A stretch of 64,000 bases of DNA, taken from positions 13,855,533 through 13,919,532 of the forward strand of contig NC_049997.1 in NCBI RefSeq assembly GCF_000003815.2. The letters are read 5' to 3'. Made by a program: the position numbers and the translations under genes. Source of the stretch: Branchiostoma floridae (taxonomy: Eukaryota; Chordata; Leptocardii; Amphioxiformes; Branchiostomatidae). The notes beneath the pieces were generated by a model, which was not told the DNA's origin, ran no database searches, and saw nothing but the letters and a program-made list of their open reading frames with translations. Below, in pieces: positions 1 to 64,000 of the stretch (the stretch's first letter is position 1; every line of letters begins with the position of its first letter).

Positions 1-1851
1 GCAAGTTGCCTAGTCATCATGGAATGAGGTAGATGTGACACAGCAGTAGATCTATCTGCATTTCAATATCGGCCATATTCGCTACCCTAGGTTTTGCAAT
101 TACATACAGGTACACGAAAGAAGATAGTACAGTATGTACTAGTGTGGAGGACAACTTGATATAATGATTTTGGCTGTAAAGGGTAGCCGACATTTGCTCA
201 ATACATGGTTGGAATATAGTATTCTTAGTTACAAAACATCATGAAAATGTTTTGGTCTTTCGCTGTAAATTTCACCATTGATGATCACAGTTGTACATGT
301 AACACTAGTTCACCTTTATGAAGTTTATCCACAGGGTGTCCTGTATCCATTGTTGTTAAGAGCAGGGCATTTAGGGATGTGAAGTTGGCGGATGTTAATT
401 TCAAATTACAATATTTTCAATACGTTTTCAAATGATGCAATTTGAAACCATTGTCCAACGACGTTAAATGCTGTTTTCAAAAACAACGGATATAGGTTAC
501 CCCACAAGTAAAGGTGAACTAGCGTTACATGCATGGCAGTGTTTGATCTTATCTATTGACGTCCTATGGTCAGATAAACATATGCAACATATACTTGGTT
601 ATACATCATAAGAAATATAATGCAAAGAGACAAAGTTGTATAAGTAAAAAATCATGTTATGTTAAAACTAACTTGTATGTACAGCTTCAGGATTTCTTTA
701 TTCAAAAAGGCTTATTAGATGTGTATCATACATGTCAAAAAGGCAGCATTTTTTAAAAATCATCTTGACTATACATTTTAATTCATGAAGCTGTTACGTT
801 GATATTCTTTGTACATATACATGTATGCAAGAACATCTACCTGTGAATCATTGTTAATCACATAATACAACCAATTTATACTCAGCCCATGTGCCAATAA
901 AATATGTGTAGATATACAAATGCTTAACCGTGTCAAATCTTTATTAACAAACTGTTAACTTTAATATTACATGAATAATCAATGTAGAGATTAGGTGTGG
1001 AATCCAAAATCTTATGTACAATTTGTTATTCATTGATTCTAACTTATATCATCGATATCATTTGCATATTCGGAAGAAAGACAAGAAACGTTTTCACCAA
1101 TGAGCTCGCCTTATAATGAGTAATTTGCATAATCAGCTGTTGCCTTTAGCCAATGGGCTCGCATTATGTAAGATATCGTTTGCATATTCAGTGCAAGCTT
1201 TTCACCAATGAGGTCGTATTACGCGGTATCATTTGCATATCTAGTGATATTTGTAGATATAGCAGGAAAAACAACATTCATCCGAAAGAGCAAACACTGT
1301 GAGCTAGCCCCTGCATTCATGTCTTGTGGGTCCAGCTAGCCCCTGAAGACACAGGAGTGACTGCCGTAGAAGAAATGGCGCTTACGGGCGGGGTAGGTCA
1401 ACCCATCGCGCAGGTCTGGAACTGTCTCGGGACAGGACGCAATGAACCTGGAACAGTGGAAGAAAATTATTACATCCATCATGGAGAAAACAGCTAGCCC
1501 TGATTGTCCATGTAGAAGACAATGTATTACGTTACATGTACTTCGATGAATGATGGACATCCAGGATAAGATACGCCAAAAGACAGATACTCAAGTCAAG
1601 CAACTAGATATGATTTTGGAAACGGTCATCTATCGTCAGTGACACTCAATAACTGCTGAATGAATGCTTTTTGGCGTCACATATACTGCATACTATAGAT
1701 GCTTACGGAAGAAGAACTCCAGTATGACAGATTCCAGGATTCCAAGCGCTTGGAGATGACCACACTTCTAGTGGGACAATAAATGGCAGAAAGTTGGATA
1801 TTATAAAATTTGCATTATGTGTTGAACACAACGTTATACTACCTTGTTGCC
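1..1851. other. Intergenic DNA, left edge
   Basis: I see no convincing gene here; open frames are short and carry no domain. It is AT-rich and includes the CCAAT/octamer-like repeat listed separately. At about 1560-1690 there is a half copy of a repeat containing AGATATGATTTTGG followed by AACGGTC, seen again in the foldback element near 59.4 kb. The minus-strand gene that begins at 7462 ends at 1852, so part of this stretch may be its 3' UTR; I did not find a convincing polyadenylation signal. Confidence 0.5.
1058..1245. repeat. Tandem CCAAT plus ATTTGCAT-type repeat
   Basis: Three degenerate units of roughly 60 bases each contain a CCAATG(A/G)GCTCG-like block followed by a TTTGCATA block; a further TTTGCAT lies just before the first unit. 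CCAAT boxes and ATTTGCAT octamers are known promoter elements of histone and snRNA genes, but no such gene lies next to this array. It could be a promoter-like remnant or simply a minisatellite. Confidence 0.4.
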
Positions 1852-4800
1852 TTACCTTTGATGCATGTCAGACTTGTTCCAGTTGCCGAGTTTCAGGACC
1901 CGCTTCTTGCCAAAGAACCCCTCCGGTAGGGAGCGTGCCCTTAGCTGCGCTTTTTCCCCCTTCTTCCTCTCATTCGGGTTTTCCTTGGTCTCGTCTTCGT
2001 CGTCTTCTTCTTCTTCAGCATTCTCGGTAACGTCACCTTCTTTCTTGACATTTTCTTCGTCGATGGTATTTCCAAAAGGCACGCTTCTCTTCGTTTCTTC
2101 ACTCGGAGGAGCCTTGGGAGAGCTTGGAGGAGCTGGAATGGCTGTTGCACCAAGCGGCTGTCCTCCCGCCGCGATCGCCTCGGGAAGGTTCTTCACCACC
2201 AAGGCCAGCGTGGGGAGGGTATGGGCGGTCGCGGGCATTGGAATAGCTGTTTGCACTTCTCCACCCTCCGATTTATCCGGAACTCTCGTTGGAAGCTTTC
2301 CAACACGACCGCTCTTGCCGTTCGGTTTGATCGGTTTTAGATCGATCGGCTGCAGGTTCCGCTTGTTAAAGGCTTCGGGAGGGACGTCAAGCGCCGACCG
2401 CTCCTTCAGTAAGAACTTGTCGATGACTTGGTCCGTACTGGGAGGCCAGGAAGGTCCGACTCCTCCCAGTGTCGGCGTAGCTTCATTCTTTACCGCTCCA
2501 CCATCCTTGAACGTGACGCCCTTGACTTTGGCGGACTTCTGCCGGCGACGACGCGCGCTCTTGATGGCCTTCAGCCGCTTGCTAGCCAGCTTCTGTATCG
2601 GTCCCTGGTTCTTGTGTTGTGTCTTAGATGGCGAGGTTCTCTCCTTGATGTTGTCGCAGTGGGCTTCTTGGTATGTGGACGTGCCGTCTTTCTTTCGCAG
2701 GTCTTGCAGTGCCTTTCTGGTCACTGGTCCAAGGTCCTAAAAAAATAAGAAACTTTCAATTTTTCACCATAGAACAACCTCTGGCCTTTCTTGTATTGCA
2801 AGGCAGAAAAACAACCGTTTTAAGGCTACATATCTAAACCGATAAAACATCAATCTATCATTAAATGGCCATAGGCATAGGTCAACCGACTTTCTCAGAT
2901 AACCTCATTGGCCGATGGTTAATTTCATCAGTGGACATCCAATTCACTGAAATCCATTTGTTTTCAAAATTGTGCAATTTTTCACTTGAACGAAGAGCAT
3001 CGTCTCTTCGTCACAACACTTCCATATAGGTGAAGACGTTTTGTCTTGTCCAAGCCTTACGTTTGATATTCTTAATTCACTACAGTTTCGGAAGGAATCC
3101 ACATGTATTGCCCACATAAGCGGATTCACTGTTTGAACTGCGCACGCGTTAGGTCCCAGGTAAACGCCCATAACATGTAAACAGTTCTTGCCTAGCTGGG
3201 CCATGATTGATACATGCCCAGTTTATTTATATCTTTGGAGCCTTCAAACTTGACTGCATTACACAGTGCAGCTTATAAAGTATTGTGCAGTACTGTAAAT
3301 GCATTTAAGTTCGCGGGGATTTACTTTCGCGGTAGCGGGAAAATGGAGTGTTCGCGGTGTTTTAAGTTCACGATAGTGCCATAGACCTTAGTCAAAACTA
3401 TCATGGTGAAATGTTCGCGGTGGTTTTAAGTTCGCGGTGAAGTGGCCACCGCGAAAACCGCGCGAACATTTCTGCATTTACAGTAGTTTTACCTTTGCGG
3501 TAGGAAACCTTGTAGGTCCGTCAGGAAAGACCTCGAACACGGGTGAGTGGGACCAGTAGGCGTCGTTCTGCGGCCACGGCGCCTCAGCTTTCTTATCCCT
3601 GAGAATATATTATACATTATTGTTATCATTTTAAGACATTAGTTTCAATTATAAGACATTAGTTTCAAGTAGCAAAGGTTGTTATCTGAAAATTATGCAA
3701 CGTAAGAGAATGTATGATATGATGAACCGTGATAAGACCAAAATAGCGTAGATAACTTACCATATCAGTTTGTGTGGAGGTGGCGGTAGCCTGCAACATA
3801 GAAGACCGACATTTATATAGAATGTAGTCCCTCCTTTGTTAAATCTAGCTGGAGCGTCAGGTTTTACATGTTATAAATAGGGTCATGTGAAACTCCAAGC
3901 TTTTCAAATACGCAACCGATACGGTCACGGTACGCACACGTGTAGTGCAACATTACATTGTAAGACTATACGGAGTATCTCACATTGAAACTGAAGTTAC
4001 CGAACACTAGATATAGTTTCCTGCTCTTACCCTACTTGAAAGAAAGGTACTGGTGCATTATCGACATTGATATGACTGTTATCAGTTTACGTATACATTT
4101 AATTAAAGACACAGAAGACGCTATTGGAGAAGCAATTTCGGCTAACGTCACATTTCCAAACCGGGGCCTGGTCGGGCTGTTTGTGGAAACAAAAAAATGT
4201 AAATGTAAATGTAAATGTACACGTAAAAATATGCACCAAGAATGCCCAGGACTATTCTTAATACGTCTTGTGTAGTTTAATGTCTTTTATATCATACTTT
4301 GCGTTCCCGAAAGCTGCCCGGCCGGGCCCCAGTTTGGAAATGTGACGTAGGCCGTGTGCAAAAATGGAGTAGAGCATTATAATAGAAAAATGCGAGTATC
4401 ATTTGAAATACACTTGAGACTTCTTTGCATTATATTCACACACACCCCAAGAAAAATATACAAAAGACGTTATGGAAGAGACTAAAATGTTTGTTATACT
4501 TACAGCTGGTCGTTGATGCGGCTTTCACTCAGAGTGAGTTCAGTGCGCCTGTGCGGTTGTACTGTAGTCTTACTGTTGGAAGAACGATTAAAAACCATGA
4601 TCAACAAGAGTTCGGAGACCTCATATCTCCATGACATATTCTGATTATGCAAATGAGTGTCACATCTCCATAATTTATGCTTGGTTATGTACACCTTTAA
4701 CTAACTTTAACTTACACACGTCGCAATGTTGATACTCCAATCATTTACTACATGTACTTAGAAAAATTATGACACTTTCACATTAATCATGCAAATTAGG

Positions 4801-6631
4801 GACTTATTTGGATATATAATTGCTAATCTTCCACTACTTTAGCAGAGCATACCGAAAGTATGAGAATTAGTGATCACCCCCTCCATCTTGAAGATGGAAG
4901 ATGCAAGTCGAAAGCGTGCGTCATCTCTTTAAAGCGCCGTCACGCCCAGGACCCGCCCACAATATCGCTTTCTTTTGCTCCTATTGCAACAATTTCATAC
5001 ATGTATATTGTATGGACAGTGGCTAGGTTCTGTGTATGAGAGTGGACACTTACTACTCAGAAAATCCGCTCCTGAAGTGCCGGTGCGACCGTCCCACTGG
5101 GAAGTCCTTCATCCGACTCTCTCCGAGGAACGGCAGCCCGCCTACTCCACCGTACCTCACGGCGTGGGTCCCCCAGGACTGGGCCACCGGCGCCCGCTGG
5201 CATTGTCTACAAACATCGGTGCGATAGATGTCGGTTAGCTGAGGAATGAGTCTACTCTACTACTTAATGACTACAAATATCGGTCACAGAATAAAGATAT
5301 AAATATTGTGACTTTGGCCATCTTGATATGATTATATGGATAACATCCGTGCGCGCATCAATTTTCGGTCGTTTCCAAAAATAAAAAGTTGTCAACCATA
5401 TCGTACATCGTACAAAGCAACTGCAAAATGAGCAAAGAACGATATGCCATAGAATGCAAAAATATCAATCGGAAAATGGCTACTAATGTCATAGAATAGC
5501 AAGGTCAATTCCAAGGTCATTTATCTATCTATTTATTCATCTTAAAACGGGTGGGTAGCCCCTACAGCTTTTGAAAATTGGTTTCAAAGTGGGCCCACCA
5601 TACATGTAAACAATACAAACAACGTGTTATATTCAGACAACAGTGCAGTACTTACAGTAGAACACATGAAAACCGATTCGTTAAAACAAAATCAGTGTCC
5701 ATTTTACCAAGGAGCCTTCATCAGATGAAACCTCCCTGTCGTAAACGTTAAAATTAAAGGTCAAACTAAAAACGTCAAAGATGGAGTGGAGGTCAGGGGT
5801 CAAGGTTCTACGTGTCGCATGTGTCTTAACAAACTTTTAAACTGCCGCATAGTCGATACGTGCCTAACGTCAACTGGAAGTGTGTTGTAGTAAGTTGTGC
5901 ATCTGTATGCGAAAGTGCGGTGGCCAGCTGTGGGTAGTGCGGAGCAATGAGGTTTGTCTGAAATTGTGGTTGTGTAACAGGTGGTTGTGTACAAAAGTGG
6001 CGTCCAACTCCATTGATACATTTAAAGACAAATGTGTTCCTTTGTTACTTTGACAGTATAACCCAATATGTGGTACATACAGCTGTGCACTGTATACGTG
6101 TAGAAATATATTCATTCAATAGTGAGAATCCTTCCAGTTTACGTGGCTGGAATACGTCTATAAGGGTAAGTACTAGGGGTGGGTACCGGTACAGAAAATT
6201 CAGGTACAGGTACGGTCCAGGTTCAGAGGAGAATGTCCAGGTCCGAACATGAACCTAATTGTGAAAACTTGTAAATGGTTGATACTCAAAACAATGGTCC
6301 ATTTCGTGCATTTTGTAAAAAAAAATTCTGTAAAGTATCGTGTAAACAACACTATCTGCCTCCGTTAATTTAGACGAAGTTTGACTGTAGAAACTTACTA
6401 CCAACTCTCCTCTACTTCGCTCATTTTATTTTATTTTCTTGGACCAAAAAGCCCCAAAACATGTGAAAACCTGCCGCTATAGTGCCATGATAATATGTTT
6501 CATTTCTCATCGGTCCAACATCCGGTCTACTGATTTTTTTCAGGACCGGTCCGACCAGAAAAAAACGCTTACCCAACCCTAGTACAACATTTTATCTAGT
6601 ACCAAGGTGTTTGTATCTGTCAGAAACAGCC

Positions 6632-6678
<47 letters not shown>

Positions 6679-7462
6679 ACGTTATGTAGCTTGTGTTCTC
6701 TGTACATTTTGATGGTGAATATTGTGATATATGGTTTCTATGCGTCTGTCTACTTGCTGTTGTTTGTTGTGGTGTGGTCGATTTTTTGGGGAAATGGATG
6801 AACACTGATACGCGTTTATCACAGACAGTACAAAGCCACTGAGAACTACAATGTCACAAAAACACGCTTAAAATGCTGAGCAAATGCTGAGCTTTGAAAT
6901 TGCCAAACAGTTATTTCACACGATAAAACTAGGTTCTAGAACAGTACGTTCTTAAAAGCTACTTTTTCCCCCTCAAATCCACGGACCCAATCGACAAGGG
7001 CGTTGGTCCAAGCAAGTTCTAGAATGCTTTGTGTTACATCTGTATAACATGTTTTGTAACTGTTACATGCTATCACTGGCGTCCTGAAAACAATACAAGC
7101 GATACAGCCAATAGCCCGGCCACATTCGTCAAATCGTCGGGCATTTGGATGGTCCTCCAAATGTCGCACGAAGTCTAGCTATCTTAATATTACAGAAAAT
7201 GATTTTTTTAGATCCTTGTCTGCGGTTGATTCTGTCATAATCTGGTAGAAAAGCTTACATCAAAATCGATCGCACGACACGATACGATGAATGTGACCAA
7301 GTCGTAAGACAGTCGTAGTACCTACCCGATAGTTGGTAGAGTGACTCGGAACTGTTGCGGGCTCAGTAAGTCAGTGGAGAGGACGGTGGGGGAGATTTTG
7401 GTGACCACCACATCCTCTGAGCTCGGCGGGACGATGAGTCTTGGAACCGTAGCTGTCGGCAT
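1852..7462 (-). CDS. Six-exon gene of unknown family, about 459 aa, basic and proline-rich
   Basis: I assembled this gene from splice sites and phase. Coding exons on the minus strand are 7462-7326, 5206-5054, 4572-4504, 3790-3761 (only 30 bases), 3598-3493 and 2736-1852. Every intron is GT-AG and every junction keeps the frame. The start is an ATG in good context (CCATGCC) at 7462; the stop is TAA. The first 165 residues are rich in Trp, Pro, His and Arg, with blocks such as GFSEYKTTVQPHRRTEL, PPPPHKLIWDKK and FEVFPDGPTRFPTA, which look conserved rather than low-complexity. The last exon (residues 166-459) has a very basic stretch near residues 210-240, a Pro/Ala-rich middle, an acidic run near 400-420 and a basic C-terminus. 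There is no signal peptide or membrane segment. I do not recognise the family. The short aromatic/proline motifs recall ciliary microtubule-inner proteins, but that is only an impression. Confidence 0.75.
3291..3485. mobile_element. MITE family 1, copy 1 (TA-flanked, CTGTAAATGCA ends)
   Basis: A 195-base palindromic element inside intron 5 of the minus-strand gene. It starts TA-CTGTAAATGCA and ends TGCATTTACAG-TA, with repeated GTTCGCGG blocks in the interior that pair with each other. The TA on both sides fits a Tc1/mariner-type target duplication. There is no coding sequence, so it must have been moved in trans. Confidence 0.8.
4147..4346. mobile_element. MITE family 2, copy 1 (GTCACATTTCC ends)
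   Basis: A 200-base element with inverted ends GTCACATTTCC...GGAAATGTGAC and GC-rich inner arms (GGGGCCTGGTCGGGC pairing with GCCCGGCCGGGCCCC). An AAATGT hexamer repeat sits inside. A second copy is at 48162-48336. It lies in intron 4 of the minus-strand gene. Confidence 0.7.
5518..5960 (-). mobile_element. LINE 3' end with C-terminal reverse-transcriptase-protein fragment
   Basis: Read on the minus strand, about 5960-5800 encodes a fragment containing HRTFAYRCTTYYNTLPVDVR followed by FKSLL and a stop. This matches the usual C-terminal end of L2/CR1-type LINE polyproteins (pattern FxYRxxxxxNxLPxxxR...FKSxL). The following 280 bases have no gene and end in ATAGATAGATAAAT, which fits a LINE 3' tail. 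The 5' part is missing. It lies in intron 1 of the minus-strand gene. Confidence 0.65.
6171..6584. mobile_element. Inverted-repeat element, TACTAGGGGTGGGTA ends
   Basis: The 414-base element begins TACTAGGGGTGGGTA and ends with the near complement TACCCAACCCTAGTA (one or two mismatches). The interior repeats GGTACAGGTACGGTCC and GGACCGGTCC blocks. Related GGGTACCGGTAC-type fragments occur near 33075-33280 and 39640-39730. No coding capacity is visible. Confidence 0.55.
6632..6680. repeat. (GTATAT)n microsatellite
   Basis: About eight copies of a six-base GTATAT unit in intron 1 of the minus-strand gene. It produces artificial Tyr-Val repeats when translated and is not a gene. Confidence 0.85.
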
Positions 7463-7504
7463 GGCTCAGCGTTAGACACTGGTACATCACTATCAACTAA
7501 ATAG

Positions 7505-7610
7505 TAGTTCAAATTGCACCTCTATAGTACTAGTAGTTCAAGTTGCACCTCTGTAGTACTAGCAGTTCAAGTTGCACTTCTATAGTACTAGCAGTTCAAG
7601 TTGCACTTCT
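7505..7610. repeat. 29-base minisatellite just upstream of the minus-strand gene start
   Basis: About 3.6 copies of a 29-base unit (AGTTCAAGTTGCACYTCT then ATAGTACTAGC) begin 43 bases upstream of the ATG at 7462. They therefore lie in the 5' UTR or core promoter of the unknown minus-strand gene. The units are nearly identical, which suggests recent expansion. Confidence 0.7.
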
Positions 7611-9129
7611 TACGTATCAGAATGTGTCCGCTAGGGACATTATATTACAAGTGCCAACACACTTTAATAAACAATAAAAAACGTAATAAAATATTTACAA
7701 TGTTCCTATATGACGTCATAATGAGAAGGTTATCCTTAAATGAACTCACCTTTCCCTTATAGTTTATCCACAGAACAAAAATGAAATGCGGCAATATGAC
7801 TTATCCACTATTTTGGACAAGTGCAATGCGTGATATTTGACATTATCTCACTCGCTACCGAAAATGATGTACATTTCTATAAGACGTTGCATGGTAAAAT
7901 ATCATAACTAAATTTCATAACACTTCTGCAATTGTACGTATTGGTTTAAACGTTTATCAATGTTCACCCGATGCATTTATACCTTACACTTGGATCTCAG
8001 GTAGTTTACTAGTAACTCAATACAACGATATAACATCATGCAAACTGTTTTATGAAAAAAAAATAAAAGTGTACAGTACCTTTTGAGATAGCTGGTAGAG
8101 TTAAAGTCCTCATCTTCAAATACAACGTTGTAGCTTACTACTAGCTGTATCGACCATTTATTCTGCACAGCTTACCACTACCACCTGTACAGTGTGTGTC
8201 TGGGGTAGGTGCTTGGTAGGGGGCAGTGTGCGGGACCTGAAGTCTTGGATTCAGGCCCATCCAGCCATGACTACACAAGATTAGATTACGACAGCAGCCT
8301 TTTCTCATCCGACTCTTGGATTACCGTCCTAAATACAGAGAAGCCTCTGCTGAAAGAAACTAATCCAGCCTACTTTTCTTTGTGAAAGCATAGATCAAAC
8401 ATCGATGAAATATAAACATTTATTTTTATTTGGTAAAAAGGAGTAAGTAAATGATATGTGTATGTGGGCATATACAGATAGGGCAAGAATTAGCTTAAAC
8501 GAACTCCTTGAACTGAAAGTCACTAAGTTTTTTTTTTCTGGGATACATTTGAGAGTCTCATTTTTCAAGTGACCTTGTATCGGGGACTGAATATGAATAG
8601 AATATCTGGTCTGCAATGTACTGACACTAGTGTTTCGTTACATGCCCCATTTGCAAATAAGGCAGTGCTTTTTTTTCGCGGCAGCTCAGGAATAGAATAC
8701 TTTGTGTGCTTATTATACACTGTTTATTCTTAATGGATACTTTGCGAGACTTTCTGTTTCTTTAAGAACAGCGTCGTTTGTAAGAGAGGACTTTTTGAGG
8801 ACTTTGTTTCTTTACGCATGAAAGGACGGTATCTTAACTAAGTAAAGACGCTTTCGAATTATTGTAGTACTTAGGTACCCTTTAAAATAACACTCCAACG
8901 TAACCGTTACCACTTCACAGTATGCAGCTCTCTTTAGATCGTTCGGAAGTGTTATGAAAGTTATCTGCTGTCCATTTCAATGCGCTTTGTCCGTAGGACG
9001 TGGCGAAAGAATGTGGAAAAGCGTCACCTGGCGGATCTGTCACAAACTGTTTACAAGGTAAACAGCATGATAACTTTTTCGCACCACACCCTCGTATGTC
9101 ATATAGTATACATAATGTATATGGGAACG

Positions 9130-9343
9130 TACTGTAAATGTATTTAAGTTCGCGGGGATTTAATTTCGCGGTAGCGGGAAAAGGGACTTTTCGCGGTGGA
9201 TTTAAGTTCGCGGTAACACCATAGACTGCAGTCTAATACCATGATAATAGAAAAATGTTCGCGGTGGTTTTAAGTTCGCGGTAAAGTGGTCAGCGCGAAA
9301 ACCGCGAACATTAATCACCGCGAACATTTCTGCATTTACAGTA
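9130..9343. mobile_element. MITE family 1, copy 2
   Basis: A full-length copy of 214 bases with TA-CTGTAAATG and TGCATTTACAG-TA ends. The inner stem is intact and GTTCGCGG blocks alternate on both arms. It is close in sequence to the copies at 21.6 kb and 45.5 kb. Confidence 0.85.
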
Positions 9344-9540
9344 TTTGAATAATTAGTTTATTTGATGAATTAGAAAAGGCAGATAGACATAGAAACTGAG
9401 GGATGTGATTTAAAAAAAACATAAAGTAACTCGTATGTTACATGTTCTGAAAATACAGAAACTGCCTTTCCATTCCATACTTTTACAACAGTGATTCTTA
9501 AAGTTTTCATGGGTGTATGCTTTACATGAAAGTACGTGGA

Positions 9541-9632
9541 TAGCAGGAAAAGGGACTTTTCGCGGTGGATTTAAGTTCGCGGTAACACCATAGACTGCAG
9601 TCTAATACCATGATAATAGAAAAATGTTCGCT
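9541..9632. mobile_element. MITE family 1, internal fragment without ends
   Basis: About 90 bases are almost identical to the interior of copy 2 (9175-9266), 360 bases away. Neither terminal repeat is present and the fragment ends in a T-run. A local segmental copy of the interior explains it better than transposition. Confidence 0.75.
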
Positions 9633-10559
9633 TTTTTTTTGACAAACTTTTTTTAAAATTTATTTACACGCTCGCATCAGTTTTGAGGTTTCCAGAGGAT
9701 GTCATCCATATATAGTCAAGTCGGAGCCGAACCTCTGCTTGGAGATGTGGACTGAGCCACGTTTAGAAGGTGTTCGGGGGTGGGTACTAGTAATTATTAC
9801 GCAGTCAACGCCCATTGTGTGCGTCATAGACTGTCGTTCTTACCCTGCCAAATTAGTTTACACAAGTGGGAGGGTGTGGGGGTATAAATGTACCCCCGAC
9901 AGCGGGCAGAAGTAAATTTACTACCCCTAAAATCAACATTGTTTTAACCCTCAGAGCACAAAGGAATCGTCCATGGAGCCTGTATGGCGAACATGTTTTC
10001 ATGAAAGGTATCAAAACAATTATACATACACAAAAGACAAGTGTGTCACCCCCTAAAAAGTTTAGCTTGTGAACTAAACAATATTAAGAATATTTCCAAT
10101 GTGTAAAGTTACCCTTCAATTTGTTACTTATGATATTTTCACTTATGACAGGCAGGAAAAACGTCATTAAGTGGCCAATTAAGGTTACGCCGGCCCTGAA
10201 ATACTTTGTAAACGTTACGCGTATGCGTTTTGTTTATGTATAAACATTTCAGATTTCAACCTAGCAACCAAAATAAGACTATACAAACACTTGAACTAAT
10301 ATGTCTATCAAATTTGACAGGAAAGTCTACACTATCAACCAATCTGGGGGCGTTTATTAAAATCCAGGTCAGTTAGCACTACGTGCTTGTGTCCTGTGTC
10401 ACGTCGGAGTCAGGGCACGCCATTGTGACGGCGTTTTTTGTCTTGGTAACCGCCCATTGTCTCCTGACGACTCAGGTGACCAGTCTTTGTGTCGCCACAA
10501 AAGGTGTAATTGTGGCAGGTTGTTTTTAGCCCAGGGTAAAGAGGACCAGAGCGCTGCGC

Positions 10560-10600
10560 AGTGCGTGTGCTGGCAACCAGTTTGTGTGCGTCTGGAGCTA
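10560..10600. promoter_or_regulatory. Possible RFX X-box half-site upstream of the 152-aa gene
   Basis: The reverse strand reads GGTTGCCAGCACAC about 30-40 bases upstream of the ATG at 10614. Its first half matches the GTTGCC half of the RFX X-box; the second half is poor. RFX factors drive many cilia genes. This is weak and is recorded only because both flanking unknown proteins look like small structural proteins. Confidence 0.15.
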
Positions 10601-10613
10601 GTAGTACTTCACC

Positions 10614-11265
10614 ATGCCCGCGAACGTAACAGTCGTCTTTCCGGAGAAGCACGGCACGGAGGAGTTCTTGCGCCGTAGCGGTGACCTGTCCAGCGACGGT
10701 GGAAAAAACGCCATCTTCAAGCGAATCTGGGAACCTGTTAACGCCAGCCGCAGGGTTGTGTTGAGTGACAAGGTGAGAAAATTAATTATACCCTATATTG
10801 TTGTCCTGTTTTTTTACCGCGCATGTCGTATGCATGTTCTGGAACAACATTAAGACGTTTTAATATTCTAATATTTACATTCAAGAACGTGTGTGTCACA
10901 AGTAAAGAGATTCTTAGTTTAAGTGGTGTTTTTTAACACGCAGTTTCTTCTGTGTTATCTTACAGGGGTCGGCCGACTTGCCCTACGGAAGTCGCTTCTC
11001 GAGGCATCTGAACCCGTCTGTTTTCGGCGGTGACAGCCTCTGCAAGAGGCCCATGACTTCCAGCGGCACTGTCCCCGCGGTGGAGATGCATCCCCTCCCG
11101 AGGCCTGCCACCACCGGCTCCGGTAAAGTCCACTACGTCAACTCCCTGGCTCCATTCTCAACCCTGCAGAAGCCGACTTGTGGGTACTACTTCTCTCGAG
11201 AAATCGACCAAAAGAAGAAATGCATCGGCATCCCTGCTACCAACATCGTCAAATGGCGATCATAA
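10614..11265 (+). CDS. Two-exon gene of unknown family, 152 aa
   Basis: Exon 1 is 10614-10772 (53 codons, ATG in the context CACCATGCC) and exon 2 is 10966-11265 (99 codons plus TAA). The intron is GT-AG with a good pyrimidine tract, and both sides are phase 0. The product starts MPANVTVVFPEK and contains short aromatic/proline patches (KRIWEPVNASRR, LPYGSRFSRHLNPSVFGG, KVHYVNSLAPFSTLQKPTCG, GYYFSREIDQKKK). There is no signal peptide, membrane helix or recognisable enzyme motif. The pattern of spaced Tyr/Phe/Pro patches resembles small microtubule-associated ciliary proteins, but I cannot assign a family. Upstream sequence is GC-richer than its surroundings (about 10400-10613), consistent with a promoter. 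A polyadenylation signal follows at 11621. Confidence 0.75.
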
Positions 11266-11620
11266 GGACTATAAAAAATCAGTCCCAAGCCATGGAAAGA
11301 AGTGCAGTAACGTTAAACATGTGTATATATATACCCCGTGCTTTTTTGACTCGTGTATAACATATATCGTGTTACTTCTCTATTTTTAACATGTGCACAG
11401 TTTGTATACTGTAATCACTACCGATGATTGTGTGTGTATTGTGACATTTTTGCACACGCTGGAAATTTTGACGCGTAATGCTGCTATTTTGATAATATAT
11501 TTGTACCTATTGCGCAGCCACTGGGGCTGTAGAATGATATGTGAACCCTCGGAGGATGATTTTGCACTGTGAAAATATTATTTCTGTAAGTGTACACGTT
11601 GGTGTTCGACTGTGTGTTGA

Positions 11621-11626
11621 AATAAA
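11621..11626 (+). terminator. AATAAA polyadenylation signal of the 152-aa gene
   Basis: AATAAA lies 356 bases after the stop codon, in an AT-rich 3' UTR with GT-rich sequence around it. It is the first canonical hexamer downstream of the gene. Confidence 0.6.
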
Positions 11627-12909
11627 TCCATTACACTTGATACATCATGTGTGAGGAGGTCGTGCGTGCCTAGATAGTAAATATTTAGTTAGGTTAACCT
11701 TTAGTCTGCTAAGGTAGCCGCTTTGCACCAAATTTGGTTATGGCTTTAGGTAGCAGGGAGATGGTTAATCCTTGAATCGGTGGGGCCAAACCTGCAACCA
11801 TTTGTATCGTAAGGTCGCAGCAATCAAATTTTATGGATAACAACAACGCACCTTTTATTATTGCCTGATTTCAGGGGGAAAAAGGCCAACATGACGAGAA
11901 AGTCGTTTCCATTGAAATGTAAAAATGGCATTTTTGGGGGGGGGGGGTCGAAAAATAAATTGGCTTTATTTTCAGTGAAAACTACCTGGTTGTTTAGGAA
12001 ACTTGCTCTTTTAACCATAGCCAAAAAATGGCAACTTTTTATTTTCGGTCCCATTGGTTATGTATTACAGGGCAGGTGACAAACGTTACCGGTAACGTTT
12101 GTTACAACAGTAGACCTTTTTTTCTTCGAAACGACTTACCTTATTGAATATATCATTTAGGTATAAGTGGACGTCCCTATGGACATTTAAAAACGGCAGC
12201 GTTTTTGCACCAGGTCAAATAGAAAGCTTAGAAAGCATTAAACAATGGTAATGTTTGTTACAGTTATTTCTGTACAACATTTTGTTAAGCAAGGTGGGAT
12301 ACAAATCACAGTCAACAACCCTTTCTTGTTTCTTTAGAACGTCAGACAAACTTTACAGTGTCAAACAAACGCCGGTCATTTCTTGTCTTATACGTGGATA
12401 ATATAACCGTGGCAACCATCGTACTTGTTGCACAGAATTTACACGTACGTCTTTGCGTCATATTGCGTTAAATTCCTTACATTTAACGCCATCCCATTAA
12501 ATCATTCACTCGGCAAGTCTTGTCTTGATAAGACCTATCACTTGTAAGGTTCAGACAACACCTTCATGCTTCCTTGGTGTGGTTTACTTCGCGATGGGAA
12601 GATGGTAACTGGTGAAGTTGAAAACCATTACGCCAGAGGGCGCAATTCCAACGCATGTAACGTTACATTATGTCATACCTGTGACGCGAAAACGTTCGAT
12701 ACGGCCGGGTGTTCCGGACCGGGCTTCCGTATCGCACAGGTTCGAAAGGCGTATCACACGGGCTCCATTCGAATAAATCGAACTGTTCGAATACATGATT
12801 CGGACGTCGGAACATTACTGTTGCAACACATTTTGTTCGAAGACACCAAATTTGTTCAACTTGTGGCGCATTTCGCATCAAAACAGGGGTTTTCTCAGGT
12901 GGGTATGAC

Positions 12910-13345
12910 ATCAGGAGATGACATTGAGTGGGTTGAATTTTCCCAATATCACCACCACCCCTGCCCTTCCCCATCTAGAAACTATAGAAAGGTCGCGTCT
13001 TCTGCGCTCAATAGAAAAAAAAAAACAAAAAACTTTTCTACAAAAGAACCCCCAAACAAACTTTTGGCTGCCCCCATGCGGACGTTTGTACTTAATCACA
13101 TGGTTCACATTTCAGGGAGACAAAGATAGACGCAAATACATATAAAATACGACACGGTGTATTCCGCATCACCCTCGGACCCAGTCCTCCCGCGGGTCGG
13201 CCGACCTCGGGTGATACGGAATACACCGTCTTATTGTCTGGTGAGCGCAGAAGACGCGACCTTTCTAGTTTCTAGATGGGGAAGGGCAGGGGTGGTGGTG
13301 ATATTGGGAAAATTCAACCCACTATTAAAATGTCATCTCCTGATT
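12910..13345. mobile_element. Foldback element, about 435 bases
   Basis: The left arm, from ATCAGGAGATGACATT through GGGTTGAATTTTCCCAAT and CCCCTGCCCTTCCCC to GCGTCTTCTGCGCTCA, is repeated as its complement in the right arm, giving arms of about 95-100 bases. A second shorter palindrome lies in the centre (GGTGTATTCCGCATCACC pairing with GGGTGATACGGAATACACC). It has no coding sequence. It ends 18 bases before the mariner element. Confidence 0.7.
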
Positions 13346-13362
13346 TTTTTTCCTGATCGAAG

Positions 13363-13949
13363 TACGAGGGGCGTGCAATAAGTAATGGTCCTGACCCACT
13401 TCCAGTTGTCTGATCTAAATGAAATTTTGTATGTGTAATAATTCATATCTCTATACTATAGGTTATGTTGCACAAGACAGCTCTGAACTAATTGTGGTTT
13501 CTGATTTACTGGTGTTTGAACTTAGTCAGGTGCGAAATGGACCAGGTGTGAAATGGAACCAGTTGAGTGTCGCGCAGTGATCCGGTTTTTGTGTTTGAAA
13601 GGACGCACACCAAAGAAGACTTTTGATGAAATAAATGAAACTTATGGTGATGATGCCCCATCATATGACCTTGTAAAACGCTGGCATCCTGAATTCAAAC
13701 GTGGCTGGAAGTCTGTGGAAACAGCTCCCAGACCTGGTCGTCCCTCTTGTGCCATTGATGAGGCATCAGTTGGAGGACCAACCTGGGGTGTCCTACAAAA
13801 TCGGTGTCCAGAGCTGCATCAAACGATGGGAGAAATGCATAACTCTGGGTGATTCCTATGAAGAGAAAGACTAATAACTGTGCCAAGTTTCATTAATCTC
13901 CTGCTATGGGAAATGGGTCAGGACCATTACTAATTGCACGCCCCTCGTA
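13363..13949 (+). mobile_element. Internally deleted mariner element
   Basis: The element is bounded by TA-CGAGGGGCGTGCAATAAG and CTAATTGCACGCCCCTCG-TA. Inverted ends of about 30 bases continue inward (TAATGGTCCTGACCCA pairing with TGGGTCAGGACCATTA). TA flanks are the mariner target site. At 587 bases it is less than half of a full mariner (about 1.3 kb). It contains the two ends of a transposase gene and lacks the catalytic middle, so it is non-autonomous. Confidence 0.85.
13553..13874 (+). pseudogene. Mariner transposase remnant (N- and C-termini joined)
   Basis: The ATG at 13553 opens a frame whose first 62 or so residues match a mariner transposase N-terminus: a helix-turn-helix region with DAPSYDLVKRWHPEFKRG and the linker PRPGRPS. 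The DDD/DDE catalytic region is missing. The C-terminus, YKIGVQSCIKRWEKCITLG and then EEKD and a TAA at 13872-13874, is present in a different frame. The central deletion therefore also shifted the frame and the product cannot be active. Confidence 0.85.
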
Positions 13950-14393
13950 CCTAGCGTATTTAATCCCTTGACGTCCAGGTCGTTTGGGGACAGTGTCAGC
14001 CTAGATATAGGGAATGGGAAAATGTTGACAGATCCAGTTTCAAACCTTACGACACAGTATCGACTACGTGTCATGTTAGTGGTTGACCCAGCTACACACA
14101 AACAGCACTGTCTCGGAAACTGAGGTAAGCATATTTCACAAACTTTTAGATCTTTGAAAAAAACTATCCCCTGTCGCCCTTTTAAACGCATACTAAGAAA
14201 CGCCGCGGTCATATTTGTCTGACGTGTCGTACGACTTTGATGTCGTACAATTTTCAAACAGGTAATGATTAATGACAGAACCAACCGCTGACATGGATTT
14301 AAGACAACCTCTCCCGTCGGACGACTTTTACACGGCGCATATATGACAATCCTCCCATACAGTTTGCTGTCGGTGGCAATAAACAGCGTGGGG

Positions 14394-14642
14394 CTTGGAT
14401 CTGTCTACTTGCCAAAACGTGGGCAAATTTGGGATCCATAAGTGGTAAGTCCGCCTCCGTACGAAGTGGTGGGGACTCGACGGATTTTGGAACACGCCGT
14501 AGAACTTAACGTGCAGGCAAAAATTTGTGTGCCATCGGGCTGGGGATTGACCCCCCCCCCCCCCCCTGTACGCGAAGTGGCCTCCCAATAAACGTTCGGA
14601 CTAATTGCACGTACGGCGGGTTAACGTTGTGCCCTTAGCTTA
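14394..14642 (+). repeat. Interspersed repeat, copy 1 (partner at 60031-60314)
   Basis: About 250 bases starting CTGTCTACTTGCCAAAACGT and ending at GTTGTGCCCTTAGCTTA are repeated in the same orientation at 60.03-60.31 kb with scattered differences. The shared blocks include GGGATCCATAAGTGGTAAGT and GCCGTAGAAC. No coding sequence is recognised. A C-homopolymer interrupts this copy. Confidence 0.6.
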
Positions 14643-15679
14643 AGCCAAGGTCTTTTTCAGAATTTTCCATCAGTGAGCCGAGATATTTGAACATTCGCAC
14701 TAAAGTTGTCACCACTTCTGTTCGAATGAAAACAGTTGGACGAAGCTCGTCTGCTTTTACCGACTGTGAATACATGTCGTGACAGCCTGCGGCATACGTT
14801 TAACTCAACAACGAAGACCCTCCAAACACAGACACACCTTTTGTCCACCATGAAAGAGTTAATTCCTGGCCAACAATATGTTATCATTGTGTCTCCTTTC
14901 ACAAAGGTGGTATCTCACTGCACTTGGCCATGCGGCACTGCGGAGTTCGTTCACTGCGCGCGGCACTGTTGTGTTATTTTTTAGATATTGCGTAATACTT
15001 GTACACTATGCGACGTGTGAATTCGTCTGGAATAAACGTTTACCACATTTTGGTGTGTTGACTCTAAAAGAAAAGAACGCCAGATTTTGAAGTTGAGATC
15101 CCATAACAAGTTAAACCCGGGTTCTTCAACTTGAAATCCCGCACAAGAGGACATATCTAAGGCAACACTGACTTCATTTTATGGATGACATCCTCTGGAG
15201 ACCCCAAAACTAATGCGCGCGGGCGAAAAAAAGGAAAATCCAGCAAAGAAGAAAATGATGCTAAACCACAGGACTAAACATTCAGTCCATTCTTTCCCAG
15301 GCTTGGTTTATGTTATATATATATTGCAATATTACACTGTAACTTTTGTTATCTCAACATTGCCATACTACACATGTACAGACAGGTTGTAGTCGTCTCT
15401 TCCATAAGTAATCATGTGGCCCCACGTGTGGTTTTCGGGTCACTGGTTCATTTTCACTTTGCCTGAAGTCTACGAATAACTGGTTCGACAACATTTACAG
15501 ACAGAACTTTGTAACGCTGACAGATTAGCACTGTAAGCTCCAAAATCTCTGACGATGTCGCCAAATACGTCTCACAGGTGGGAATATATTTACTTTACTT
15601 ATTCTATGTGAAGGAATGAAGCTTTCGCTATAAACAGGGTTTGAAAAGTGACACGACGGTTGTTACACGTCGCCTGGTT

Positions 15680-16748
15680 AAAGCCCCGGTCACAAAGCGC
15701 GTACGATTCCTTGCGATTCCTTCCGATGCGCAGGATAATCGCAGTGCGACGTAAGTCGGAAGAAAATCGGAAGCAATGGTTTAAGTATATAAAGCCGTGG
15801 TCACAAAGCGCGTAGTGGATCGTACGATGAGGTCATAAGAGCGTGCCTGCGTCAATCGCAGTGGATCATAGTAAATCGGGGAGCGTCGTATGGCGAAAAA
15901 TAGAGCTGAAATGGATTTTGAACATGTTCAAAATTTCGCTATCGTCGTAAGATTTTATTTCCCCCCATAGCAGAGTTCATTACGGCAATTTTTGTCTACT
16001 GATGAGGTTATAGATTTATGATTTTTTAGCATGTTGTGATGGTTTCAGTTTTCCCTGATATTGTCGATATTGACGAAAAGGGGAAATATATCAGTCGCAA
16101 CTGCCACAGTCGCAACCAGAGAACAGCGCGCCACGCACAGGTGATGCAGACAAATTGTTTGATCGCTTCATGCACGTGAGTTTATAATTAGATCAAATCT
16201 CAGCTCTCGTCGGTCTTGGGTCAGTTTACCATAATCGTAATAACCATGGGGACAACTCGAACATAAAGGCAGGCTCTATGAGTCGGAAATATATATGATA
16301 TAATTCTTATCATTTGATTTTTGTATGATGGCATCTTTTTGTTGATAGCATATCATGATCATGACGATCTTCGGTAGAGCCTGACACGTAGAGCCGGCAA
16401 GCAGACCGAGATAACCATACCAGTACTCACGCTTGATTTGACTTTTGCTTGTATACTCTTGTTGTCATGGTCTTTTTAAATTTATTTTTACAGTTAAAGA
16501 TATTATAGGAAGGTATTAAACAGCTATGTCCACATTTTGTTGGTTAAAGAAGCACAAAAGCGGTCAGACGGCTATACAGAAGAGACACAAGTGAAAAATC
16601 GTGCGACGCTGGAAAAATTTTGAACACCATCCGATGCGTTGCGATGGCTTGCGATGCTTACGATTTTCTTGCGATGTACTGCGCTCATCGTACGATATGC
16701 GGAATAGTCCATCGCAAGGAATCGTACGCGCTTTGTGACCGGGGCTTT
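15680..16748. mobile_element. Inverted-repeat transposon, 1.07 kb, non-coding
   Basis: The left end, AAAGCCCCGGTCACAAAGCG followed by CGTACGATTCCTTGCGAT, is the exact or near-exact complement of the right end (ATCGCAAGGAATCGTACGCG then CTTTGTGACCGGGGCTTT). A second copy of the terminal motif, AAAGCCGTGGTCACAAAGCG, lies inside at about 15791, suggesting a nested or rearranged copy. No transposase frame is present. Confidence 0.7.
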
Positions 16749-17240
16749 AGTCGCGCTTCTTTCCGGCCCGCCCAACATTGTCGTATTGGAGCCAGTTGAT
16801 CAGTGAACTATGAATGTCGTAGTTCGAAAAAGTACGTCGTTAGTTGGCTGAAGTACGTCGTAATCAAATTTTAACTGGAATAGAAGAAAAAAAGATACTG
16901 CGACTCATAAGCAGGCTTTGATACGTATCTTTGGCCACCCCCAAAGGTGTAACTGTGACGCTCCACTTACACGTGCTGCCAAGGCTGCTTACACTTGAAA
17001 AGACTACAACATTTTTCTGCGCTCAGTGATAGACATTTTCGTTAACTATATACTTCGACTGGTTTTCATATACATGTACAAAACATTACGCTGGAATGTT
17101 ACCAAGATTTCAGTCAGTTCGTGTACATGGCAAATTCATATACGTGTCAAGTCAGGTGGGGTAAACAGAGAGGTAAGTAGTGAACGTGACCAGGTTACTG
17201 ATTACTGTCAGTGTTTGTGTTCTGCTCATGAACGACATAA

Positions 17241-17650
17241 ACTTTGAGGGACAAGAAGGCACAACCGCACTCCTCTGCAGCATAGAGTCTGCAAATTTTG
17301 TGATCTACAACAGGTAGAAGATGAACAGCATTCTATTTTACACTGTAAACTGTACCATATGGAACGGATTGTGCTTTATGAATATATCAGAAAAGAGTTT
17401 CCATATTTTGAACTTTTTGATGCGCCTAGATAAACCCTGTATATCAAACATTATTTGTTCCTATATCTACACCTAGCCTGTACAAAGAAGCGAGAAGATG
17501 TCGACCATCCTGTTAGCTTAGTACCTTCACTTAGTTAAATTGTATCTTGTTGTCCCTGCATATGTCTGTTTTGTCTGTTATCAGTGACCTGTACCTAGCC
17601 CGTCGAGGCATGAATGTACAATAAGGTCTTTCATTCATTCATTCATTCAA
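17241..17650 (+). mobile_element. LINE 3' end with Cys-rich C-terminal fragment
   Basis: The frame ending at the TAA 17431-17433 encodes QHRVCKFCDLQQVEDEQHSI then LHCKLYHMER. This is the CxxC...EDExHxxxxCxxY knuckle usual at the C-terminus of many non-LTR retrotransposon polyproteins. About 200 bases of 3' UTR follow and end in ATTCATTCATTCATTCATTC, a typical short-unit LINE tail. The remainder is 5'-truncated; an in-frame stop lies at 17245. Confidence 0.7.
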
Positions 17651-18429
17651 TAAAACCTGATGACGTCATCCATATGACCCAGAAGAGGGGAAAGAGTGCA
17701 CTGTGGCCCCATGCCCTGACCATGTCCCTCCTTACCCTAGGGAGCAGATCCTATCTGGCAAACATAAAATTCTGATTGACCTGGATGTTTTGGGGTGACA
17801 TGTGGCCAAGGTTTTTTTTGTTTGTTTTAAGAACAGGCGAAAATCAATGCGCGCGCGGATGTCAGTGTGGCCAAAACAAAGCTACATAGTTAAAAAAGTG
17901 CAAAAATAATGAGATAGCGCGAAAAAAAACAAGATGGGTAAAGAAAAACAAGATGGGTAAAAAAAACAAGATGACTAAATTTTCAAAAGAGACACCATAA
18001 ACATCGTAATAAGATTTGGAGTGACAAAACGTGGCATCACAACTAACAAGGCATTCATCCCTGTATTAGAGAAGTGTAATAATTTAAAGTGATACTAGTG
18101 TGGTACACTGGTAAGCTGGCAACTGCATTCATGGCTTCCATATTGTGGCACTTTTACAACTATCCAAAAAGTTTCACTTCTGCAACTACAGTCATGGCTA
18201 TCTCCCTAGTGCCATTTCTACAAGTATGATTATCAGGCTTCAACACAACATGGTTGCCTATTTTGGTCTATCTGACCATCCCCGAAGAGGAAAAAAATTC
18301 TTGTTTTTTTCTTCTGAAATCAGACGAAAATTAATGAGCGCGCTGATGTCATACATAAAATTTACTTGCAGTGGCCTTACTCATTTTCACATGAGTGAGT
18401 CCTTGGCTATAGATTGCCTTTCAGAAGGG

Positions 18430-18530
18430 TTCAACATTGAGGCCTGCAAGGGGTTCGAACCCAGAACCTTTATATTCTACGTTATCTCCCACTCAATAAA
18501 ATAGGTTTACCCACAGTGCCACCATCTTGT
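18430..18530 (-). mobile_element. tRNA-derived SINE head
   Basis: Read on the minus strand, a perfect B-box-like GGTTCGAACCC is preceded at tRNA-like distance by TGGCACTGTGGGTAA, an imperfect A box. The cloverleaf arms do not close well, so it is a decayed SINE head or tRNA pseudogene, not a functional tRNA. Confidence 0.4.
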
Positions 18531-18716
18531 ACGTAATTCATTTTGTTCAGGAATTCGAACAGCCTTTTCATATATAGTCTGAAAGTCGCGGCGCATTTTG
18601 ATACAGTCATGCTTCATTAGACATGCCTCAACATCCAATAAAACGTACATCATTGCATCACCTTTCAACTCGTTGCTAAGCGACGTACCATGACGACGTA
18701 ACAAGGAGAACGCGCA

Positions 18717-18816
18717 TTCTCTCTCTCTCCCTCTTTCTCTCTTTCTTTCTCGTTCGCTCTCTTTTTCTCTCTTTCTCTCTCTCATTCCCCCTTTCTCTCT
18801 CTCTTTCTTTTCTTGA
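18717..18816. repeat. Polypyrimidine (CT/CTTT) microsatellite
   Basis: About 100 bases are almost pure C and T on the plus strand, with CTCT and CTTT units. Such strand-asymmetric tracts can form triplex DNA; no link to a gene is visible. Confidence 0.85.
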
Positions 18817-19365
18817 AACAGTTGCAAACGGCTGCGTGCCACTTGGCACTACGAGAGGCCTCTCGTTGACTACTCGACATTTGTACAAACGCTGCACTCG
18901 AGACAGCTGCTCCTAAGGCAAACCTAATTATAGATGGCGCACACAATAGAGTCCATGGGTGGGGACTAAATGACACATTTTCTTCATATCAGCAATTAGA
19001 CACATCACGAACATTTGGATCGTCAATTTGATCGTTACACGCTAGCAAAAAGACCGTCAACAACGCCTCTTTTAACAGACCTTTTTTTTTATAGCTTTTG
19101 GTACTAATTTATGATTTTATGTCAGAATTTATTGTATTGTATGATTTGGTACAGCGGCAAAGTACAATTTAAACTTATATATACTCAGAAAATAGCGCGC
19201 AAAATACCCCACAAAGAAGCCTGTTTGGAGGCTAGGTTAACGTTAAATTAATCTCCATAGCAATACAGGTCACGTGGTTGTGATTAGAACTAGACGTTTT
19301 GCTGCCTGAACATTCTATTGTCGCCACTGTTGCAGTCTTTACTACATATATTTTACAGAACAGCA

Positions 19366-22300
19366 ATGTCATCGCAAACGGTCGGGCGCCGGTTGTTTGG
19401 AAGCCGATGGTTTGTCCTTCTAGTCGGAGGGGTGTTAGGAGGCTGTCTGACGCACCTGTTCGTCGTACCGAGCGGGGCATACACGAACATAGCACCGAAA
19501 GGTGCAGCCGGTGCGCTCGGATGGTTTCTACGCGACTTCACCGCGCAAAACGACAACTCTTCATCGACAACAAACCTGCAACACCGACTCGCCTACGCAC
19601 CGACATGGAAAGGACGGTAAGAATTGTTTTCTTGTGCTCGACATTGAACTTGAAATACATACAGGGCCTGTTGAACGAATGTAATTATCTATTTGTAAAT
19701 ACAGGGACTCTTGAACGAATTGTTGTTCTGATCGAATGTAATCATATATATTTGTATCTAATCGCATAACGTTAACTGGCTATGACAAAAAAATTACACC
19801 ATAATTTGACTTGGGTTTATAATTCTTCAGAACGAGTATTAGAAATCCACCTGTTTCTTAATGCCTCTTTTCGCGGCCTAAGAAATTCCTCATGCGCTGG
19901 TAGTTTTTGTAAGGTGAAGCGCAGCTAATTCAGCGAACATAAGCCATGTGTTCTATGCTGCGAAGGTCGCGTCTAAGCCCGCCGCTTTGCTACATGTATA
20001 CCTGCTTTACACTGAGGTGCAGGTGGTGATCGTTGAAAATTTCACTTGCAGTTCATATACGGGTTCCATTGACGGAGATGTAATGTGCATTACCTTCGGT
20101 ATTTATGTTTGTTTGCCTTTTGTATGGCCATTGTATAGATCGGATTTTTATGACCGTTCATACATGTGTACTTTAGACATTTCATGTTAATGACTTATAG
20201 ATTGGATATGATCCATGATGTAAAAGTATGATTTGAAGGAAAATTTAGCTTACAAATAACACATCATTATAAAATTTGGTCATCAGCATCAAATCTTCAA
20301 AGCTGATACAAATCCAATTTTGTCCATCAGTGTTTTCTATTTAGCAGAATGGGGGCCATAGTCTTTTTTACCTCCATGAAATATTCATGGAGATGATTAG
20401 ATTTTGGGGCCCTGGGGGCTTTCCTTTGTACTGCAGCAGAACTTTGGGTTTTGATAGTGTTCTAAACAACCTTTGGTCACGATTTTTGGGTGTTTGATGC
20501 TCTATTGTGCTTGGGAAGAAGAGACAAGTTTGGGCCCCCTGGCAGCTAGTTTTGGAATTGCAAGCCTGGGGCATTTTGTAAAACAATTCTGAGGAGGATA
20601 ATTCAATAAAAGAATAATGTTTTATGATTTTTGTTATGTAAGTAGGTTAGACAAAGATATATAAAATGAAATACAAATTATGCAAAATAAGGGGACATTT
20701 GCATAATTGATAAGAAAATTCTATCATAGCAGTTTTTTTCCTATGTATCTCTTGTCAGTCTAACATTTGGGTGGCAGATAGATTTTGACATATATGTACA
20801 CATTTATATACTTATCATGCAAATGGGGAATTCATGCACATAATTAGATAGGAATTTCTATAATATCAAGAATTCCATTGTTTTCCAGAACTGGACTTTA
20901 ACAAATGAACCTAATGGCAGGTGGAGCATAAACAAATGAGTAACTGATTTGCATAATTAATACAAGAATGGTAAAACTGCTTAATGATAAATGATGGGAA
21001 CTTATTATACTTGTGACATGTGTAAGTAAGCTGAGGGTGGACATCACCATGAATAGATATTATAAATGTGCAAATCATGATCATTTGCATAAAATGTTTG
21101 ATGGAGGTATGAGGCCTCAGAACTCTAGTTTTACATATGCATAGTCCAGACATTTTTTCTTTGTCCTCAATTGACTCCATTGACTGCCACTGTAGAGCTG
21201 TAACAGCTGATATTACTGTAAACAAATTTTCATACCTGAAATAGTTCATGCGGTAAGAATGATCAAAGCAGCTGCTGATTAGTTGTTGGAAAAAAAAGAG
21301 AAGAAAAGCTTTGCACCATTGAAAAATCAATTGAATAGATTTCATGTGAAAATGATAATAAGTGTGGTGAAAAAAGCAGTCAGTGGAGGAATTTGGTAGG
21401 TTTACAATCTTTTCAATAATCTTTCTACACTTACAGTAAATTTATCTAATTTTGTGGTATTTTAACTTCACAGTAAATAACTTCACAGTAAATTAGCAAT
21501 TGATATGTACAAGTAGTGCAGATGAAGTAGTCTAATATGTTAAAGGCCTATGCACTGTGTCATGATTTTTGCAGTAGAGAAGTCACAGTGAAAGTCTAAA
21601 CTAAAATATTTTCAGATTTACGGTATACTGTAAATGCATTTAAGTTCGGGGGGATTTAATTTCGCGGTAGCGGGAAAAAGGACTTTTCGCGGTGGTTTTA
21701 ATTTCGCAGTAACACCATAGACTGTAGTCTCATACCATGATAGAAAAATGTTCGCGGTGGTTTTAAATTCGCGGTGAAGTGGTCACCGCGAAAACCGCGA
21801 ACATTAATCCATCGCGAACATTTCTGCATTTACGGTACCCACTGGCTGTGATTAGGAGGCTTGATTTTTGTTGTTATTAAATTCATTCAACACAGGCATC
21901 AAACATAAATATGAGGAAAATTAGTCTGCATTGTACAGATTGCAAAGCCTTGTGTGATTGTAATTGTTGTAGTAATCTTTAGTGGGGTTAGTCCAGAAAT
22001 AATGTGGTATGGTCCTTAAGATGATTTAATATATATGGTAACATCGTTACAGCAATGGTGTCTGGGTCAACAGAAATGAGAAAGAAATGAGCTTAGCTTA
22101 GGCAACAGCAAGAAAATTTCATTGATAGCACAGACCCCAAATGTAATGTAATGGGAGAAAAAAAGCATCTTAGAAGCTTAAATTTTCAAAATACACACCA
22201 TAAACTGTGTAACAACAATAATTGTAGTGACAAAACATGCTATCAAGCTAACAAGTCTTTTTATTCCTTATTCAAGTGCAGAAAGCAACATTTGTGTGGT

Positions 22301-25300
22301 AAACTAGTAACACTCATAAAGATGTCCCTGGCCAGTAATTAACTTGAACTTGTAATCTACATGTAGATGCCTGTTCCAAGGCCTACATGTACACAGGGCC
22401 TGTTTTCCAGGTCTAACTTATTAGTGGCAAGTTTCCTTGGGGGCAGCCCTAAGCCCTGGAGCTGAGGAACTGATCTGTGTAGGCCCCGGGTGGCAACAGT
22501 CTGGTATCCAGGCTACTTCTGCTGGGCCCCGTTCCGGACTCGTGTGAAGTTGTGAACTGCAAAGCGCTTTTGCTGACTGGTCTCCAAGAACTGCACCTGC
22601 ACTTTTAATTCATTCATAGGCAAATATTAGGAACTATGCACCCACAGAATGGGATAAACAAAGTTATGCTCATTATTTTTGTGGTCATACCAGTTATTTT
22701 GCCACTTAAGTCTCAAGACCATACAATGTCAAGGACAAGAGGTACACTGAAAAAAACTGCTATGATCGAATATTCTCATTATTATTGTGAATTTACTTCT
22801 ATTTTGCATAATCTATATATCATTTTGTACACCTTTGTCAAAGCTACCTTCATACCAAAAATCATGAAAATCCGCTATTCCTTTTTTGAGCTATCCTTAG
22901 GCCACACCAATTTGATTTCTTGGTTCACGGATTCGCTCGCTCCTATTTTTGGGAAAAATAAAATAAAAATAAAAATTACCACTCAGCAAATTTTTACCAT
23001 TACTGAAACCATTCACCAACTTTCTGGTGTAGCAAATTGGCCTTTATATTATAAGCTCCTTAAAATGTGGGTATTATCATTTGCAGTTATATTTTTCATT
23101 AATGAAGAATGGGACAAACATAAAAACTGACACTACTTTTGTAATTTTCAACGAACAGGTGCTGTTACTGTACAGTAATAAGTGTTAAAATTTTGTACTT
23201 TTTTCAAGCTAAAAACTTTTTATTCTTTATGATTTGGATTAGCCCTTACCTTTACCCCAACCATTTTACAATTTTTATTTTCATTTCGCCCTCTCGCTCC
23301 ATATTTTTTATGAAAAAATCTGTGAACCAAGAAATTAAATTGGTGTGGCCTTATCAGAAATTTTTAACAAAAATGCCCCTTATTCTAAAATAGGCTGCTA
23401 GAGGCCCAAACTAATGTCTCCTCACATGAGCACAAGGGCTGTTATAATCTAACATCCAAAAATTATGACCACAGCTTGTTCAGAACACAAGATATAAAAA
23501 CATGAACTTCTACTGCAGTATCAAGGAAAGTTGGTAGGGGGCCTAAAATCTTATCATTTCTAGTTTTCAGCATATCCTACCAACTTGACAAGTATGAAGC
23601 CAATCGACCCAATCAATCTTTAGATATCTTATTGACACACACACGTACACAGACAAACGTTAGTGAAAATATAACCTCTATGAATATTTCATGGGTTAAT
23701 TAGATGGCGACCTTGCCGAGCGAGCTTGGGATTAGCCACAATCTGCTTGTAGGTCTCACACCGTAGAAAGGGATGCAAGATTCGATTCATCTACTGCGGT
23801 TATCCTGTGGGGTAACCTGCAATATCCCACGGGGACAACTGCTAATCCCTCGGGATGTACTGTACTGAAACCGGTTCACCGCCCCATGCCCATGATTTGG
23901 CTTGAAGACTAGCATTTTCTTAACAATCATGTACGATATGCATGTTATATGGCCTTCATTTGCACAATAAGGTCTTGATTGCATGGTTATGTCTATTGAC
24001 GCGCATCCATCTCTTTGTCATTGTGAAGCGTCGCCCAAAACTATATAGGGTGTTTCTATGCAGGGGGATGGGGTGCAATGGTTCCAGTACATGCCATTAA
24101 TTATAATTGCAATGCANNNNNNNNNNNNNNNNNNNNNNNNNNNNNNNNNNNNNNNNNNNNNNNNNNNNNNNNNNNNNNNNNNNNNNNNNNNNNNNNNNNN
24201 NNNNNNNNNNNNNNNNCTTAAAGAATGCGTAAGAATTGCCAATGCAGCTACTTTTATTTATTTCATACACTTCATATATACAGGTTGCCAAAGGCAGAAG
24301 AAACACCAGGTCCTACAAATAGGGCAGAGCCGAGAAAGATCCTGCTAGACTGCGGTGCCAACGTGGCGTCCACAGTCCAGTTGTTTCGGGAGACCTACCC
24401 AGACGGTCAGGACTTCATCATACACTCTTTCGAGATAGACGAGAGGCTGGCGCCGTTCTTCGCGTCGTACCCGAATCACGTGCTACACTGTCCGACCGGG
24501 GTATCCAATAAAGATGGTGATTACAAATTAGTTCCACGTTTGAATTGCGCATGTGTAACAAGGTACATTGTGGCTGATATGTAAAAACTGAAGGCCCCCA
24601 TCAAACTTTGCGTAGGTGCCCGTTTGACTCCCTTAGCTGGCTATACTCCCTGGCCAGCTTTGATACTATATTATGGCACTGTAGGATCTGCCTGGAGATT
24701 AATAAAGAAAACACGTCTGGACTGTTAACAAGTTACGGACCTTCACTTTAGTCATATCATCCACAATGCATCCTCCTGCGCAACTGCCGTAGAAACCGTG
24801 AACCGTTTATACAGCGTTTATGTTGGTGTTATTTGTATTTCAGATATTGTGACCTTCTCAAAAGGCAGTATTAAATGTCTACAGCTCAAAGAAGGGAATA
24901 AAAGAATACTTCAAAACTTGCCGATGAAACACAGGAATGCTATGTAAGCTTCAGGTACCAGCCATTGAAATGCAAACTGGCATGTGTGGGTGGGTGTGGG
25001 GTCGGTCTCCTCTTTTTCAATTCATCCCACAATGTCTAATCTTCTGTGACTTACATTTCAGACAAACTGGACAAACCTTGTCATAAATCAAATTATAAGA
25101 TGGAGTTTCCTTTGAGGGTGCTTCCATGGCAGTATTTTTTTTTACAACAGAGATGGTGTCTTTCATTTCTGTCTCAGGCCCAGACACTATAGAACTGTAA
25201 TACTATGATCTTATTCATCAGCCAGATACTTCAATGGTAAGTAAACTTTTCAGTGCTTAAAAGCAATGTGGGAAGAAAAATGTCAACCCTTGATTCTAAA

Positions 25301-28300
25301 GCTTTTGAGCATCTTCTTAAGCTTATGCCAGGCCAGCCATGTGAAAATGTGTCTAGCTGCCTGATACCCATCCTTCTTGCTAGTGTTGGCTAGCCATCAG
25401 CCTATCAGATTTTCCAATTCCAGTTGATGAAGCAAATGGGCATCAGCCAATCACACTGACTTCTGCCCCCAGGCGACGATGTGATTGGTTATGACGACTG
25501 GTCAGCCTTAAACTAAAGTATTCCAGAGAACAATTGAGACCCTGCTTTACATTGTTCTAATATTCTTTTATTGTTACTCCACATTAGGAAATATGACGGC
25601 ATACTCCGAGTTGGTTTGGTCACCAGACAAAGGACTAAACAATGGCAAAGACATGCAGTGGGGAGGGGGGTCACTCTTTGCGTTTGACGATGAGAAAAGA
25701 GACACCAAGACGGGAGGCAAACGGAAGTTGTCCCATCACCGGATGATTCCGACGGTCGACCTGTCCCGCTGGATCCAGGAAAACACGGCGGTGGAAGACT
25801 ACGTCATCTTCAAGCTTGACGTGGAGGGCGCAGAGTACGACATCTTAAAGAAGATGCTGGAAGACGGAACCTTTAAGTGGGTGGACAAGTAAGTCTGCTT
25901 TTATTTCAATAGTCATATAAAATTACAATTCAAAGTCTGACTGGTAAAAATATCAGGCTTCCATGACAAAGTTGCCAACGAGTTCCAGTCATATTAATTG
26001 ATCGGCAGAAGGTCATCCAATTCTAAAATTGACGTTGTGTCACACGAATATGCCGCTTAAAAATCTATCTTATCATACTCATTCATTCAATGGTGCTAAA
26101 TGACCTGCGAACATGGGCGGGTCCCTAAAAACCCTGCGATGATTGATCATGAGAACACCCGGGGCATACAGATTGCCATTTGGTAATGAAAATGTCGTTT
26201 AGAATAAGATTTCACAGACTTGAGCAGGGCTGGAAAACGAAGCAACCAACTTGATTCTCATGTCTCTGATCACAGCTTGTTTTTTGGTTGGAAAGAACAT
26301 TACAAACACTTGTAATGGACAAGGCTTGGCAATGGCTGATGTAATCCCATTGTACATTTCTTAATGACCGCAGGTATTATGGAGAGTTTCACGGCTGGCA
26401 GCCTGTCACTGGCTGGGATAAAAACAAGAAGGCCAAACTCGTGTCTGATGTACAGACAAAAGGCAAACGTATGCTGGATTGGGCAGCCGAGTACAGGACT
26501 TACAGTGACTTCAACACCATGCATCCTCCAGTGGTAAGTAAAACTGGGGCAATGAAGTAGGTTTTGGAAATTGCAAGGTCGCACACATTTCAGGGAAATC
26601 AAATACAGAAATACTATTGACAACAGCCCTAACCAAGGTGGCCTTTAATCCGTGCTTCTCATGAGTGCGTTAGCGCTGGCCAGCCGTCACCAACGAATCA
26701 CATGCATATAGTCATGAGGAAACGTGATTGGATGGAAACCTTCCTCCAGAATATCGTTGGGAAGTATCCAATTGGCTGATAGTGACAGACTCATCTATAC
26801 ATTAACAAAATTCACACATTGAGGCACAAGAAAACATGAAATTAGGTGACATTTAGTGATCTTAGTTAAATTGTTTACATTTAACAGCATTTCTCATATT
26901 CTAGTACTCTAATAGAAAACAGTGGGCGGCACAATCTTCCTGGAACCTTTAACCAATTGCTGATGCCATGTGTCTGAAAGATCACGTTATATAAGCATTG
27001 AATTCTGATGAAGACAGTACATGTACTGATCTAGGACAGTCAGAAATGTAATGCACAGGGCTCTAGCCAGCTCGAAATTTTTTTCCGTCAGCCAATTCCC
27101 ATTGTCGCGAAAACAGCAAAAATTAAGTTGGAAAGACGGAACTGACACCTTGAAAAACGCGTTTTAATGAGATTATCGTATGCGAAAGGGCGCCGATACA
27201 CTAAAGTCAACAATCATAACAATAGCAAGACAGCCAGTGTGCGGCTTTCCGACCGTGGACAGCGTCCCCAAGCTGCCTGTACCTTCCACCAAGAATTTTT
27301 GTCCGTCAAGGTTGACGGAGTGGTTTAAAAACTTTTCCGTCACACGCAACAAATTCCCATCAATTGACGGAAAAATGGACGCTGGCTAGAGCCCTCAGGT
27401 GATGCACAAACTTTTCCTGATGAGGCAAAACTTGAGATCTGTATTTAACAATTAGCCTATTTCTTCAAGGAATCTGACAGTTTTGCCGGCTCCCCGGGGA
27501 CGGTATACTCCAGCTGTTCAGCCCCACCCTCGAAAGCCCCTCGCCTGGCACTGGCTGTTCTGGTCGGTATGAACGCCAAGGCCGCACACAAGCTGGTACA
27601 GACAATAGCAGCACATTCCAGCAGGATGCCGGTCACGCTCTTCGTTTTCGGGGACTTCGTGCAGATGTTTCCTGAACTGGTGACGGAATGGGCGAAAACT
27701 TTCACGATAGGCATGCGCGAGGTAAGGCGTTGGTTATTTGCATCCATTATTTACAAAGAAACGTCATATAATGATAAGGAGGATGAGTTTACTCAATATG
27801 GGCTTGAGGACCTACCCCATGTTGTGTACGGTCTCATAAGGAATGGTCTGACGGGTTCCTATAACCAACAAATCATCCACCAAGTGAGCAAAGCGTAAAT
27901 ATGTGTTTCAAGATATTGGTTGTCACCAAAAGAGTCTGAATAGATTTATATTTAACAGTGTCTATGATATGTTTGGTGATTTCCTAAATCATAATTATAC
28001 ACTTTATAATTTACACAACTGCTGATAAAGAAATCAACTCCATATTCCTCTCTTTTGTCCATGCCACTTACTACTAAGCAGTCCTCCGTAAAATACAAAT
28101 TTGTCACAATATAAAAGTGTACACTCAGATAAATTACATAGTATATTTGCCAAACAGCACCCTCGTTTCTAAAGTTTAAAAATTCCTTGAAATTACCGAT
28201 CTAATAAGCAAACCCTAGCCCCCTATAGTAGAATCATAAGCACTCCATATCTCTGAGTCTGACTAGGAATTACAGAAGGCAGGCCTCAAGACGTTACACA

Positions 28301-31081
28301 GGTCTGAACACCTTAAATCTTGAAAAAAAGATTCTTCGCAGGCCATGTCATGTCATGCTATGAACTAGTACTGTGTTAGATTAAATCTTATGGTTAATCT
28401 GTCATAATTATTGTCAAAGGAGGCCTTTTCCATCAATTATTCATAATCCCTACTGCAAAGTATCATCACTGTCACATCATCTGGTGTTTTTTTTATCCAC
28501 TATGACCTACTTCTAACGTTTTTTATCTGGTTAGGCCATACTGATTTGATTATATGGATTACATCGTCTAGGCACCCCTAGAAAGTGATGAGAGCAAATT
28601 TATTATGAAAGTGGTCAGGAAGGTTAATATTAGCATGGGTACCATTGAATTTCCACCGGGGCTTCTTACACTCGCTACCCTAAAAAATAAAAAGTATTTT
28701 TGTAAGATAGCGAGTGTAATTAATTGATAAGGAGCCCCGGTAGAAATCGAATGGTACTCAGGCTAGGTTGATATAATGACCGAACACAAACAAGATTTAT
28801 GAGGACTCCATGTAATCTGTATCTCTGTTATATTCTATCTGACCCTTACCTCTTTCATAACTTCAATGAAAAGCAGCCTGCAGGCCAATTTGAGCTTCTT
28901 CATGAATAAATAAAGGCTTATGAATAAGATATCCTCTTCTTTGACCTTGGAAGATAAATGGCTTAGGGCTTGAAAAACATTTTTTTTTCAATTTCATTTG
29001 AACTGACACATGGCAAAAAGAACAGTCGTATAGAGACCTAACATACCATTGTCATAACAATCCATAACTCGTATAGAGACCTAACATACCATTGTCATAA
29101 CTATCAATTGGTGTTCTCTAGTACTCTTGCAAACAGACATCTCCATCACAAACACACAGCATTCACTACAATACTTCCATTTGATGGCGGTAATAACATT
29201 TTGCATGGCACAACACGAACTCTTATAAAGAGGTCATACTAACTAAAAAGGCCAACATTTGCTCAAGAGCAAATACAGCATATTTCAGCCATCTCCCTCC
29301 CCATGCAACAGTCCAAAAACACTTCCGTACAAAAAATGAAATTTTGAATTTGAACAAAAATCACCCCTCCATGCAAAAATGAACTCTTCCTGTGATACCC
29401 CTATATAAAGTGGTGAAGATCTAGAAGTCCAAAAATACTTCAGCTAAAACGTCCGACTCTGAAATCACCAATACCTGTGGTATGGCTGAAATATAATTAA
29501 TTCACTACATTTGACATATTAGGTAGTGATACAAAAGTGACAGATAGCAAGTTGAGGACAATGGATAACATACATGGTACATGCATGATTTAGATCTGTA
29601 ACACACACGTAAGATTACTGTACATGTGCACAACATTACAAGGCAAGACGTTTTCTCCGGTCTGGTCTGCCTATTATTAATTAAACACCTAAAATAGCTC
29701 CAATGTGCAGTGTACATGGGGGCAACAACTTTGCCAGGCACTCTGGATACATTGTAGCTGTTTAATAAGTCCTTCATATTTAGTTATTTTGAGTTAGTCC
29801 ACTGGTTTCAGATTTGAATCACTTTCTGGCTGCCAGATTGGATCGTCTCTGTTAAATAGGAGTCTGCATAGGAAAGTTCTTGATACCCTTTTGCTTTTAA
29901 TTACGCATCCCTTTCAGTATTTGATTATCATATTTCCTTCTTCAATTTCAATTGTTGCAGAAATAAATAATGATAGATCAGATCAATAAATGTAATACAG
30001 AAACTTCAAGCTTGAAACTGTCAGACTCGATATAACTGGTAAATACACAAGGTTGTCGCCCCATGTACACTGTATTAGAGCCTTTTGAGGTGTTAAGGCA
30101 GACCCCGTTCTGGTTTTCTCCCCTGCAGAACCAACCATTTCCGCTAGGACACTTTACACTTCAGGCAGCGAGTTGGATCCGGATGGGGCTGGTCAGCGCG
30201 ATACAGCGACTGAGCGAAGTGGACATACAAACAGCCTACTACTTACCTGAGAAGGTGACAGACGTCGTGAAAAAAGAAGCCAACTCCCGGGGGTTGAGGA
30301 TCATCGAACCGACAGCTCGCTTCCCTCCAACTGATGGTATATTTCTTTAAACCTTTGCTTGAAAGTTCATTTGAATAACACTGTCAAAACGTGGCGTCAT
30401 ATGGCGTAACTGTTAGAGTGTTGGGCTTAAAACTAGCATGAGTTCCACACTCCGTAGTGACCCGTCCGCTGGCTCAGTACTTTTGCTTGATAACCACGGA
30501 CAGCAAGCAAAAGTACTGAGCCAGCGGTCACTATGGAGGATGGTACTCAGGCTAGCTTGAAACTTCAGAGGTCCTGAGTTTGATACTCGCCATGCCCCCA
30601 ACGTTGTACCGTTGGGAGAGGCACTTACATGAGCTTCCTCACTTTACCCTGGTGTAAAAATGGGTGCCTGACTTCGGTCGGGGAGGTAAAACATTACCTT
30701 TACCTTCTGTCTGTACTGTGTATGTGGCACTGTTAAGATAAGTCGCTAAGTTAAGTGCAGTGCCCGGTACGTCGACTTACTAACTTTAAAGTAGGGAGCA
30801 CTATGAAAACTTGAAAATAAATTTACAGTAGCACCTATCTCCCTTATTTTTTTTCAACAGAAAACTGGCTCCTGTCAGTTGAGAACTACTACAAGTACAG
30901 GGATGTCGAGAGGGTTCCCAAAGCTCTCCGCGTCATCGCCAACCAACTGGACAACAAGGGAGGCATCGTCAGTCTGGACTCGGACCACCCGGACAGCTAC
31001 ATGATTTCAGTTTTCCTCATGGACTACTTGGTGGAGAAGTCTGGTTATAATCTAGTCAGCATGGTTGACTGTCTGAAGTAG
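19366..31081 (+). CDS. Membrane-anchored FkbM-type methyltransferase with a C-terminal NodB-like domain, 541 aa
   Basis: Seven exons: 19366-19616, 24284-24516, 25588-25888, 26374-26533, 27470-27721, 30129-30336 and 30861-31081. All introns are GT-AG and the phases are continuous; the stop is TAG. Residues 13-37 form a hydrophobic segment after a basic N-terminus, so a type II membrane protein, probably Golgi or ER, is inferred. Residues 101-262 are an FkbM/Methyltransf_21 domain: SAM motif KILLDCGANVAST (102-114), acidic FEIDE (133-137) and the family signature VIFKLDVEGAEYDIL (234-248). These enzymes O-methylate sugars or small molecules; the acceptor is unknown. Residues 316-541 follow the strand/helix layout of polysaccharide deacetylases (LALAVLVGMNA, PVTLFVFGDF, FPELVTEWAKTFTIGMRE, GGIVSLDSDHPDSY, GYNLVSMVDCL). 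The metal-binding Asp and His-x-x-x-His motifs are absent, so it would be a dead or divergent NodB fold. The second-domain assignment is my inference. The 4.7 kb first intron holds an assembly gap. Confidence 0.85.
21626..21837. mobile_element. MITE family 1, copy 3 (full length)
   Basis: A 212-base copy with TA-CTGTAAATGCATTTAAG at the left and TGCATTTACGG-TA at the right. It lies in intron 1 of the methyltransferase gene. Confidence 0.85.
22897..23353. mobile_element. MITE with 35-base inverted ends, about 455 bases
   Basis: The left end, TTAGGCCACACCAATTTGAT then TTCTTGGTTCAC, pairs with the right end, GTGAACCAAGAAATTAAATT then GGTGTGGCCTTAT. The interior is AT-rich with no gene. It lies in intron 1 of the methyltransferase gene. 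Confidence 0.7.
23706..23795 (+). mobile_element. Decayed tRNA-like SINE head
   Basis: GACCTTGCCGAGCGAGCTTG resembles the A-box region of a long-variable-arm (Leu/Ser) tRNA. AGATTCGATTCA, about 60 bases later, resembles the B box. Stems are imperfect. It is probably a SINE head or tRNA pseudogene rather than a working tRNA. Confidence 0.35.
24117..24216. other. Assembly gap (100 N)
   Basis: Exactly 100 N, the conventional size for a gap of unknown length, ends 67 bases before exon 2 of the methyltransferase gene. The true missing length is unknown. Confidence 0.99.
27057..27395. mobile_element. MITE with AGGGCTCTAGCCAGC ends, 339 bases
   Basis: The left end AGGGCTCTAGCCAGC continuing to TTTTTTTCCGTCA pairs with TTGACGGAAAAATGGACGCT followed by GGCTAGAGCCCT. 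Further CCGTC/GACGG blocks pair inside. It lies in intron 4 of the methyltransferase gene and has no coding capacity. Confidence 0.75.
28634..28762. mobile_element. Hairpin MITE family 3, copy 1
   Basis: The 129-base element has arms CATGGGTACCATTGAATTTC and (complement) GAAATCGAATGGTACTCAGG, with CACTCGCTA/TAGCGAGTG inside. Flanks TTAG and CTAG suggest a four-base YTAG target duplication. The same ends and flanks occur at 30437-30551. Confidence 0.65.
28800..28960 (-). mobile_element. LINE-like 3' end repeat, copy 1
   Basis: On the minus strand the sequence TTTATTTATTCATGAAGAAG then CTCAAATTGGCCTGCAGGCT and CTTTTCATTG is repeated on the plus strand at 56850-56975. The AAATAAA-rich edge and common orientation of sequence suggest a retroelement 3' end; no protein is preserved. 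Confidence 0.45.
29027..29105. repeat. Two-copy tandem duplication, 43-base unit
   Basis: CGTATAGAGACCTAACATAC then CATTGTCATAAC is present twice in direct repeat in intron 5 of the methyltransferase gene. The copies are nearly identical. Confidence 0.7.
30391..30710 (+). mobile_element. tRNA-type SINE split by a hairpin MITE
   Basis: A tRNA-like A-box region (TGGCGTAACTGTTAGAGTGT) and a degenerate B box (GAGTTTGATACTC) are separated by the MITE at 30437-30551. The body (GTTGGGAGAGGCACTTACAT then GAGCTTCCTCACTTTACC) matches the body of the SINE at 35.3 kb. It lies in intron 6 of the methyltransferase gene. Confidence 0.6.
30437..30551. mobile_element. Hairpin MITE family 3, copy 2
   Basis: Arms CATGAGTTCCACACTCCGTA then GTGACC...CGCTGGCTCAGTACTTTTGC and the complement form an almost complete hairpin. 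The insertion is flanked on both sides by CTAG (30433-30436 and 30552-30555), a clear four-base target duplication. Confidence 0.75.
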
Positions 31082-32905
31082 ATATCAGCAACATCAAGTC
31101 GTCAAAATTCAATTGATCACTAAGCAATTTTTGAGTATGCCAATTTAAACTCATTTTAATAGTCGAAACTTGACTTAAACATACTCGTTTGTCCAGCTTA
31201 AGAAATGTACCCTACTATAATTTCATAAGCGTCAGTGTCAGTCAGCTTCTGGTCCCTAACTATAGGAATTCCCATACGCCAAAAAACTGTACTCTGCTAC
31301 CTTAACACAGCAGAATTCACAACAAAGCCGCATATGCTTGCCACTTCTGTGCTTGTTTACCTCTGAGGGGCCTTAATCTCTGACCTTACCCACAATTCCA
31401 GGCAGCAATGGAACTGTGTGGTGTTCTGTATAAAAAAATGTCTTCAGAGACCAAGCAGTGTTGAAAACAATAATGTATTTAGGGAAGGACTTCTGAATTG
31501 AATGAATTTGAATTGATGCTAAAAGCAGATTGTAACTAGAAAGGTAATATTTGCAAGCAAATACAGAATGTTACCTTCACATGTTGTAGTCTAACACTGG
31601 CAACTGTTTTGTTCATTCTTATTTGAACACATTTCTAAATGTAGTGACCCGAGCCCCTCTAGATCTGACATTTGCTACATTATGTAACCGAACACCACAT
31701 GGTGCCTGCTACTTTACCGGTTACCATGGTGACAGCCGTCTGGTCCAGGTCGTTGACCTTATTTGTGCAGAGAAGAAGAAGAAGAAACAAAGCAAAAACA
31801 ATATGTTCCCTTCTGTGAAGGTAACATAATTAGTTGACATCACTTATCACCAACAGCAGATACCTCACTTTAATGGAAGATGGTTAAATTGAAATTGCCG
31901 CAAATGGCAGATATGTGCCTTATTCATAGAAGATGGTAAAATAACAATTAAAAAATTATAATAGTATTGTTACTATAGTGGCCCATAATGACAAATTTTA
32001 CAGTATATGCAAACCATTTTTCCAGCCTTCTCAAACTTATCTGATTTGCAACTTCCAGGCAATGAAATTTGTCCTTGTGGGCCATCATAGATTTCTCTTG
32101 AATGATTTCATTTCAGGCATCTTTTATACATGTGAGAAGTTGAATCTGTATACCACATGTTGATTACGTTATTGAGACGAACTTGTACATCATCATGTTC
32201 TTGTAAACATATCTTTCTTCTGAAATTAATTTAGCCCAGTTGGGCAAAAATCTGGGAAACAGAATTATCTATCCTTGACTAGCGGCCAACCGCGGTCTGG
32301 AGAAGGTCGTGAGATCTTTGTTGGCTATGTGTGTGGTAGGGATTTTACAGATGTACATGCAAAAATGAATACACACTGCGGGATTGTCATCTTCCAGAAC
32401 ACAATAGGATCTACAACTTGTTTAATTTGAGACAAGCTACACCCTACTTATTTCCTTGGTATGATATGAAATATTTGGCTGTAAAAAAAGGAGGTTTTTA
32501 TGTTTATACATTAAAAAAGTTATATCTTGGAAGATGACATGATGTCCCATGATGTGTACTTCTCATGTAAATGTACAAATATTTTGCTTGTTTTGTGCAA
32601 TTTTCTTTGTATTTCCCCACCTACATGGATTCCATTATGTTTTACTTTGGAAGTAAATACTCAAGATATTTTACACAGCTCTTTGGTGAGACATATTATT
32701 ACTAAGTATTGATTCAGTAAAAGCAGTACAAAGAACCATTATGGTTTTATAAAGTATTGTGTTCTTGTATGACACATTAAATATAATACTCTGCTTCTGA
32801 CAAACAACAAAATATGAAAATAAAACACAGTTTCTTGTGACACACATTGGTATTGTTTGATACCAGATGTAAGTTGCATTTAGCCCATGTGGGCAAGAAT
32901 GTGCA

Positions 32906-32911
32906 AATAAA
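32906..32911 (+). terminator. Candidate polyadenylation signal, methyltransferase gene
   Basis: AATAAA about 1.8 kb after the stop codon. Another AATAAA-like run (AAAATAAAAC) is at about 32817. Which is used cannot be told from sequence alone. Confidence 0.3.
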
Positions 32912-33422
32912 GATCTTTTAATTCTATATTTTTAACCTTTAAGTGCTGACAGTTACACCATGAGGCCACTATAAATTCAATTACTGGTTTTCAGATGTTT
33001 CATAGGAAAATAATTGAGTAGGTAGGTGAAAAGGAAAGAAGGCTTCCTGTACTAATAGACTTACGAGTAAGGGGTGGGTATACCGTGATACATTAACTAA
33101 AAAATGTACTACCGGTAGAAACAGATAACAAGAGCAAAGTAGAGGAGGGATGACAGCCCAGATTTCTATCAAATATCTACAGGCAAACTTGGTCTAAATT
33201 AACAGATGCAGTTAGCGTTGTTAACATGTTTCAGGTCTGTATTTGAATCGTACCTGTAATTTTTTGTACCGGTACGTATATTTGGGTTATGCAAAGGAGA
33301 CAAACAAAGGTGATGACCAAGGACAGGTGTGACTCAAGACAACAATCAATGCATTCAGGTGTACAAAAACACCTGTTCATAAGGCCAAGGAAATCAGTTC
33401 TTTTTCCAAACATTGCATGGAA

Positions 33423-33626
33423 TACTGTAAATGCATTTAAGTTTGCGGGGATTCAATTTTGCGGTAGCAGGGAAAAGGACTTTTTGCGGTGGTCTTAAGT
33501 TCACGGTAACATAGACTGCAGTCTAATACCATAATAGAAAAATGTTCGTGGTGTTTTTAAGTGTGAAGTGGTCACCGCAAAAACCGCGAACATTAATCCA
33601 CCGCGAACATTTCTGCATTTACAGTT
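33423..33626. mobile_element. MITE family 1, copy 4 (more diverged)
   Basis: A 204-base copy whose left end is TA-CTGTAAATGCATTTAAG. The right end is TGCATTTACAG followed by TT instead of TA. Several CGCGG blocks have decayed to TGCGG, consistent with methyl-CpG loss and greater age. Confidence 0.8.
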
Positions 33627-34025
33627 ATAGACATGTAGTCCAATGATTAATGACCCTTGACCCAGAGGCAGGGAATTTGAATCCCTGTTGTTGTTGTTTG
33701 GCTAATATGCACACTACTAGAAAGTGTTAAAGTCTATATAAGACAGGATGTTATAGCTCCCATCAGGACTTCCTACGGGGGTGCAGGGATCTAACATGTA
33801 GGTCTAGAATTTGGAAAAAAAAGGGAAATTGGCCTGCGTAGTCAGTCTGATGTTATGCCATGGTCCACTGTCCAATGTACTTGTCATAAGAGATTCCATG
33901 GTATAAGGAACCTCTGTAGATGCCATACGTAATGTCTGTCTTCTCTGTGACAACCAGCGGAAAAATAGCCCTTCAGTGAGCTGAACGAAGTTCAAAATCA
34001 CTGGTTGAGATCACTTACACATGTT

Positions 34026-35099
34026 TCAGTCCCCCTCAATGGCTTGTGTTTCTTCTGCCCTCTGTTCCAAAGCCAGAGCCTCTAGTCTATTCTGGAGTGT
34101 TTCTCCAAACGACTGTCTGTAACCCAGGCTTAGGTCATCCAACAGTGCATAGATGGTCTCATAGTGGCGGGAATAACAGGACCGGTCCACCTGGTCAAAC
34201 TTGTGACCAACCACCTACAGTAAATACAAAAATCACTTTTAATAATTACAGATCATTAGCAGATATCAAGTGGCACAAACGTGAGTTTGTACTTTTTTGT
34301 AGCCTTCAATGCCTGGCTTCAGCATTATGCACATAAAAAACCAAGGAGGTTCTATCATGATAGAACCTCCTTGAAAAAACATAGCTTCATTGCAGTGGTA
34401 TGTACCATGACCAAAGTGCTGTATTTTCTTATAGAAAAAAATAATATTAGGGCCAATAAAACCTGATTGTGACATCCATATTGTGCCAAAAATTCAGATT
34501 TAGACTTCTTTCTTGCCCATCTATCAATATTCATTACAATCCATTCTTTCTTAATTCATTAAACTCATTAATGAGAAAACAATGGAAGGTCAAAATGCCG
34601 ATTAAGAAAACCTTGAAACATTTAACTTTAAGTTGAGTTTAAGCACACTTACTCGAAAACCCTGCAGTGACAGCTCCAGACAGAGAGTACACTCCTCCTT
34701 GGTCTGTACATTAATGTAGACAGTTTGGTCAGTACTAGTCAGTGTTGTAGACTTGTACGCGTGTCTCACAGCAAACCCTATCTCCTTCACTGCCTCTGTG
34801 GCTTCCAAATGCAACAATTGTACCTCTTCTTGGTCTGAACTTGCTCCTTGTTGGGCCTCTATTGCAGAAATGTCAGATTGTGATGGTTTTAAGGTCTCTG
34901 GATTATTGGTAGGCTGTGTATAGCCTCTGTTCGACATTTTCGTTTCTTTTGCTGCAGCTCCTGTGTGTTTAGTATGTGGTTCTGCAGCAGTCTGCAGTGG
35001 TTCTGTTGCTGCGGCTGCAGACTTAGTGTTCAGCTGTTGTTGTGTAGGTCCATCCCTACAGCCAGGAGCGTCATCCTGTTCAGCTCCTTTTTCTGCCAT
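34026..35099 (-). CDS. GSKIP: GSK3-beta interaction protein (GSKIP)
   Basis: Two coding exons on the minus strand, 35099-34653 and 34214-34026, joined in phase 0, give 211 aa with a TGA stop. The C-terminal 114 residues (98-211) match vertebrate GSKIP along their length. LEATEAVKEIGFAVRHAYKS (98-117) corresponds to the amphipathic helix that binds the PKA RII subunit. TVYINVQTKE and LCLELSLQGFRVVGHKFDQV cover the core. SFGETLQNRLEAL corresponds to the C-terminal GSK3-binding helix. The protein is a cytosolic scaffold that anchors PKA and restrains GSK3-beta. The N-terminal 97 residues are Ala/Gln/Thr-rich and low complexity; the human protein is 139 aa and lacks this length. The start is uncertain: an in-frame ATG at 35159 lies upstream, but a likely splice acceptor just before 35121 favours 35099, with a separate 5' UTR exon near 36.7 kb. 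Confidence 0.9.
34342..34373. repeat. Perfect 32-base palindrome in the GSKIP intron
   Basis: CAAGGAGGTTCTATCA followed directly by its exact complement, with no loop. It lies in the intron between the two GSKIP coding exons. Perfect spacer-free palindromes this long are unusual by chance and normally mark a recent event. Confidence 0.85.
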
Positions 35100-35334
35100 C
35101 ACTTCTTGCCCTCCTCTACACCCTGTAAGTGTTACAACACATGAGTTTGAAGCACTCATACCTTCCCAAATTCCTGTGGACAAATACTAAAAGTACCTCT
35201 CTAGAAACCCAACAAGAGGACACCCACACTGGTACATTACACTCGTGACTCCCCAGCGTAAACAAGTCATAAGTCATAAGGCAGAGCCAGCTTCTTCCCC
35301 AAGACGATAGGAATAGAACAGCCTCCCAACACAA

Positions 35335-35655
35335 TTACCTCACCAACACTCAGCATATGTGAGACCATGTCGCGGGTTCAAATCTGGCTGCCGTGTTACT
35401 GATCTTGTGCCCTTGGGAAAGGCACTTTACATGACTTTCCTCAGGTAATTAATGAGTACCTAGCTTCAGCTAGGACCGTCCTTAGGACAGGACGTTAAAT
35501 TGAGGTCCCGTGTTTGGGGAGAGTAACACCCCAAGCACGTTAAAGAACCTGCCACATGTGCAAACATGAGCGGATCAAACCATTCCGGCCAAAATGGGGT
35601 ACTAGTGGGGAATCTCCCACCAGCCCTCGTAACCCCTGCTTTGCCTATTTAATAA
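35335..35655 (+). mobile_element. tRNA-type SINE, plus strand, ending in (AAT)n
   Basis: A B-box-like GCGGGTTCAAATCTGG is followed by the body TGCCCTTGGGAAAGGCACTT then TACATGACTTTCCTCAGG. Next comes a module GACGTTAAATTGAGGTCCCG ... CACGTTAAAGAACC, and the 3' end runs into AATAATAAT at about 35651. The body matches the split SINE at 30.4-30.7 kb. The A-box end is unclear. Confidence 0.65.
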
Positions 35656-35925
35656 TAATAATAATAATATCGGGTGTATTTTGCAGCCAGTAGGTACCCA
35701 CAGTGAGGGTAATGAGGCTGTTTAACGTGGTCGAGGCACCTCCTCGAGCACGGGACCCCCGTTTTACGTTCCTCCCAGAAGATGATTTCGTGTAAAGCTT
35801 CGTGAGGCTACAGCAATCCGGACGTCCTTGGTTGGTCTCCCATCCAAGCACTGTCCGGACCGTGCATTGCTTAACTTCCGAGATCGAGGGATCGGGTGTA
35901 CCAACGCGCCACGCGGCCGTTGCCC
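35645..35925 (-). mobile_element. 5S-rRNA-derived SINE (SINE3-like), minus strand
   Basis: Read on the minus strand, 35925-35804 (122 bases) aligns along the length of a eukaryotic 5S rRNA. Recognisable blocks are CGATCTCGGAAGTTAAGCA, GCTTGGATGGGAGACC and a final GCTGTAGCCTC, which include the internal Pol III promoter (A box, intermediate element, C box). About 160 bases of non-5S tail follow, with GGTCCCGTG and CACGTTAAAC blocks like those of the adjacent tRNA-SINE, ending in ATTATTATT. The tail marks it as a SINE rather than a 5S gene. Confidence 0.8.
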
Positions 35926-36089
35926 ATTAATTATACAAATATGGTTCTCATTACCATTAAGACAAAAACGTGTCATATATACAGAAATTGCCTCACAGAA
36001 TCATTTCATATTTAGAGTGAAGTAGAAGATTTTTTTTCAAGGTGGATATTTGTGATGAACCCAAAATATCTAATGGTTACTTGCATATA

Positions 36090-36485
36090 CTACAGTCAAA
36101 CCTGCCTACAGTGGCCAGTTAAAGGCAGGCGGTCTCTACAGACAGGGTTCTTAACCGTCAATGTTTTGGTCAGTGAGGAAAATGTACATGTAACATGAGG
36201 GACCATTACAAAATGGCTACAATGGTGGTCCTTATGTACAGGTGGTCACTAGTACAAGTTTGACAGTACTGTAAATCAATGACAGTACTGTAAATCAATG
36301 ACCAAGTGGGCCTTTTGTACAGATTTGACAGTATAACATGTGGCCCTTATAATATCAGTAGAGGTGGCCACTTGTACTGGGGGGTTGTACAGGTTAAGGG
36401 TGGTCACTAGCACAGGTTTGACTGTTTATCAATGGACAGGTGGTCATTATACAGAGGTGATCATTAGTGCAGGTTTGGCTGAATT
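36090..36485. repeat. Degenerate repeat with GGTCACTAGTACAGGTTTGAC-like units
   Basis: Several imperfect copies of a GGTCACTAGTACARGTTTGA-type unit in alternating spacing, plus a 21-base exact tandem (GACAGTACTGTAAATCAATG) at about 36262-36303. Similar GTGGCCAC/TGTCTGTAGTGG pieces occur near 51940-51975. No gene is visible. Confidence 0.5.
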
Positions 36486-36710
36486 AATTGTGAACATAGT
36501 AAAACTACATGTTGTTGTTGTTGATATCCCTGTTTCCCGTTTATTGTCGCGGCAGACTAAATCAGTTGGTCTCGCAAAATTAAGACGAGATGGGGAGGGG
36601 GGCGGCCATGCTATTTATAAACTTCCCCTTATAACCACATAACCAAACGTTGTCATCATAGCAGGATACAGGAAACAATCACAGCCTTTATCAGCAAAAG
36701 ATAACGTACC

Positions 36711-36800
36711 TGTAGTGACCGTATCCCACTCAGAAAGACACAATTTCACGTTTTACTTCAACTTTTGCCACAAAAAATCTTCAAGCGTCGGCCATTTTGA
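36711..36800 (-). other. Candidate 5' UTR exon of GSKIP
   Basis: On the minus strand CACTACAG is followed by GTACGTTATC, a good splice donor at 36709-36710. The region just upstream (about 36720-36840) is less AT-rich and CpG-containing, as expected for a promoter. A splice to the acceptor upstream of 35121 would give a GSKIP transcript with a non-coding first exon. Only sequence signals support this. Confidence 0.35.
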
Positions 36801-36905
36801 ATTACCCAGAAGGCACCGCGCCCGTTTTTGTTTTGTCTAGCAGACGACAAAAAGCATACACGATGTCATAATAATAATGTCAGACAAAAGATGAGAAATT
36901 AAGAG

Positions 36906-37267
36906 TAAGGCCATGTTAATTTAATCATATGGATGACCTCATATGGGAATCCCAAAACCGATGTGAGCATGCGAATAAAAAAAAAGTTTGGCAGACAAAA
37001 AGTTGCCTGGAAGGCTGAACATATGACAAGCACAGAGTATTGAATACTAGTACTAAAAATAGATTCTTCATATTTGTTTTAACAGTCTTCTTATTTGACA
37101 TTGGAATTGACGTTGACATTAATGTCTGTTTCCTGATATATATTTGCTCCTTTTACAGCTGCTTTGTAAAACTTTTGCTGGAAAACTTTATTTCTTTCTT
37201 TTTGGAAACGGTCTAAAATTGATGCGTGTGTGGATCTCATCCATATAATAAAATCAACATGGTCTAA
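36906..37267. mobile_element. TAAGGCCAT-type MITE, 362 bases
   Basis: Inverted ends TAAGGCCATGTTAATTTAAT then CATATGGATGACCTC and (complement) GATCTCATCCATATAATAAA then ATCAACATGGTCTAA. Subterminal GTGAGCATGCG and CGCATCAATTTTAGACC-type blocks recur in other members near 5312, 15162, 17830, 28535 and 45200. No coding sequence. Confidence 0.7.
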
Positions 37268-37437
37268 TGATGATTGAATCTATTCTGTTGAATGCAAAAT
37301 ATCTAGTTGGACTATACCCTGTCCATTTGAAGCTAACATAGATAAGCTAACGTTAACATGATTCAATTCAGCAGAAATGGCAAAAGTGACCAGCAAAAAC
37401 TGCCAGAGAAGATATTCAACATTTTCCGACTCATAAT

Positions 37438-37757
37438 CTCCAAGCAGATGTTGGGAAAGCAAGTTTTTCTAGATGTCCCCTGCTGTTACTCTCCAAGCAG
37501 AGGTTAGGCTCTGGCTGTTTTTTAACGTTTTTTTTAGTCGTTTTTATCGGGCTTTCTATGTTGTCATTTTTCTTGAAGTACGTTTTGACACAGCAAGATA
37601 AAATACAACATAGAAAGCTCGATAAAAACGACTAAAAAACGTTTAAAAAACAGCCGGGGCCTAACATCTGCTTGGAGAGTACCTTGCTGTGACAAAACGC
37701 CTGCCCAACGCTTAAGAAAATGTAACGATTTAGCTTCTCCCAACATCTGCTTGGGGA
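37438..37757. mobile_element. Nested inverted repeat with CTCCAAGCAGA ends
   Basis: An inner hairpin (37488-37680) has arms ACTCTCCAAGCAGAGGTTAG ... TTTTAGTCGTTTTTATCGGG and its complement. It is enclosed by a second pair, CTCCAAGCAGATGTTGGGAA at 37438 and TCCCAACATCTGCTTGGGGA near 37738. The same terminal motif occurs alone at about 9727-9750 and 48122-48138. Confidence 0.65.
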
Positions 37758-38964
37758 TTTGGCTCATACAAACTCTGACGCTGAACTTCTATCATGTCTG
37801 CCACAAAACCCCATCATATCACACAACACTGTGTCGTTTATTACCCTGCAAGGTGTGTCACTGCAGCGCCACCTAGCAATGGGAAGTAGAACCACACTGC
37901 TCATGTCAAAGAAAAACCTGCCACGTGCAGATTCAATGATTGGTCTTCTGTATTATAGGGCCACCCACACAGGAAAAAAAAAACAGGCTGGCAAAATTCA
38001 TTTTACGAATGTATATAGTCTGCAAGGAGAGGGTAGACAACAGCTTACGCCCGGCGTTTGCCTTTGAAGGTAAGCCGATTTTGGACAACCTATTTACAAC
38101 TTTGTTGAGAGAGATAATAGTATAGTGAACGGAAAATCTAGAAGAAAATCACTAGCGACAGTAACGATGTGTTTGAAAATGAATTTTAAGTACACCGGCC
38201 CTCTGCCGGCAAAAGAATTAGCCTTTAAATGTCCAACCTTGAAACAGAAAAAGGGCCGTACACTCCACCCCGCAGAGGAGGTTACAAGAAGTTACCTGTG
38301 TGTGAAAGAACTTGTATATACTGCATGTCAACATGGTGGTGGGAACAGCTCTTTAAAGAGGCCACTTTTTGTGTACCTTCCTAAATGATAGACCCAATAA
38401 GTTAGAATTTAGAGTCATATTTTAGACTAGAGATCACACATGTTACATAATGTTCTACACTATTTGTCCGTCCCTTTAATCGTGTTAACCCACAAGTAGC
38501 CATCGGGTAAGAATTTGCAACAATTATTATTATTTTGGTGTATGTACAGGGTGTTCACAACAAACAACAAACAAACAGTTGTCGTCACAATCCAGTATAG
38601 TAACACAAAACGTGTGAGTGGATCCTTGAGCCCTGTTTTGCTTTGAACCATAAGTACTATTATATAAAAATAAAAACACTTTAACCTGTGCAAGTTAGTT
38701 AAAGGTGCATATATAACCAAGCATCAATTGTGTAAAGTAGAAGTCATTTACGTGATCATAACTTTCACGGAGATATGAGGTCTCCGAACTCTTGTTTGTA
38801 ACAGAGATGGCGAAGAAGACAAGCATTCGTTTATTCATATCTGACGGCAGACAATATTGCAGCTAGATATAGATATTGTGTGTTCATGATTACATTGCCG
38901 CAAGGAGAGATACAAACACCACGATGAACTATCTCGACAGACTAATTTATATATTTTTTCAACA

Positions 38965-40556
38965 ATGTCGTCACAGAAGGTGTTGCAACTCAGCTACCAG
39001 CACTGTTCTCTCAGACGAGGGGAAGCTTCTGTATCTCTAAAAGGTACGTATTGAGCTGTTTATATTTTTTCACTTATTTTACTTTGCACTGGCCGAGCTC
39101 CCACTCGCCAGGCTTGAAAGTGCTCTCCATCCCGTTCTATCCTCCGGTTAGGTTGTTATCATATCTCAATGAAGGTCAGCTATTTTTCAGCGAATGGCTT
39201 AATCGGTAAAACTTTGGATGGCAAGTTCTTTGCAGACCACCAAGCGTTATTTGCCTAGCCGATGTTTTCATGACTATACATGTATGTCACCTTCAGGGCA
39301 ATTGAGTAGCCTCCACCAGGCCTTCATGAATACAGGGTTACGGGGATCATAGAATTCGGCAAAAAATCTGGAAATTGGCTAGGGGAGTCAGCCTGTCCAC
39401 GCTTAGGTTCATGTTTCCCCTGCGCGGCCGACCAACTCCTCTGGTAGCTAAATTCCCCTGGCAAACTATTCTTCATATAACAGCCAGCGTAGTAGGTCTG
39501 GTAGCGACTAGCAATTGAGTCTGGCTGGTTCTACTTCACACTGCACCTGTGTGTACTGCTATGGTGTGAAACATGCGGCTCAAAACGTGACCGTATTATA
39601 CTGTTCATGGCTGGAGTAGGTTATGTGAATAACACTCATTTGTAGGGGAGGGTACCGGTACAGTGTACCTGTGCAAAACCGTTTTTCTTGTTGGGCCGGT
39701 CCATAAAAACTGGACCTGAAAAATCACTTTATAGAGAGGGAAGCAGAGAAGAGTTGACAGTCATTTTTACCAAGCTTCTACAGTACTACGCACTAAATTG
39801 TCAAAACAAAGGTAGTCAGTGTTGTTTACATGAAGACGGGATTTTAAAACACCAGAAGACGTCGGATACTTCAACAAACAGAATCGTTTGTAGCAAAATG
39901 GACAAGCGTTTTGAGTATCAGCCATCCACAAGTTTGCACAAACAATCAGGTCCAGGGTACTAGTACTAGGATGTTGCACATTATTATTTCCATGATAAAT
40001 GGAGATGCAGTTGTGGGTGTGTCTGTGTGTCTGTTTGTGTTTCTGGATTTTTTAGTCAGCATACTAACGCAAGAACCTCTGGATGGATTACAATAATTAA
40101 TTTGGTATGTGGGACGTGTCTCAAAGACGAAGGTCAAGGTCGATTCTGGGCCCCCTGGTAGCCTGTGTTTACACAATCTCTCGCTGGCTGGGGTTAATGA
40201 CCCCCTCCCCGAGGGCGGCGGCAATAATATAGGGCCAGCCGCTAGGAGCGCGATTTTAGTCAGGCTAGCCCCCTGGTATTTGACCTTGTTCAACAAGTAC
40301 CATCAGTGTTTTTTTCACTACCAGCATAGTCTTTCTATGACATATAGTGATTATGAATATTATCATTTTTTCTTTGTTATTCGTAGGAACTCGGAGGATC
40401 AGGGCCCTGGTGAGAATACATAAGACGGCTGGTGCATGGAGCAAAGGTATTGCGAACAACAGTGGTTACCAGGCTTCACAGACCCGATCGAGATCGTCTT
40501 GCAGTCAAGAAAAAGGGGGCGAATCTAGCAAGTCCTTTTTGTGTCAATTTTGCTAG
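38965..40556 (+). CDS. Possible two-exon small gene, 82 aa (low confidence)
   Basis: An ATG at 38965 opens 26 codons (MSSQKVLQLSYQHCSLRRGE...) up to a good donor, AAAAG|GTACGT, at 39043. An acceptor at 40386 (TATTCGTAG) continues in phase for 55 codons to a TAG at 40554-40556. The second exon is Arg/Ser-rich with no domain. Its last 80 bases resemble a repeat near 48.96-49.03 kb. It may be a chance pairing of splice-like sites, or two ends of a real first exon with unrecognised partners. Confidence 0.2.
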
Positions 40557-40710
40557 CTAGCATATTCACACATTAAAACAATTTTGCTGTAGTGAACTAC
40601 AAACTTGGGAAATCCCCTAGCCTACATCTAGCTGGTATAACGTACACTTATAAGAAGCCATATTCACAGGCAGGGGCAGTTGTGCAACCCACCAGCGACC
40701 GAAATCATAG

Positions 40711-41065
40711 GTCCTTGATATCATCATTCAAGGGTCACTAGAGTACCTTGTATGTTAAGAGATCACTGGAAGACTATTTGAATAATTGAGAAATCATCGG
40801 AAGATCATTGAGCGACCTTTGAAAGACCTTATTTATTAGTAAATAGTTATTGAGAGATCATTTGAAGACCATTGAGGGATCATTTCAGGACTGTTTGATC
40901 ATTGCGAAATCATTAGAAGAAGACCACTGTAAGACCATACTTGTATCACTGAATCATTGACAGATCGTCGAGAGGCCTTGTAGACACTAGTTTTCATTGT
41001 AATACCTTGTAAACCATTGAAAGATCATTGGAGATCATTGTGCGCTGTCTGAAAGACCGTTGAAA
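40711..41065. repeat. Degenerate GATCATTGAAAGACC minisatellite upstream of LRR gene A
   Basis: About 350 bases contain many imperfect copies of a 15-25 base unit alternating GATCATTG and GACCATTG with AGA spacers. It ends about 80 bases before the start codon of the 489-aa LRR receptor, so it is in that gene's promoter or 5' UTR. Confidence 0.65.
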
Positions 41066-41146
41066 CAATTTTCAATTTTTGGATTCTGTGCATTCCAAAC
41101 CTGAAAATACTCACACAATCCCATCAGATCTCTGAGATAGCGAAAT

Positions 41147-42614
41147 ATGTTTGTCCTTTTAGTTTTGGCTATTGTTTCCCTAAACGCCCTTCCCAATTGT
41201 CAAGCAGCATCCATTGTTGACATGTTGCGTATGGGGTGCAGAATTGATGATTTTGGTGGACTTTTCCCCGTGATACATTGTGACAACAAAGGCTTGACAA
41301 GCGTCCCAGAGCTGCCACAAAATATATATGAACTTCACCTGCCCAACAACAGCCTTACAGATATCCCGTGCTTGCCCTTGCCACGGTTATACAAGTTAGT
41401 CCTAAGAAACAACAACATAACCCACGTCTCCAGCGAATGTCTGAAAAAGATGCCGATACTCGCTGACATAGATCTATCACACAACCGAATTTCCTGTATT
41501 GACATCTTCTCTGATGCTTCCTTTAAGAAAGGGACACGTCTAAGAAAGCTGGATATTTCTTACAACAGGCTGACGACTTTGTCGTCTTGTGACATTGGGG
41601 TAGACATGACTAATACATCGGTTACACCATACGATGTGATATTTGACGGTAACCCTTTTCACTGTGACTGCCGCATGGCTTGGCTCGTTGTGTTGCTGAA
41701 GACGACCGCAAGATGCAACACAGGAGAGATTTGCTGTCTGTGTTTCCTTGAGCATAATACGCTGGGACTTCGGTTGTACAAGCTTAGTACAACCTCCGTG
41801 TTTCGCTGTAGCAGTCCCCCTGATCTAGCTGGGGGGGAAATGTCCTGGCTGGACATTGGAGTCTGTTTTTCTAATGATACCTGGAGATTACACAAACCAT
41901 GCTCTCTGGGCCATACTTGCCCCATGCAGGACCATAGCCCTTCTAAAGCTATCAGTATCACCACATCTTTGCCGCCACGAACAACCAGTATTTTGGAACG
42001 GTTGCAAACCAAAATTCAACTGTCAGAAATAAGTACCGCATCCCCAAGCATGGGAAGTAACACTACTGTATTGGCCATGCAAACATCAGAATACAGCTAC
42101 AGCAAAATCTTTGAGTCAAAAATAAGGGCTACTCCACAATCGGTAAGCACGCTATCCTCACAACCGATGTCTTTTGGGGGGTTGTTGACTATCATAATCA
42201 TTGTAGTCATTTTTGTTGTTTGTGGCGTGAGTCTAGCTGTTTATTGCATAATAGTGAAGCGGGGGGCTGTAAACAAAGTCCCTGATCCTCAGGTAAACAA
42301 CATTCCGGCTGCCGAAGGCCAGGCTGATAGTCAGGAAACTCCAAACCCAGATTCTGAGTCTTGTATGTATGAAACAATACCAGACGAAGTTGAAGCTTAT
42401 GCAGCGTCAGGGTATGTTTTCGATGTGCCCCAGTATCATATTGCTGATTTGGAAATGGGGAGTAGAAGGGAGACCTATAAGAGGATGGCGGCTGCAGGTA
42501 CCGCTGCTTTACCAGGTCTAGATGAGCAAGACTCTGCTTACTATGGAGAAGAGAAGATTGAGCCATACGCCACATGTTCCGAGGGTGATATTGTCTCTTC
42601 AGACGAGGACGACT

Positions 42615-42616
<2 letters not shown>
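41147..42616 (+). CDS. LRR receptor A: secreted LRR / membrane helix / one YETIP tail module, 489 aa
   Basis: Single exon; the ATG at 41147 follows an in-frame TAG nine bases upstream. Layout: signal peptide 1-20 (ends NCQA), N-cap with two cysteines (31 and 45), about four LRRs (61-145; YELHLPNNSLTDIP, LYKLVLRNNNITHV, LADIDLSHNRISCI, LRKLDISYNRLTTL), LRRCT cap from NPFHCDCRMAWL (169-180) to C240, a PCSLGHTC pair (251-258), a Ser/Thr-rich stalk with N-glycosylation sites, and a membrane helix at about 344-370 followed by KR. The cytoplasmic tail (371-489) carries one module: MYETIPDEVEAYAASGYVFD then VPQYHIAD (408-434). It ends in an acidic SSDEDD. YETI fits both a Src-type SH2 site (pYExI) and a YxxPhi sorting signal. 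Function is unknown; surface recognition is inferred. Paralogues follow at 52840 and 61132 on the same strand. Confidence 0.9.
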
Positions 42617-42649
<33 letters not shown>

Positions 42650-43010
42650 CAATCAATCGATGATACAAACAAACAAAGAATAAGCGAGCAAACAAACAAA
42701 CAAACAGACAGCCTACCAATCAATTGAATTAAACCCGTATAAGTAAATGCCTCTACCTAAGGACTAATCAATCAATTAATCAAACAAACAAACAAACAAA
42801 CAGACAATCATTCAAACAAACAAACAAACAGCCTACCATTCAAGTGAATTAAACCCGTACAAGTAAACGCCTCTACGTAAGGACTAAACAATCAATCGAT
42901 TAATCAATCAATCAATCAACCAATCCATCAATCAACTAGCCATCTGATCACTCAATCGATTGATCCATCGATCACTCAATCAATTAATCAAAGAAACAAT
43001 CTAACAAACA
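42615..43010. repeat. Compound (AATC)n/(CAAA)n microsatellite with a duplicated block
   Basis: Runs of AATC and CAAA tetramers begin at the stop codon of LRR gene A. An approximately 80-base block (CAGCCTACCAATCAATTGAA then TTAAACCCGTATAAGTAAAT) is present twice (about 42708-42769 and 42830-42889), each flanked by tetramer runs. It is part of the presumed 3' UTR. Confidence 0.75.
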
Positions 43011-43379
43011 ATCAAACGCTCTGTCCTACTAACCATCTGTATGTTAGGACGACCTGCTCAATGTTACCACTGTTTGGTGGTCCCTTGGCTCATTTTCCCC
43101 ACTTATCCAGGAAATAAGCATCCTGTCTATAGTGGCTACTTGTATTTCGCTAAATAATGCCATTCCTATGTAAACGTGATATCATAACATACCTTAATGC
43201 ACGAGTATAAAACCCTTAATTCGTTTTAGTCACGTCAAGTAAAAAAGTTTATTCATTGTAAAACATATACTGTAGCTTCCAATCTGTTACTTAATACATA
43301 CCTGTACATAGACTACACCCCAAGTTCCAAACCTATAAATCAAGTTTAATTTATGTTCTTGTTCTGAAGGTTTGTCTTC

Positions 43380-43540
43380 GGGTTTTATTCTTGTTGTTTA
43401 ATTTGAAGTATACGTTAACCAGTTGAGTTGATTATGTGTGTTCTATGAGAAGTGTAAATGTACGTATGTGTTGGCACCCAATATCAACTAAGCTGCCTGG
43501 GTTTGCCATGTATTACATTGTATATAAATCTGAATTGAAA
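43380..43540 (+). repeat. 3' flank of LRR gene A, repeated upstream of LRR gene C
   Basis: About 150 bases (TTCTTGTTGTTTAATTTGAA ... GAGAAGTGTAAATGTACG ... GCCTGGGTTTGCCATGTATT) are clearly repeated in the same orientation at 60690-60835, in front of LRR gene C. This is most simply a remnant of the tandem duplication that made the gene cluster. Confidence 0.65.
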
Positions 43541-43659
43541 ACAATTGTAACAGGTACAATGTAAGACAAATAGTTGAATGAGATGTATTGCATTGTATAT
43601 AAAATTGAATTTAAAACAATTGCAACAGGTACAGTGTAAGACAAATAGTTGAATAAGAC
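43510..43659. repeat. Two-copy 75-base tandem repeat
   Basis: Two direct copies begin GTATTACATTGTATATAAAT and GTATTGCATTGTATATAAAA; each ends AAGACAAATAGTTGAAT. They lie in the 3' flank of LRR gene A. Confidence 0.75.
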
Positions 43660-44016
43660 TAATGGTAATGCCCTAATTACATTAATCTAGCACAACCTAC
43701 CCGTAGATTCGTCACTAATAACAATGAGCTGTTGTAGGTCTACTACACTACTTAATATACCGATACTAGTAAATCGTGACTTTACGATTTCTTTAATATA
43801 TGTCTATGACAGTTGCTGTACAGTACAGTATATCTTACATTCATATATCCTTTATTGATGGACATTTTTATTCTTTTATGCATTATCATATCCTGGTACA
43901 GGGGCTTTCCTATTATATCCCGGGTACTACTACACAATATGTATTTTATTCATATGTGTAGAACGGGAAAAATTCTTTCTCTCATCAAGTTATATTGATT
44001 ATCTGTGTCGGTAGTA

Positions 44017-44191
44017 ATCATAGTAGAATGCGGAACTTTCATCCAACACAAAGGTATACACGGATCAAATTTTCAACGTCACTTTATTCCATACAATGCA
44101 GAATTGATCCTGAAGAAAGTGACAGTGGTCGTTGAAAATTTGATCCGTGTTTACCTTTATGTTGGAAGAAAGTTCTGCATTCTACTATGAT
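44017..44191. mobile_element. Foldback MITE, 175 bases
   Basis: The left arm ATCATAGTAGAATGCGGAAC then GGATCAAATTTTCAACG pairs with CGTTGAAAATTTGATCCGTG and AGTTCTGCATTCTACTATGAT. The loop is about 30 bases. No coding sequence. Confidence 0.7.
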
Positions 44192-45199
44192 TGAGAGCAT
44201 TCTTCTAAACTTGCTAATTGTGCGACTATAAGTAAACTATTAACAACATTATGACAAGATGAGAGACAAAACAAAACAAAGCTGTTTTGTTGCATACACT
44301 AAAATCTCCATGTCTAGATGATGTATGGACGATTTAAACATATAAAAAATGTTGAAAACTATGATTGAAACACTTGTTTCTTTAAATGTCACCTATCAAT
44401 TGAATGCTAACAATACGAATATGCGTGTGTTTGGAGCTATTATACTTTGAATCAATTTTAAAGTTTTAGGAGTTACAACTTCAACTGTGGGCTATCAAAT
44501 CTGGGTATTTCATAATCTATGACATGTATTTTTACATAGCAGTTGGCAAACGGCCACGTCACCTACGCAGCATATTTTGAGTTTCACGAGGAACATGAGC
44601 CAAGAACATATACAAAGTGTATGTTTTTTTTAGAATCGTAGCAGTCTAGGAATGTATTTTTTGGGTGTAGAATACTTATATGTATATATGATCCTGTATT
44701 ATACATGTATTTGATCTGTATATGGAAATGTTTGTATTATGCCTAAAATGTTGTTTTTCCTGTTGCCCGACCGACCCAAGCAAAATCTACTGAACCTCCC
44801 TGCCTCGGGCTTAAACTTCCCGTAGCGCTAAATTTAGATCGGCGGGCTGACTGCCTTGGGCCCCCGAATAAACTGGCTAGCTGCCCGATTCAGGCTGGCA
44901 TCCACTGGTAACCGAATGTAGCCTTTTCTTGGTCGACCGCTAGCGCTAGTACTTTGATGGACATTAAAATTTTGATCTGACATCTGAGTCATGAAAATAT
45001 CGGAAAACCGTTTGCCAATATGTTCTCTTCATTTAGGTTTAAATAGTAAATTGTGCCTGTACAGTGTATATCTGAATAAATATTTGAATATGATGTTGAA
45101 AACACAAGTGTACTGATGTTTTTCAAATTTTACATTATCAAAAATTTCTTGTTAGATCATTAGAATTTCCACCTATACCAATATCATTTTACGGGCCTG

Positions 45200-45818
45200 T
45201 AAGGCCATATTGATTTGCATATAAGGATTCCAGCAAACAGGAACCTCCAAATTGATGCTCGAAAAGAAACTATGAACAAGAAAAGTTGCCTTTATTATGA
45301 AATCTAAATAAGGGGTCAGGAAGTTTGAACAAATTTACTGAAAACATGGAGTATGGTATACCGAACAATAGATCCTTCATTTCTGTTCTTTCACATCTTC
45401 TTCTACGATCTTAGAATTGAACTTGCCATTCTATGACATTTATGATAATATTAGAATCTAGTAGACGGTTTTTCTAGAATATATATACTGTAAATGCATT
45501 TAAGTTCGCGGGGATTTAATTTCGCGGTAGCGGGGAAAATGACTTTTCGGGGTGGATTTAATTTCGCGGTAACACCATCGACTGCGATCTAATACCTTTA
45601 TAGAAAAATGTTCGCGGTGGATTTAAGTTCACGGTAAAGTGGTCGCCGCGAAAACCGCGAACATTAATCCACCGCGAACATTTCTGCATTTACAGTATAT
45701 TTGCATTCTATTTCATACCTTTGCTCATTTCCAGCTGCTTTGTACCATTTATAGTATGGATGAAAAGTTTTTTATCTATTTTTGAAAACGGTGCCATTCA
45801 TATAATCAAATGACCTTA
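45200..45818. mobile_element. TAAGGCCAT-type MITE carrying a nested MITE
   Basis: Outer ends TAAGGCCATATTGATTTGCA and (complement) TATAATCAAATGACCTTAA match the family member at 36906-37267. The 619-base length includes the MITE family 1 copy at 45486-45697, so the older element was about 405 bases before the insertion. Confidence 0.6.
45486..45697. mobile_element. MITE family 1, copy 5, nested
   Basis: A full-length 212-base copy with intact TA-CTGTAAATGCATTTAAG and TGCATTTACAG-TA ends, inserted within the TAAGGCCAT-type element. Its intact ends make it a comparatively young insertion. Confidence 0.85.
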
Positions 45819-45844
45819 ATGAAAACACACGCTTTTACAAACAC

Positions 45845-45847
45845 GGG

Positions 45848-45903
<56 letters not shown>

Positions 45904-45922
45904 CGTTCATGCATACACACAA

Positions 45923-45953
<31 letters not shown>

Positions 45954-46265
45954 CACATGCATACACACACACGCACGCACGCACACGCACACATGCACGC
46001 ACATACACGCGCACTTGCACGCACATACACGCACATCATGACATACATACATACATACATACAGTAACACACACACATGCACGCATAGGCGCAGATATAC
46101 ACACATACACAATTACGCACACACATACACACGTACACACACACACTTACGGATGCATTTAAAAAAACACACACACACAAACACACACGCATACACACAG
46201 AGACGTACACACACGCGCGCGCGCATTTACTAACACATGTGCATTTACAAACACACACACAAACA
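45845..46265. repeat. CA-rich microsatellite, about 420 bases
   Basis: Almost continuous alternating CA with GCAC, TACA and ATAC interruptions and short AT and CG runs. Translations give artificial Cys-Val or Thr-His repeats and do not represent a gene. Alternating purine-pyrimidine DNA of this length can adopt Z-DNA. Confidence 0.9.
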
Positions 46266-46963
46266 ACATATCTACAAAGACTTTTACACATTTAAGTTGC
46301 AACTTACCATTGTAACCCTGTTGAGCGACCGCTTCTTCTTTGTCGATACAAACTTTGTTTTTCGTGATGTGAAAGTTCCGTTACGTAAATATATTAGTCT
46401 GCTGTGTTCATCATGTACAACCTAGATTGGGAAATAAACCGTAAATTAGTTTTGGGAAAGCCTACAAAACAGGACGGTGGAAGGAAGACCAATCAAGTAA
46501 CCACTGTCCTGATGACGTCACACTATTTTTTCGCCACTTCGCTGTCCTACAGGCACAACAGGGGCGGCTTCCTTTTTATGTTCATCTTTCTGTAAGGTAA
46601 GCTTACCATTTTATCAAATAGATTATGGTGGCACGAAAAGAGAAGATAGAAAAGTGTCACTAGCAAATGCAATGATATGTTTAACAAGTAGCTTTTAACC
46701 TAACTATAACGTATCAAAGCTGCGGTCACAGTCGTGGTGGGTTTTCGTACAATTCTGATGTAGAAGGATTTTCAAGCAGGCTGTGACAGAACCAACCACC
46801 GACATTTTGTGTACTAAGATAGTTGAACGTTGCAGGAGACGTACATTTTGTTACAAGTTAGCGATCTAAACTTGCACGATCAAAATGCCCTCAGTTTGTG
46901 ATCGTACGACGATCGTACGACGGATGTTCTGATATGTGTTCCCATGCCAATTTGATTCAAAAC

Positions 46964-47680
46964 CTTGGAAATGTGCACTTTCTCAGTAATGTCATTTAAT
47001 ACAAACATTAAAAAGAAACGACCCTACATTGAGTACCTTGTTTTCGGAAATCAATTATGCATATATAGTAGACAATATTTCAATACAGGAGATTGGGCCT
47101 TGGTAGGTTTGGAGCATTGTATACACACAACCCTGGATTTTCACAGTTATCCATTTTTGCTCAATAGTTTCCACCTAGGCACTTCCAAAACCTTCGAATT
47201 TTGCACTTTCTCAGTAACGTTATATGCCATTTTGCCATGCAAACATTAAAAAGAAACGTCCCTAGATTGTGTGGCTTGCCTTCGGAGACCATTCAATTAT
47301 GCATATATTTATGAGAGTAGACAATATTGCAATACAGGAGATTGGGCCTTGGTAGGTTTGGAGCATTGTATACACACAACCCTGGATTTTCACTGTTATC
47401 CATTTTTGCTCAATAGTTTCACCCTAGGCACTTCGAAAACCTTCGAAATGTTCACTTTCTCAGTAACGTTGTATGCCATTTTGCCATGCAAACATTAAAA
47501 AGAAACACCCCTACATTGAATTGAGTACATTGCCTTTAAAGATTATTCAATTATGCATATATTTATGAGAGTAGACAATATTGCAATACAGGAGATTGGG
47601 TACTGGTTGGCTTGGAGCATTGTATACACACAACCCTGGATTTTCACATTTATCAATTTTTTGCTCAATAGTTTCATCCT
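46964..47680. repeat. Three-copy tandem repeat, about 240-base unit
   Basis: Each unit has GCACTTTCTCAGTAACGT, CAAACATTAAAAAGAAAC, CAATTATGCATATAT, AATACAGGAGATTGGGCCTT, GGAGCATTGTATACACACAA and TTGCTCAATAGTTTC in the same order. Units start near 46964, 47205 and 47447. The short open frames inside simply repeat and do not look like a gene. Confidence 0.8.
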
Positions 47681-48161
47681 AAGCATTTGATACCTTGTAG
47701 TGGTATTAACGTTAGTTACATAGTAGATTACATGTTTAATTTTACGGACATTGTGGGTACGATATCTTACGTTGTTTTAACAACAGTTAAGCACGACAAG
47801 AAATTTGAAGTGGCCTCCAGCCGAACGGGAACCTTTCAAATTAATCGGCTTCATGTCATCCTTCCCCGAAGCAATACACGCAAGGCTTGAATGAAAACAA
47901 AACCTTAAATATTACGTGGACATCAAAGAAAAGGAAGCATGGTGAATGGCGAGGTCATTTCGTAGTAGGATTTTGGTGCCGTGAAGACTTTTCAAACAGG
48001 CTGCAGCAGAACCATACATAGCCAAGTATCTAAGACAGCAGTTTTTAAGCTACATTTTGCAGGATACATTCGGTGTCATACAGCCAGAAAAGGCTCGTCT
48101 GAGGAGTCTGTGAGTAATTTTTCCAAGCAGAGGTTTCGGTCTTGTGTCGATATTTTTAACA

Positions 48162-48336
48162 TCACATTTCCAAAGCGGAGCCTGGAAACATAAAATAGAC
48201 AAGTATACGAAAAATATAGTTTTACACAAATAATGCCCACGACCATTTTCTTTAAGTCTTGTGTTGTGTTGTGTCTTTTATATCATACTATTCGTTCCCG
48301 AAAGCTGCCCGGCCGGGCCCTGTTTTGGAAATGTGA
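48162..48336. mobile_element. MITE family 2, copy 2
   Basis: Ends TCACATTTCCAAAGCGGAGC and GGCCCTGTTTTGGAAATGTGA match the element at 4147-4346; TTTTATATCATACT and CGTTCCCGAAAGCTGCCCGG are shared internally. The left arm has decayed relative to copy 1. Confidence 0.7.
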
Positions 48337-48386
48337 TTATATACGATGAACTGTTGACAGACGAGTAAGGCATTTTTCTATTGCAG

Positions 48387-48451
48387 GCTTTGGTACGACA
48401 CAGCAATTCCAGTTGTTCCAGGGCCGGATGTAGCTGCAGATTTGCTCATAG
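48387..48451 (+). other. Lone exon-like segment
   Basis: Sixty-five bases between TTCTATTGCAG and GTATGTTG have good splice signals. They encode, in the frame with one base left over at each end, LWYDTAIPVVPGPDVAADLL I. The composition looks like protein-coding sequence, but I find no partner exon. It may be an isolated pseudo-exon or part of a gene that I cannot assemble. Confidence 0.2.
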
Positions 48452-49366
48452 GTATGTTGTTTTTGGCTATATTTTGTCCATCACAGTTCGATTTTAAACC
48501 CTCAATATTGACAGGAAAGACATCGGCAGAATTTCATGTCGACTTGAGTACACATTATTTTTTTTTACAAGTGTGGATTGTTAGATACTCATGCTGTCTT
48601 GTCTTTTTCTAGTTTTTGTGGAACTTAATTTTGTATGTATCTGATGGCTAGACATAATGAGAACTTAATGTCCCCATACCTAACTGTTAGCTGTTATTTC
48701 TTTCATTGATATGACAAGATATCAGATAAACAGCTATTCTATGACAAAAAAAAGTTTTGTACAGTTTATACATTTGTCAAAGTCTTTTTAAAGACGCTTT
48801 CAGTGTGTCAAAATGTGTTTAGTGTGTTTAGGACGAATTTAATGATTTTTAGCCTGTCACCAAAACGTCCGAGTGGCACTATAAGATTATTATAATACTT
48901 TTTTATCACCAGAAGATCTGTGAAGAAAAACTGGCTCACGAGGCAAGGGCGTGCCTAGGGTCGTCGAAGCCGGTCTTCACAGATTGTCTTGCGGTCAAGA
49001 ATAGAGACAAGGGCGAGTCCAGCGAGTCCTTTCATCGGTCAAGACTTGTGACTGGTATTTCATAAGACTAGAAACAACACAGACATTTTACAGTACTGTA
49101 CAATATCGAAAGAAGAAGAAAGCTTCTAAACTTGGATATCACATGTATGTACCTCTTGTTTAGTACTAAGTAGATACTAAGTGCTTACAACACTTCCGTA
49201 AAAAAAGTAAAATATTTTTACCTTGCTTCGTCACTATAAATATTTCTACTTTTCCTGTAGGAAACCTGTCAGACTTACCTCATAATCTAACACTAACAAG
49301 GCGGCAAAACACTAATTATATTTCAGCCATACATAGTATGGTGAAATATATTGTATTCGTAATGTT

Positions 49367-49393
49367 TCTTTCTTTCTTTCTTTCTTTCTTTCT
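49367..49393. repeat. (TTTC)n microsatellite
   Basis: About six and a half TTTC units. Confidence 0.85.
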
Positions 49394-49551
49394 CCTGTCA
49401 AATCTTCAAAGTGATTCATCTCCGCCGTTCCTGGACCGAATGACCTGAAATTCGGCACAAGGGTAGAGTGGGCCAATACCTTGATGCTTTTTTCTCATTT
49501 TTTTCATATCTGCCTCTAAAATGATTTTATTGAGATTTTTTGGTCAATTTT

Positions 49552-50100
49552 AGACCAAAACTGTATATTTTGGCCCCTGTACCTTGGTATTACAACCAAA
49601 TGAGCTGAAATTTGACAGAGATGTGCCTTGGTAATGCCCCCATATAAATTCGATAACACTTTCGGTGTACAGTACAACAAAATGCTTATTTTTGCGATTT
49701 TTTGACCAATTTTTGACCAAAAAAGGACACTTTTGGCCCCTGTACCCTGGTATTACAACCAAATGAGCTGAAATTTGACAGAGATGTGCCTTGATAATGC
49801 CCCCATATAAATTCGATAACACTTTTGGTGTACAGTACAACAAAATGCTTATTTTTGCGATTTTTTGACCAATTTTTGACCAAAAAATGACACTTTTGGC
49901 CCCTGTACCCTGGTATTACAACCAAATGAGCTGAAATTTGACAGAGATGTGCCTTGGTAATGCCCCCATATAAATTCGATAACACTTTTGGTGTACAGTG
50001 CAACAAAATGCTTATTTTTGCGATTTTTGGCCAACTTTTGACCAAAAAAGGACACTTTTGGCTCCTGTACCCTGGTATTACAATTAAATGACCTGAAATT
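49552..50100. repeat. 163-base tandem array
   Basis: Four direct units, with TTGGCCCCTGTACC anchors at about 49570, 49733, 49896 and 50058. They share GGTATTACAACCAAATGAGC, TTTGACAGAGATGTGCCTTG and ATAAATTCGATAACACTTT. The last unit is partial and passes into the larger duplication that follows. Open frames on the minus strand are by-products of the repetition. Confidence 0.8.
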
Positions 50101-51425
50101 TGGTATAGATAGGTATTAGATACTTGGTAACAAGATTCAAGTAAAATTTTTGACATAAACAACTTTAAAATGATTAATTTTGGCACTTTTCTGAGGGGAA
50201 ATTTGTTTTCTTTTGGCCTCCTGACGTGACCTTCCGTGACCCCGCACAGAGCCACACCTGTGCGCGTCAGCCGGAGAGTTAATTGAATCAAAGACCTAGC
50301 CAATCAGCGAAGGGGAGGCCAAAGGCTAATTAGTATTCATAAGCGGGGCCTCATGATCCCATATATAGCAGTGTTCCCGCCAGGGGGAGCGAAGCCCGCC
50401 TAAGGCTCTCGCATTTTAGACTATTCAGAAGGCTTTATATTGTATCAGTTCTTAGGGGCATATCTATGATAATCGCAGCAGTCACTTAACTTCTCTTCAG
50501 GAGTTTAGCGTAACACTATTTCAGGTCAAACCGTCAAAGGCAACTAAAACAAACTTTAACGTTACTGAGTTCAACAGTACTTATAACTTGTTATCCGAAG
50601 TTGAAACGCTAGCGATGGTATTTTCACTGCGCTGTTAGCTCCGTGCGACTGTTGTTGACGGTCTTATAACGGTATATTTTGCACCTCTGTACCCTGGTAT
50701 GAGTAACATTTGGTATAGATAGGCATAAGATAGTTGGTAAAATGATCCAAGTAAAATTTTTGGCATAAAGTACTGTAAAAGGCTTAATTACAGCACTTTT
50801 TTTAGGGGAAATTTGTTTTCTTTCGTTCTCCATGCCATGACCTTTCGGACGTTCACCCCACAGAGCCGACATCTGCACCTGCGTCTAGCCGGCAGGAAGA
50901 GTTACAGTAATTCAATTAATGGTTCAGCCAATCAGCGAAGAGGAAAGCGAGGGCTAATTAATATTCATAAGCGGGACCACACAATACGTTAACTTGAAGA
51001 CTCAGGCCGTACAGACTTCTCGCCAGGATTTTTTCAAAGCGTCGGACAGGGGTCCGGGGGCCGCCGAATGTCCCTGGCGGGGTCCAGGGGCAGGGCCACT
51101 GTGGGGGGGACCCAGGTGGGCGAAGCCCCCCCCGGAAGCTCTTGCATTTTAGACTATTGAGAAGGCTTCTTTTATCAGTTTTTTTAGGGCCATATCTACG
51201 ATAATCGTAGCAGTCACTTACTTCTCTTCAGCAGTTTGACTTTAAAATATTTCGGGTCAAAGCTTCAAAGACAACTAAAACCTCATAAACAACAAACTTT
51301 ACTTAGCTCAAAAGTATACAAAAATATTGTACGGGTTGCCATCCTTAGTTGAAGCGCTTATTTATAGCGCTAGTATCTTCGCTGCGCCGTTAGCCGCCGT
51401 GCGACTTTTGTTGACGGTCTGATAT
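50058..51425. repeat. Large two-copy tandem duplication, 0.6-0.75 kb unit
   Basis: Unit 1 (about 50058-50667) and unit 2 (about 50668-51425) share long blocks in order: CTGTACCCTGGTAT, AAGTAAAATTTTTG.CATAAA, GGGGAAATTTGTTTTCTTT, CCAATCAGCGAAG, ATTCATAAGCGGG, GCATTTTAGACTATT.AGAAG, ATAATCG.AGCAGTCACTTA and TTGTTGACGGTCT. Unit 2 carries about 100 extra GC-rich bases (51030-51130). The first part of each unit is related to the 163-base array, so the repeat is hierarchical. Confidence 0.75.
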
Positions 51426-52609
51426 CCCTACGTCGCCGCCTCGCTGATATTCCCACGGACATGTTTCAAGAAAAATACCCAGCAAAAAACGCTGTTCTGC
51501 GTCTAATTCTATTCTATAAAACATGTGGGACTCAGTGTTACAGTCTAAATATTTTGTAGAAGCACCGCTGTAGGAAAGAAGGTCCAAGCAATGTAAAACA
51601 TCACGTAGCATGAAGTTCGCTGTCAACTGGCACACAGCACATGACTGTTTGAAACTCTAAGTCTAATCAACAGCCGTGTTTGATTGATAGCCGGAGGTCC
51701 TTTGATGAAGTCGGCGAAAGGTGCGTTAGTTAGAAAATCTGCGTTTAGTTTTCATACGTAATTATAAGTTAAACAGTGGCGAGAATGATTATTTTCTCAT
51801 CAATATTTCTCTTCAGAATTATTTGAACTTAATTGTACATCTAAACAATTGGCTTACCTGTGCAATGTTTATATGATTAATGATCAGTGTACTGAAATCA
51901 TGTGTAACGTATGGCTCCTAGTCAATAGATCAGCATTTTCTCTATAGTGACCACCTGTCTGTAGTGGCCACATTTCTATCACTGGACTGGAACTTGCGAA
52001 AACTGCTGTATTTTCTCCAGAGCAAATGTATGTGTTCCTAGTGCTGTTGTTGTTTGACATAAACTTTGAACATTTAAATTGCAAGTAACTTTAAACTGCC
52101 AGAGTTTCAGCCCAATAAAACACTCTCAGCGCCAGGGTATGAACAGACTGACCAGACAGACGAAAATAAATCCTCGAACAAGGTTCAATCGTATCTTCCG
52201 GGTCTGGCAGGAAGTTGTTAAACTAAAATAAGAATAGGCTCGATGGCTGATTGCATACAAAGTAAAACAGTTTAACAGTTTTACAGCTTGAAGAAAACAA
52301 ACGCTCCTACAGTACCTGCACCTGCTTGATAATTATTAAATCGTATGCCGTACTTGAATAAAAAAAGTTCACTGCAATAATAAATGTACCCACATTACAA
52401 GGAGCTTATACTTTTTTAAACTTACACCTAGTTATCGTACTGAAAATTGTTAATGACATTACATGAAGTCATTCAACAATTTTCAGTCATGATGAAAATT
52501 TTCTGAATGGAAGGTGTGATTATTGTCATTTTCTGAAAAATAGAAGCAAGCTCTGTTTTTACCTGGAATCAATTCACAATACCAGTCCACTTTGGGGGAT
52601 AATGTACTG

Positions 52610-52740
52610 TTAAGAGGATGTTCCATTTTTGCGCAGGGGTGATTTGGAACAGTCCAGTGTTGCGTGGGAAGGGGTATGGCTGAAATATGCTGTATTTGCT
52701 CTTAAGCAAATGTCGGCCTTTCTAGTTTTACATAGGTGTT
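52610..52740. repeat. Interspersed repeat upstream of LRR gene B
   Basis: GGTATGGCTGAAATATGCTG then TATTTGCTCTTAAGCAAATG and CGGCCTTTCTAGTTTT occur on the opposite strand at about 29235-29300. GTATGGCTGAAATATAAT also occurs near 29478. It lies 100 bases before the LRR gene B start, so its 5' UTR or promoter is partly repeat-derived. Confidence 0.5.
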
Positions 52741-52839
52741 TATATAAAGTGTATACATGCAATGATACAGAGCTAAATTACCTTGTTTGTATAAAGTCAA
52801 CCATTGTTGTTTTGTTTATGGCAAAGTTTGCACCCCAAG

Positions 52840-54399
52840 ATGCGACGCTCGCACAGATCTAGCCGACTTGGGCTCCCAAGCAGGATTGTAGTTTTGGCTT
52901 TAGTCCTTGTCTCTCTGAATACTATCCACGACTGTCAGGCTAAAAAGATTCCAGAACTGATCAGCTTAGGGTGTGAGGTCTCTGATCTGTACAGTGCTAA
53001 TCTACTTGGGATACGCTGTGACAACATCGGACTATCCACCATTACCAAACTACCCCAGTCACTCTTTGAACTTTGGCTTCCCAACAACGACATTACCACA
53101 TTTCCATGCATGCCATTGTCGTATTTAAACAAACTAGTCCTACGAAACAACAGCATCGCGTGTTTCCCTTGGAAGTGCATGAAAAACATGCCAAAGTTGA
53201 ATTTCTTAGATCTTTCGCAAAACCAGCTTTCCTTCATTAATCTTTTTCCTGCGAAAGGTTTCTTAACCTTTCTAGGGAAGGTGGACGTTTCTTATAACAG
53301 CATTAAGACATTGTCTTTGTGTGATATAGGTATCGACGCCACAGAAGGCTCGACTATACCATATGAAGTGAACATAGGGGGTAACCCTTTCCACTGTGAT
53401 TGTGACATCGCTTGGCTCATTGACGTGGCAAAAATAGCCAAAAAGTGCTGGGGGTCGATATCGACTTATTGTCTGGACTTTTTGGAGGGGGACATGTTTA
53501 CAACCCAGATGTACAACGATCAGTCCTCGTTCCGTTGCGAAACTCCTTCTAGCCTAAAGGGTACAGAGCTCAATAGGTTGGACATTTCAAGCTGTATTTT
53601 ATCGAAAACGATGGAACGAAATGAGACCTCGCGCCATATTCAAACTCCCTGCCTAATAGACAAGTCTTGCGCTACAGAAAGCCTTGATCTTGCTACGTCG
53701 TCTTTGGCAACAACCATTAGTTCTAACCGAACACAGGCAAGGGAGACATACAATACGTCTCAAAAGATGGAAGAATCATCTAACGTTACTGATTCTACCT
53801 TTATGCCTACTTTGGTTGATACAGATATTTTCAGCCAGCTGAAAACAACGCCAGTAATGCTAACGCTTAAACCAGAAATGTTGAACACCACCTCTGTGTC
53901 AGATATGACAGAACCAGTGAGCATGTCGTCTGAAATAACCGAAGTCGAGATATCAGGGTGGTTCATGACTACTGTTGTTGTTGTTTTGGTTGTTGTTGTT
54001 TGTGGTGTGATGTTAGCTGTGTATCGGGCGATGCTCACAAAAGGACAAAGTAACGTAAACAACATGGCGAATGGTGTAGTTTTCAACAGCATTCCTACAG
54101 GTAATACCAGTCAGAATGACCAGGCTGATGATCAGGAAAATATATATGAAACTATACCAGATGGAGCCGTCCCGTATGCAAAGTCGTATACATTTGATGT
54201 AGCCCAGTATCATATTGGGGACATCCCTGATAACATTCAGAACACTGATACGATTGGTGATCAGAATGGCACGAGCAGCGGTGTGAAATCAGACCCGACT
54301 GCTCCCATGTATGAAACCATACCTGACAAGACTGAACCTTACTCACAGTCGTATGTTTTCGAGGTACCCCAGTATTACTTGGGGGATGGACTAATGTGA
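52840..54399 (+). CDS. LRR receptor B: LRR / membrane helix / two YETIP tail modules, 519 aa
   Basis: Single exon. The first ATG in frame is 52840 (MRRSHRSS...); stop TGA at 54397. A basic N-terminus precedes a hydrophobic signal segment (16-34, ending DCQA). Layout: two-cysteine N-cap (45, 60), LRRs 75-160 (LFELWLPNNDITTF, LNKLVLRNNSIACF, LNFLDLSQNQLSFI, LGKVDVSYNSIKTL), LRRCT from NPFHCDCDIAWL (182-193) to C252, a PCLIDKSC pair (270-277), a Ser/Thr stalk with several N-x-S/T sites, and a membrane helix at about 374-396 with the VVVVCGV core shared by its paralogues. The tail has two modules, IYETIPDGAVPYAKSYTFDV then AQYHIGD (435-461) and MYETIPDKTEPYSQSYVFEV then PQYYLGD (490-516), and stops three residues later. 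Eight tail tyrosines fall at matching module positions. Ligand and partners are unknown. Confidence 0.9.
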   Translation: MRRSHRSSRLGLPSRIVVLALVLVSLNTIHDCQAKKIPELISLGCEVSDLYSANLLGIRCDNIGLSTITKLPQSLFELWLPNNDITTFPCMPLSYLNKLVLRNNSIACFPWKCMKNMPKLNFLDLSQNQLSFINLFPAKGFLTFLGKVDVSYNSIKTLSLCDIGIDATEGSTIPYEVNIGGNPFHCDCDIAWLIDVAKIAKKCWGSISTYCLDFLEGDMFTTQMYNDQSSFRCETPSSLKGTELNRLDISSCILSKTMERNETSRHIQTPCLIDKSCATESLDLATSSLATTISSNRTQARETYNTSQKMEESSNVTDSTFMPTLVDTDIFSQLKTTPVMLTLKPEMLNTTSVSDMTEPVSMSSEITEVEISGWFMTTVVVVLVVVVCGVMLAVYRAMLTKGQSNVNNMANGVVFNSIPTGNTSQNDQADDQENIYETIPDGAVPYAKSYTFDVAQYHIGDIPDNIQNTDTIGDQNGTSSGVKSDPTAPMYETIPDKTEPYSQSYVFEVPQYYLGDGLM

Positions 54400-54992
54400 C
54401 GAGAGAGGAGACATTTTCGTGAAAATGCAAAAGTAAAAGTTTTCTTGTGGCCTTTTGTCAAGCTACTCACACACAATACCGTTAGGCTAACCCTATAGTA
54501 TTGTGTGCGAGTATAAATGTTAAATAAGAGGTACCCTATATCTGCTTGTTTTGGCCAGGTCATTAACATAATTATACTACTGAGTATACCACCAGGATCG
54601 CCCTATTGTATTTTTTTATCAATTTGTTTATTTGTTCAGCTGTTAACAAACAGCCAGGCCTGTCCAACTAGCCGTGTGCGAGTAACAAAAAGGGTCACCT
54701 TACATCTACTTGTTTTTTAATCAGGTCATTAGACTAATTATACTATGCCATTAGGCTCGTCCTATTTTAAGCTCTGATTGGTTAATGTCGGGAAAATAAA
54801 TAATAAAAAGAAAACACCTGCAAGAGCAATATGTTTTTCCTATAGGAGGAAACATGAATGGACGAATAGCACTACAGACACTTAACTTTATTTTATAGAC
54901 AACATGGCCGTATGCATACAACTTACAAGGTCTCACAGGTGTAAACAATGTCATAAATAGGGCAGGGGATGTTCTTAAGGGTGAGAGAGGGG

Positions 54993-55454
54993 TGAGTGAG
55001 TGTGTGAGTGAGTGAGTGAGTGAGTGAGTGAGACGAGTGTACACGTGAGACGAGTGAGTGAGTGAGTGAGTGGGACGAGTGAGTAAGTGAGTGAGTGAGT
55101 GCGTGCGTGAGACGAGTGAGTGAGTGAGTGAGTGAGTGAGTGAGTGAGTGAGACGAGTGGGTGAGTGGGTGGGTGAGTGAGTGAGTGAGTGAGAGTGAGT
55201 GAGTGAGTGAGTGAGTAAGTGGATGAGTGAGTGAGTGAGTGAGTGAGTGAGTTAGTGGGTGAGTGGATGAGTGAGTGGATGAGTGAGTGCGTGAGTGTGT
55301 GTGTGAGTGAGTGAGTGAGTGTGTGAGTGAATGAGTGAGAGGGGTGAGTGAGTGCGTGCGTGAGTGAGTGAGTGAGTGAGTGAGTGAGTGAGTGAGTGAG
55401 TGAGTGAGTGAGTGAGTGAGAGAGAGAGAGTGGGCCAGTGAGTGAGAGAGAGAG
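54993..55454. repeat. (TGAG)n satellite, about 460 bases
   Basis: Long runs of GTGA/TGAG tetramers are broken by short GACGAG, GTGCGTGC and GGTG insertions that recur at intervals, so there is a loose higher-order unit. The minus strand reads as Leu-Thr-His-Ser repeats with no stop for 169 codons; this is a consequence of a stop-free tetramer and not a gene. Confidence 0.9.
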
Positions 55455-56394
55455 TTTAGTATATGACTTTATAGTTGTATCCAATGTAATGTATCGATGT
55501 TATTGTGCGTATTCTAGACTGTGAATCATTGTACAAACAAGTTTACGTTAGTATGCATCAATGTATGGTGAGAATCAAGTAACGATAAACGAAAACACAA
55601 TTGCTGAGTCGAGCAATTTATATTGATTTTGATACCGATATTGAAAATGTACAAATTGTATGCTGACACTGTTAGGAGAGTTTCCCAAATGGGGCACGCG
55701 TGTTTGGTCTTATCTATTCAGAAAATGTCGTATATAAGATATAGGAAAATACGCCTTTACATTGTGAGCATTAGGTGACCAGCATATGCTCATTACGAAT
55801 GCATATATGATGTGCACAATGTTGTAAAATTACAGCACTGACTACTACGACTAGCGTTTAATGACCCACCCGAGGTGTTTATAGAAACATAACACGCAAC
55901 CATCGATCTATGGCTATAGAATAAACCACCGAGTGAGCGAAGCAAAATAGTAATCAACCATCAATTTGGAAAGTAAATGTAGCTGCCGTATGTATTTAAA
56001 TTTGTACCATACCACTCCTTGTGAATTTCATGATTTATGTAAAAGATGTATAGAAATTGTGTGAATACATTTAGGAATGTCATTGGTGTATATCACATTG
56101 ATTTAAGTGGCGTAGTTTCAAGAATGTTCAGGAGTTATTGAAATGTTATTGTAAAGTAAGTAGTAGAGATGCTCTCATCGCTGTGCGTCGTTCTTAGAAG
56201 TTTAATGTGATGCACGCCTTTTGACATATTTGTAGAAATTTTGGATCAGAGTTGAACTGTAATTTCCGACCTAAAAACTGGACTTACCAAAAATGTTCGA
56301 CTATCCTACTACAGTCTATGTCAAGGAATGGCCAATCAACGGCTTCTGTGACTTCATGTTATGCAAATAGAACACGTACGATCATGGGTACTCC

Positions 56395-56477
56395 CGTGAA
56401 TGTGAAAAAATGCCGCGAATGTGAAAAAATGCCGTGAATGTGAAAAAATGCCGTGAATGTGAAAAATGTTGTGAATG
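56395..56477. repeat. 19-base minisatellite, about four copies
   Basis: Tandem units GTGAATGTGAAAAAATGCC with one or two substitutions. Confidence 0.8.
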
Positions 56478-56849
56478 GGGAATAAAAATAAGACTTGCAC
56501 TTTTAAACACAGCATAAGTGTCTTCTGTCAGACTTATTGGGCAGGGATTCTAAGCAGAACTTTCAGACCATTCACTTCCGTTCTAGATCTTTTAACATGG
56601 CTGAAATTATGTAAGAAATACATTAATCCCCAGATACTGCTGGGTTACACAGTAGTCATCTAATAGACATGCTACACAGTTTCTCGTTGGTCCTGCTAGT
56701 AGCAGACTGCATCCGTAGAAACAAACGGCCCTATCAGAGCCCTCGGTACATCTCAAACTTGCCAAGATTACTACATGTATATAGTGGACCTATACAAGCG
56801 ACCCCCTTTGCAGAATGAACTTCTGGATAATGTGGCCACTTTTTGTTTG

Positions 56850-56975
56850 TCTGAACCTTTGTTTATTCATGCAAGCTCAAATCGGCCTGCAGGCCGCTTT
56901 TCATTGAGGTCATGAGGGAAGAGGCAAGGGTAGACGTAAAGTAACGTTATATAACAGAGATACAGTTTGCCTAAC
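56850..56975 (+). mobile_element. LINE-like 3' end repeat, copy 2
   Basis: TTTGTTTATTCATGCAAGCT then CAAATCGGCCTGCAGGCCGC, TTTTCATTGAGGTCATGA and TATAACAGAGATACAG match the copy on the opposite strand at 28800-28960. No protein is preserved. Confidence 0.45.
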
Positions 56976-59317
56976 GAGTCTTACAAGTCTATATACACAA
57001 TTACAAATTGTTACATACATGGTACAAAATACATGCCTGGTAGTGCCTTAGATTATTTCCTTATTACTTCCCTAATAGTCTACTGTGACTATGTGCTTAA
57101 TGTCCCTCGAGTCAAAATAGATAGTATTGAAATTCTATATATATATAGATTCAAAATTTCAGCAGAGTTGCTTGTTTCGACGGGGGCATGGTTTGATAAG
57201 TTTTTAGGTACCTCGGCACGCGTATCTCTGTTTGACTTGGAAACAAAACAGGTCAGCAATTTTACTGATTGAAAATGAAGTCTGCAAACGAAACATTTGG
57301 AGCACACTTCTATCACGTGAACAGTAGGTGTGACGTCATGCCGGACCAATCAGAATCCTTTCTATTTCTATGGAAGGTGCCACAGGGAGCGGTAGACATC
57401 CGAAGGTTGTTTCAGGCTATTTTGGCAATTGAAAAGTAAAAGACATCGAAGTAACTCATAGGAAGACAACTACATTCCAAGTCACCGCGAGGGTTGCCAT
57501 TGTCATCATTTACAAATGTTTTCAATTGTTTTCAATTATATGTCTAGGAGATTTCATAATTTAGAAATATTTTGAACTTTCTAGATATTTTCCCCGGTGT
57601 GTAAAACCTTTGAAATATTCACGGTGTGGAACAGAATACTTCTAACAGTTGTTAAATAATATGGTGACAGCATTTTTCCATTATTTATTACCATTTTCTA
57701 CCATTTTTTGTAATATTGGGTCAGTGGGCTTGGAAGAAGCAATTCACACATCCTTGCAAAGTATGGTTGGGTGTCATGTCATATCCTACCACAAAGGACC
57801 CACCAGTGCCCATCAGTGAAATCTAAAAATATACCAAGCAGACAAAAGGGGCTTACTTTTATGGGGCAATAAATTAATTCTACCATTTGGCAAGGTTTAC
57901 CATTTTTTTTGTAAATATTTTTAAAAGTAAAAGAATCCTTCAGATGTTTGAAAATTATTGTAATTAAAGAGATTTTTGTGTGATATCTTTCAAAATGTTT
58001 CCAGAGTATTCAAAGGAATTCAAATACATTCAAATACATTCAAAATTGCTGGATTAATTGTGAAAAGATCGAGTCTGCAACTTGAAAATGATAAGGAAAT
58101 TCAACAATGTTTTCTTCGATAACAATATTTTATTTGTGGGTGCTTCCTTGAATGTATGTTGCCTTAATTCTTGCTTTTGTTAAAAATGAAACCATATTTT
58201 TAGTCATATTTGTAAGCAGACAATTTCGAGATTGGGTTTAATATAACTACGTAATAGATTTGATCGATTCTATAAAAGTTACCCAGACAATCAACGTCAA
58301 CAAATTCGTATCTCTGAAATTCGTTGAGTAATCTACGAGCCCCGCAGTGCCACACCGGTGCCCCAAGTGCAGTGAGATACCACCTTTAGTGGCACTGAGG
58401 ATATTTTGTGGGAGAGCAGGTTACTATGAATTGAAATATTGTCTTTATGCCCCAGTGGAGGGCCATGTAGTTTATTTCGTCTTCTTTCCTTGACATTTTC
58501 CTACTTGTATATCAAAACAAAATTACAACAGCCAGTTTTCATCAGATTGTCTGGCCCAGTTAGCCTGGACACGTGATGTACTATATATATTTCAACTATC
58601 AATTCTCTCTCAAACATCCTTAACCGAGCACGCATCCAAACGATTCGCCAAAAAAGGCTACGCAATTGAAAATTCAATACTTTGCACTTCATTTGTGTTG
58701 AATGGAAAGTTTAGACTTAATGTTAAATCGTGCATGTTACGGTTCGATTTCAAAGATATAACAGCCCCGCCATTCGTTCACCCATATTGTGTACGCCTCG
58801 CCTGTTCCTGAAACCAGGTTGATTGGTTACCTCCATTCATAACAGTCGAACATAATGACAGGCACTGATTGGTCTACGTTCTGCCAGATCATTCATGATG
58901 TCTGCAAAAAAGCAAGGTTGCTTGCGAAACAATAACCACGTGACCAGCTACATGTATCAATTGGGGTTGGGTGAATCAGTATTATTTTTCTTCACTCCAC
59001 AATCAAAGGGTGCCACACTCGGTATAGCATCAGATGTAGGTACTCCCATAAAACAAATTAAACCCTTCCTATGTCACACGACGTATAGGATGGTGCCCAT
59101 CTCCGTTTATATAGCCTTAGGCCACACAGCGGAGCAAGCGCGACAGTAGGGGCAAGGCAACTAGTACCAACTAGGGACTAAAGTAAGGTAAGCTAAGGAA
59201 TTTTTTTCTTTTGTCGGCCACAGAAAACAATACTTTAGCTAACAAAGGAAGGGTCAGAAAATGTACAAATTATATTACGTCGATGAAGGTTAGACATCCA
59301 GGTAATAAGATATGCCA

Positions 59318-59515
59318 AAAAGTAGTTACTCAAGCAACTGGATATGATTTTGGTAATGGTCAGACATTTCAGACACCATATGATGTCTTTCTTTAGTGAC
59401 ACGCTAGGATATGATAAAACTCCCCAGTGCCACTGACGATAGACACCAGATGGTATTCGAAACGTCTAACCGTTTCCTAAAGCACATCCAGTTGCCTGAG
59501 TATTGCTTTTTGTGA
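59318..59515. mobile_element. Foldback element with CAACTGGATATGATTTTGG arms
   Basis: The left arm ACTCAAGCAACTGGATATGA then TTTTGGTAATGGTCAGAC pairs with GTCTAACCGTTTCCTAAAGC then ACATCCAGTTGCCTGAGTAT. A single arm of the same family is at about 1575-1640. Confidence 0.55.
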
Positions 59516-60030
59516 TATTGTATGAGGTTTTTTTGGCGCCATATTTTTTACTGTTCTGCTGATATGGTGGTAAGTCTGTGTACGTGTAAATGCCATACTT
59601 AACGTGCCGCACTGTTGTGGTACATGTGTCGTATAGTCGTGGTACACGTGAAATGCGCCCTAACCGCGCCCCAGACCTTTGAATATTGCAATGTCTTCGA
59701 AGATAATAGATACGAAGTGTGTGTTTTCTGTTGTAAGAGAGTGACTTTTTTACATGTTGAACTGCGGACTATATTACAACAAGACAGTGCAAGCACCATA
59801 TTACATACATGTGTGTAGGGGTGCCAGAATATTATATCGCGAAGTCCCCTAAGGTGAGGTAGACAATTAGGCTACTAGTATTTTGTATGTGGAATTTTCA
59901 GTAGGTCTTTCATGTACGACACAGTGGGTTGTTTACACTATAGAGTATTTAATGGCTGAATAGATGTTGTCAGGGTTGCATTGAAATATTTTAAGCTAGG
60001 GGCACAACTCGACGTACGTGCAAATACGCG

Positions 60031-60314
60031 CTGTCTACATGCCAAAACGTGGGCAATCTTTTGGGATCCGTAAGTGGTAAGTCCCGCCTCTGTACGAACT
60101 CATAGGGAATCCAACGGATTTTGAAGCTCGCAGACACGCCGTAGAACGTAGAACGTTACTTTACGTGCAGGCAAAACTTTGTGTGCCGTGCGTTGACTTA
60201 CTCTCTGCTCTTGCCAGTTGTTTCCCACGTTTTCAGAAATACGTGGCGGACGTGGCCTCCCAAAACAACGTACGGACAAACCGCATGTATGGCAGGTTGT
60301 GCCCTTAGTTTTAG
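60031..60314 (+). repeat. Interspersed repeat, copy 2 (partner at 14394-14642)
   Basis: Same orientation and block order as the 14.4 kb copy: CTGTCTACATGCCAAAACGT, GGGATCCGTAAGTGGTAAGT, CGCCGTAGAAC, ACGTGCAGGCAAAA, GTGGCCTCCCA and GTTGTGCCCTTAG. It contains about 35 bases (CTCTGCTCTTGCC...) missing from copy 1. Confidence 0.6.
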
Positions 60315-60689
60315 TAGGTCTTGTACGCACGACTGTGAGTGATAGACACTCGAGAATGCAATTGCTGAATAGACATTGGCACGCTGGCACAGAATTTTTT
60401 GTAGGTTTGTATTTTTTATCCCTAATGGAGATTCAAATAAAACAAACAAATAGGAATTGATTACAAGCCCTTAATCTTTGAAATATTTCCCAAAACTCAT
60501 TTCACTTCGAATTCCCAGTTTGAACAATAAACTGACTTCTTGTTTTTCTAGTACAATTTCAATATCTTCTCCGTACTAACTGATCGCTTCTATTGCATTG
60601 GATATATTCAGCGCACCATGTTCTTATCCACACACCTTGTGCTTTTGGATGTGCTAATAGAATGTTGTCATTTGTTACATTGTCAATAA

Positions 60690-60835
60690 TATCAATCTTG
60701 TTGTTTCATTTGAAATATCCGTTAACCATTTGAGTTAATTGTGTGTACTCTAGGAGAAGTGTAAATGTATGTGTTGGTCCACAATATCAGCTACGCTGCC
60801 GGGGTTTGCCATGCATTTCATTGTTTGCAATCTCA
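60690..60835 (+). repeat. Remnant of an LRR-gene 3' flank
   Basis: CTTGTTGTTTCATTTGAA, CGTTAACCATTTGAGTTAAT, GAGAAGTGTAAATGTATG and GCCGGGGTTTGCCATGCATT match the 3' flank of LRR gene A (43380-43540) in order and orientation. No LRR coding sequence precedes it here, so a copy was probably deleted or the duplication breakpoint lies here. Confidence 0.6.
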
Positions 60836-61131
60836 ATAAGTCAAATCAAATGGAATTCAATTGAATTGAATATTTTCTTGGTTTCTAGGAAATCAGCTTG
60901 ACAGGCTTGAAGAAGGGTGTCTGACCCTAACTAAAGAATAGCTGTGCGAGCCGGCTTGCAAGTCGCCAAGGTCGCCATCCAGTCAAGAGTAGCATTGAAT
61001 GAACTTGAAAACAACATCTTCTGTTCACTGTACAGTCTAGAATCTAATGAGTAGTACCTCGCCTTGCTTATAGTCCGTCAACCCTAGGCCTCAAATATTC
61101 TAGCGGTTGTACATTTCCCACCCAAACAATC

Positions 61132-63684
61132 ATGTCATATTCATATGTACCTACCAGACCTTCAACACCACCAAATATGTTATTTCTTCTGGGTCTCGCC
61201 ATTTTACTTGTAAATTTAGTACACACTGGCAATTCAGCGGCAATTTCAGAACTGATAGTTCTTGGGTGTGATGTCGACATTGCTCAGTTTTCCGTCACAA
61301 TGCACTGTGATAACAAAGGCTTAACTAGTGTTCCTACAGAGCTACCAAGCTCACTCTTTGACCTTCAACTTCCCAACAACGCCATAACTACATTCCCGTG
61401 CATAACCCTACCGTATTTGAACAAGATTGTCCTGAGAAACAACAGTATCAAACATTTTCCGTGGAAGTGTCTAAAGAACATGCCGAGATTGTTTCTTTTA
61501 GATTTGTCAAAAAATAAACTCGTCTGTATCAACCTCTTTCCAGTCAAGACTTTAGTGCCGAACCTCAAAGACTTGAACATTTCTTACAACAATCTTAGAA
61601 CTTTATCCTCCTGTGATCTTGGAACGGACAGTGCTCGTGCAAGTAGTTCGGTGATGTCATATTCAGTGAGCATGGGGGGAAACTCTCTCCACTGCGACTG
61701 TAACATAGCTTGGCTCATCAGCGCTGCCAAGACAGCTCAACGCTGCAAAATCGAAATATCAGAATTTTGTTTTGACTTAATGTCAAACAATATCATGGGA
61801 CTTGAGTTGTACAAGCACCTGTCCCTGTACCGTTGTGAAACTCCCGTTAATATAGCTGGTGCGGAGATCCATAGACTGGACGTGTCTGTGTGCTTTACAG
61901 GGAGAAACACAGGTCTGAATGAAACACTAAATCTGAACCAACCCTGCTCCCTGAACAACCACTGTACCACAGATAGCTATGATGGCTCTGCCTCGACCAC
62001 GGTCCTGAGTACAACTCTGTCGGTACTCCAAACAAGTACTAAGGAACTATCACAAACTAGTAAAGCGCCTAAACCACACCAGACAATAAAATATAGCGCT
62101 TCTCCCAATGTAGATAGCTCTTTCGTTACCAATGCTTTTACAGCAACAAGAAAAAGAGCAACAAAAACAAAAACAACATCAACAAGTATAGAAGACGACA
62201 TACACTCTGTATCGGGAATGACAGAAAAGAGTAATCAGACTTTAAAAAAGTCATCTCCGCCACCCGTTGCTATGGTTTCAGGATGGATACTGACTCTCAT
62301 AATTATCATAGTAGTTGTCGTTGTCTGTGGTTCAGTATTAGCTGCAGTTTTTGTCGTGATGAGGAAACGAATGGTTGCTAAAACTCCCTCACATTTTTAC
62401 GTGGTGGATGGTCACATTGTAAACAGTCCTCAAGGACACACCAACCAGTGTAACGGGGTTGATGATCAGAAAGGCTGTAGGAGTAGTCAAAGAAAAGATC
62501 CCCGCACTTATGACGACACACCTGGCGACGTCACGCCTTACGTAAAGTCGTACACTTTCGACGTACCGCAGTATCATCTTGGTGATGTTCCATTCGACAC
62601 GAGTACAAGTGTAATGCGTAAAAAGCGACCTGACAGCCACGTGAACAAGATGGCGGTTAACACTCCCATATCTAACAACATTCAAACAAACCAGTATGAT
62701 GATAAGAAAGGTTGTATCGAAGATTTAGACCATATCTATGAAACTATACCCCAGAAAATTCGTCCATCAAATCACCTTGGTGATATCAAAGCATTGCGAA
62801 GTAAGCAAATTGACAAAAAAGCCTCAGGCAGTCACGTACACAACAGAGCAGCTAGCCAAGTTGTAAAAAAGACTCCCAGACGCAAAATTAGTAATAAGAA
62901 AGACCAGTTTGATGGTAAGAAAGGGTGCAGTGGAGATTCAGAAACAGATTACGATTCCCACACGTATGAAACTATACCTGAAGGATTGGGAGATTATAGG
63001 AAGGCACATGCACCCGATGTTCCCCAATGTCATATTGGTAATATTCCAAATGATATCAACAGGGTGATGCGTAGGATGCTACTGGACAAAAATTACGTAC
63101 AAAACATGGAAGCCAGACAATCTGTGGCCAGTACTTCCAATCCTCAGGTTAACAATAACAGTCAGAGAAACCAGTTTGATTACCAAAAAGGCTGTAGCAA
63201 AGATATACACGCAGATTACGATTTATCCTATGAAACTGTACTCAAAAGGATGGAAGCTTACGAGTCACATACTCTCGATGGTCGCCGAAATTATCTTGGT
63301 GATACGGAACTGAATGCTCGTAGGAAGCAAATTGACAAAAGCGCCCCAAGTGTTCACACACGAAACATTGCTGCCAGACAATCCAGTGAAAATTTAGAAT
63401 CAGATTACGACTCCTGCACGTATGAAACCATACCCAAGCAGGTCGAAGCATACGGAGAGTCATATGCTTTCGATGTACCCCAATATAATTTTGATGATGA
63501 GGGTGTTGATATCAAGGCAATACGTGAAGCCCTTGACAAGAATGTCTCACATAATAACCCGAGCAAAACGTCGACTGGCTCAACTGTAAACATTACCACT
63601 AAGAAGGACAAAGTTAATCAGGACAGTTATGGGGATGGTCTGGAAACAGATTCCGATTATTGCACATATGAAACTGTACCCTAG
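61132..63684 (+). CDS. LRR receptor C: LRR / membrane helix / about six tail modules, 850 aa
   Basis: Single exon from the ATG at 61132 to TAG at 63682. A second ATG at codon 16 would give a cleaner signal peptide (17-35, ending GNSA). Layout: two-cysteine N-cap (46, 59), LRRs 75-160 (LFDLQLPNNAITTF, LNKIVLRNNSIKHF, LFLLDLSKNKLVCI, LKDLNISYNNLRTL), LRRCT with NSLHCDCNIAWL (184-195) to C254, a PCSLNNHC pair (271-278), a long Ser/Thr/Lys stalk, and a membrane helix at about 385-409 followed by RKR. The 440-residue tail is a tandem array of a unit of roughly 70-90 residues: NQ(F/Y)D..KKGC, an acidic stretch, YETIP, PY..SY.FDVPQYHLGD, then a basic RxMRRK..DK...N.AARQ stretch. YETIP-type sites start at residues 460 (YDDTP), 536, 612, 700, 764 and 846. 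Later modules have lost parts (second module lacks the SY.FDVPQY block; fourth reads YETVL). The last ends at YETVP-stop. Confidence 0.9.
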   Translation: MSYSYVPTRPSTPPNMLFLLGLAILLVNLVHTGNSAAISELIVLGCDVDIAQFSVTMHCDNKGLTSVPTELPSSLFDLQLPNNAITTFPCITLPYLNKIVLRNNSIKHFPWKCLKNMPRLFLLDLSKNKLVCINLFPVKTLVPNLKDLNISYNNLRTLSSCDLGTDSARASSSVMSYSVSMGGNSLHCDCNIAWLISAAKTAQRCKIEISEFCFDLMSNNIMGLELYKHLSLYRCETPVNIAGAEIHRLDVSVCFTGRNTGLNETLNLNQPCSLNNHCTTDSYDGSASTTVLSTTLSVLQTSTKELSQTSKAPKPHQTIKYSASPNVDSSFVTNAFTATRKRATKTKTTSTSIEDDIHSVSGMTEKSNQTLKKSSPPPVAMVSGWILTLIIIIVVVVVCGSVLAAVFVVMRKRMVAKTPSHFYVVDGHIVNSPQGHTNQCNGVDDQKGCRSSQRKDPRTYDDTPGDVTPYVKSYTFDVPQYHLGDVPFDTSTSVMRKKRPDSHVNKMAVNTPISNNIQTNQYDDKKGCIEDLDHIYETIPQKIRPSNHLGDIKALRSKQIDKKASGSHVHNRAASQVVKKTPRRKISNKKDQFDGKKGCSGDSETDYDSHTYETIPEGLGDYRKAHAPDVPQCHIGNIPNDINRVMRRMLLDKNYVQNMEARQSVASTSNPQVNNNSQRNQFDYQKGCSKDIHADYDLSYETVLKRMEAYESHTLDGRRNYLGDTELNARRKQIDKSAPSVHTRNIAARQSSENLESDYDSCTYETIPKQVEAYGESYAFDVPQYNFDDEGVDIKAIREALDKNVSHNNPSKTSTGSTVNITTKKDKVNQDSYGDGLETDSDYCTYETVP

Positions 63685-64000
63685 AGAATTGAAATACGAC
63701 GCACAGTCGTCGTAGTGCCTATGTTGATATGCCCACATATTACGTTGCCATTTTATATAAAGCATCCGGACATTCATAAATTCATAGAAATCATGAATGG
63801 TCCCAAATCCCCCTCACCAGACGGTCAGGAAAATTTATTCATATATAGCATTAGATATGAGAGAAAAGGAAATGAAGGCCTCGTCAATGTATAGCATTAT
63901 TTAAGTCGTTATTGTGTCATATTGTTTAACTATTGTTTCTCATATTGTATCATTGTTGTTGTTGTATGTTATGTTTGGATGTCATAGACATATGTTGTCT
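63685..64000. other. 3' flank of LRR gene C, right edge
   Basis: Directly after the stop, a different frame (from 63717) reads AYVDMPTYYV, resembling the SY.FDVPQYH part of the tail module, so the coding array once extended further. The rest is AT-rich with no clear signal before the window ends. Confidence 0.4.

Follow-up and report, generated by a model that had tools for sequence, protein, structure and literature searches.

Three single-exon genes in the window (the whole stretch of Branchiostoma floridae DNA that was analysed, 64,000 nucleotides) belong to a large, dispersed germline family of leucine-rich repeat (LRR) receptor genes with at least 46 single-exon members, whose tails carry a conserved and repeated tyrosine module that is nearly restricted, within the genome, to this ectodomain family. 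We read the encoded proteins as single-pass receptors in which the tail acts as a multivalent phosphotyrosine docking strip, and put the probability of this reading at about 55%. The family represents a defined and plausibly immune receptor repertoire in the lancelet, with a putative signalling tail among its most conserved parts.

Receptor genes and family size

The three intact open reading frames (g1, g2 and g3; Table 1) share a hydrophobic leader, an LRR ectodomain, an extra Cys pair, a Ser/Thr stalk, one transmembrane (TM) helix with a VVCG core and a tyrosine tail. Stalk, helix and tail had been described in an earlier note on this DNA and are borne out by sequence and hydropathy. Its description of three same-orientation paralogues with every segment in common also holds, although it somewhat overstates the case for g3, where several core tyrosines are lost from the middle module copies. 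In g2, the N-cap consists of two cysteines (C45 and C60), four LxxLxLxxN units start at residues 75, 96, 120 and 145, and an HCDC-type C-cap precedes the extra Cys pair (C271/C277). Fourteen Cys columns are kept in >80% of 22 aligned members, one of the 14 being absent from g2, and the Cys of the VVCG helix is present in 68% of family members.

Table 1. Features of the three receptor genes (window positions)
Feature	Position	Strand	Basis
g1 receptor gene, single exon, 489 aa	41147..42616	+	ORF listing
g1 ectodomain, residues 31-258: two-Cys N-cap, four LRRs, C-cap, extra Cys pair	41237..41920	+	
g1 TM helix, VVCG core, about residues 345-370	42179..42256	+	hydropathy
g1 tail module 1 (Y408, YETIP...FDVPQY)	42368..42448	+	profile match
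g1 degenerate second module (Y465...EKIEPYATCS)	42539..42580	+	weak, E 0.04
g2 receptor gene, single exon, 519 aa	52840..54399	+	ORF listing
g2 ectodomain, residues 45-277	52972..53670	+	
g2 Ser/Thr-rich stalk, N-glycosylation sequons	53671..53952	+	
g2 TM helix, about residues 374-399	53959..54036	+	hydropathy
g2 tail module 1 (Y436)	54145..54225	+	profile match
g2 tail module 2 (Y491)	54310..54390	+	profile match
g3 receptor gene, single exon, 850 aa, tail about 440 aa	61132..63684	+	ORF listing
g3 ectodomain, residues 46-278	61267..61965	+	
g3 TM helix, about residues 384-410	62281..62361	+	hydropathy
g3 tail module 1 (Y460, YDDTP variant, full core)	62509..62589	+	profile match
g3 module 2: YETIP, core missing	62737..62778	+	weak, E 0.02
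g3 module 3: H and C in place of two core tyrosines	62965..63045	+	profile match
g3 module 4: core degenerate, beginning shared with modules 3 and 5 as a DNA repeat	63229..63303	+	by eye, no profile match
g3 module 5, full core	63421..63501	+	profile match
g3 module 6: YETVP ended by stop codon	63667..63681	+	by eye

An ectodomain search of the genome returned at least 47 strong matches (E ≤ 1.3e-41), spread over 15 scaffolds and corresponding to at least 46 genes; these are minimum counts from the 83 of 953 candidates that were scored. Open frames of 351–934 aa hold 45 of the 47 places; a stop falls inside the matched stretch in four, including g1, where the coordinates place it just upstream of the ATG. 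The trio had been taken for a tandem cluster of three, but it is part of this dispersed family, and neither the best tree nor any of the 200 bootstrap trees groups its members, although no well-supported branch excludes the grouping. Recent tandem triplication was rejected on the absence of grouping in the best tree, a protein identity of 36–41% among g1, g2 and g3 and an ectodomain dS of 1.6–2.4. Searching the flanks of the trio by tblastn, over 10 kb on the upstream side and 20 kb on the downstream side, revealed no fourth copy, and none lies on C19 among the 83 of 953 genome-search candidates that were scored.

The tail module was located at 38 loci (66 matches, E < 1e-3), 36 of which lie within 2.5 kb of a same-strand family ectodomain. 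Conversely, 16 of 52 ectodomain loci have no nearby tail match at this threshold, and tails are short or degraded in some members (L042, L043 and L054). Eight LRR loci outside the family (L001–L008) carry no YETIP-like motif, and control ORF fragments, including those from about 100 kb on each side, held no module above 7.2 bits.

Conservation and repetition of the tail module

The module follows the consensus [YETIPD]xxEPYAxS(P)YVFDVPQYH(L/I)GE(V/I)E, with the core EPYAxS(P)YVFDVPQY. Conservation is highest in module 1, at 59% mean pairwise identity (19 members, 171 pairs), against 54% for the LRRs, 38% for the juxtamembrane segment and 30% for the stalk, a comparison tilted towards the module because the three aligned members omitted (L042, L043 and L051) all lack a recognisable one. 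The earlier note had centred on YETIP; the motif exists, but marks the less conserved end, with its Tyr retained in 13 of 21 first modules, compared with 20/21 each for EPYA and VPQY and 16/21 for SPYVF. Similarly, a YETIP-like motif occurs in 12 of 21 tails and F.[VL]PQY in 19. The conserved core (EPYA...VPQY) is thereby told apart from the more visible YETIP.

At least one module is present in 21 of 27 screened proteins, and copy number varies: one plus a degenerate copy in g1, two in g2, and six in g3 when degenerate and truncated copies are included. Codons for YVFDVPQY occur 22 times in 513 Mb (reversed control, 0), 21 of them after a family ectodomain. The module profile scored >10 bits for 38 real modules and for 0 of 10,000 shuffled tails, a test that is partly circular since 13 modules seeded the profile. 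Synonymous sites are near saturation among g1–g3, yet module 1 stays 50–64% identical. Together with the shuffle test, this argues against a chance origin. In five close pairs, whole-protein dN/dS of 0.46–0.69 indicates weak constraint; the module evolves slowly in only some of them, with values of 0.83 (L046/L047), 1.40 (L035/L036, six changes), 0.29 (L034/L048) and 0.17 (L032/L037), the ratio not being computable for L045/L051.

Pfam matches to the tail were at chance level (best E 0.017, far below the cut-off), as was the sole PDB match (E 1.6), and the module profile itself had no PDB match. A known domain, a possibility that the earlier note had raised, was rejected on these grounds. Across 21 tails, motif counts were ITAM 0, ITIM 2, ITSM 1, NPxY 0, PPxY 0, YxxP 2, YxN 7 and YxxM 9, and the core tyrosines match no standard motif. 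YxxPhi occurs somewhere in 18 of the 21 tails and fits 16 of 18 YETIP tyrosines, but 0 of 40 at EPYA, 0 of 27 at SPYVF and 3 of 33 at VPQY. The suggestion that YETI acts as a YxxPhi signal is therefore compatible with the YETIP Tyr and with hardly any core Tyr, and the family is not captured by a code that relies solely on pYExI or YxxPhi. Judged from the motif itself, the Src-family pYExI feature would be offered by the YETIP Tyr of 13/21 first modules.

Readings of the tail

In our preferred reading, the ectodomain, a small Cys-capped LRR solenoid on a mucin-like stalk, would bind extracellular or microbial ligands, and the tail, probably disordered, would form a string of one to several tyrosine modules. 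Receptor clustering could lead a Src-family kinase to phosphorylate the module tyrosines, as the BbLcLRR precedent for tail signalling suggests, and SH2 or PTB proteins might then dock. More copies would mean higher valency, so that members could differ in signal strength. Against phosphotyrosine docking stand the position of the core tyrosines outside standard motifs, the absence of BbLcLRR motifs from all 21 tails, the short or missing tails noted above and the weak constraint in close pairs. As the module is short, it lends itself to direct peptide tests, and phosphotyrosine partners of an LRR repertoire outside the variable lymphocyte receptor (VLR) system become testable.

A trafficking signal for clathrin adaptors or PTB-type endocytic adaptors has some appeal, since YETI can be read as YxxPhi and FDVPQY resembles the LDL receptor FxNPxY with Val for Asn. 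The fixed F-x-V-P-Q-Y spacing in 19/21 tails and the wide occurrence of YxxPhi fit this account; PMC10199209 adds a phagocytic amphioxus LRR receptor, FrLRR, though one predicted to be GPI-anchored. YxxPhi is, however, short and common by chance and misses nearly all core tyrosines, and NPxY is absent from the tails, with Asn missing. Trafficking alone accounts poorly for several conserved tyrosines and their repetition, and we consider it unlikely as the module's main role. We are equally doubtful, if not slightly more so, of a phosphorylation-independent linear site for one constitutive cytoskeletal or adaptor partner, with the tyrosines serving as aromatic contacts. Non-Tyr residues are indeed conserved among 43 modules (P11 in 38, S15 in 38, F19 in 35, V21 in 35 and Q23 in 36), and the middle Tyr (27 Y) is also H in five and F in four. 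Position 12, however, is Y in 40 of the 43 (one H, one N, one gap) and position 24 is Y in 33 (two C, eight gaps); neither is ever Phe, which argues for the hydroxyl.

That the genes represent inactive retro-copies, or duplicates in decay, with a tail that has no current role, appears very improbable. Single exons, the four stop-bearing places and short tails such as those of L043 and L054 would agree with decay, but nearly all strong places lie in long open frames, 14 Cys columns are conserved among the aligned members, and the window trio preserves the module at near-saturated synonymous divergence. An extension of the phosphotyrosine docking reading, which we offer as speculative, is that EPYAxS(P)YVFDVPQY constitutes a private phosphotyrosine code with a dedicated SH2/PTB reader, in a lancelet-specific repertoire of at least 46 genes that would combine gene-converted ectodomains with repeat-tuned tails, and that would form an LRR immunoreceptor system independent of, and beside, jawless-fish VLRs.

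Relation to known receptors and ectodomain fold

An LRR receptor whose tail carries phosphotyrosine has already been published from a lancelet (BbLcLRR, PMC8211107), so the general idea is not new. According to that source, this amphioxus LRR-TM receptor (GenBank MW390887) was found in BbLck immunoprecipitates from gut, has three tail tyrosines phosphorylated by Lck, bound SHIP1 after TCR stimulation and lowered TCR signalling in Jurkat cells. It resembles the family as a gut-expressed lancelet LRR-TM protein with a tyrosine-phosphorylated tail and four LRRs between LRRNT and LRRCT (SMART), and differs by its WSC domain and its motifs DDYATV, HDYSEV and HDYDDP. None of the 21 family tails contains DYATV, DYSEV or DYDDP, the cores of these motifs; published description and motifs set BbLcLRR apart, and a distant ectodomain kinship may exist. 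The family and its tail module are undescribed in the literature found: the best-ranked open-access matches contain no description of either, searches for YETIP and FDVPQY returned nothing, and the portion of PMC2575513 available, on amphioxus innate receptors, describes nothing of this family.

In line with the earlier note, which did not recognise the tail from Toll-like receptors, LRR-Ig proteins or VLRs, the family is distinct from all three. Unlike Toll-like receptors, with which g1–g3 share an LRR ectodomain and a TM helix, they show no TIR domain by Pfam in whole proteins or tails, and unlike LRR-Ig receptors they match no Ig family by Pfam at E ≤ 10. VLRs start from an incomplete germline gene completed by LRR-cassette assembly, whereas the family ORFs are complete in the germline. 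ITIM/ITAM immunoreceptors share the tyrosine-based tail on a single-pass receptor, but their motifs are nearly absent here (ITAM in 0 and ITIM in 2 of 21 tails), and PTB-type NPxY endocytic receptors are likewise set apart by the motif counts. GPIb alpha and Slit2-type proteins have comparable Cys-capped LRR ectodomains, GPIb alpha also combining a mucin-like stalk with a TM segment; we know of no such tyrosine module in either.

Within g1–g3, LRRs were the only part recognised by Pfam, g2 falling 0.4 bits below the LRR_8 cut-off, and NCBIfam LRR matches were all far below cut-offs. LRRNT reached marginal significance in one protein (E 0.08) and Pfam found no LRRCT in g1–g3, so that of the claimed N-cap, four LRRs, LRRCT and extra Cys pair, the LRRs and the Cys pattern stand, and the caps are called from that pattern plus fold similarity derived from a weak model. 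Sequence matches of the ectodomain include VLRC, GPIb alpha, Slit2-type proteins and Bf66946 (PDB 4xsq; E 1.2e-07 with g2). Fold matches, among them GPIb alpha, Slit2-type proteins and Bf66946, come from an AlphaFold model that is poor (three-sequence alignment, mean pLDDT 53.1) and hence backs just an LRR protein of the extracellular kind. Bf66946, also from Branchiostoma floridae, is a small LRR solenoid, as the family ectodomain may be, and is reported to bind Gram-positive bacteria, but has five LRRs and was chosen among LRR-domain-only proteins, with no such tail mentioned in the available part of PMC4731796. Concave-face hypervariability of the LRRs was unsupported: exposed strand positions averaged 1.52 bits and the remainder of the LRR region 1.43, although positions 2 and 3 of the strand were high.

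Receptor genes in the window and across the genome

The three plus-strand genes of the cluster (g1, g2, and g3; the trio) encode proteins of 489, 519, and 850 amino acids, each coding ORF lying in a single exon, with pairwise identities of 36–41%. All three combine an LRR ectodomain that has Cys caps and an extra Cys pair with a Ser/Thr stalk and a tyrosine-rich tail; a hydrophobic leader and one transmembrane (TM) helix are predicted in each by hydropathy. The earlier note's description of three receptor ORFs with common segments is upheld by the ORFs, the Pfam-recognized LRRs (0.4 bits below the LRR_8 cut-off in g2), the Cys pattern, hydropathy, and the tail. In-frame stops occur <300 bases 5' of every ATG, and a 5' UTR intron may be present. 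Structure prediction for the ectodomain gave a low-confidence model. Ectodomain dN/dS is 0.18–0.30 with synonymous change near saturation (dS 1.6–2.4), which, with the usual doubt that saturated dS leaves, indicates long-lasting purifying selection.

In the 513.4 Mb assembly (431 pieces), the window occupies G000:C19:13855533-13919532. Searching this assembly with g2 returned at least 93 matches, at least 47 of them at E ≤ 1.3e-41 and spread over 15 scaffolds (14 on C15 and 8 on C13); family counts are lower bounds, because the ectodomain search scored 83 of 953 first-look candidates. The 47 strong matches represent 46 genes, since L049 accounts for two: it has two LRR ectodomains in series in one frame, a single TM, and three tail modules after it. 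L050, a weaker match (E 4.3e-20) yet module-bearing, raises the family to at least 47 genes. L051, counted among the 46, sits on a contig of 23.6 kb and could be a haplotype duplicate of L045, with which it shares 99% identity. Open frames of 351–934 amino acids surround 45 of the 47 strong matches, the remaining two measuring 280 and 281; the matched stretch contains a stop in four, that of g1 falling just 5' of its ATG.

Full genes were examined for 22 of the 46 (the trio and 19 of the 43 others, one of them truncated), together with L050, the 3' parts of L054 and L055, and the distant relatives L052 and L053. When 25 ectodomains were placed in a tree, the trio grouped in 0% of 200 bootstrap trees; 12 of the 22 internal branches could not be resolved, and none of the well-supported ones contradicts a common origin of the trio.

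Conservation and distribution of the tail module

The tail repeat has the core EPYAxS(P)YVFDVPQY, often preceded by YETIP. A profile seeded with 13 copies and run on 27 proteins detected the module in 21 of them, with 43 copies in all at E < 1; 38 exceeded 10 bits, compared with maxima of 6.7 among 10,000 shuffled tails and 7.2 among 6,324 control ORF fragments. No module was detected by profile in L042 (degenerate tail), L043 and L054 (short tails), L051 (truncated), or the distant L052 and L053. Copy number varies from one to four per protein by profile, and g3 has six by eye. Across the 21 first modules, the tyrosines of EPYA and VPQY are each retained in 20 and that of SPYVF in 16; F.[VL]PQY occurs in 19 of the 21 tails and a YETIP-like motif in 12. 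The module had been seen correctly in the earlier note, yet YETIP, there taken as its heart, is its less conserved end (Tyr in 13 of 21).

By mean pairwise identity, module 1 is the best-conserved segment (59%; 171 pairs among 19 members), a comparison that omits L042, L043, and L051 of the 22 aligned members because they are without a full tail, an omission that favors the module. The LRRs follow at 54%, then the N-cap (46%), C-cap (44%), TM (39%), juxtamembrane segment (38%), and stalk (30%).

The module is nearly exclusive to this family within the genome. A genome search restricted to the tail, in which all 53 candidates were scored, yielded 75 matches at E ≤ 1, of which 66 at E < 1e-3 were retained; by coordinates, eight of the nine dropped lie at family loci and one elsewhere (C7:23652319, E 0.36). 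The 66 correspond to 38 loci, and 36 of these are on the same strand as, and ≤ 2.5 kb from, a family ectodomain. The exceptions are a short remnant on C16 and a TM-plus-tail fragment on C10, which resembles L047 and lies beside a tandem repeat, the flanking 0.9 kb containing no ectodomain. Of 52 ectodomain loci, 16 lacked a nearby tail match (E < 1e-3); the search missed divergent tails, as L040, L041, and L044 among these carry the module by profile. A 24-base pattern for YVFDVPQY occurs at 22 genome places (0 for the reversed pattern), 21 of them preceded by a family ectodomain. Pfam placed the tested tails in no family at cut-off and a PDB search with the tails found nothing credible, in keeping with the earlier view of an unrecognized module.

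Proposed role of the tail

We favor the view that the family is a germline receptor repertoire with a tail that would serve as a docking strip for phosphotyrosine-binding partners, its valency varying among members: the tail tyrosines would be phosphorylated, and module copy number would set how many partners can dock. Acidic residues ahead of the tyrosine and small ones behind it are frequent at Src-family sites, a preference that EPYA would suit. The analysis establishes the anatomy, the conservation of the module among family members, its repetition, and its near-exclusivity in the genome; for the family we infer a kinase, a partner, a ligand, and an immune role. Trafficking is an unlikely rival, raised because FDVPQY resembles the FxNPxY signal, from which it differs in lacking the Asn; NPxY itself occurs in none of 21 tails, and YxxPhi holds for 3 of 33 VPQY tyrosines and for no EPYA or SPYVF tyrosine.

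LRR transmembrane receptors with tyrosine tails are already known. The large family with its conserved, repeated tail is real, and we found no description of either in the literature searched; to that extent, the module and its deployment throughout a repertoire are novel. Among receptors studied experimentally, the closest precedent is BbLcLRR, an amphioxus LRR-TM receptor with three tail tyrosines phosphorylated by Lck and a link to SHIP1 (PMC8211107); its phosphotyrosine motifs are absent from all 21 family tails.

Family evolution and neighboring features

In the L032/L037 pair, the first 700 bases of the alignment, which run from the leader to the C-cap, are 85–96% identical in nucleotides; a sharp drop in the C-cap leaves 39–63% for the remainder. 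The corresponding dS values are 0.11 across the N-cap and LRRs, 0.49 for the C-cap, and 1.0–2.3 further on. This pattern is the signature of gene conversion or recombination that recently placed an exchanged ectodomain on a stalk and tail that had diverged. Whole-protein dN/dS in five close pairs is 0.46–0.69, looser than in the old trio divergence. Module ratios, computable in four pairs for this short segment, are 0.17, 0.29, 0.83, and 1.40; not being reliably low, they count against a simple constant-tail picture.

The tail of L053, a distant single-exon LRR receptor, has YENPEG (a YxN, Grb2-like motif) twice instead of the module, so repeated tyrosine motifs may have more than one origin within this group of receptors. 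Long MTEMTQALD-type repeats form the stalks of L055 and L054, and the L054 frame stops at YETMPD, within its would-be first module. Four ~350-base fragments on C15 with in-frame stops match g2 residues 14–135, each beginning 1.7–2.0 kb 5' of a family ectodomain as regularly spaced N-terminal remnants.

Positions of neighboring features and selected family loci (G000, genome; C, scaffold)
Feature	Position	Strand	Pfam
Partial GSKIP domain frame	window 34605-35186	-	E 5.9e-13
FkbM-type methyltransferase exon	window 25512-25892	+	E 1e-05
Polycystin exon	L010:4899-5591, ~14–15 kb past window end		Pfam
L049	G000:C7:19313600-19316500
L053	G000:C5:17932100-17933700
TM-plus-tail fragment (with L056)	G000:C10:2674992-2675627
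L032/L037	C2, 5.57–5.58 Mb
L055, L054	C13, 1.73 and 1.76 Mb
N-terminal remnants	C15, 18.66–18.69 Mb

L033, L037, L046, L047, and L048 have a second common C-terminal end immediately before the stop, consisting of QWF, a variable stretch, and SGL.
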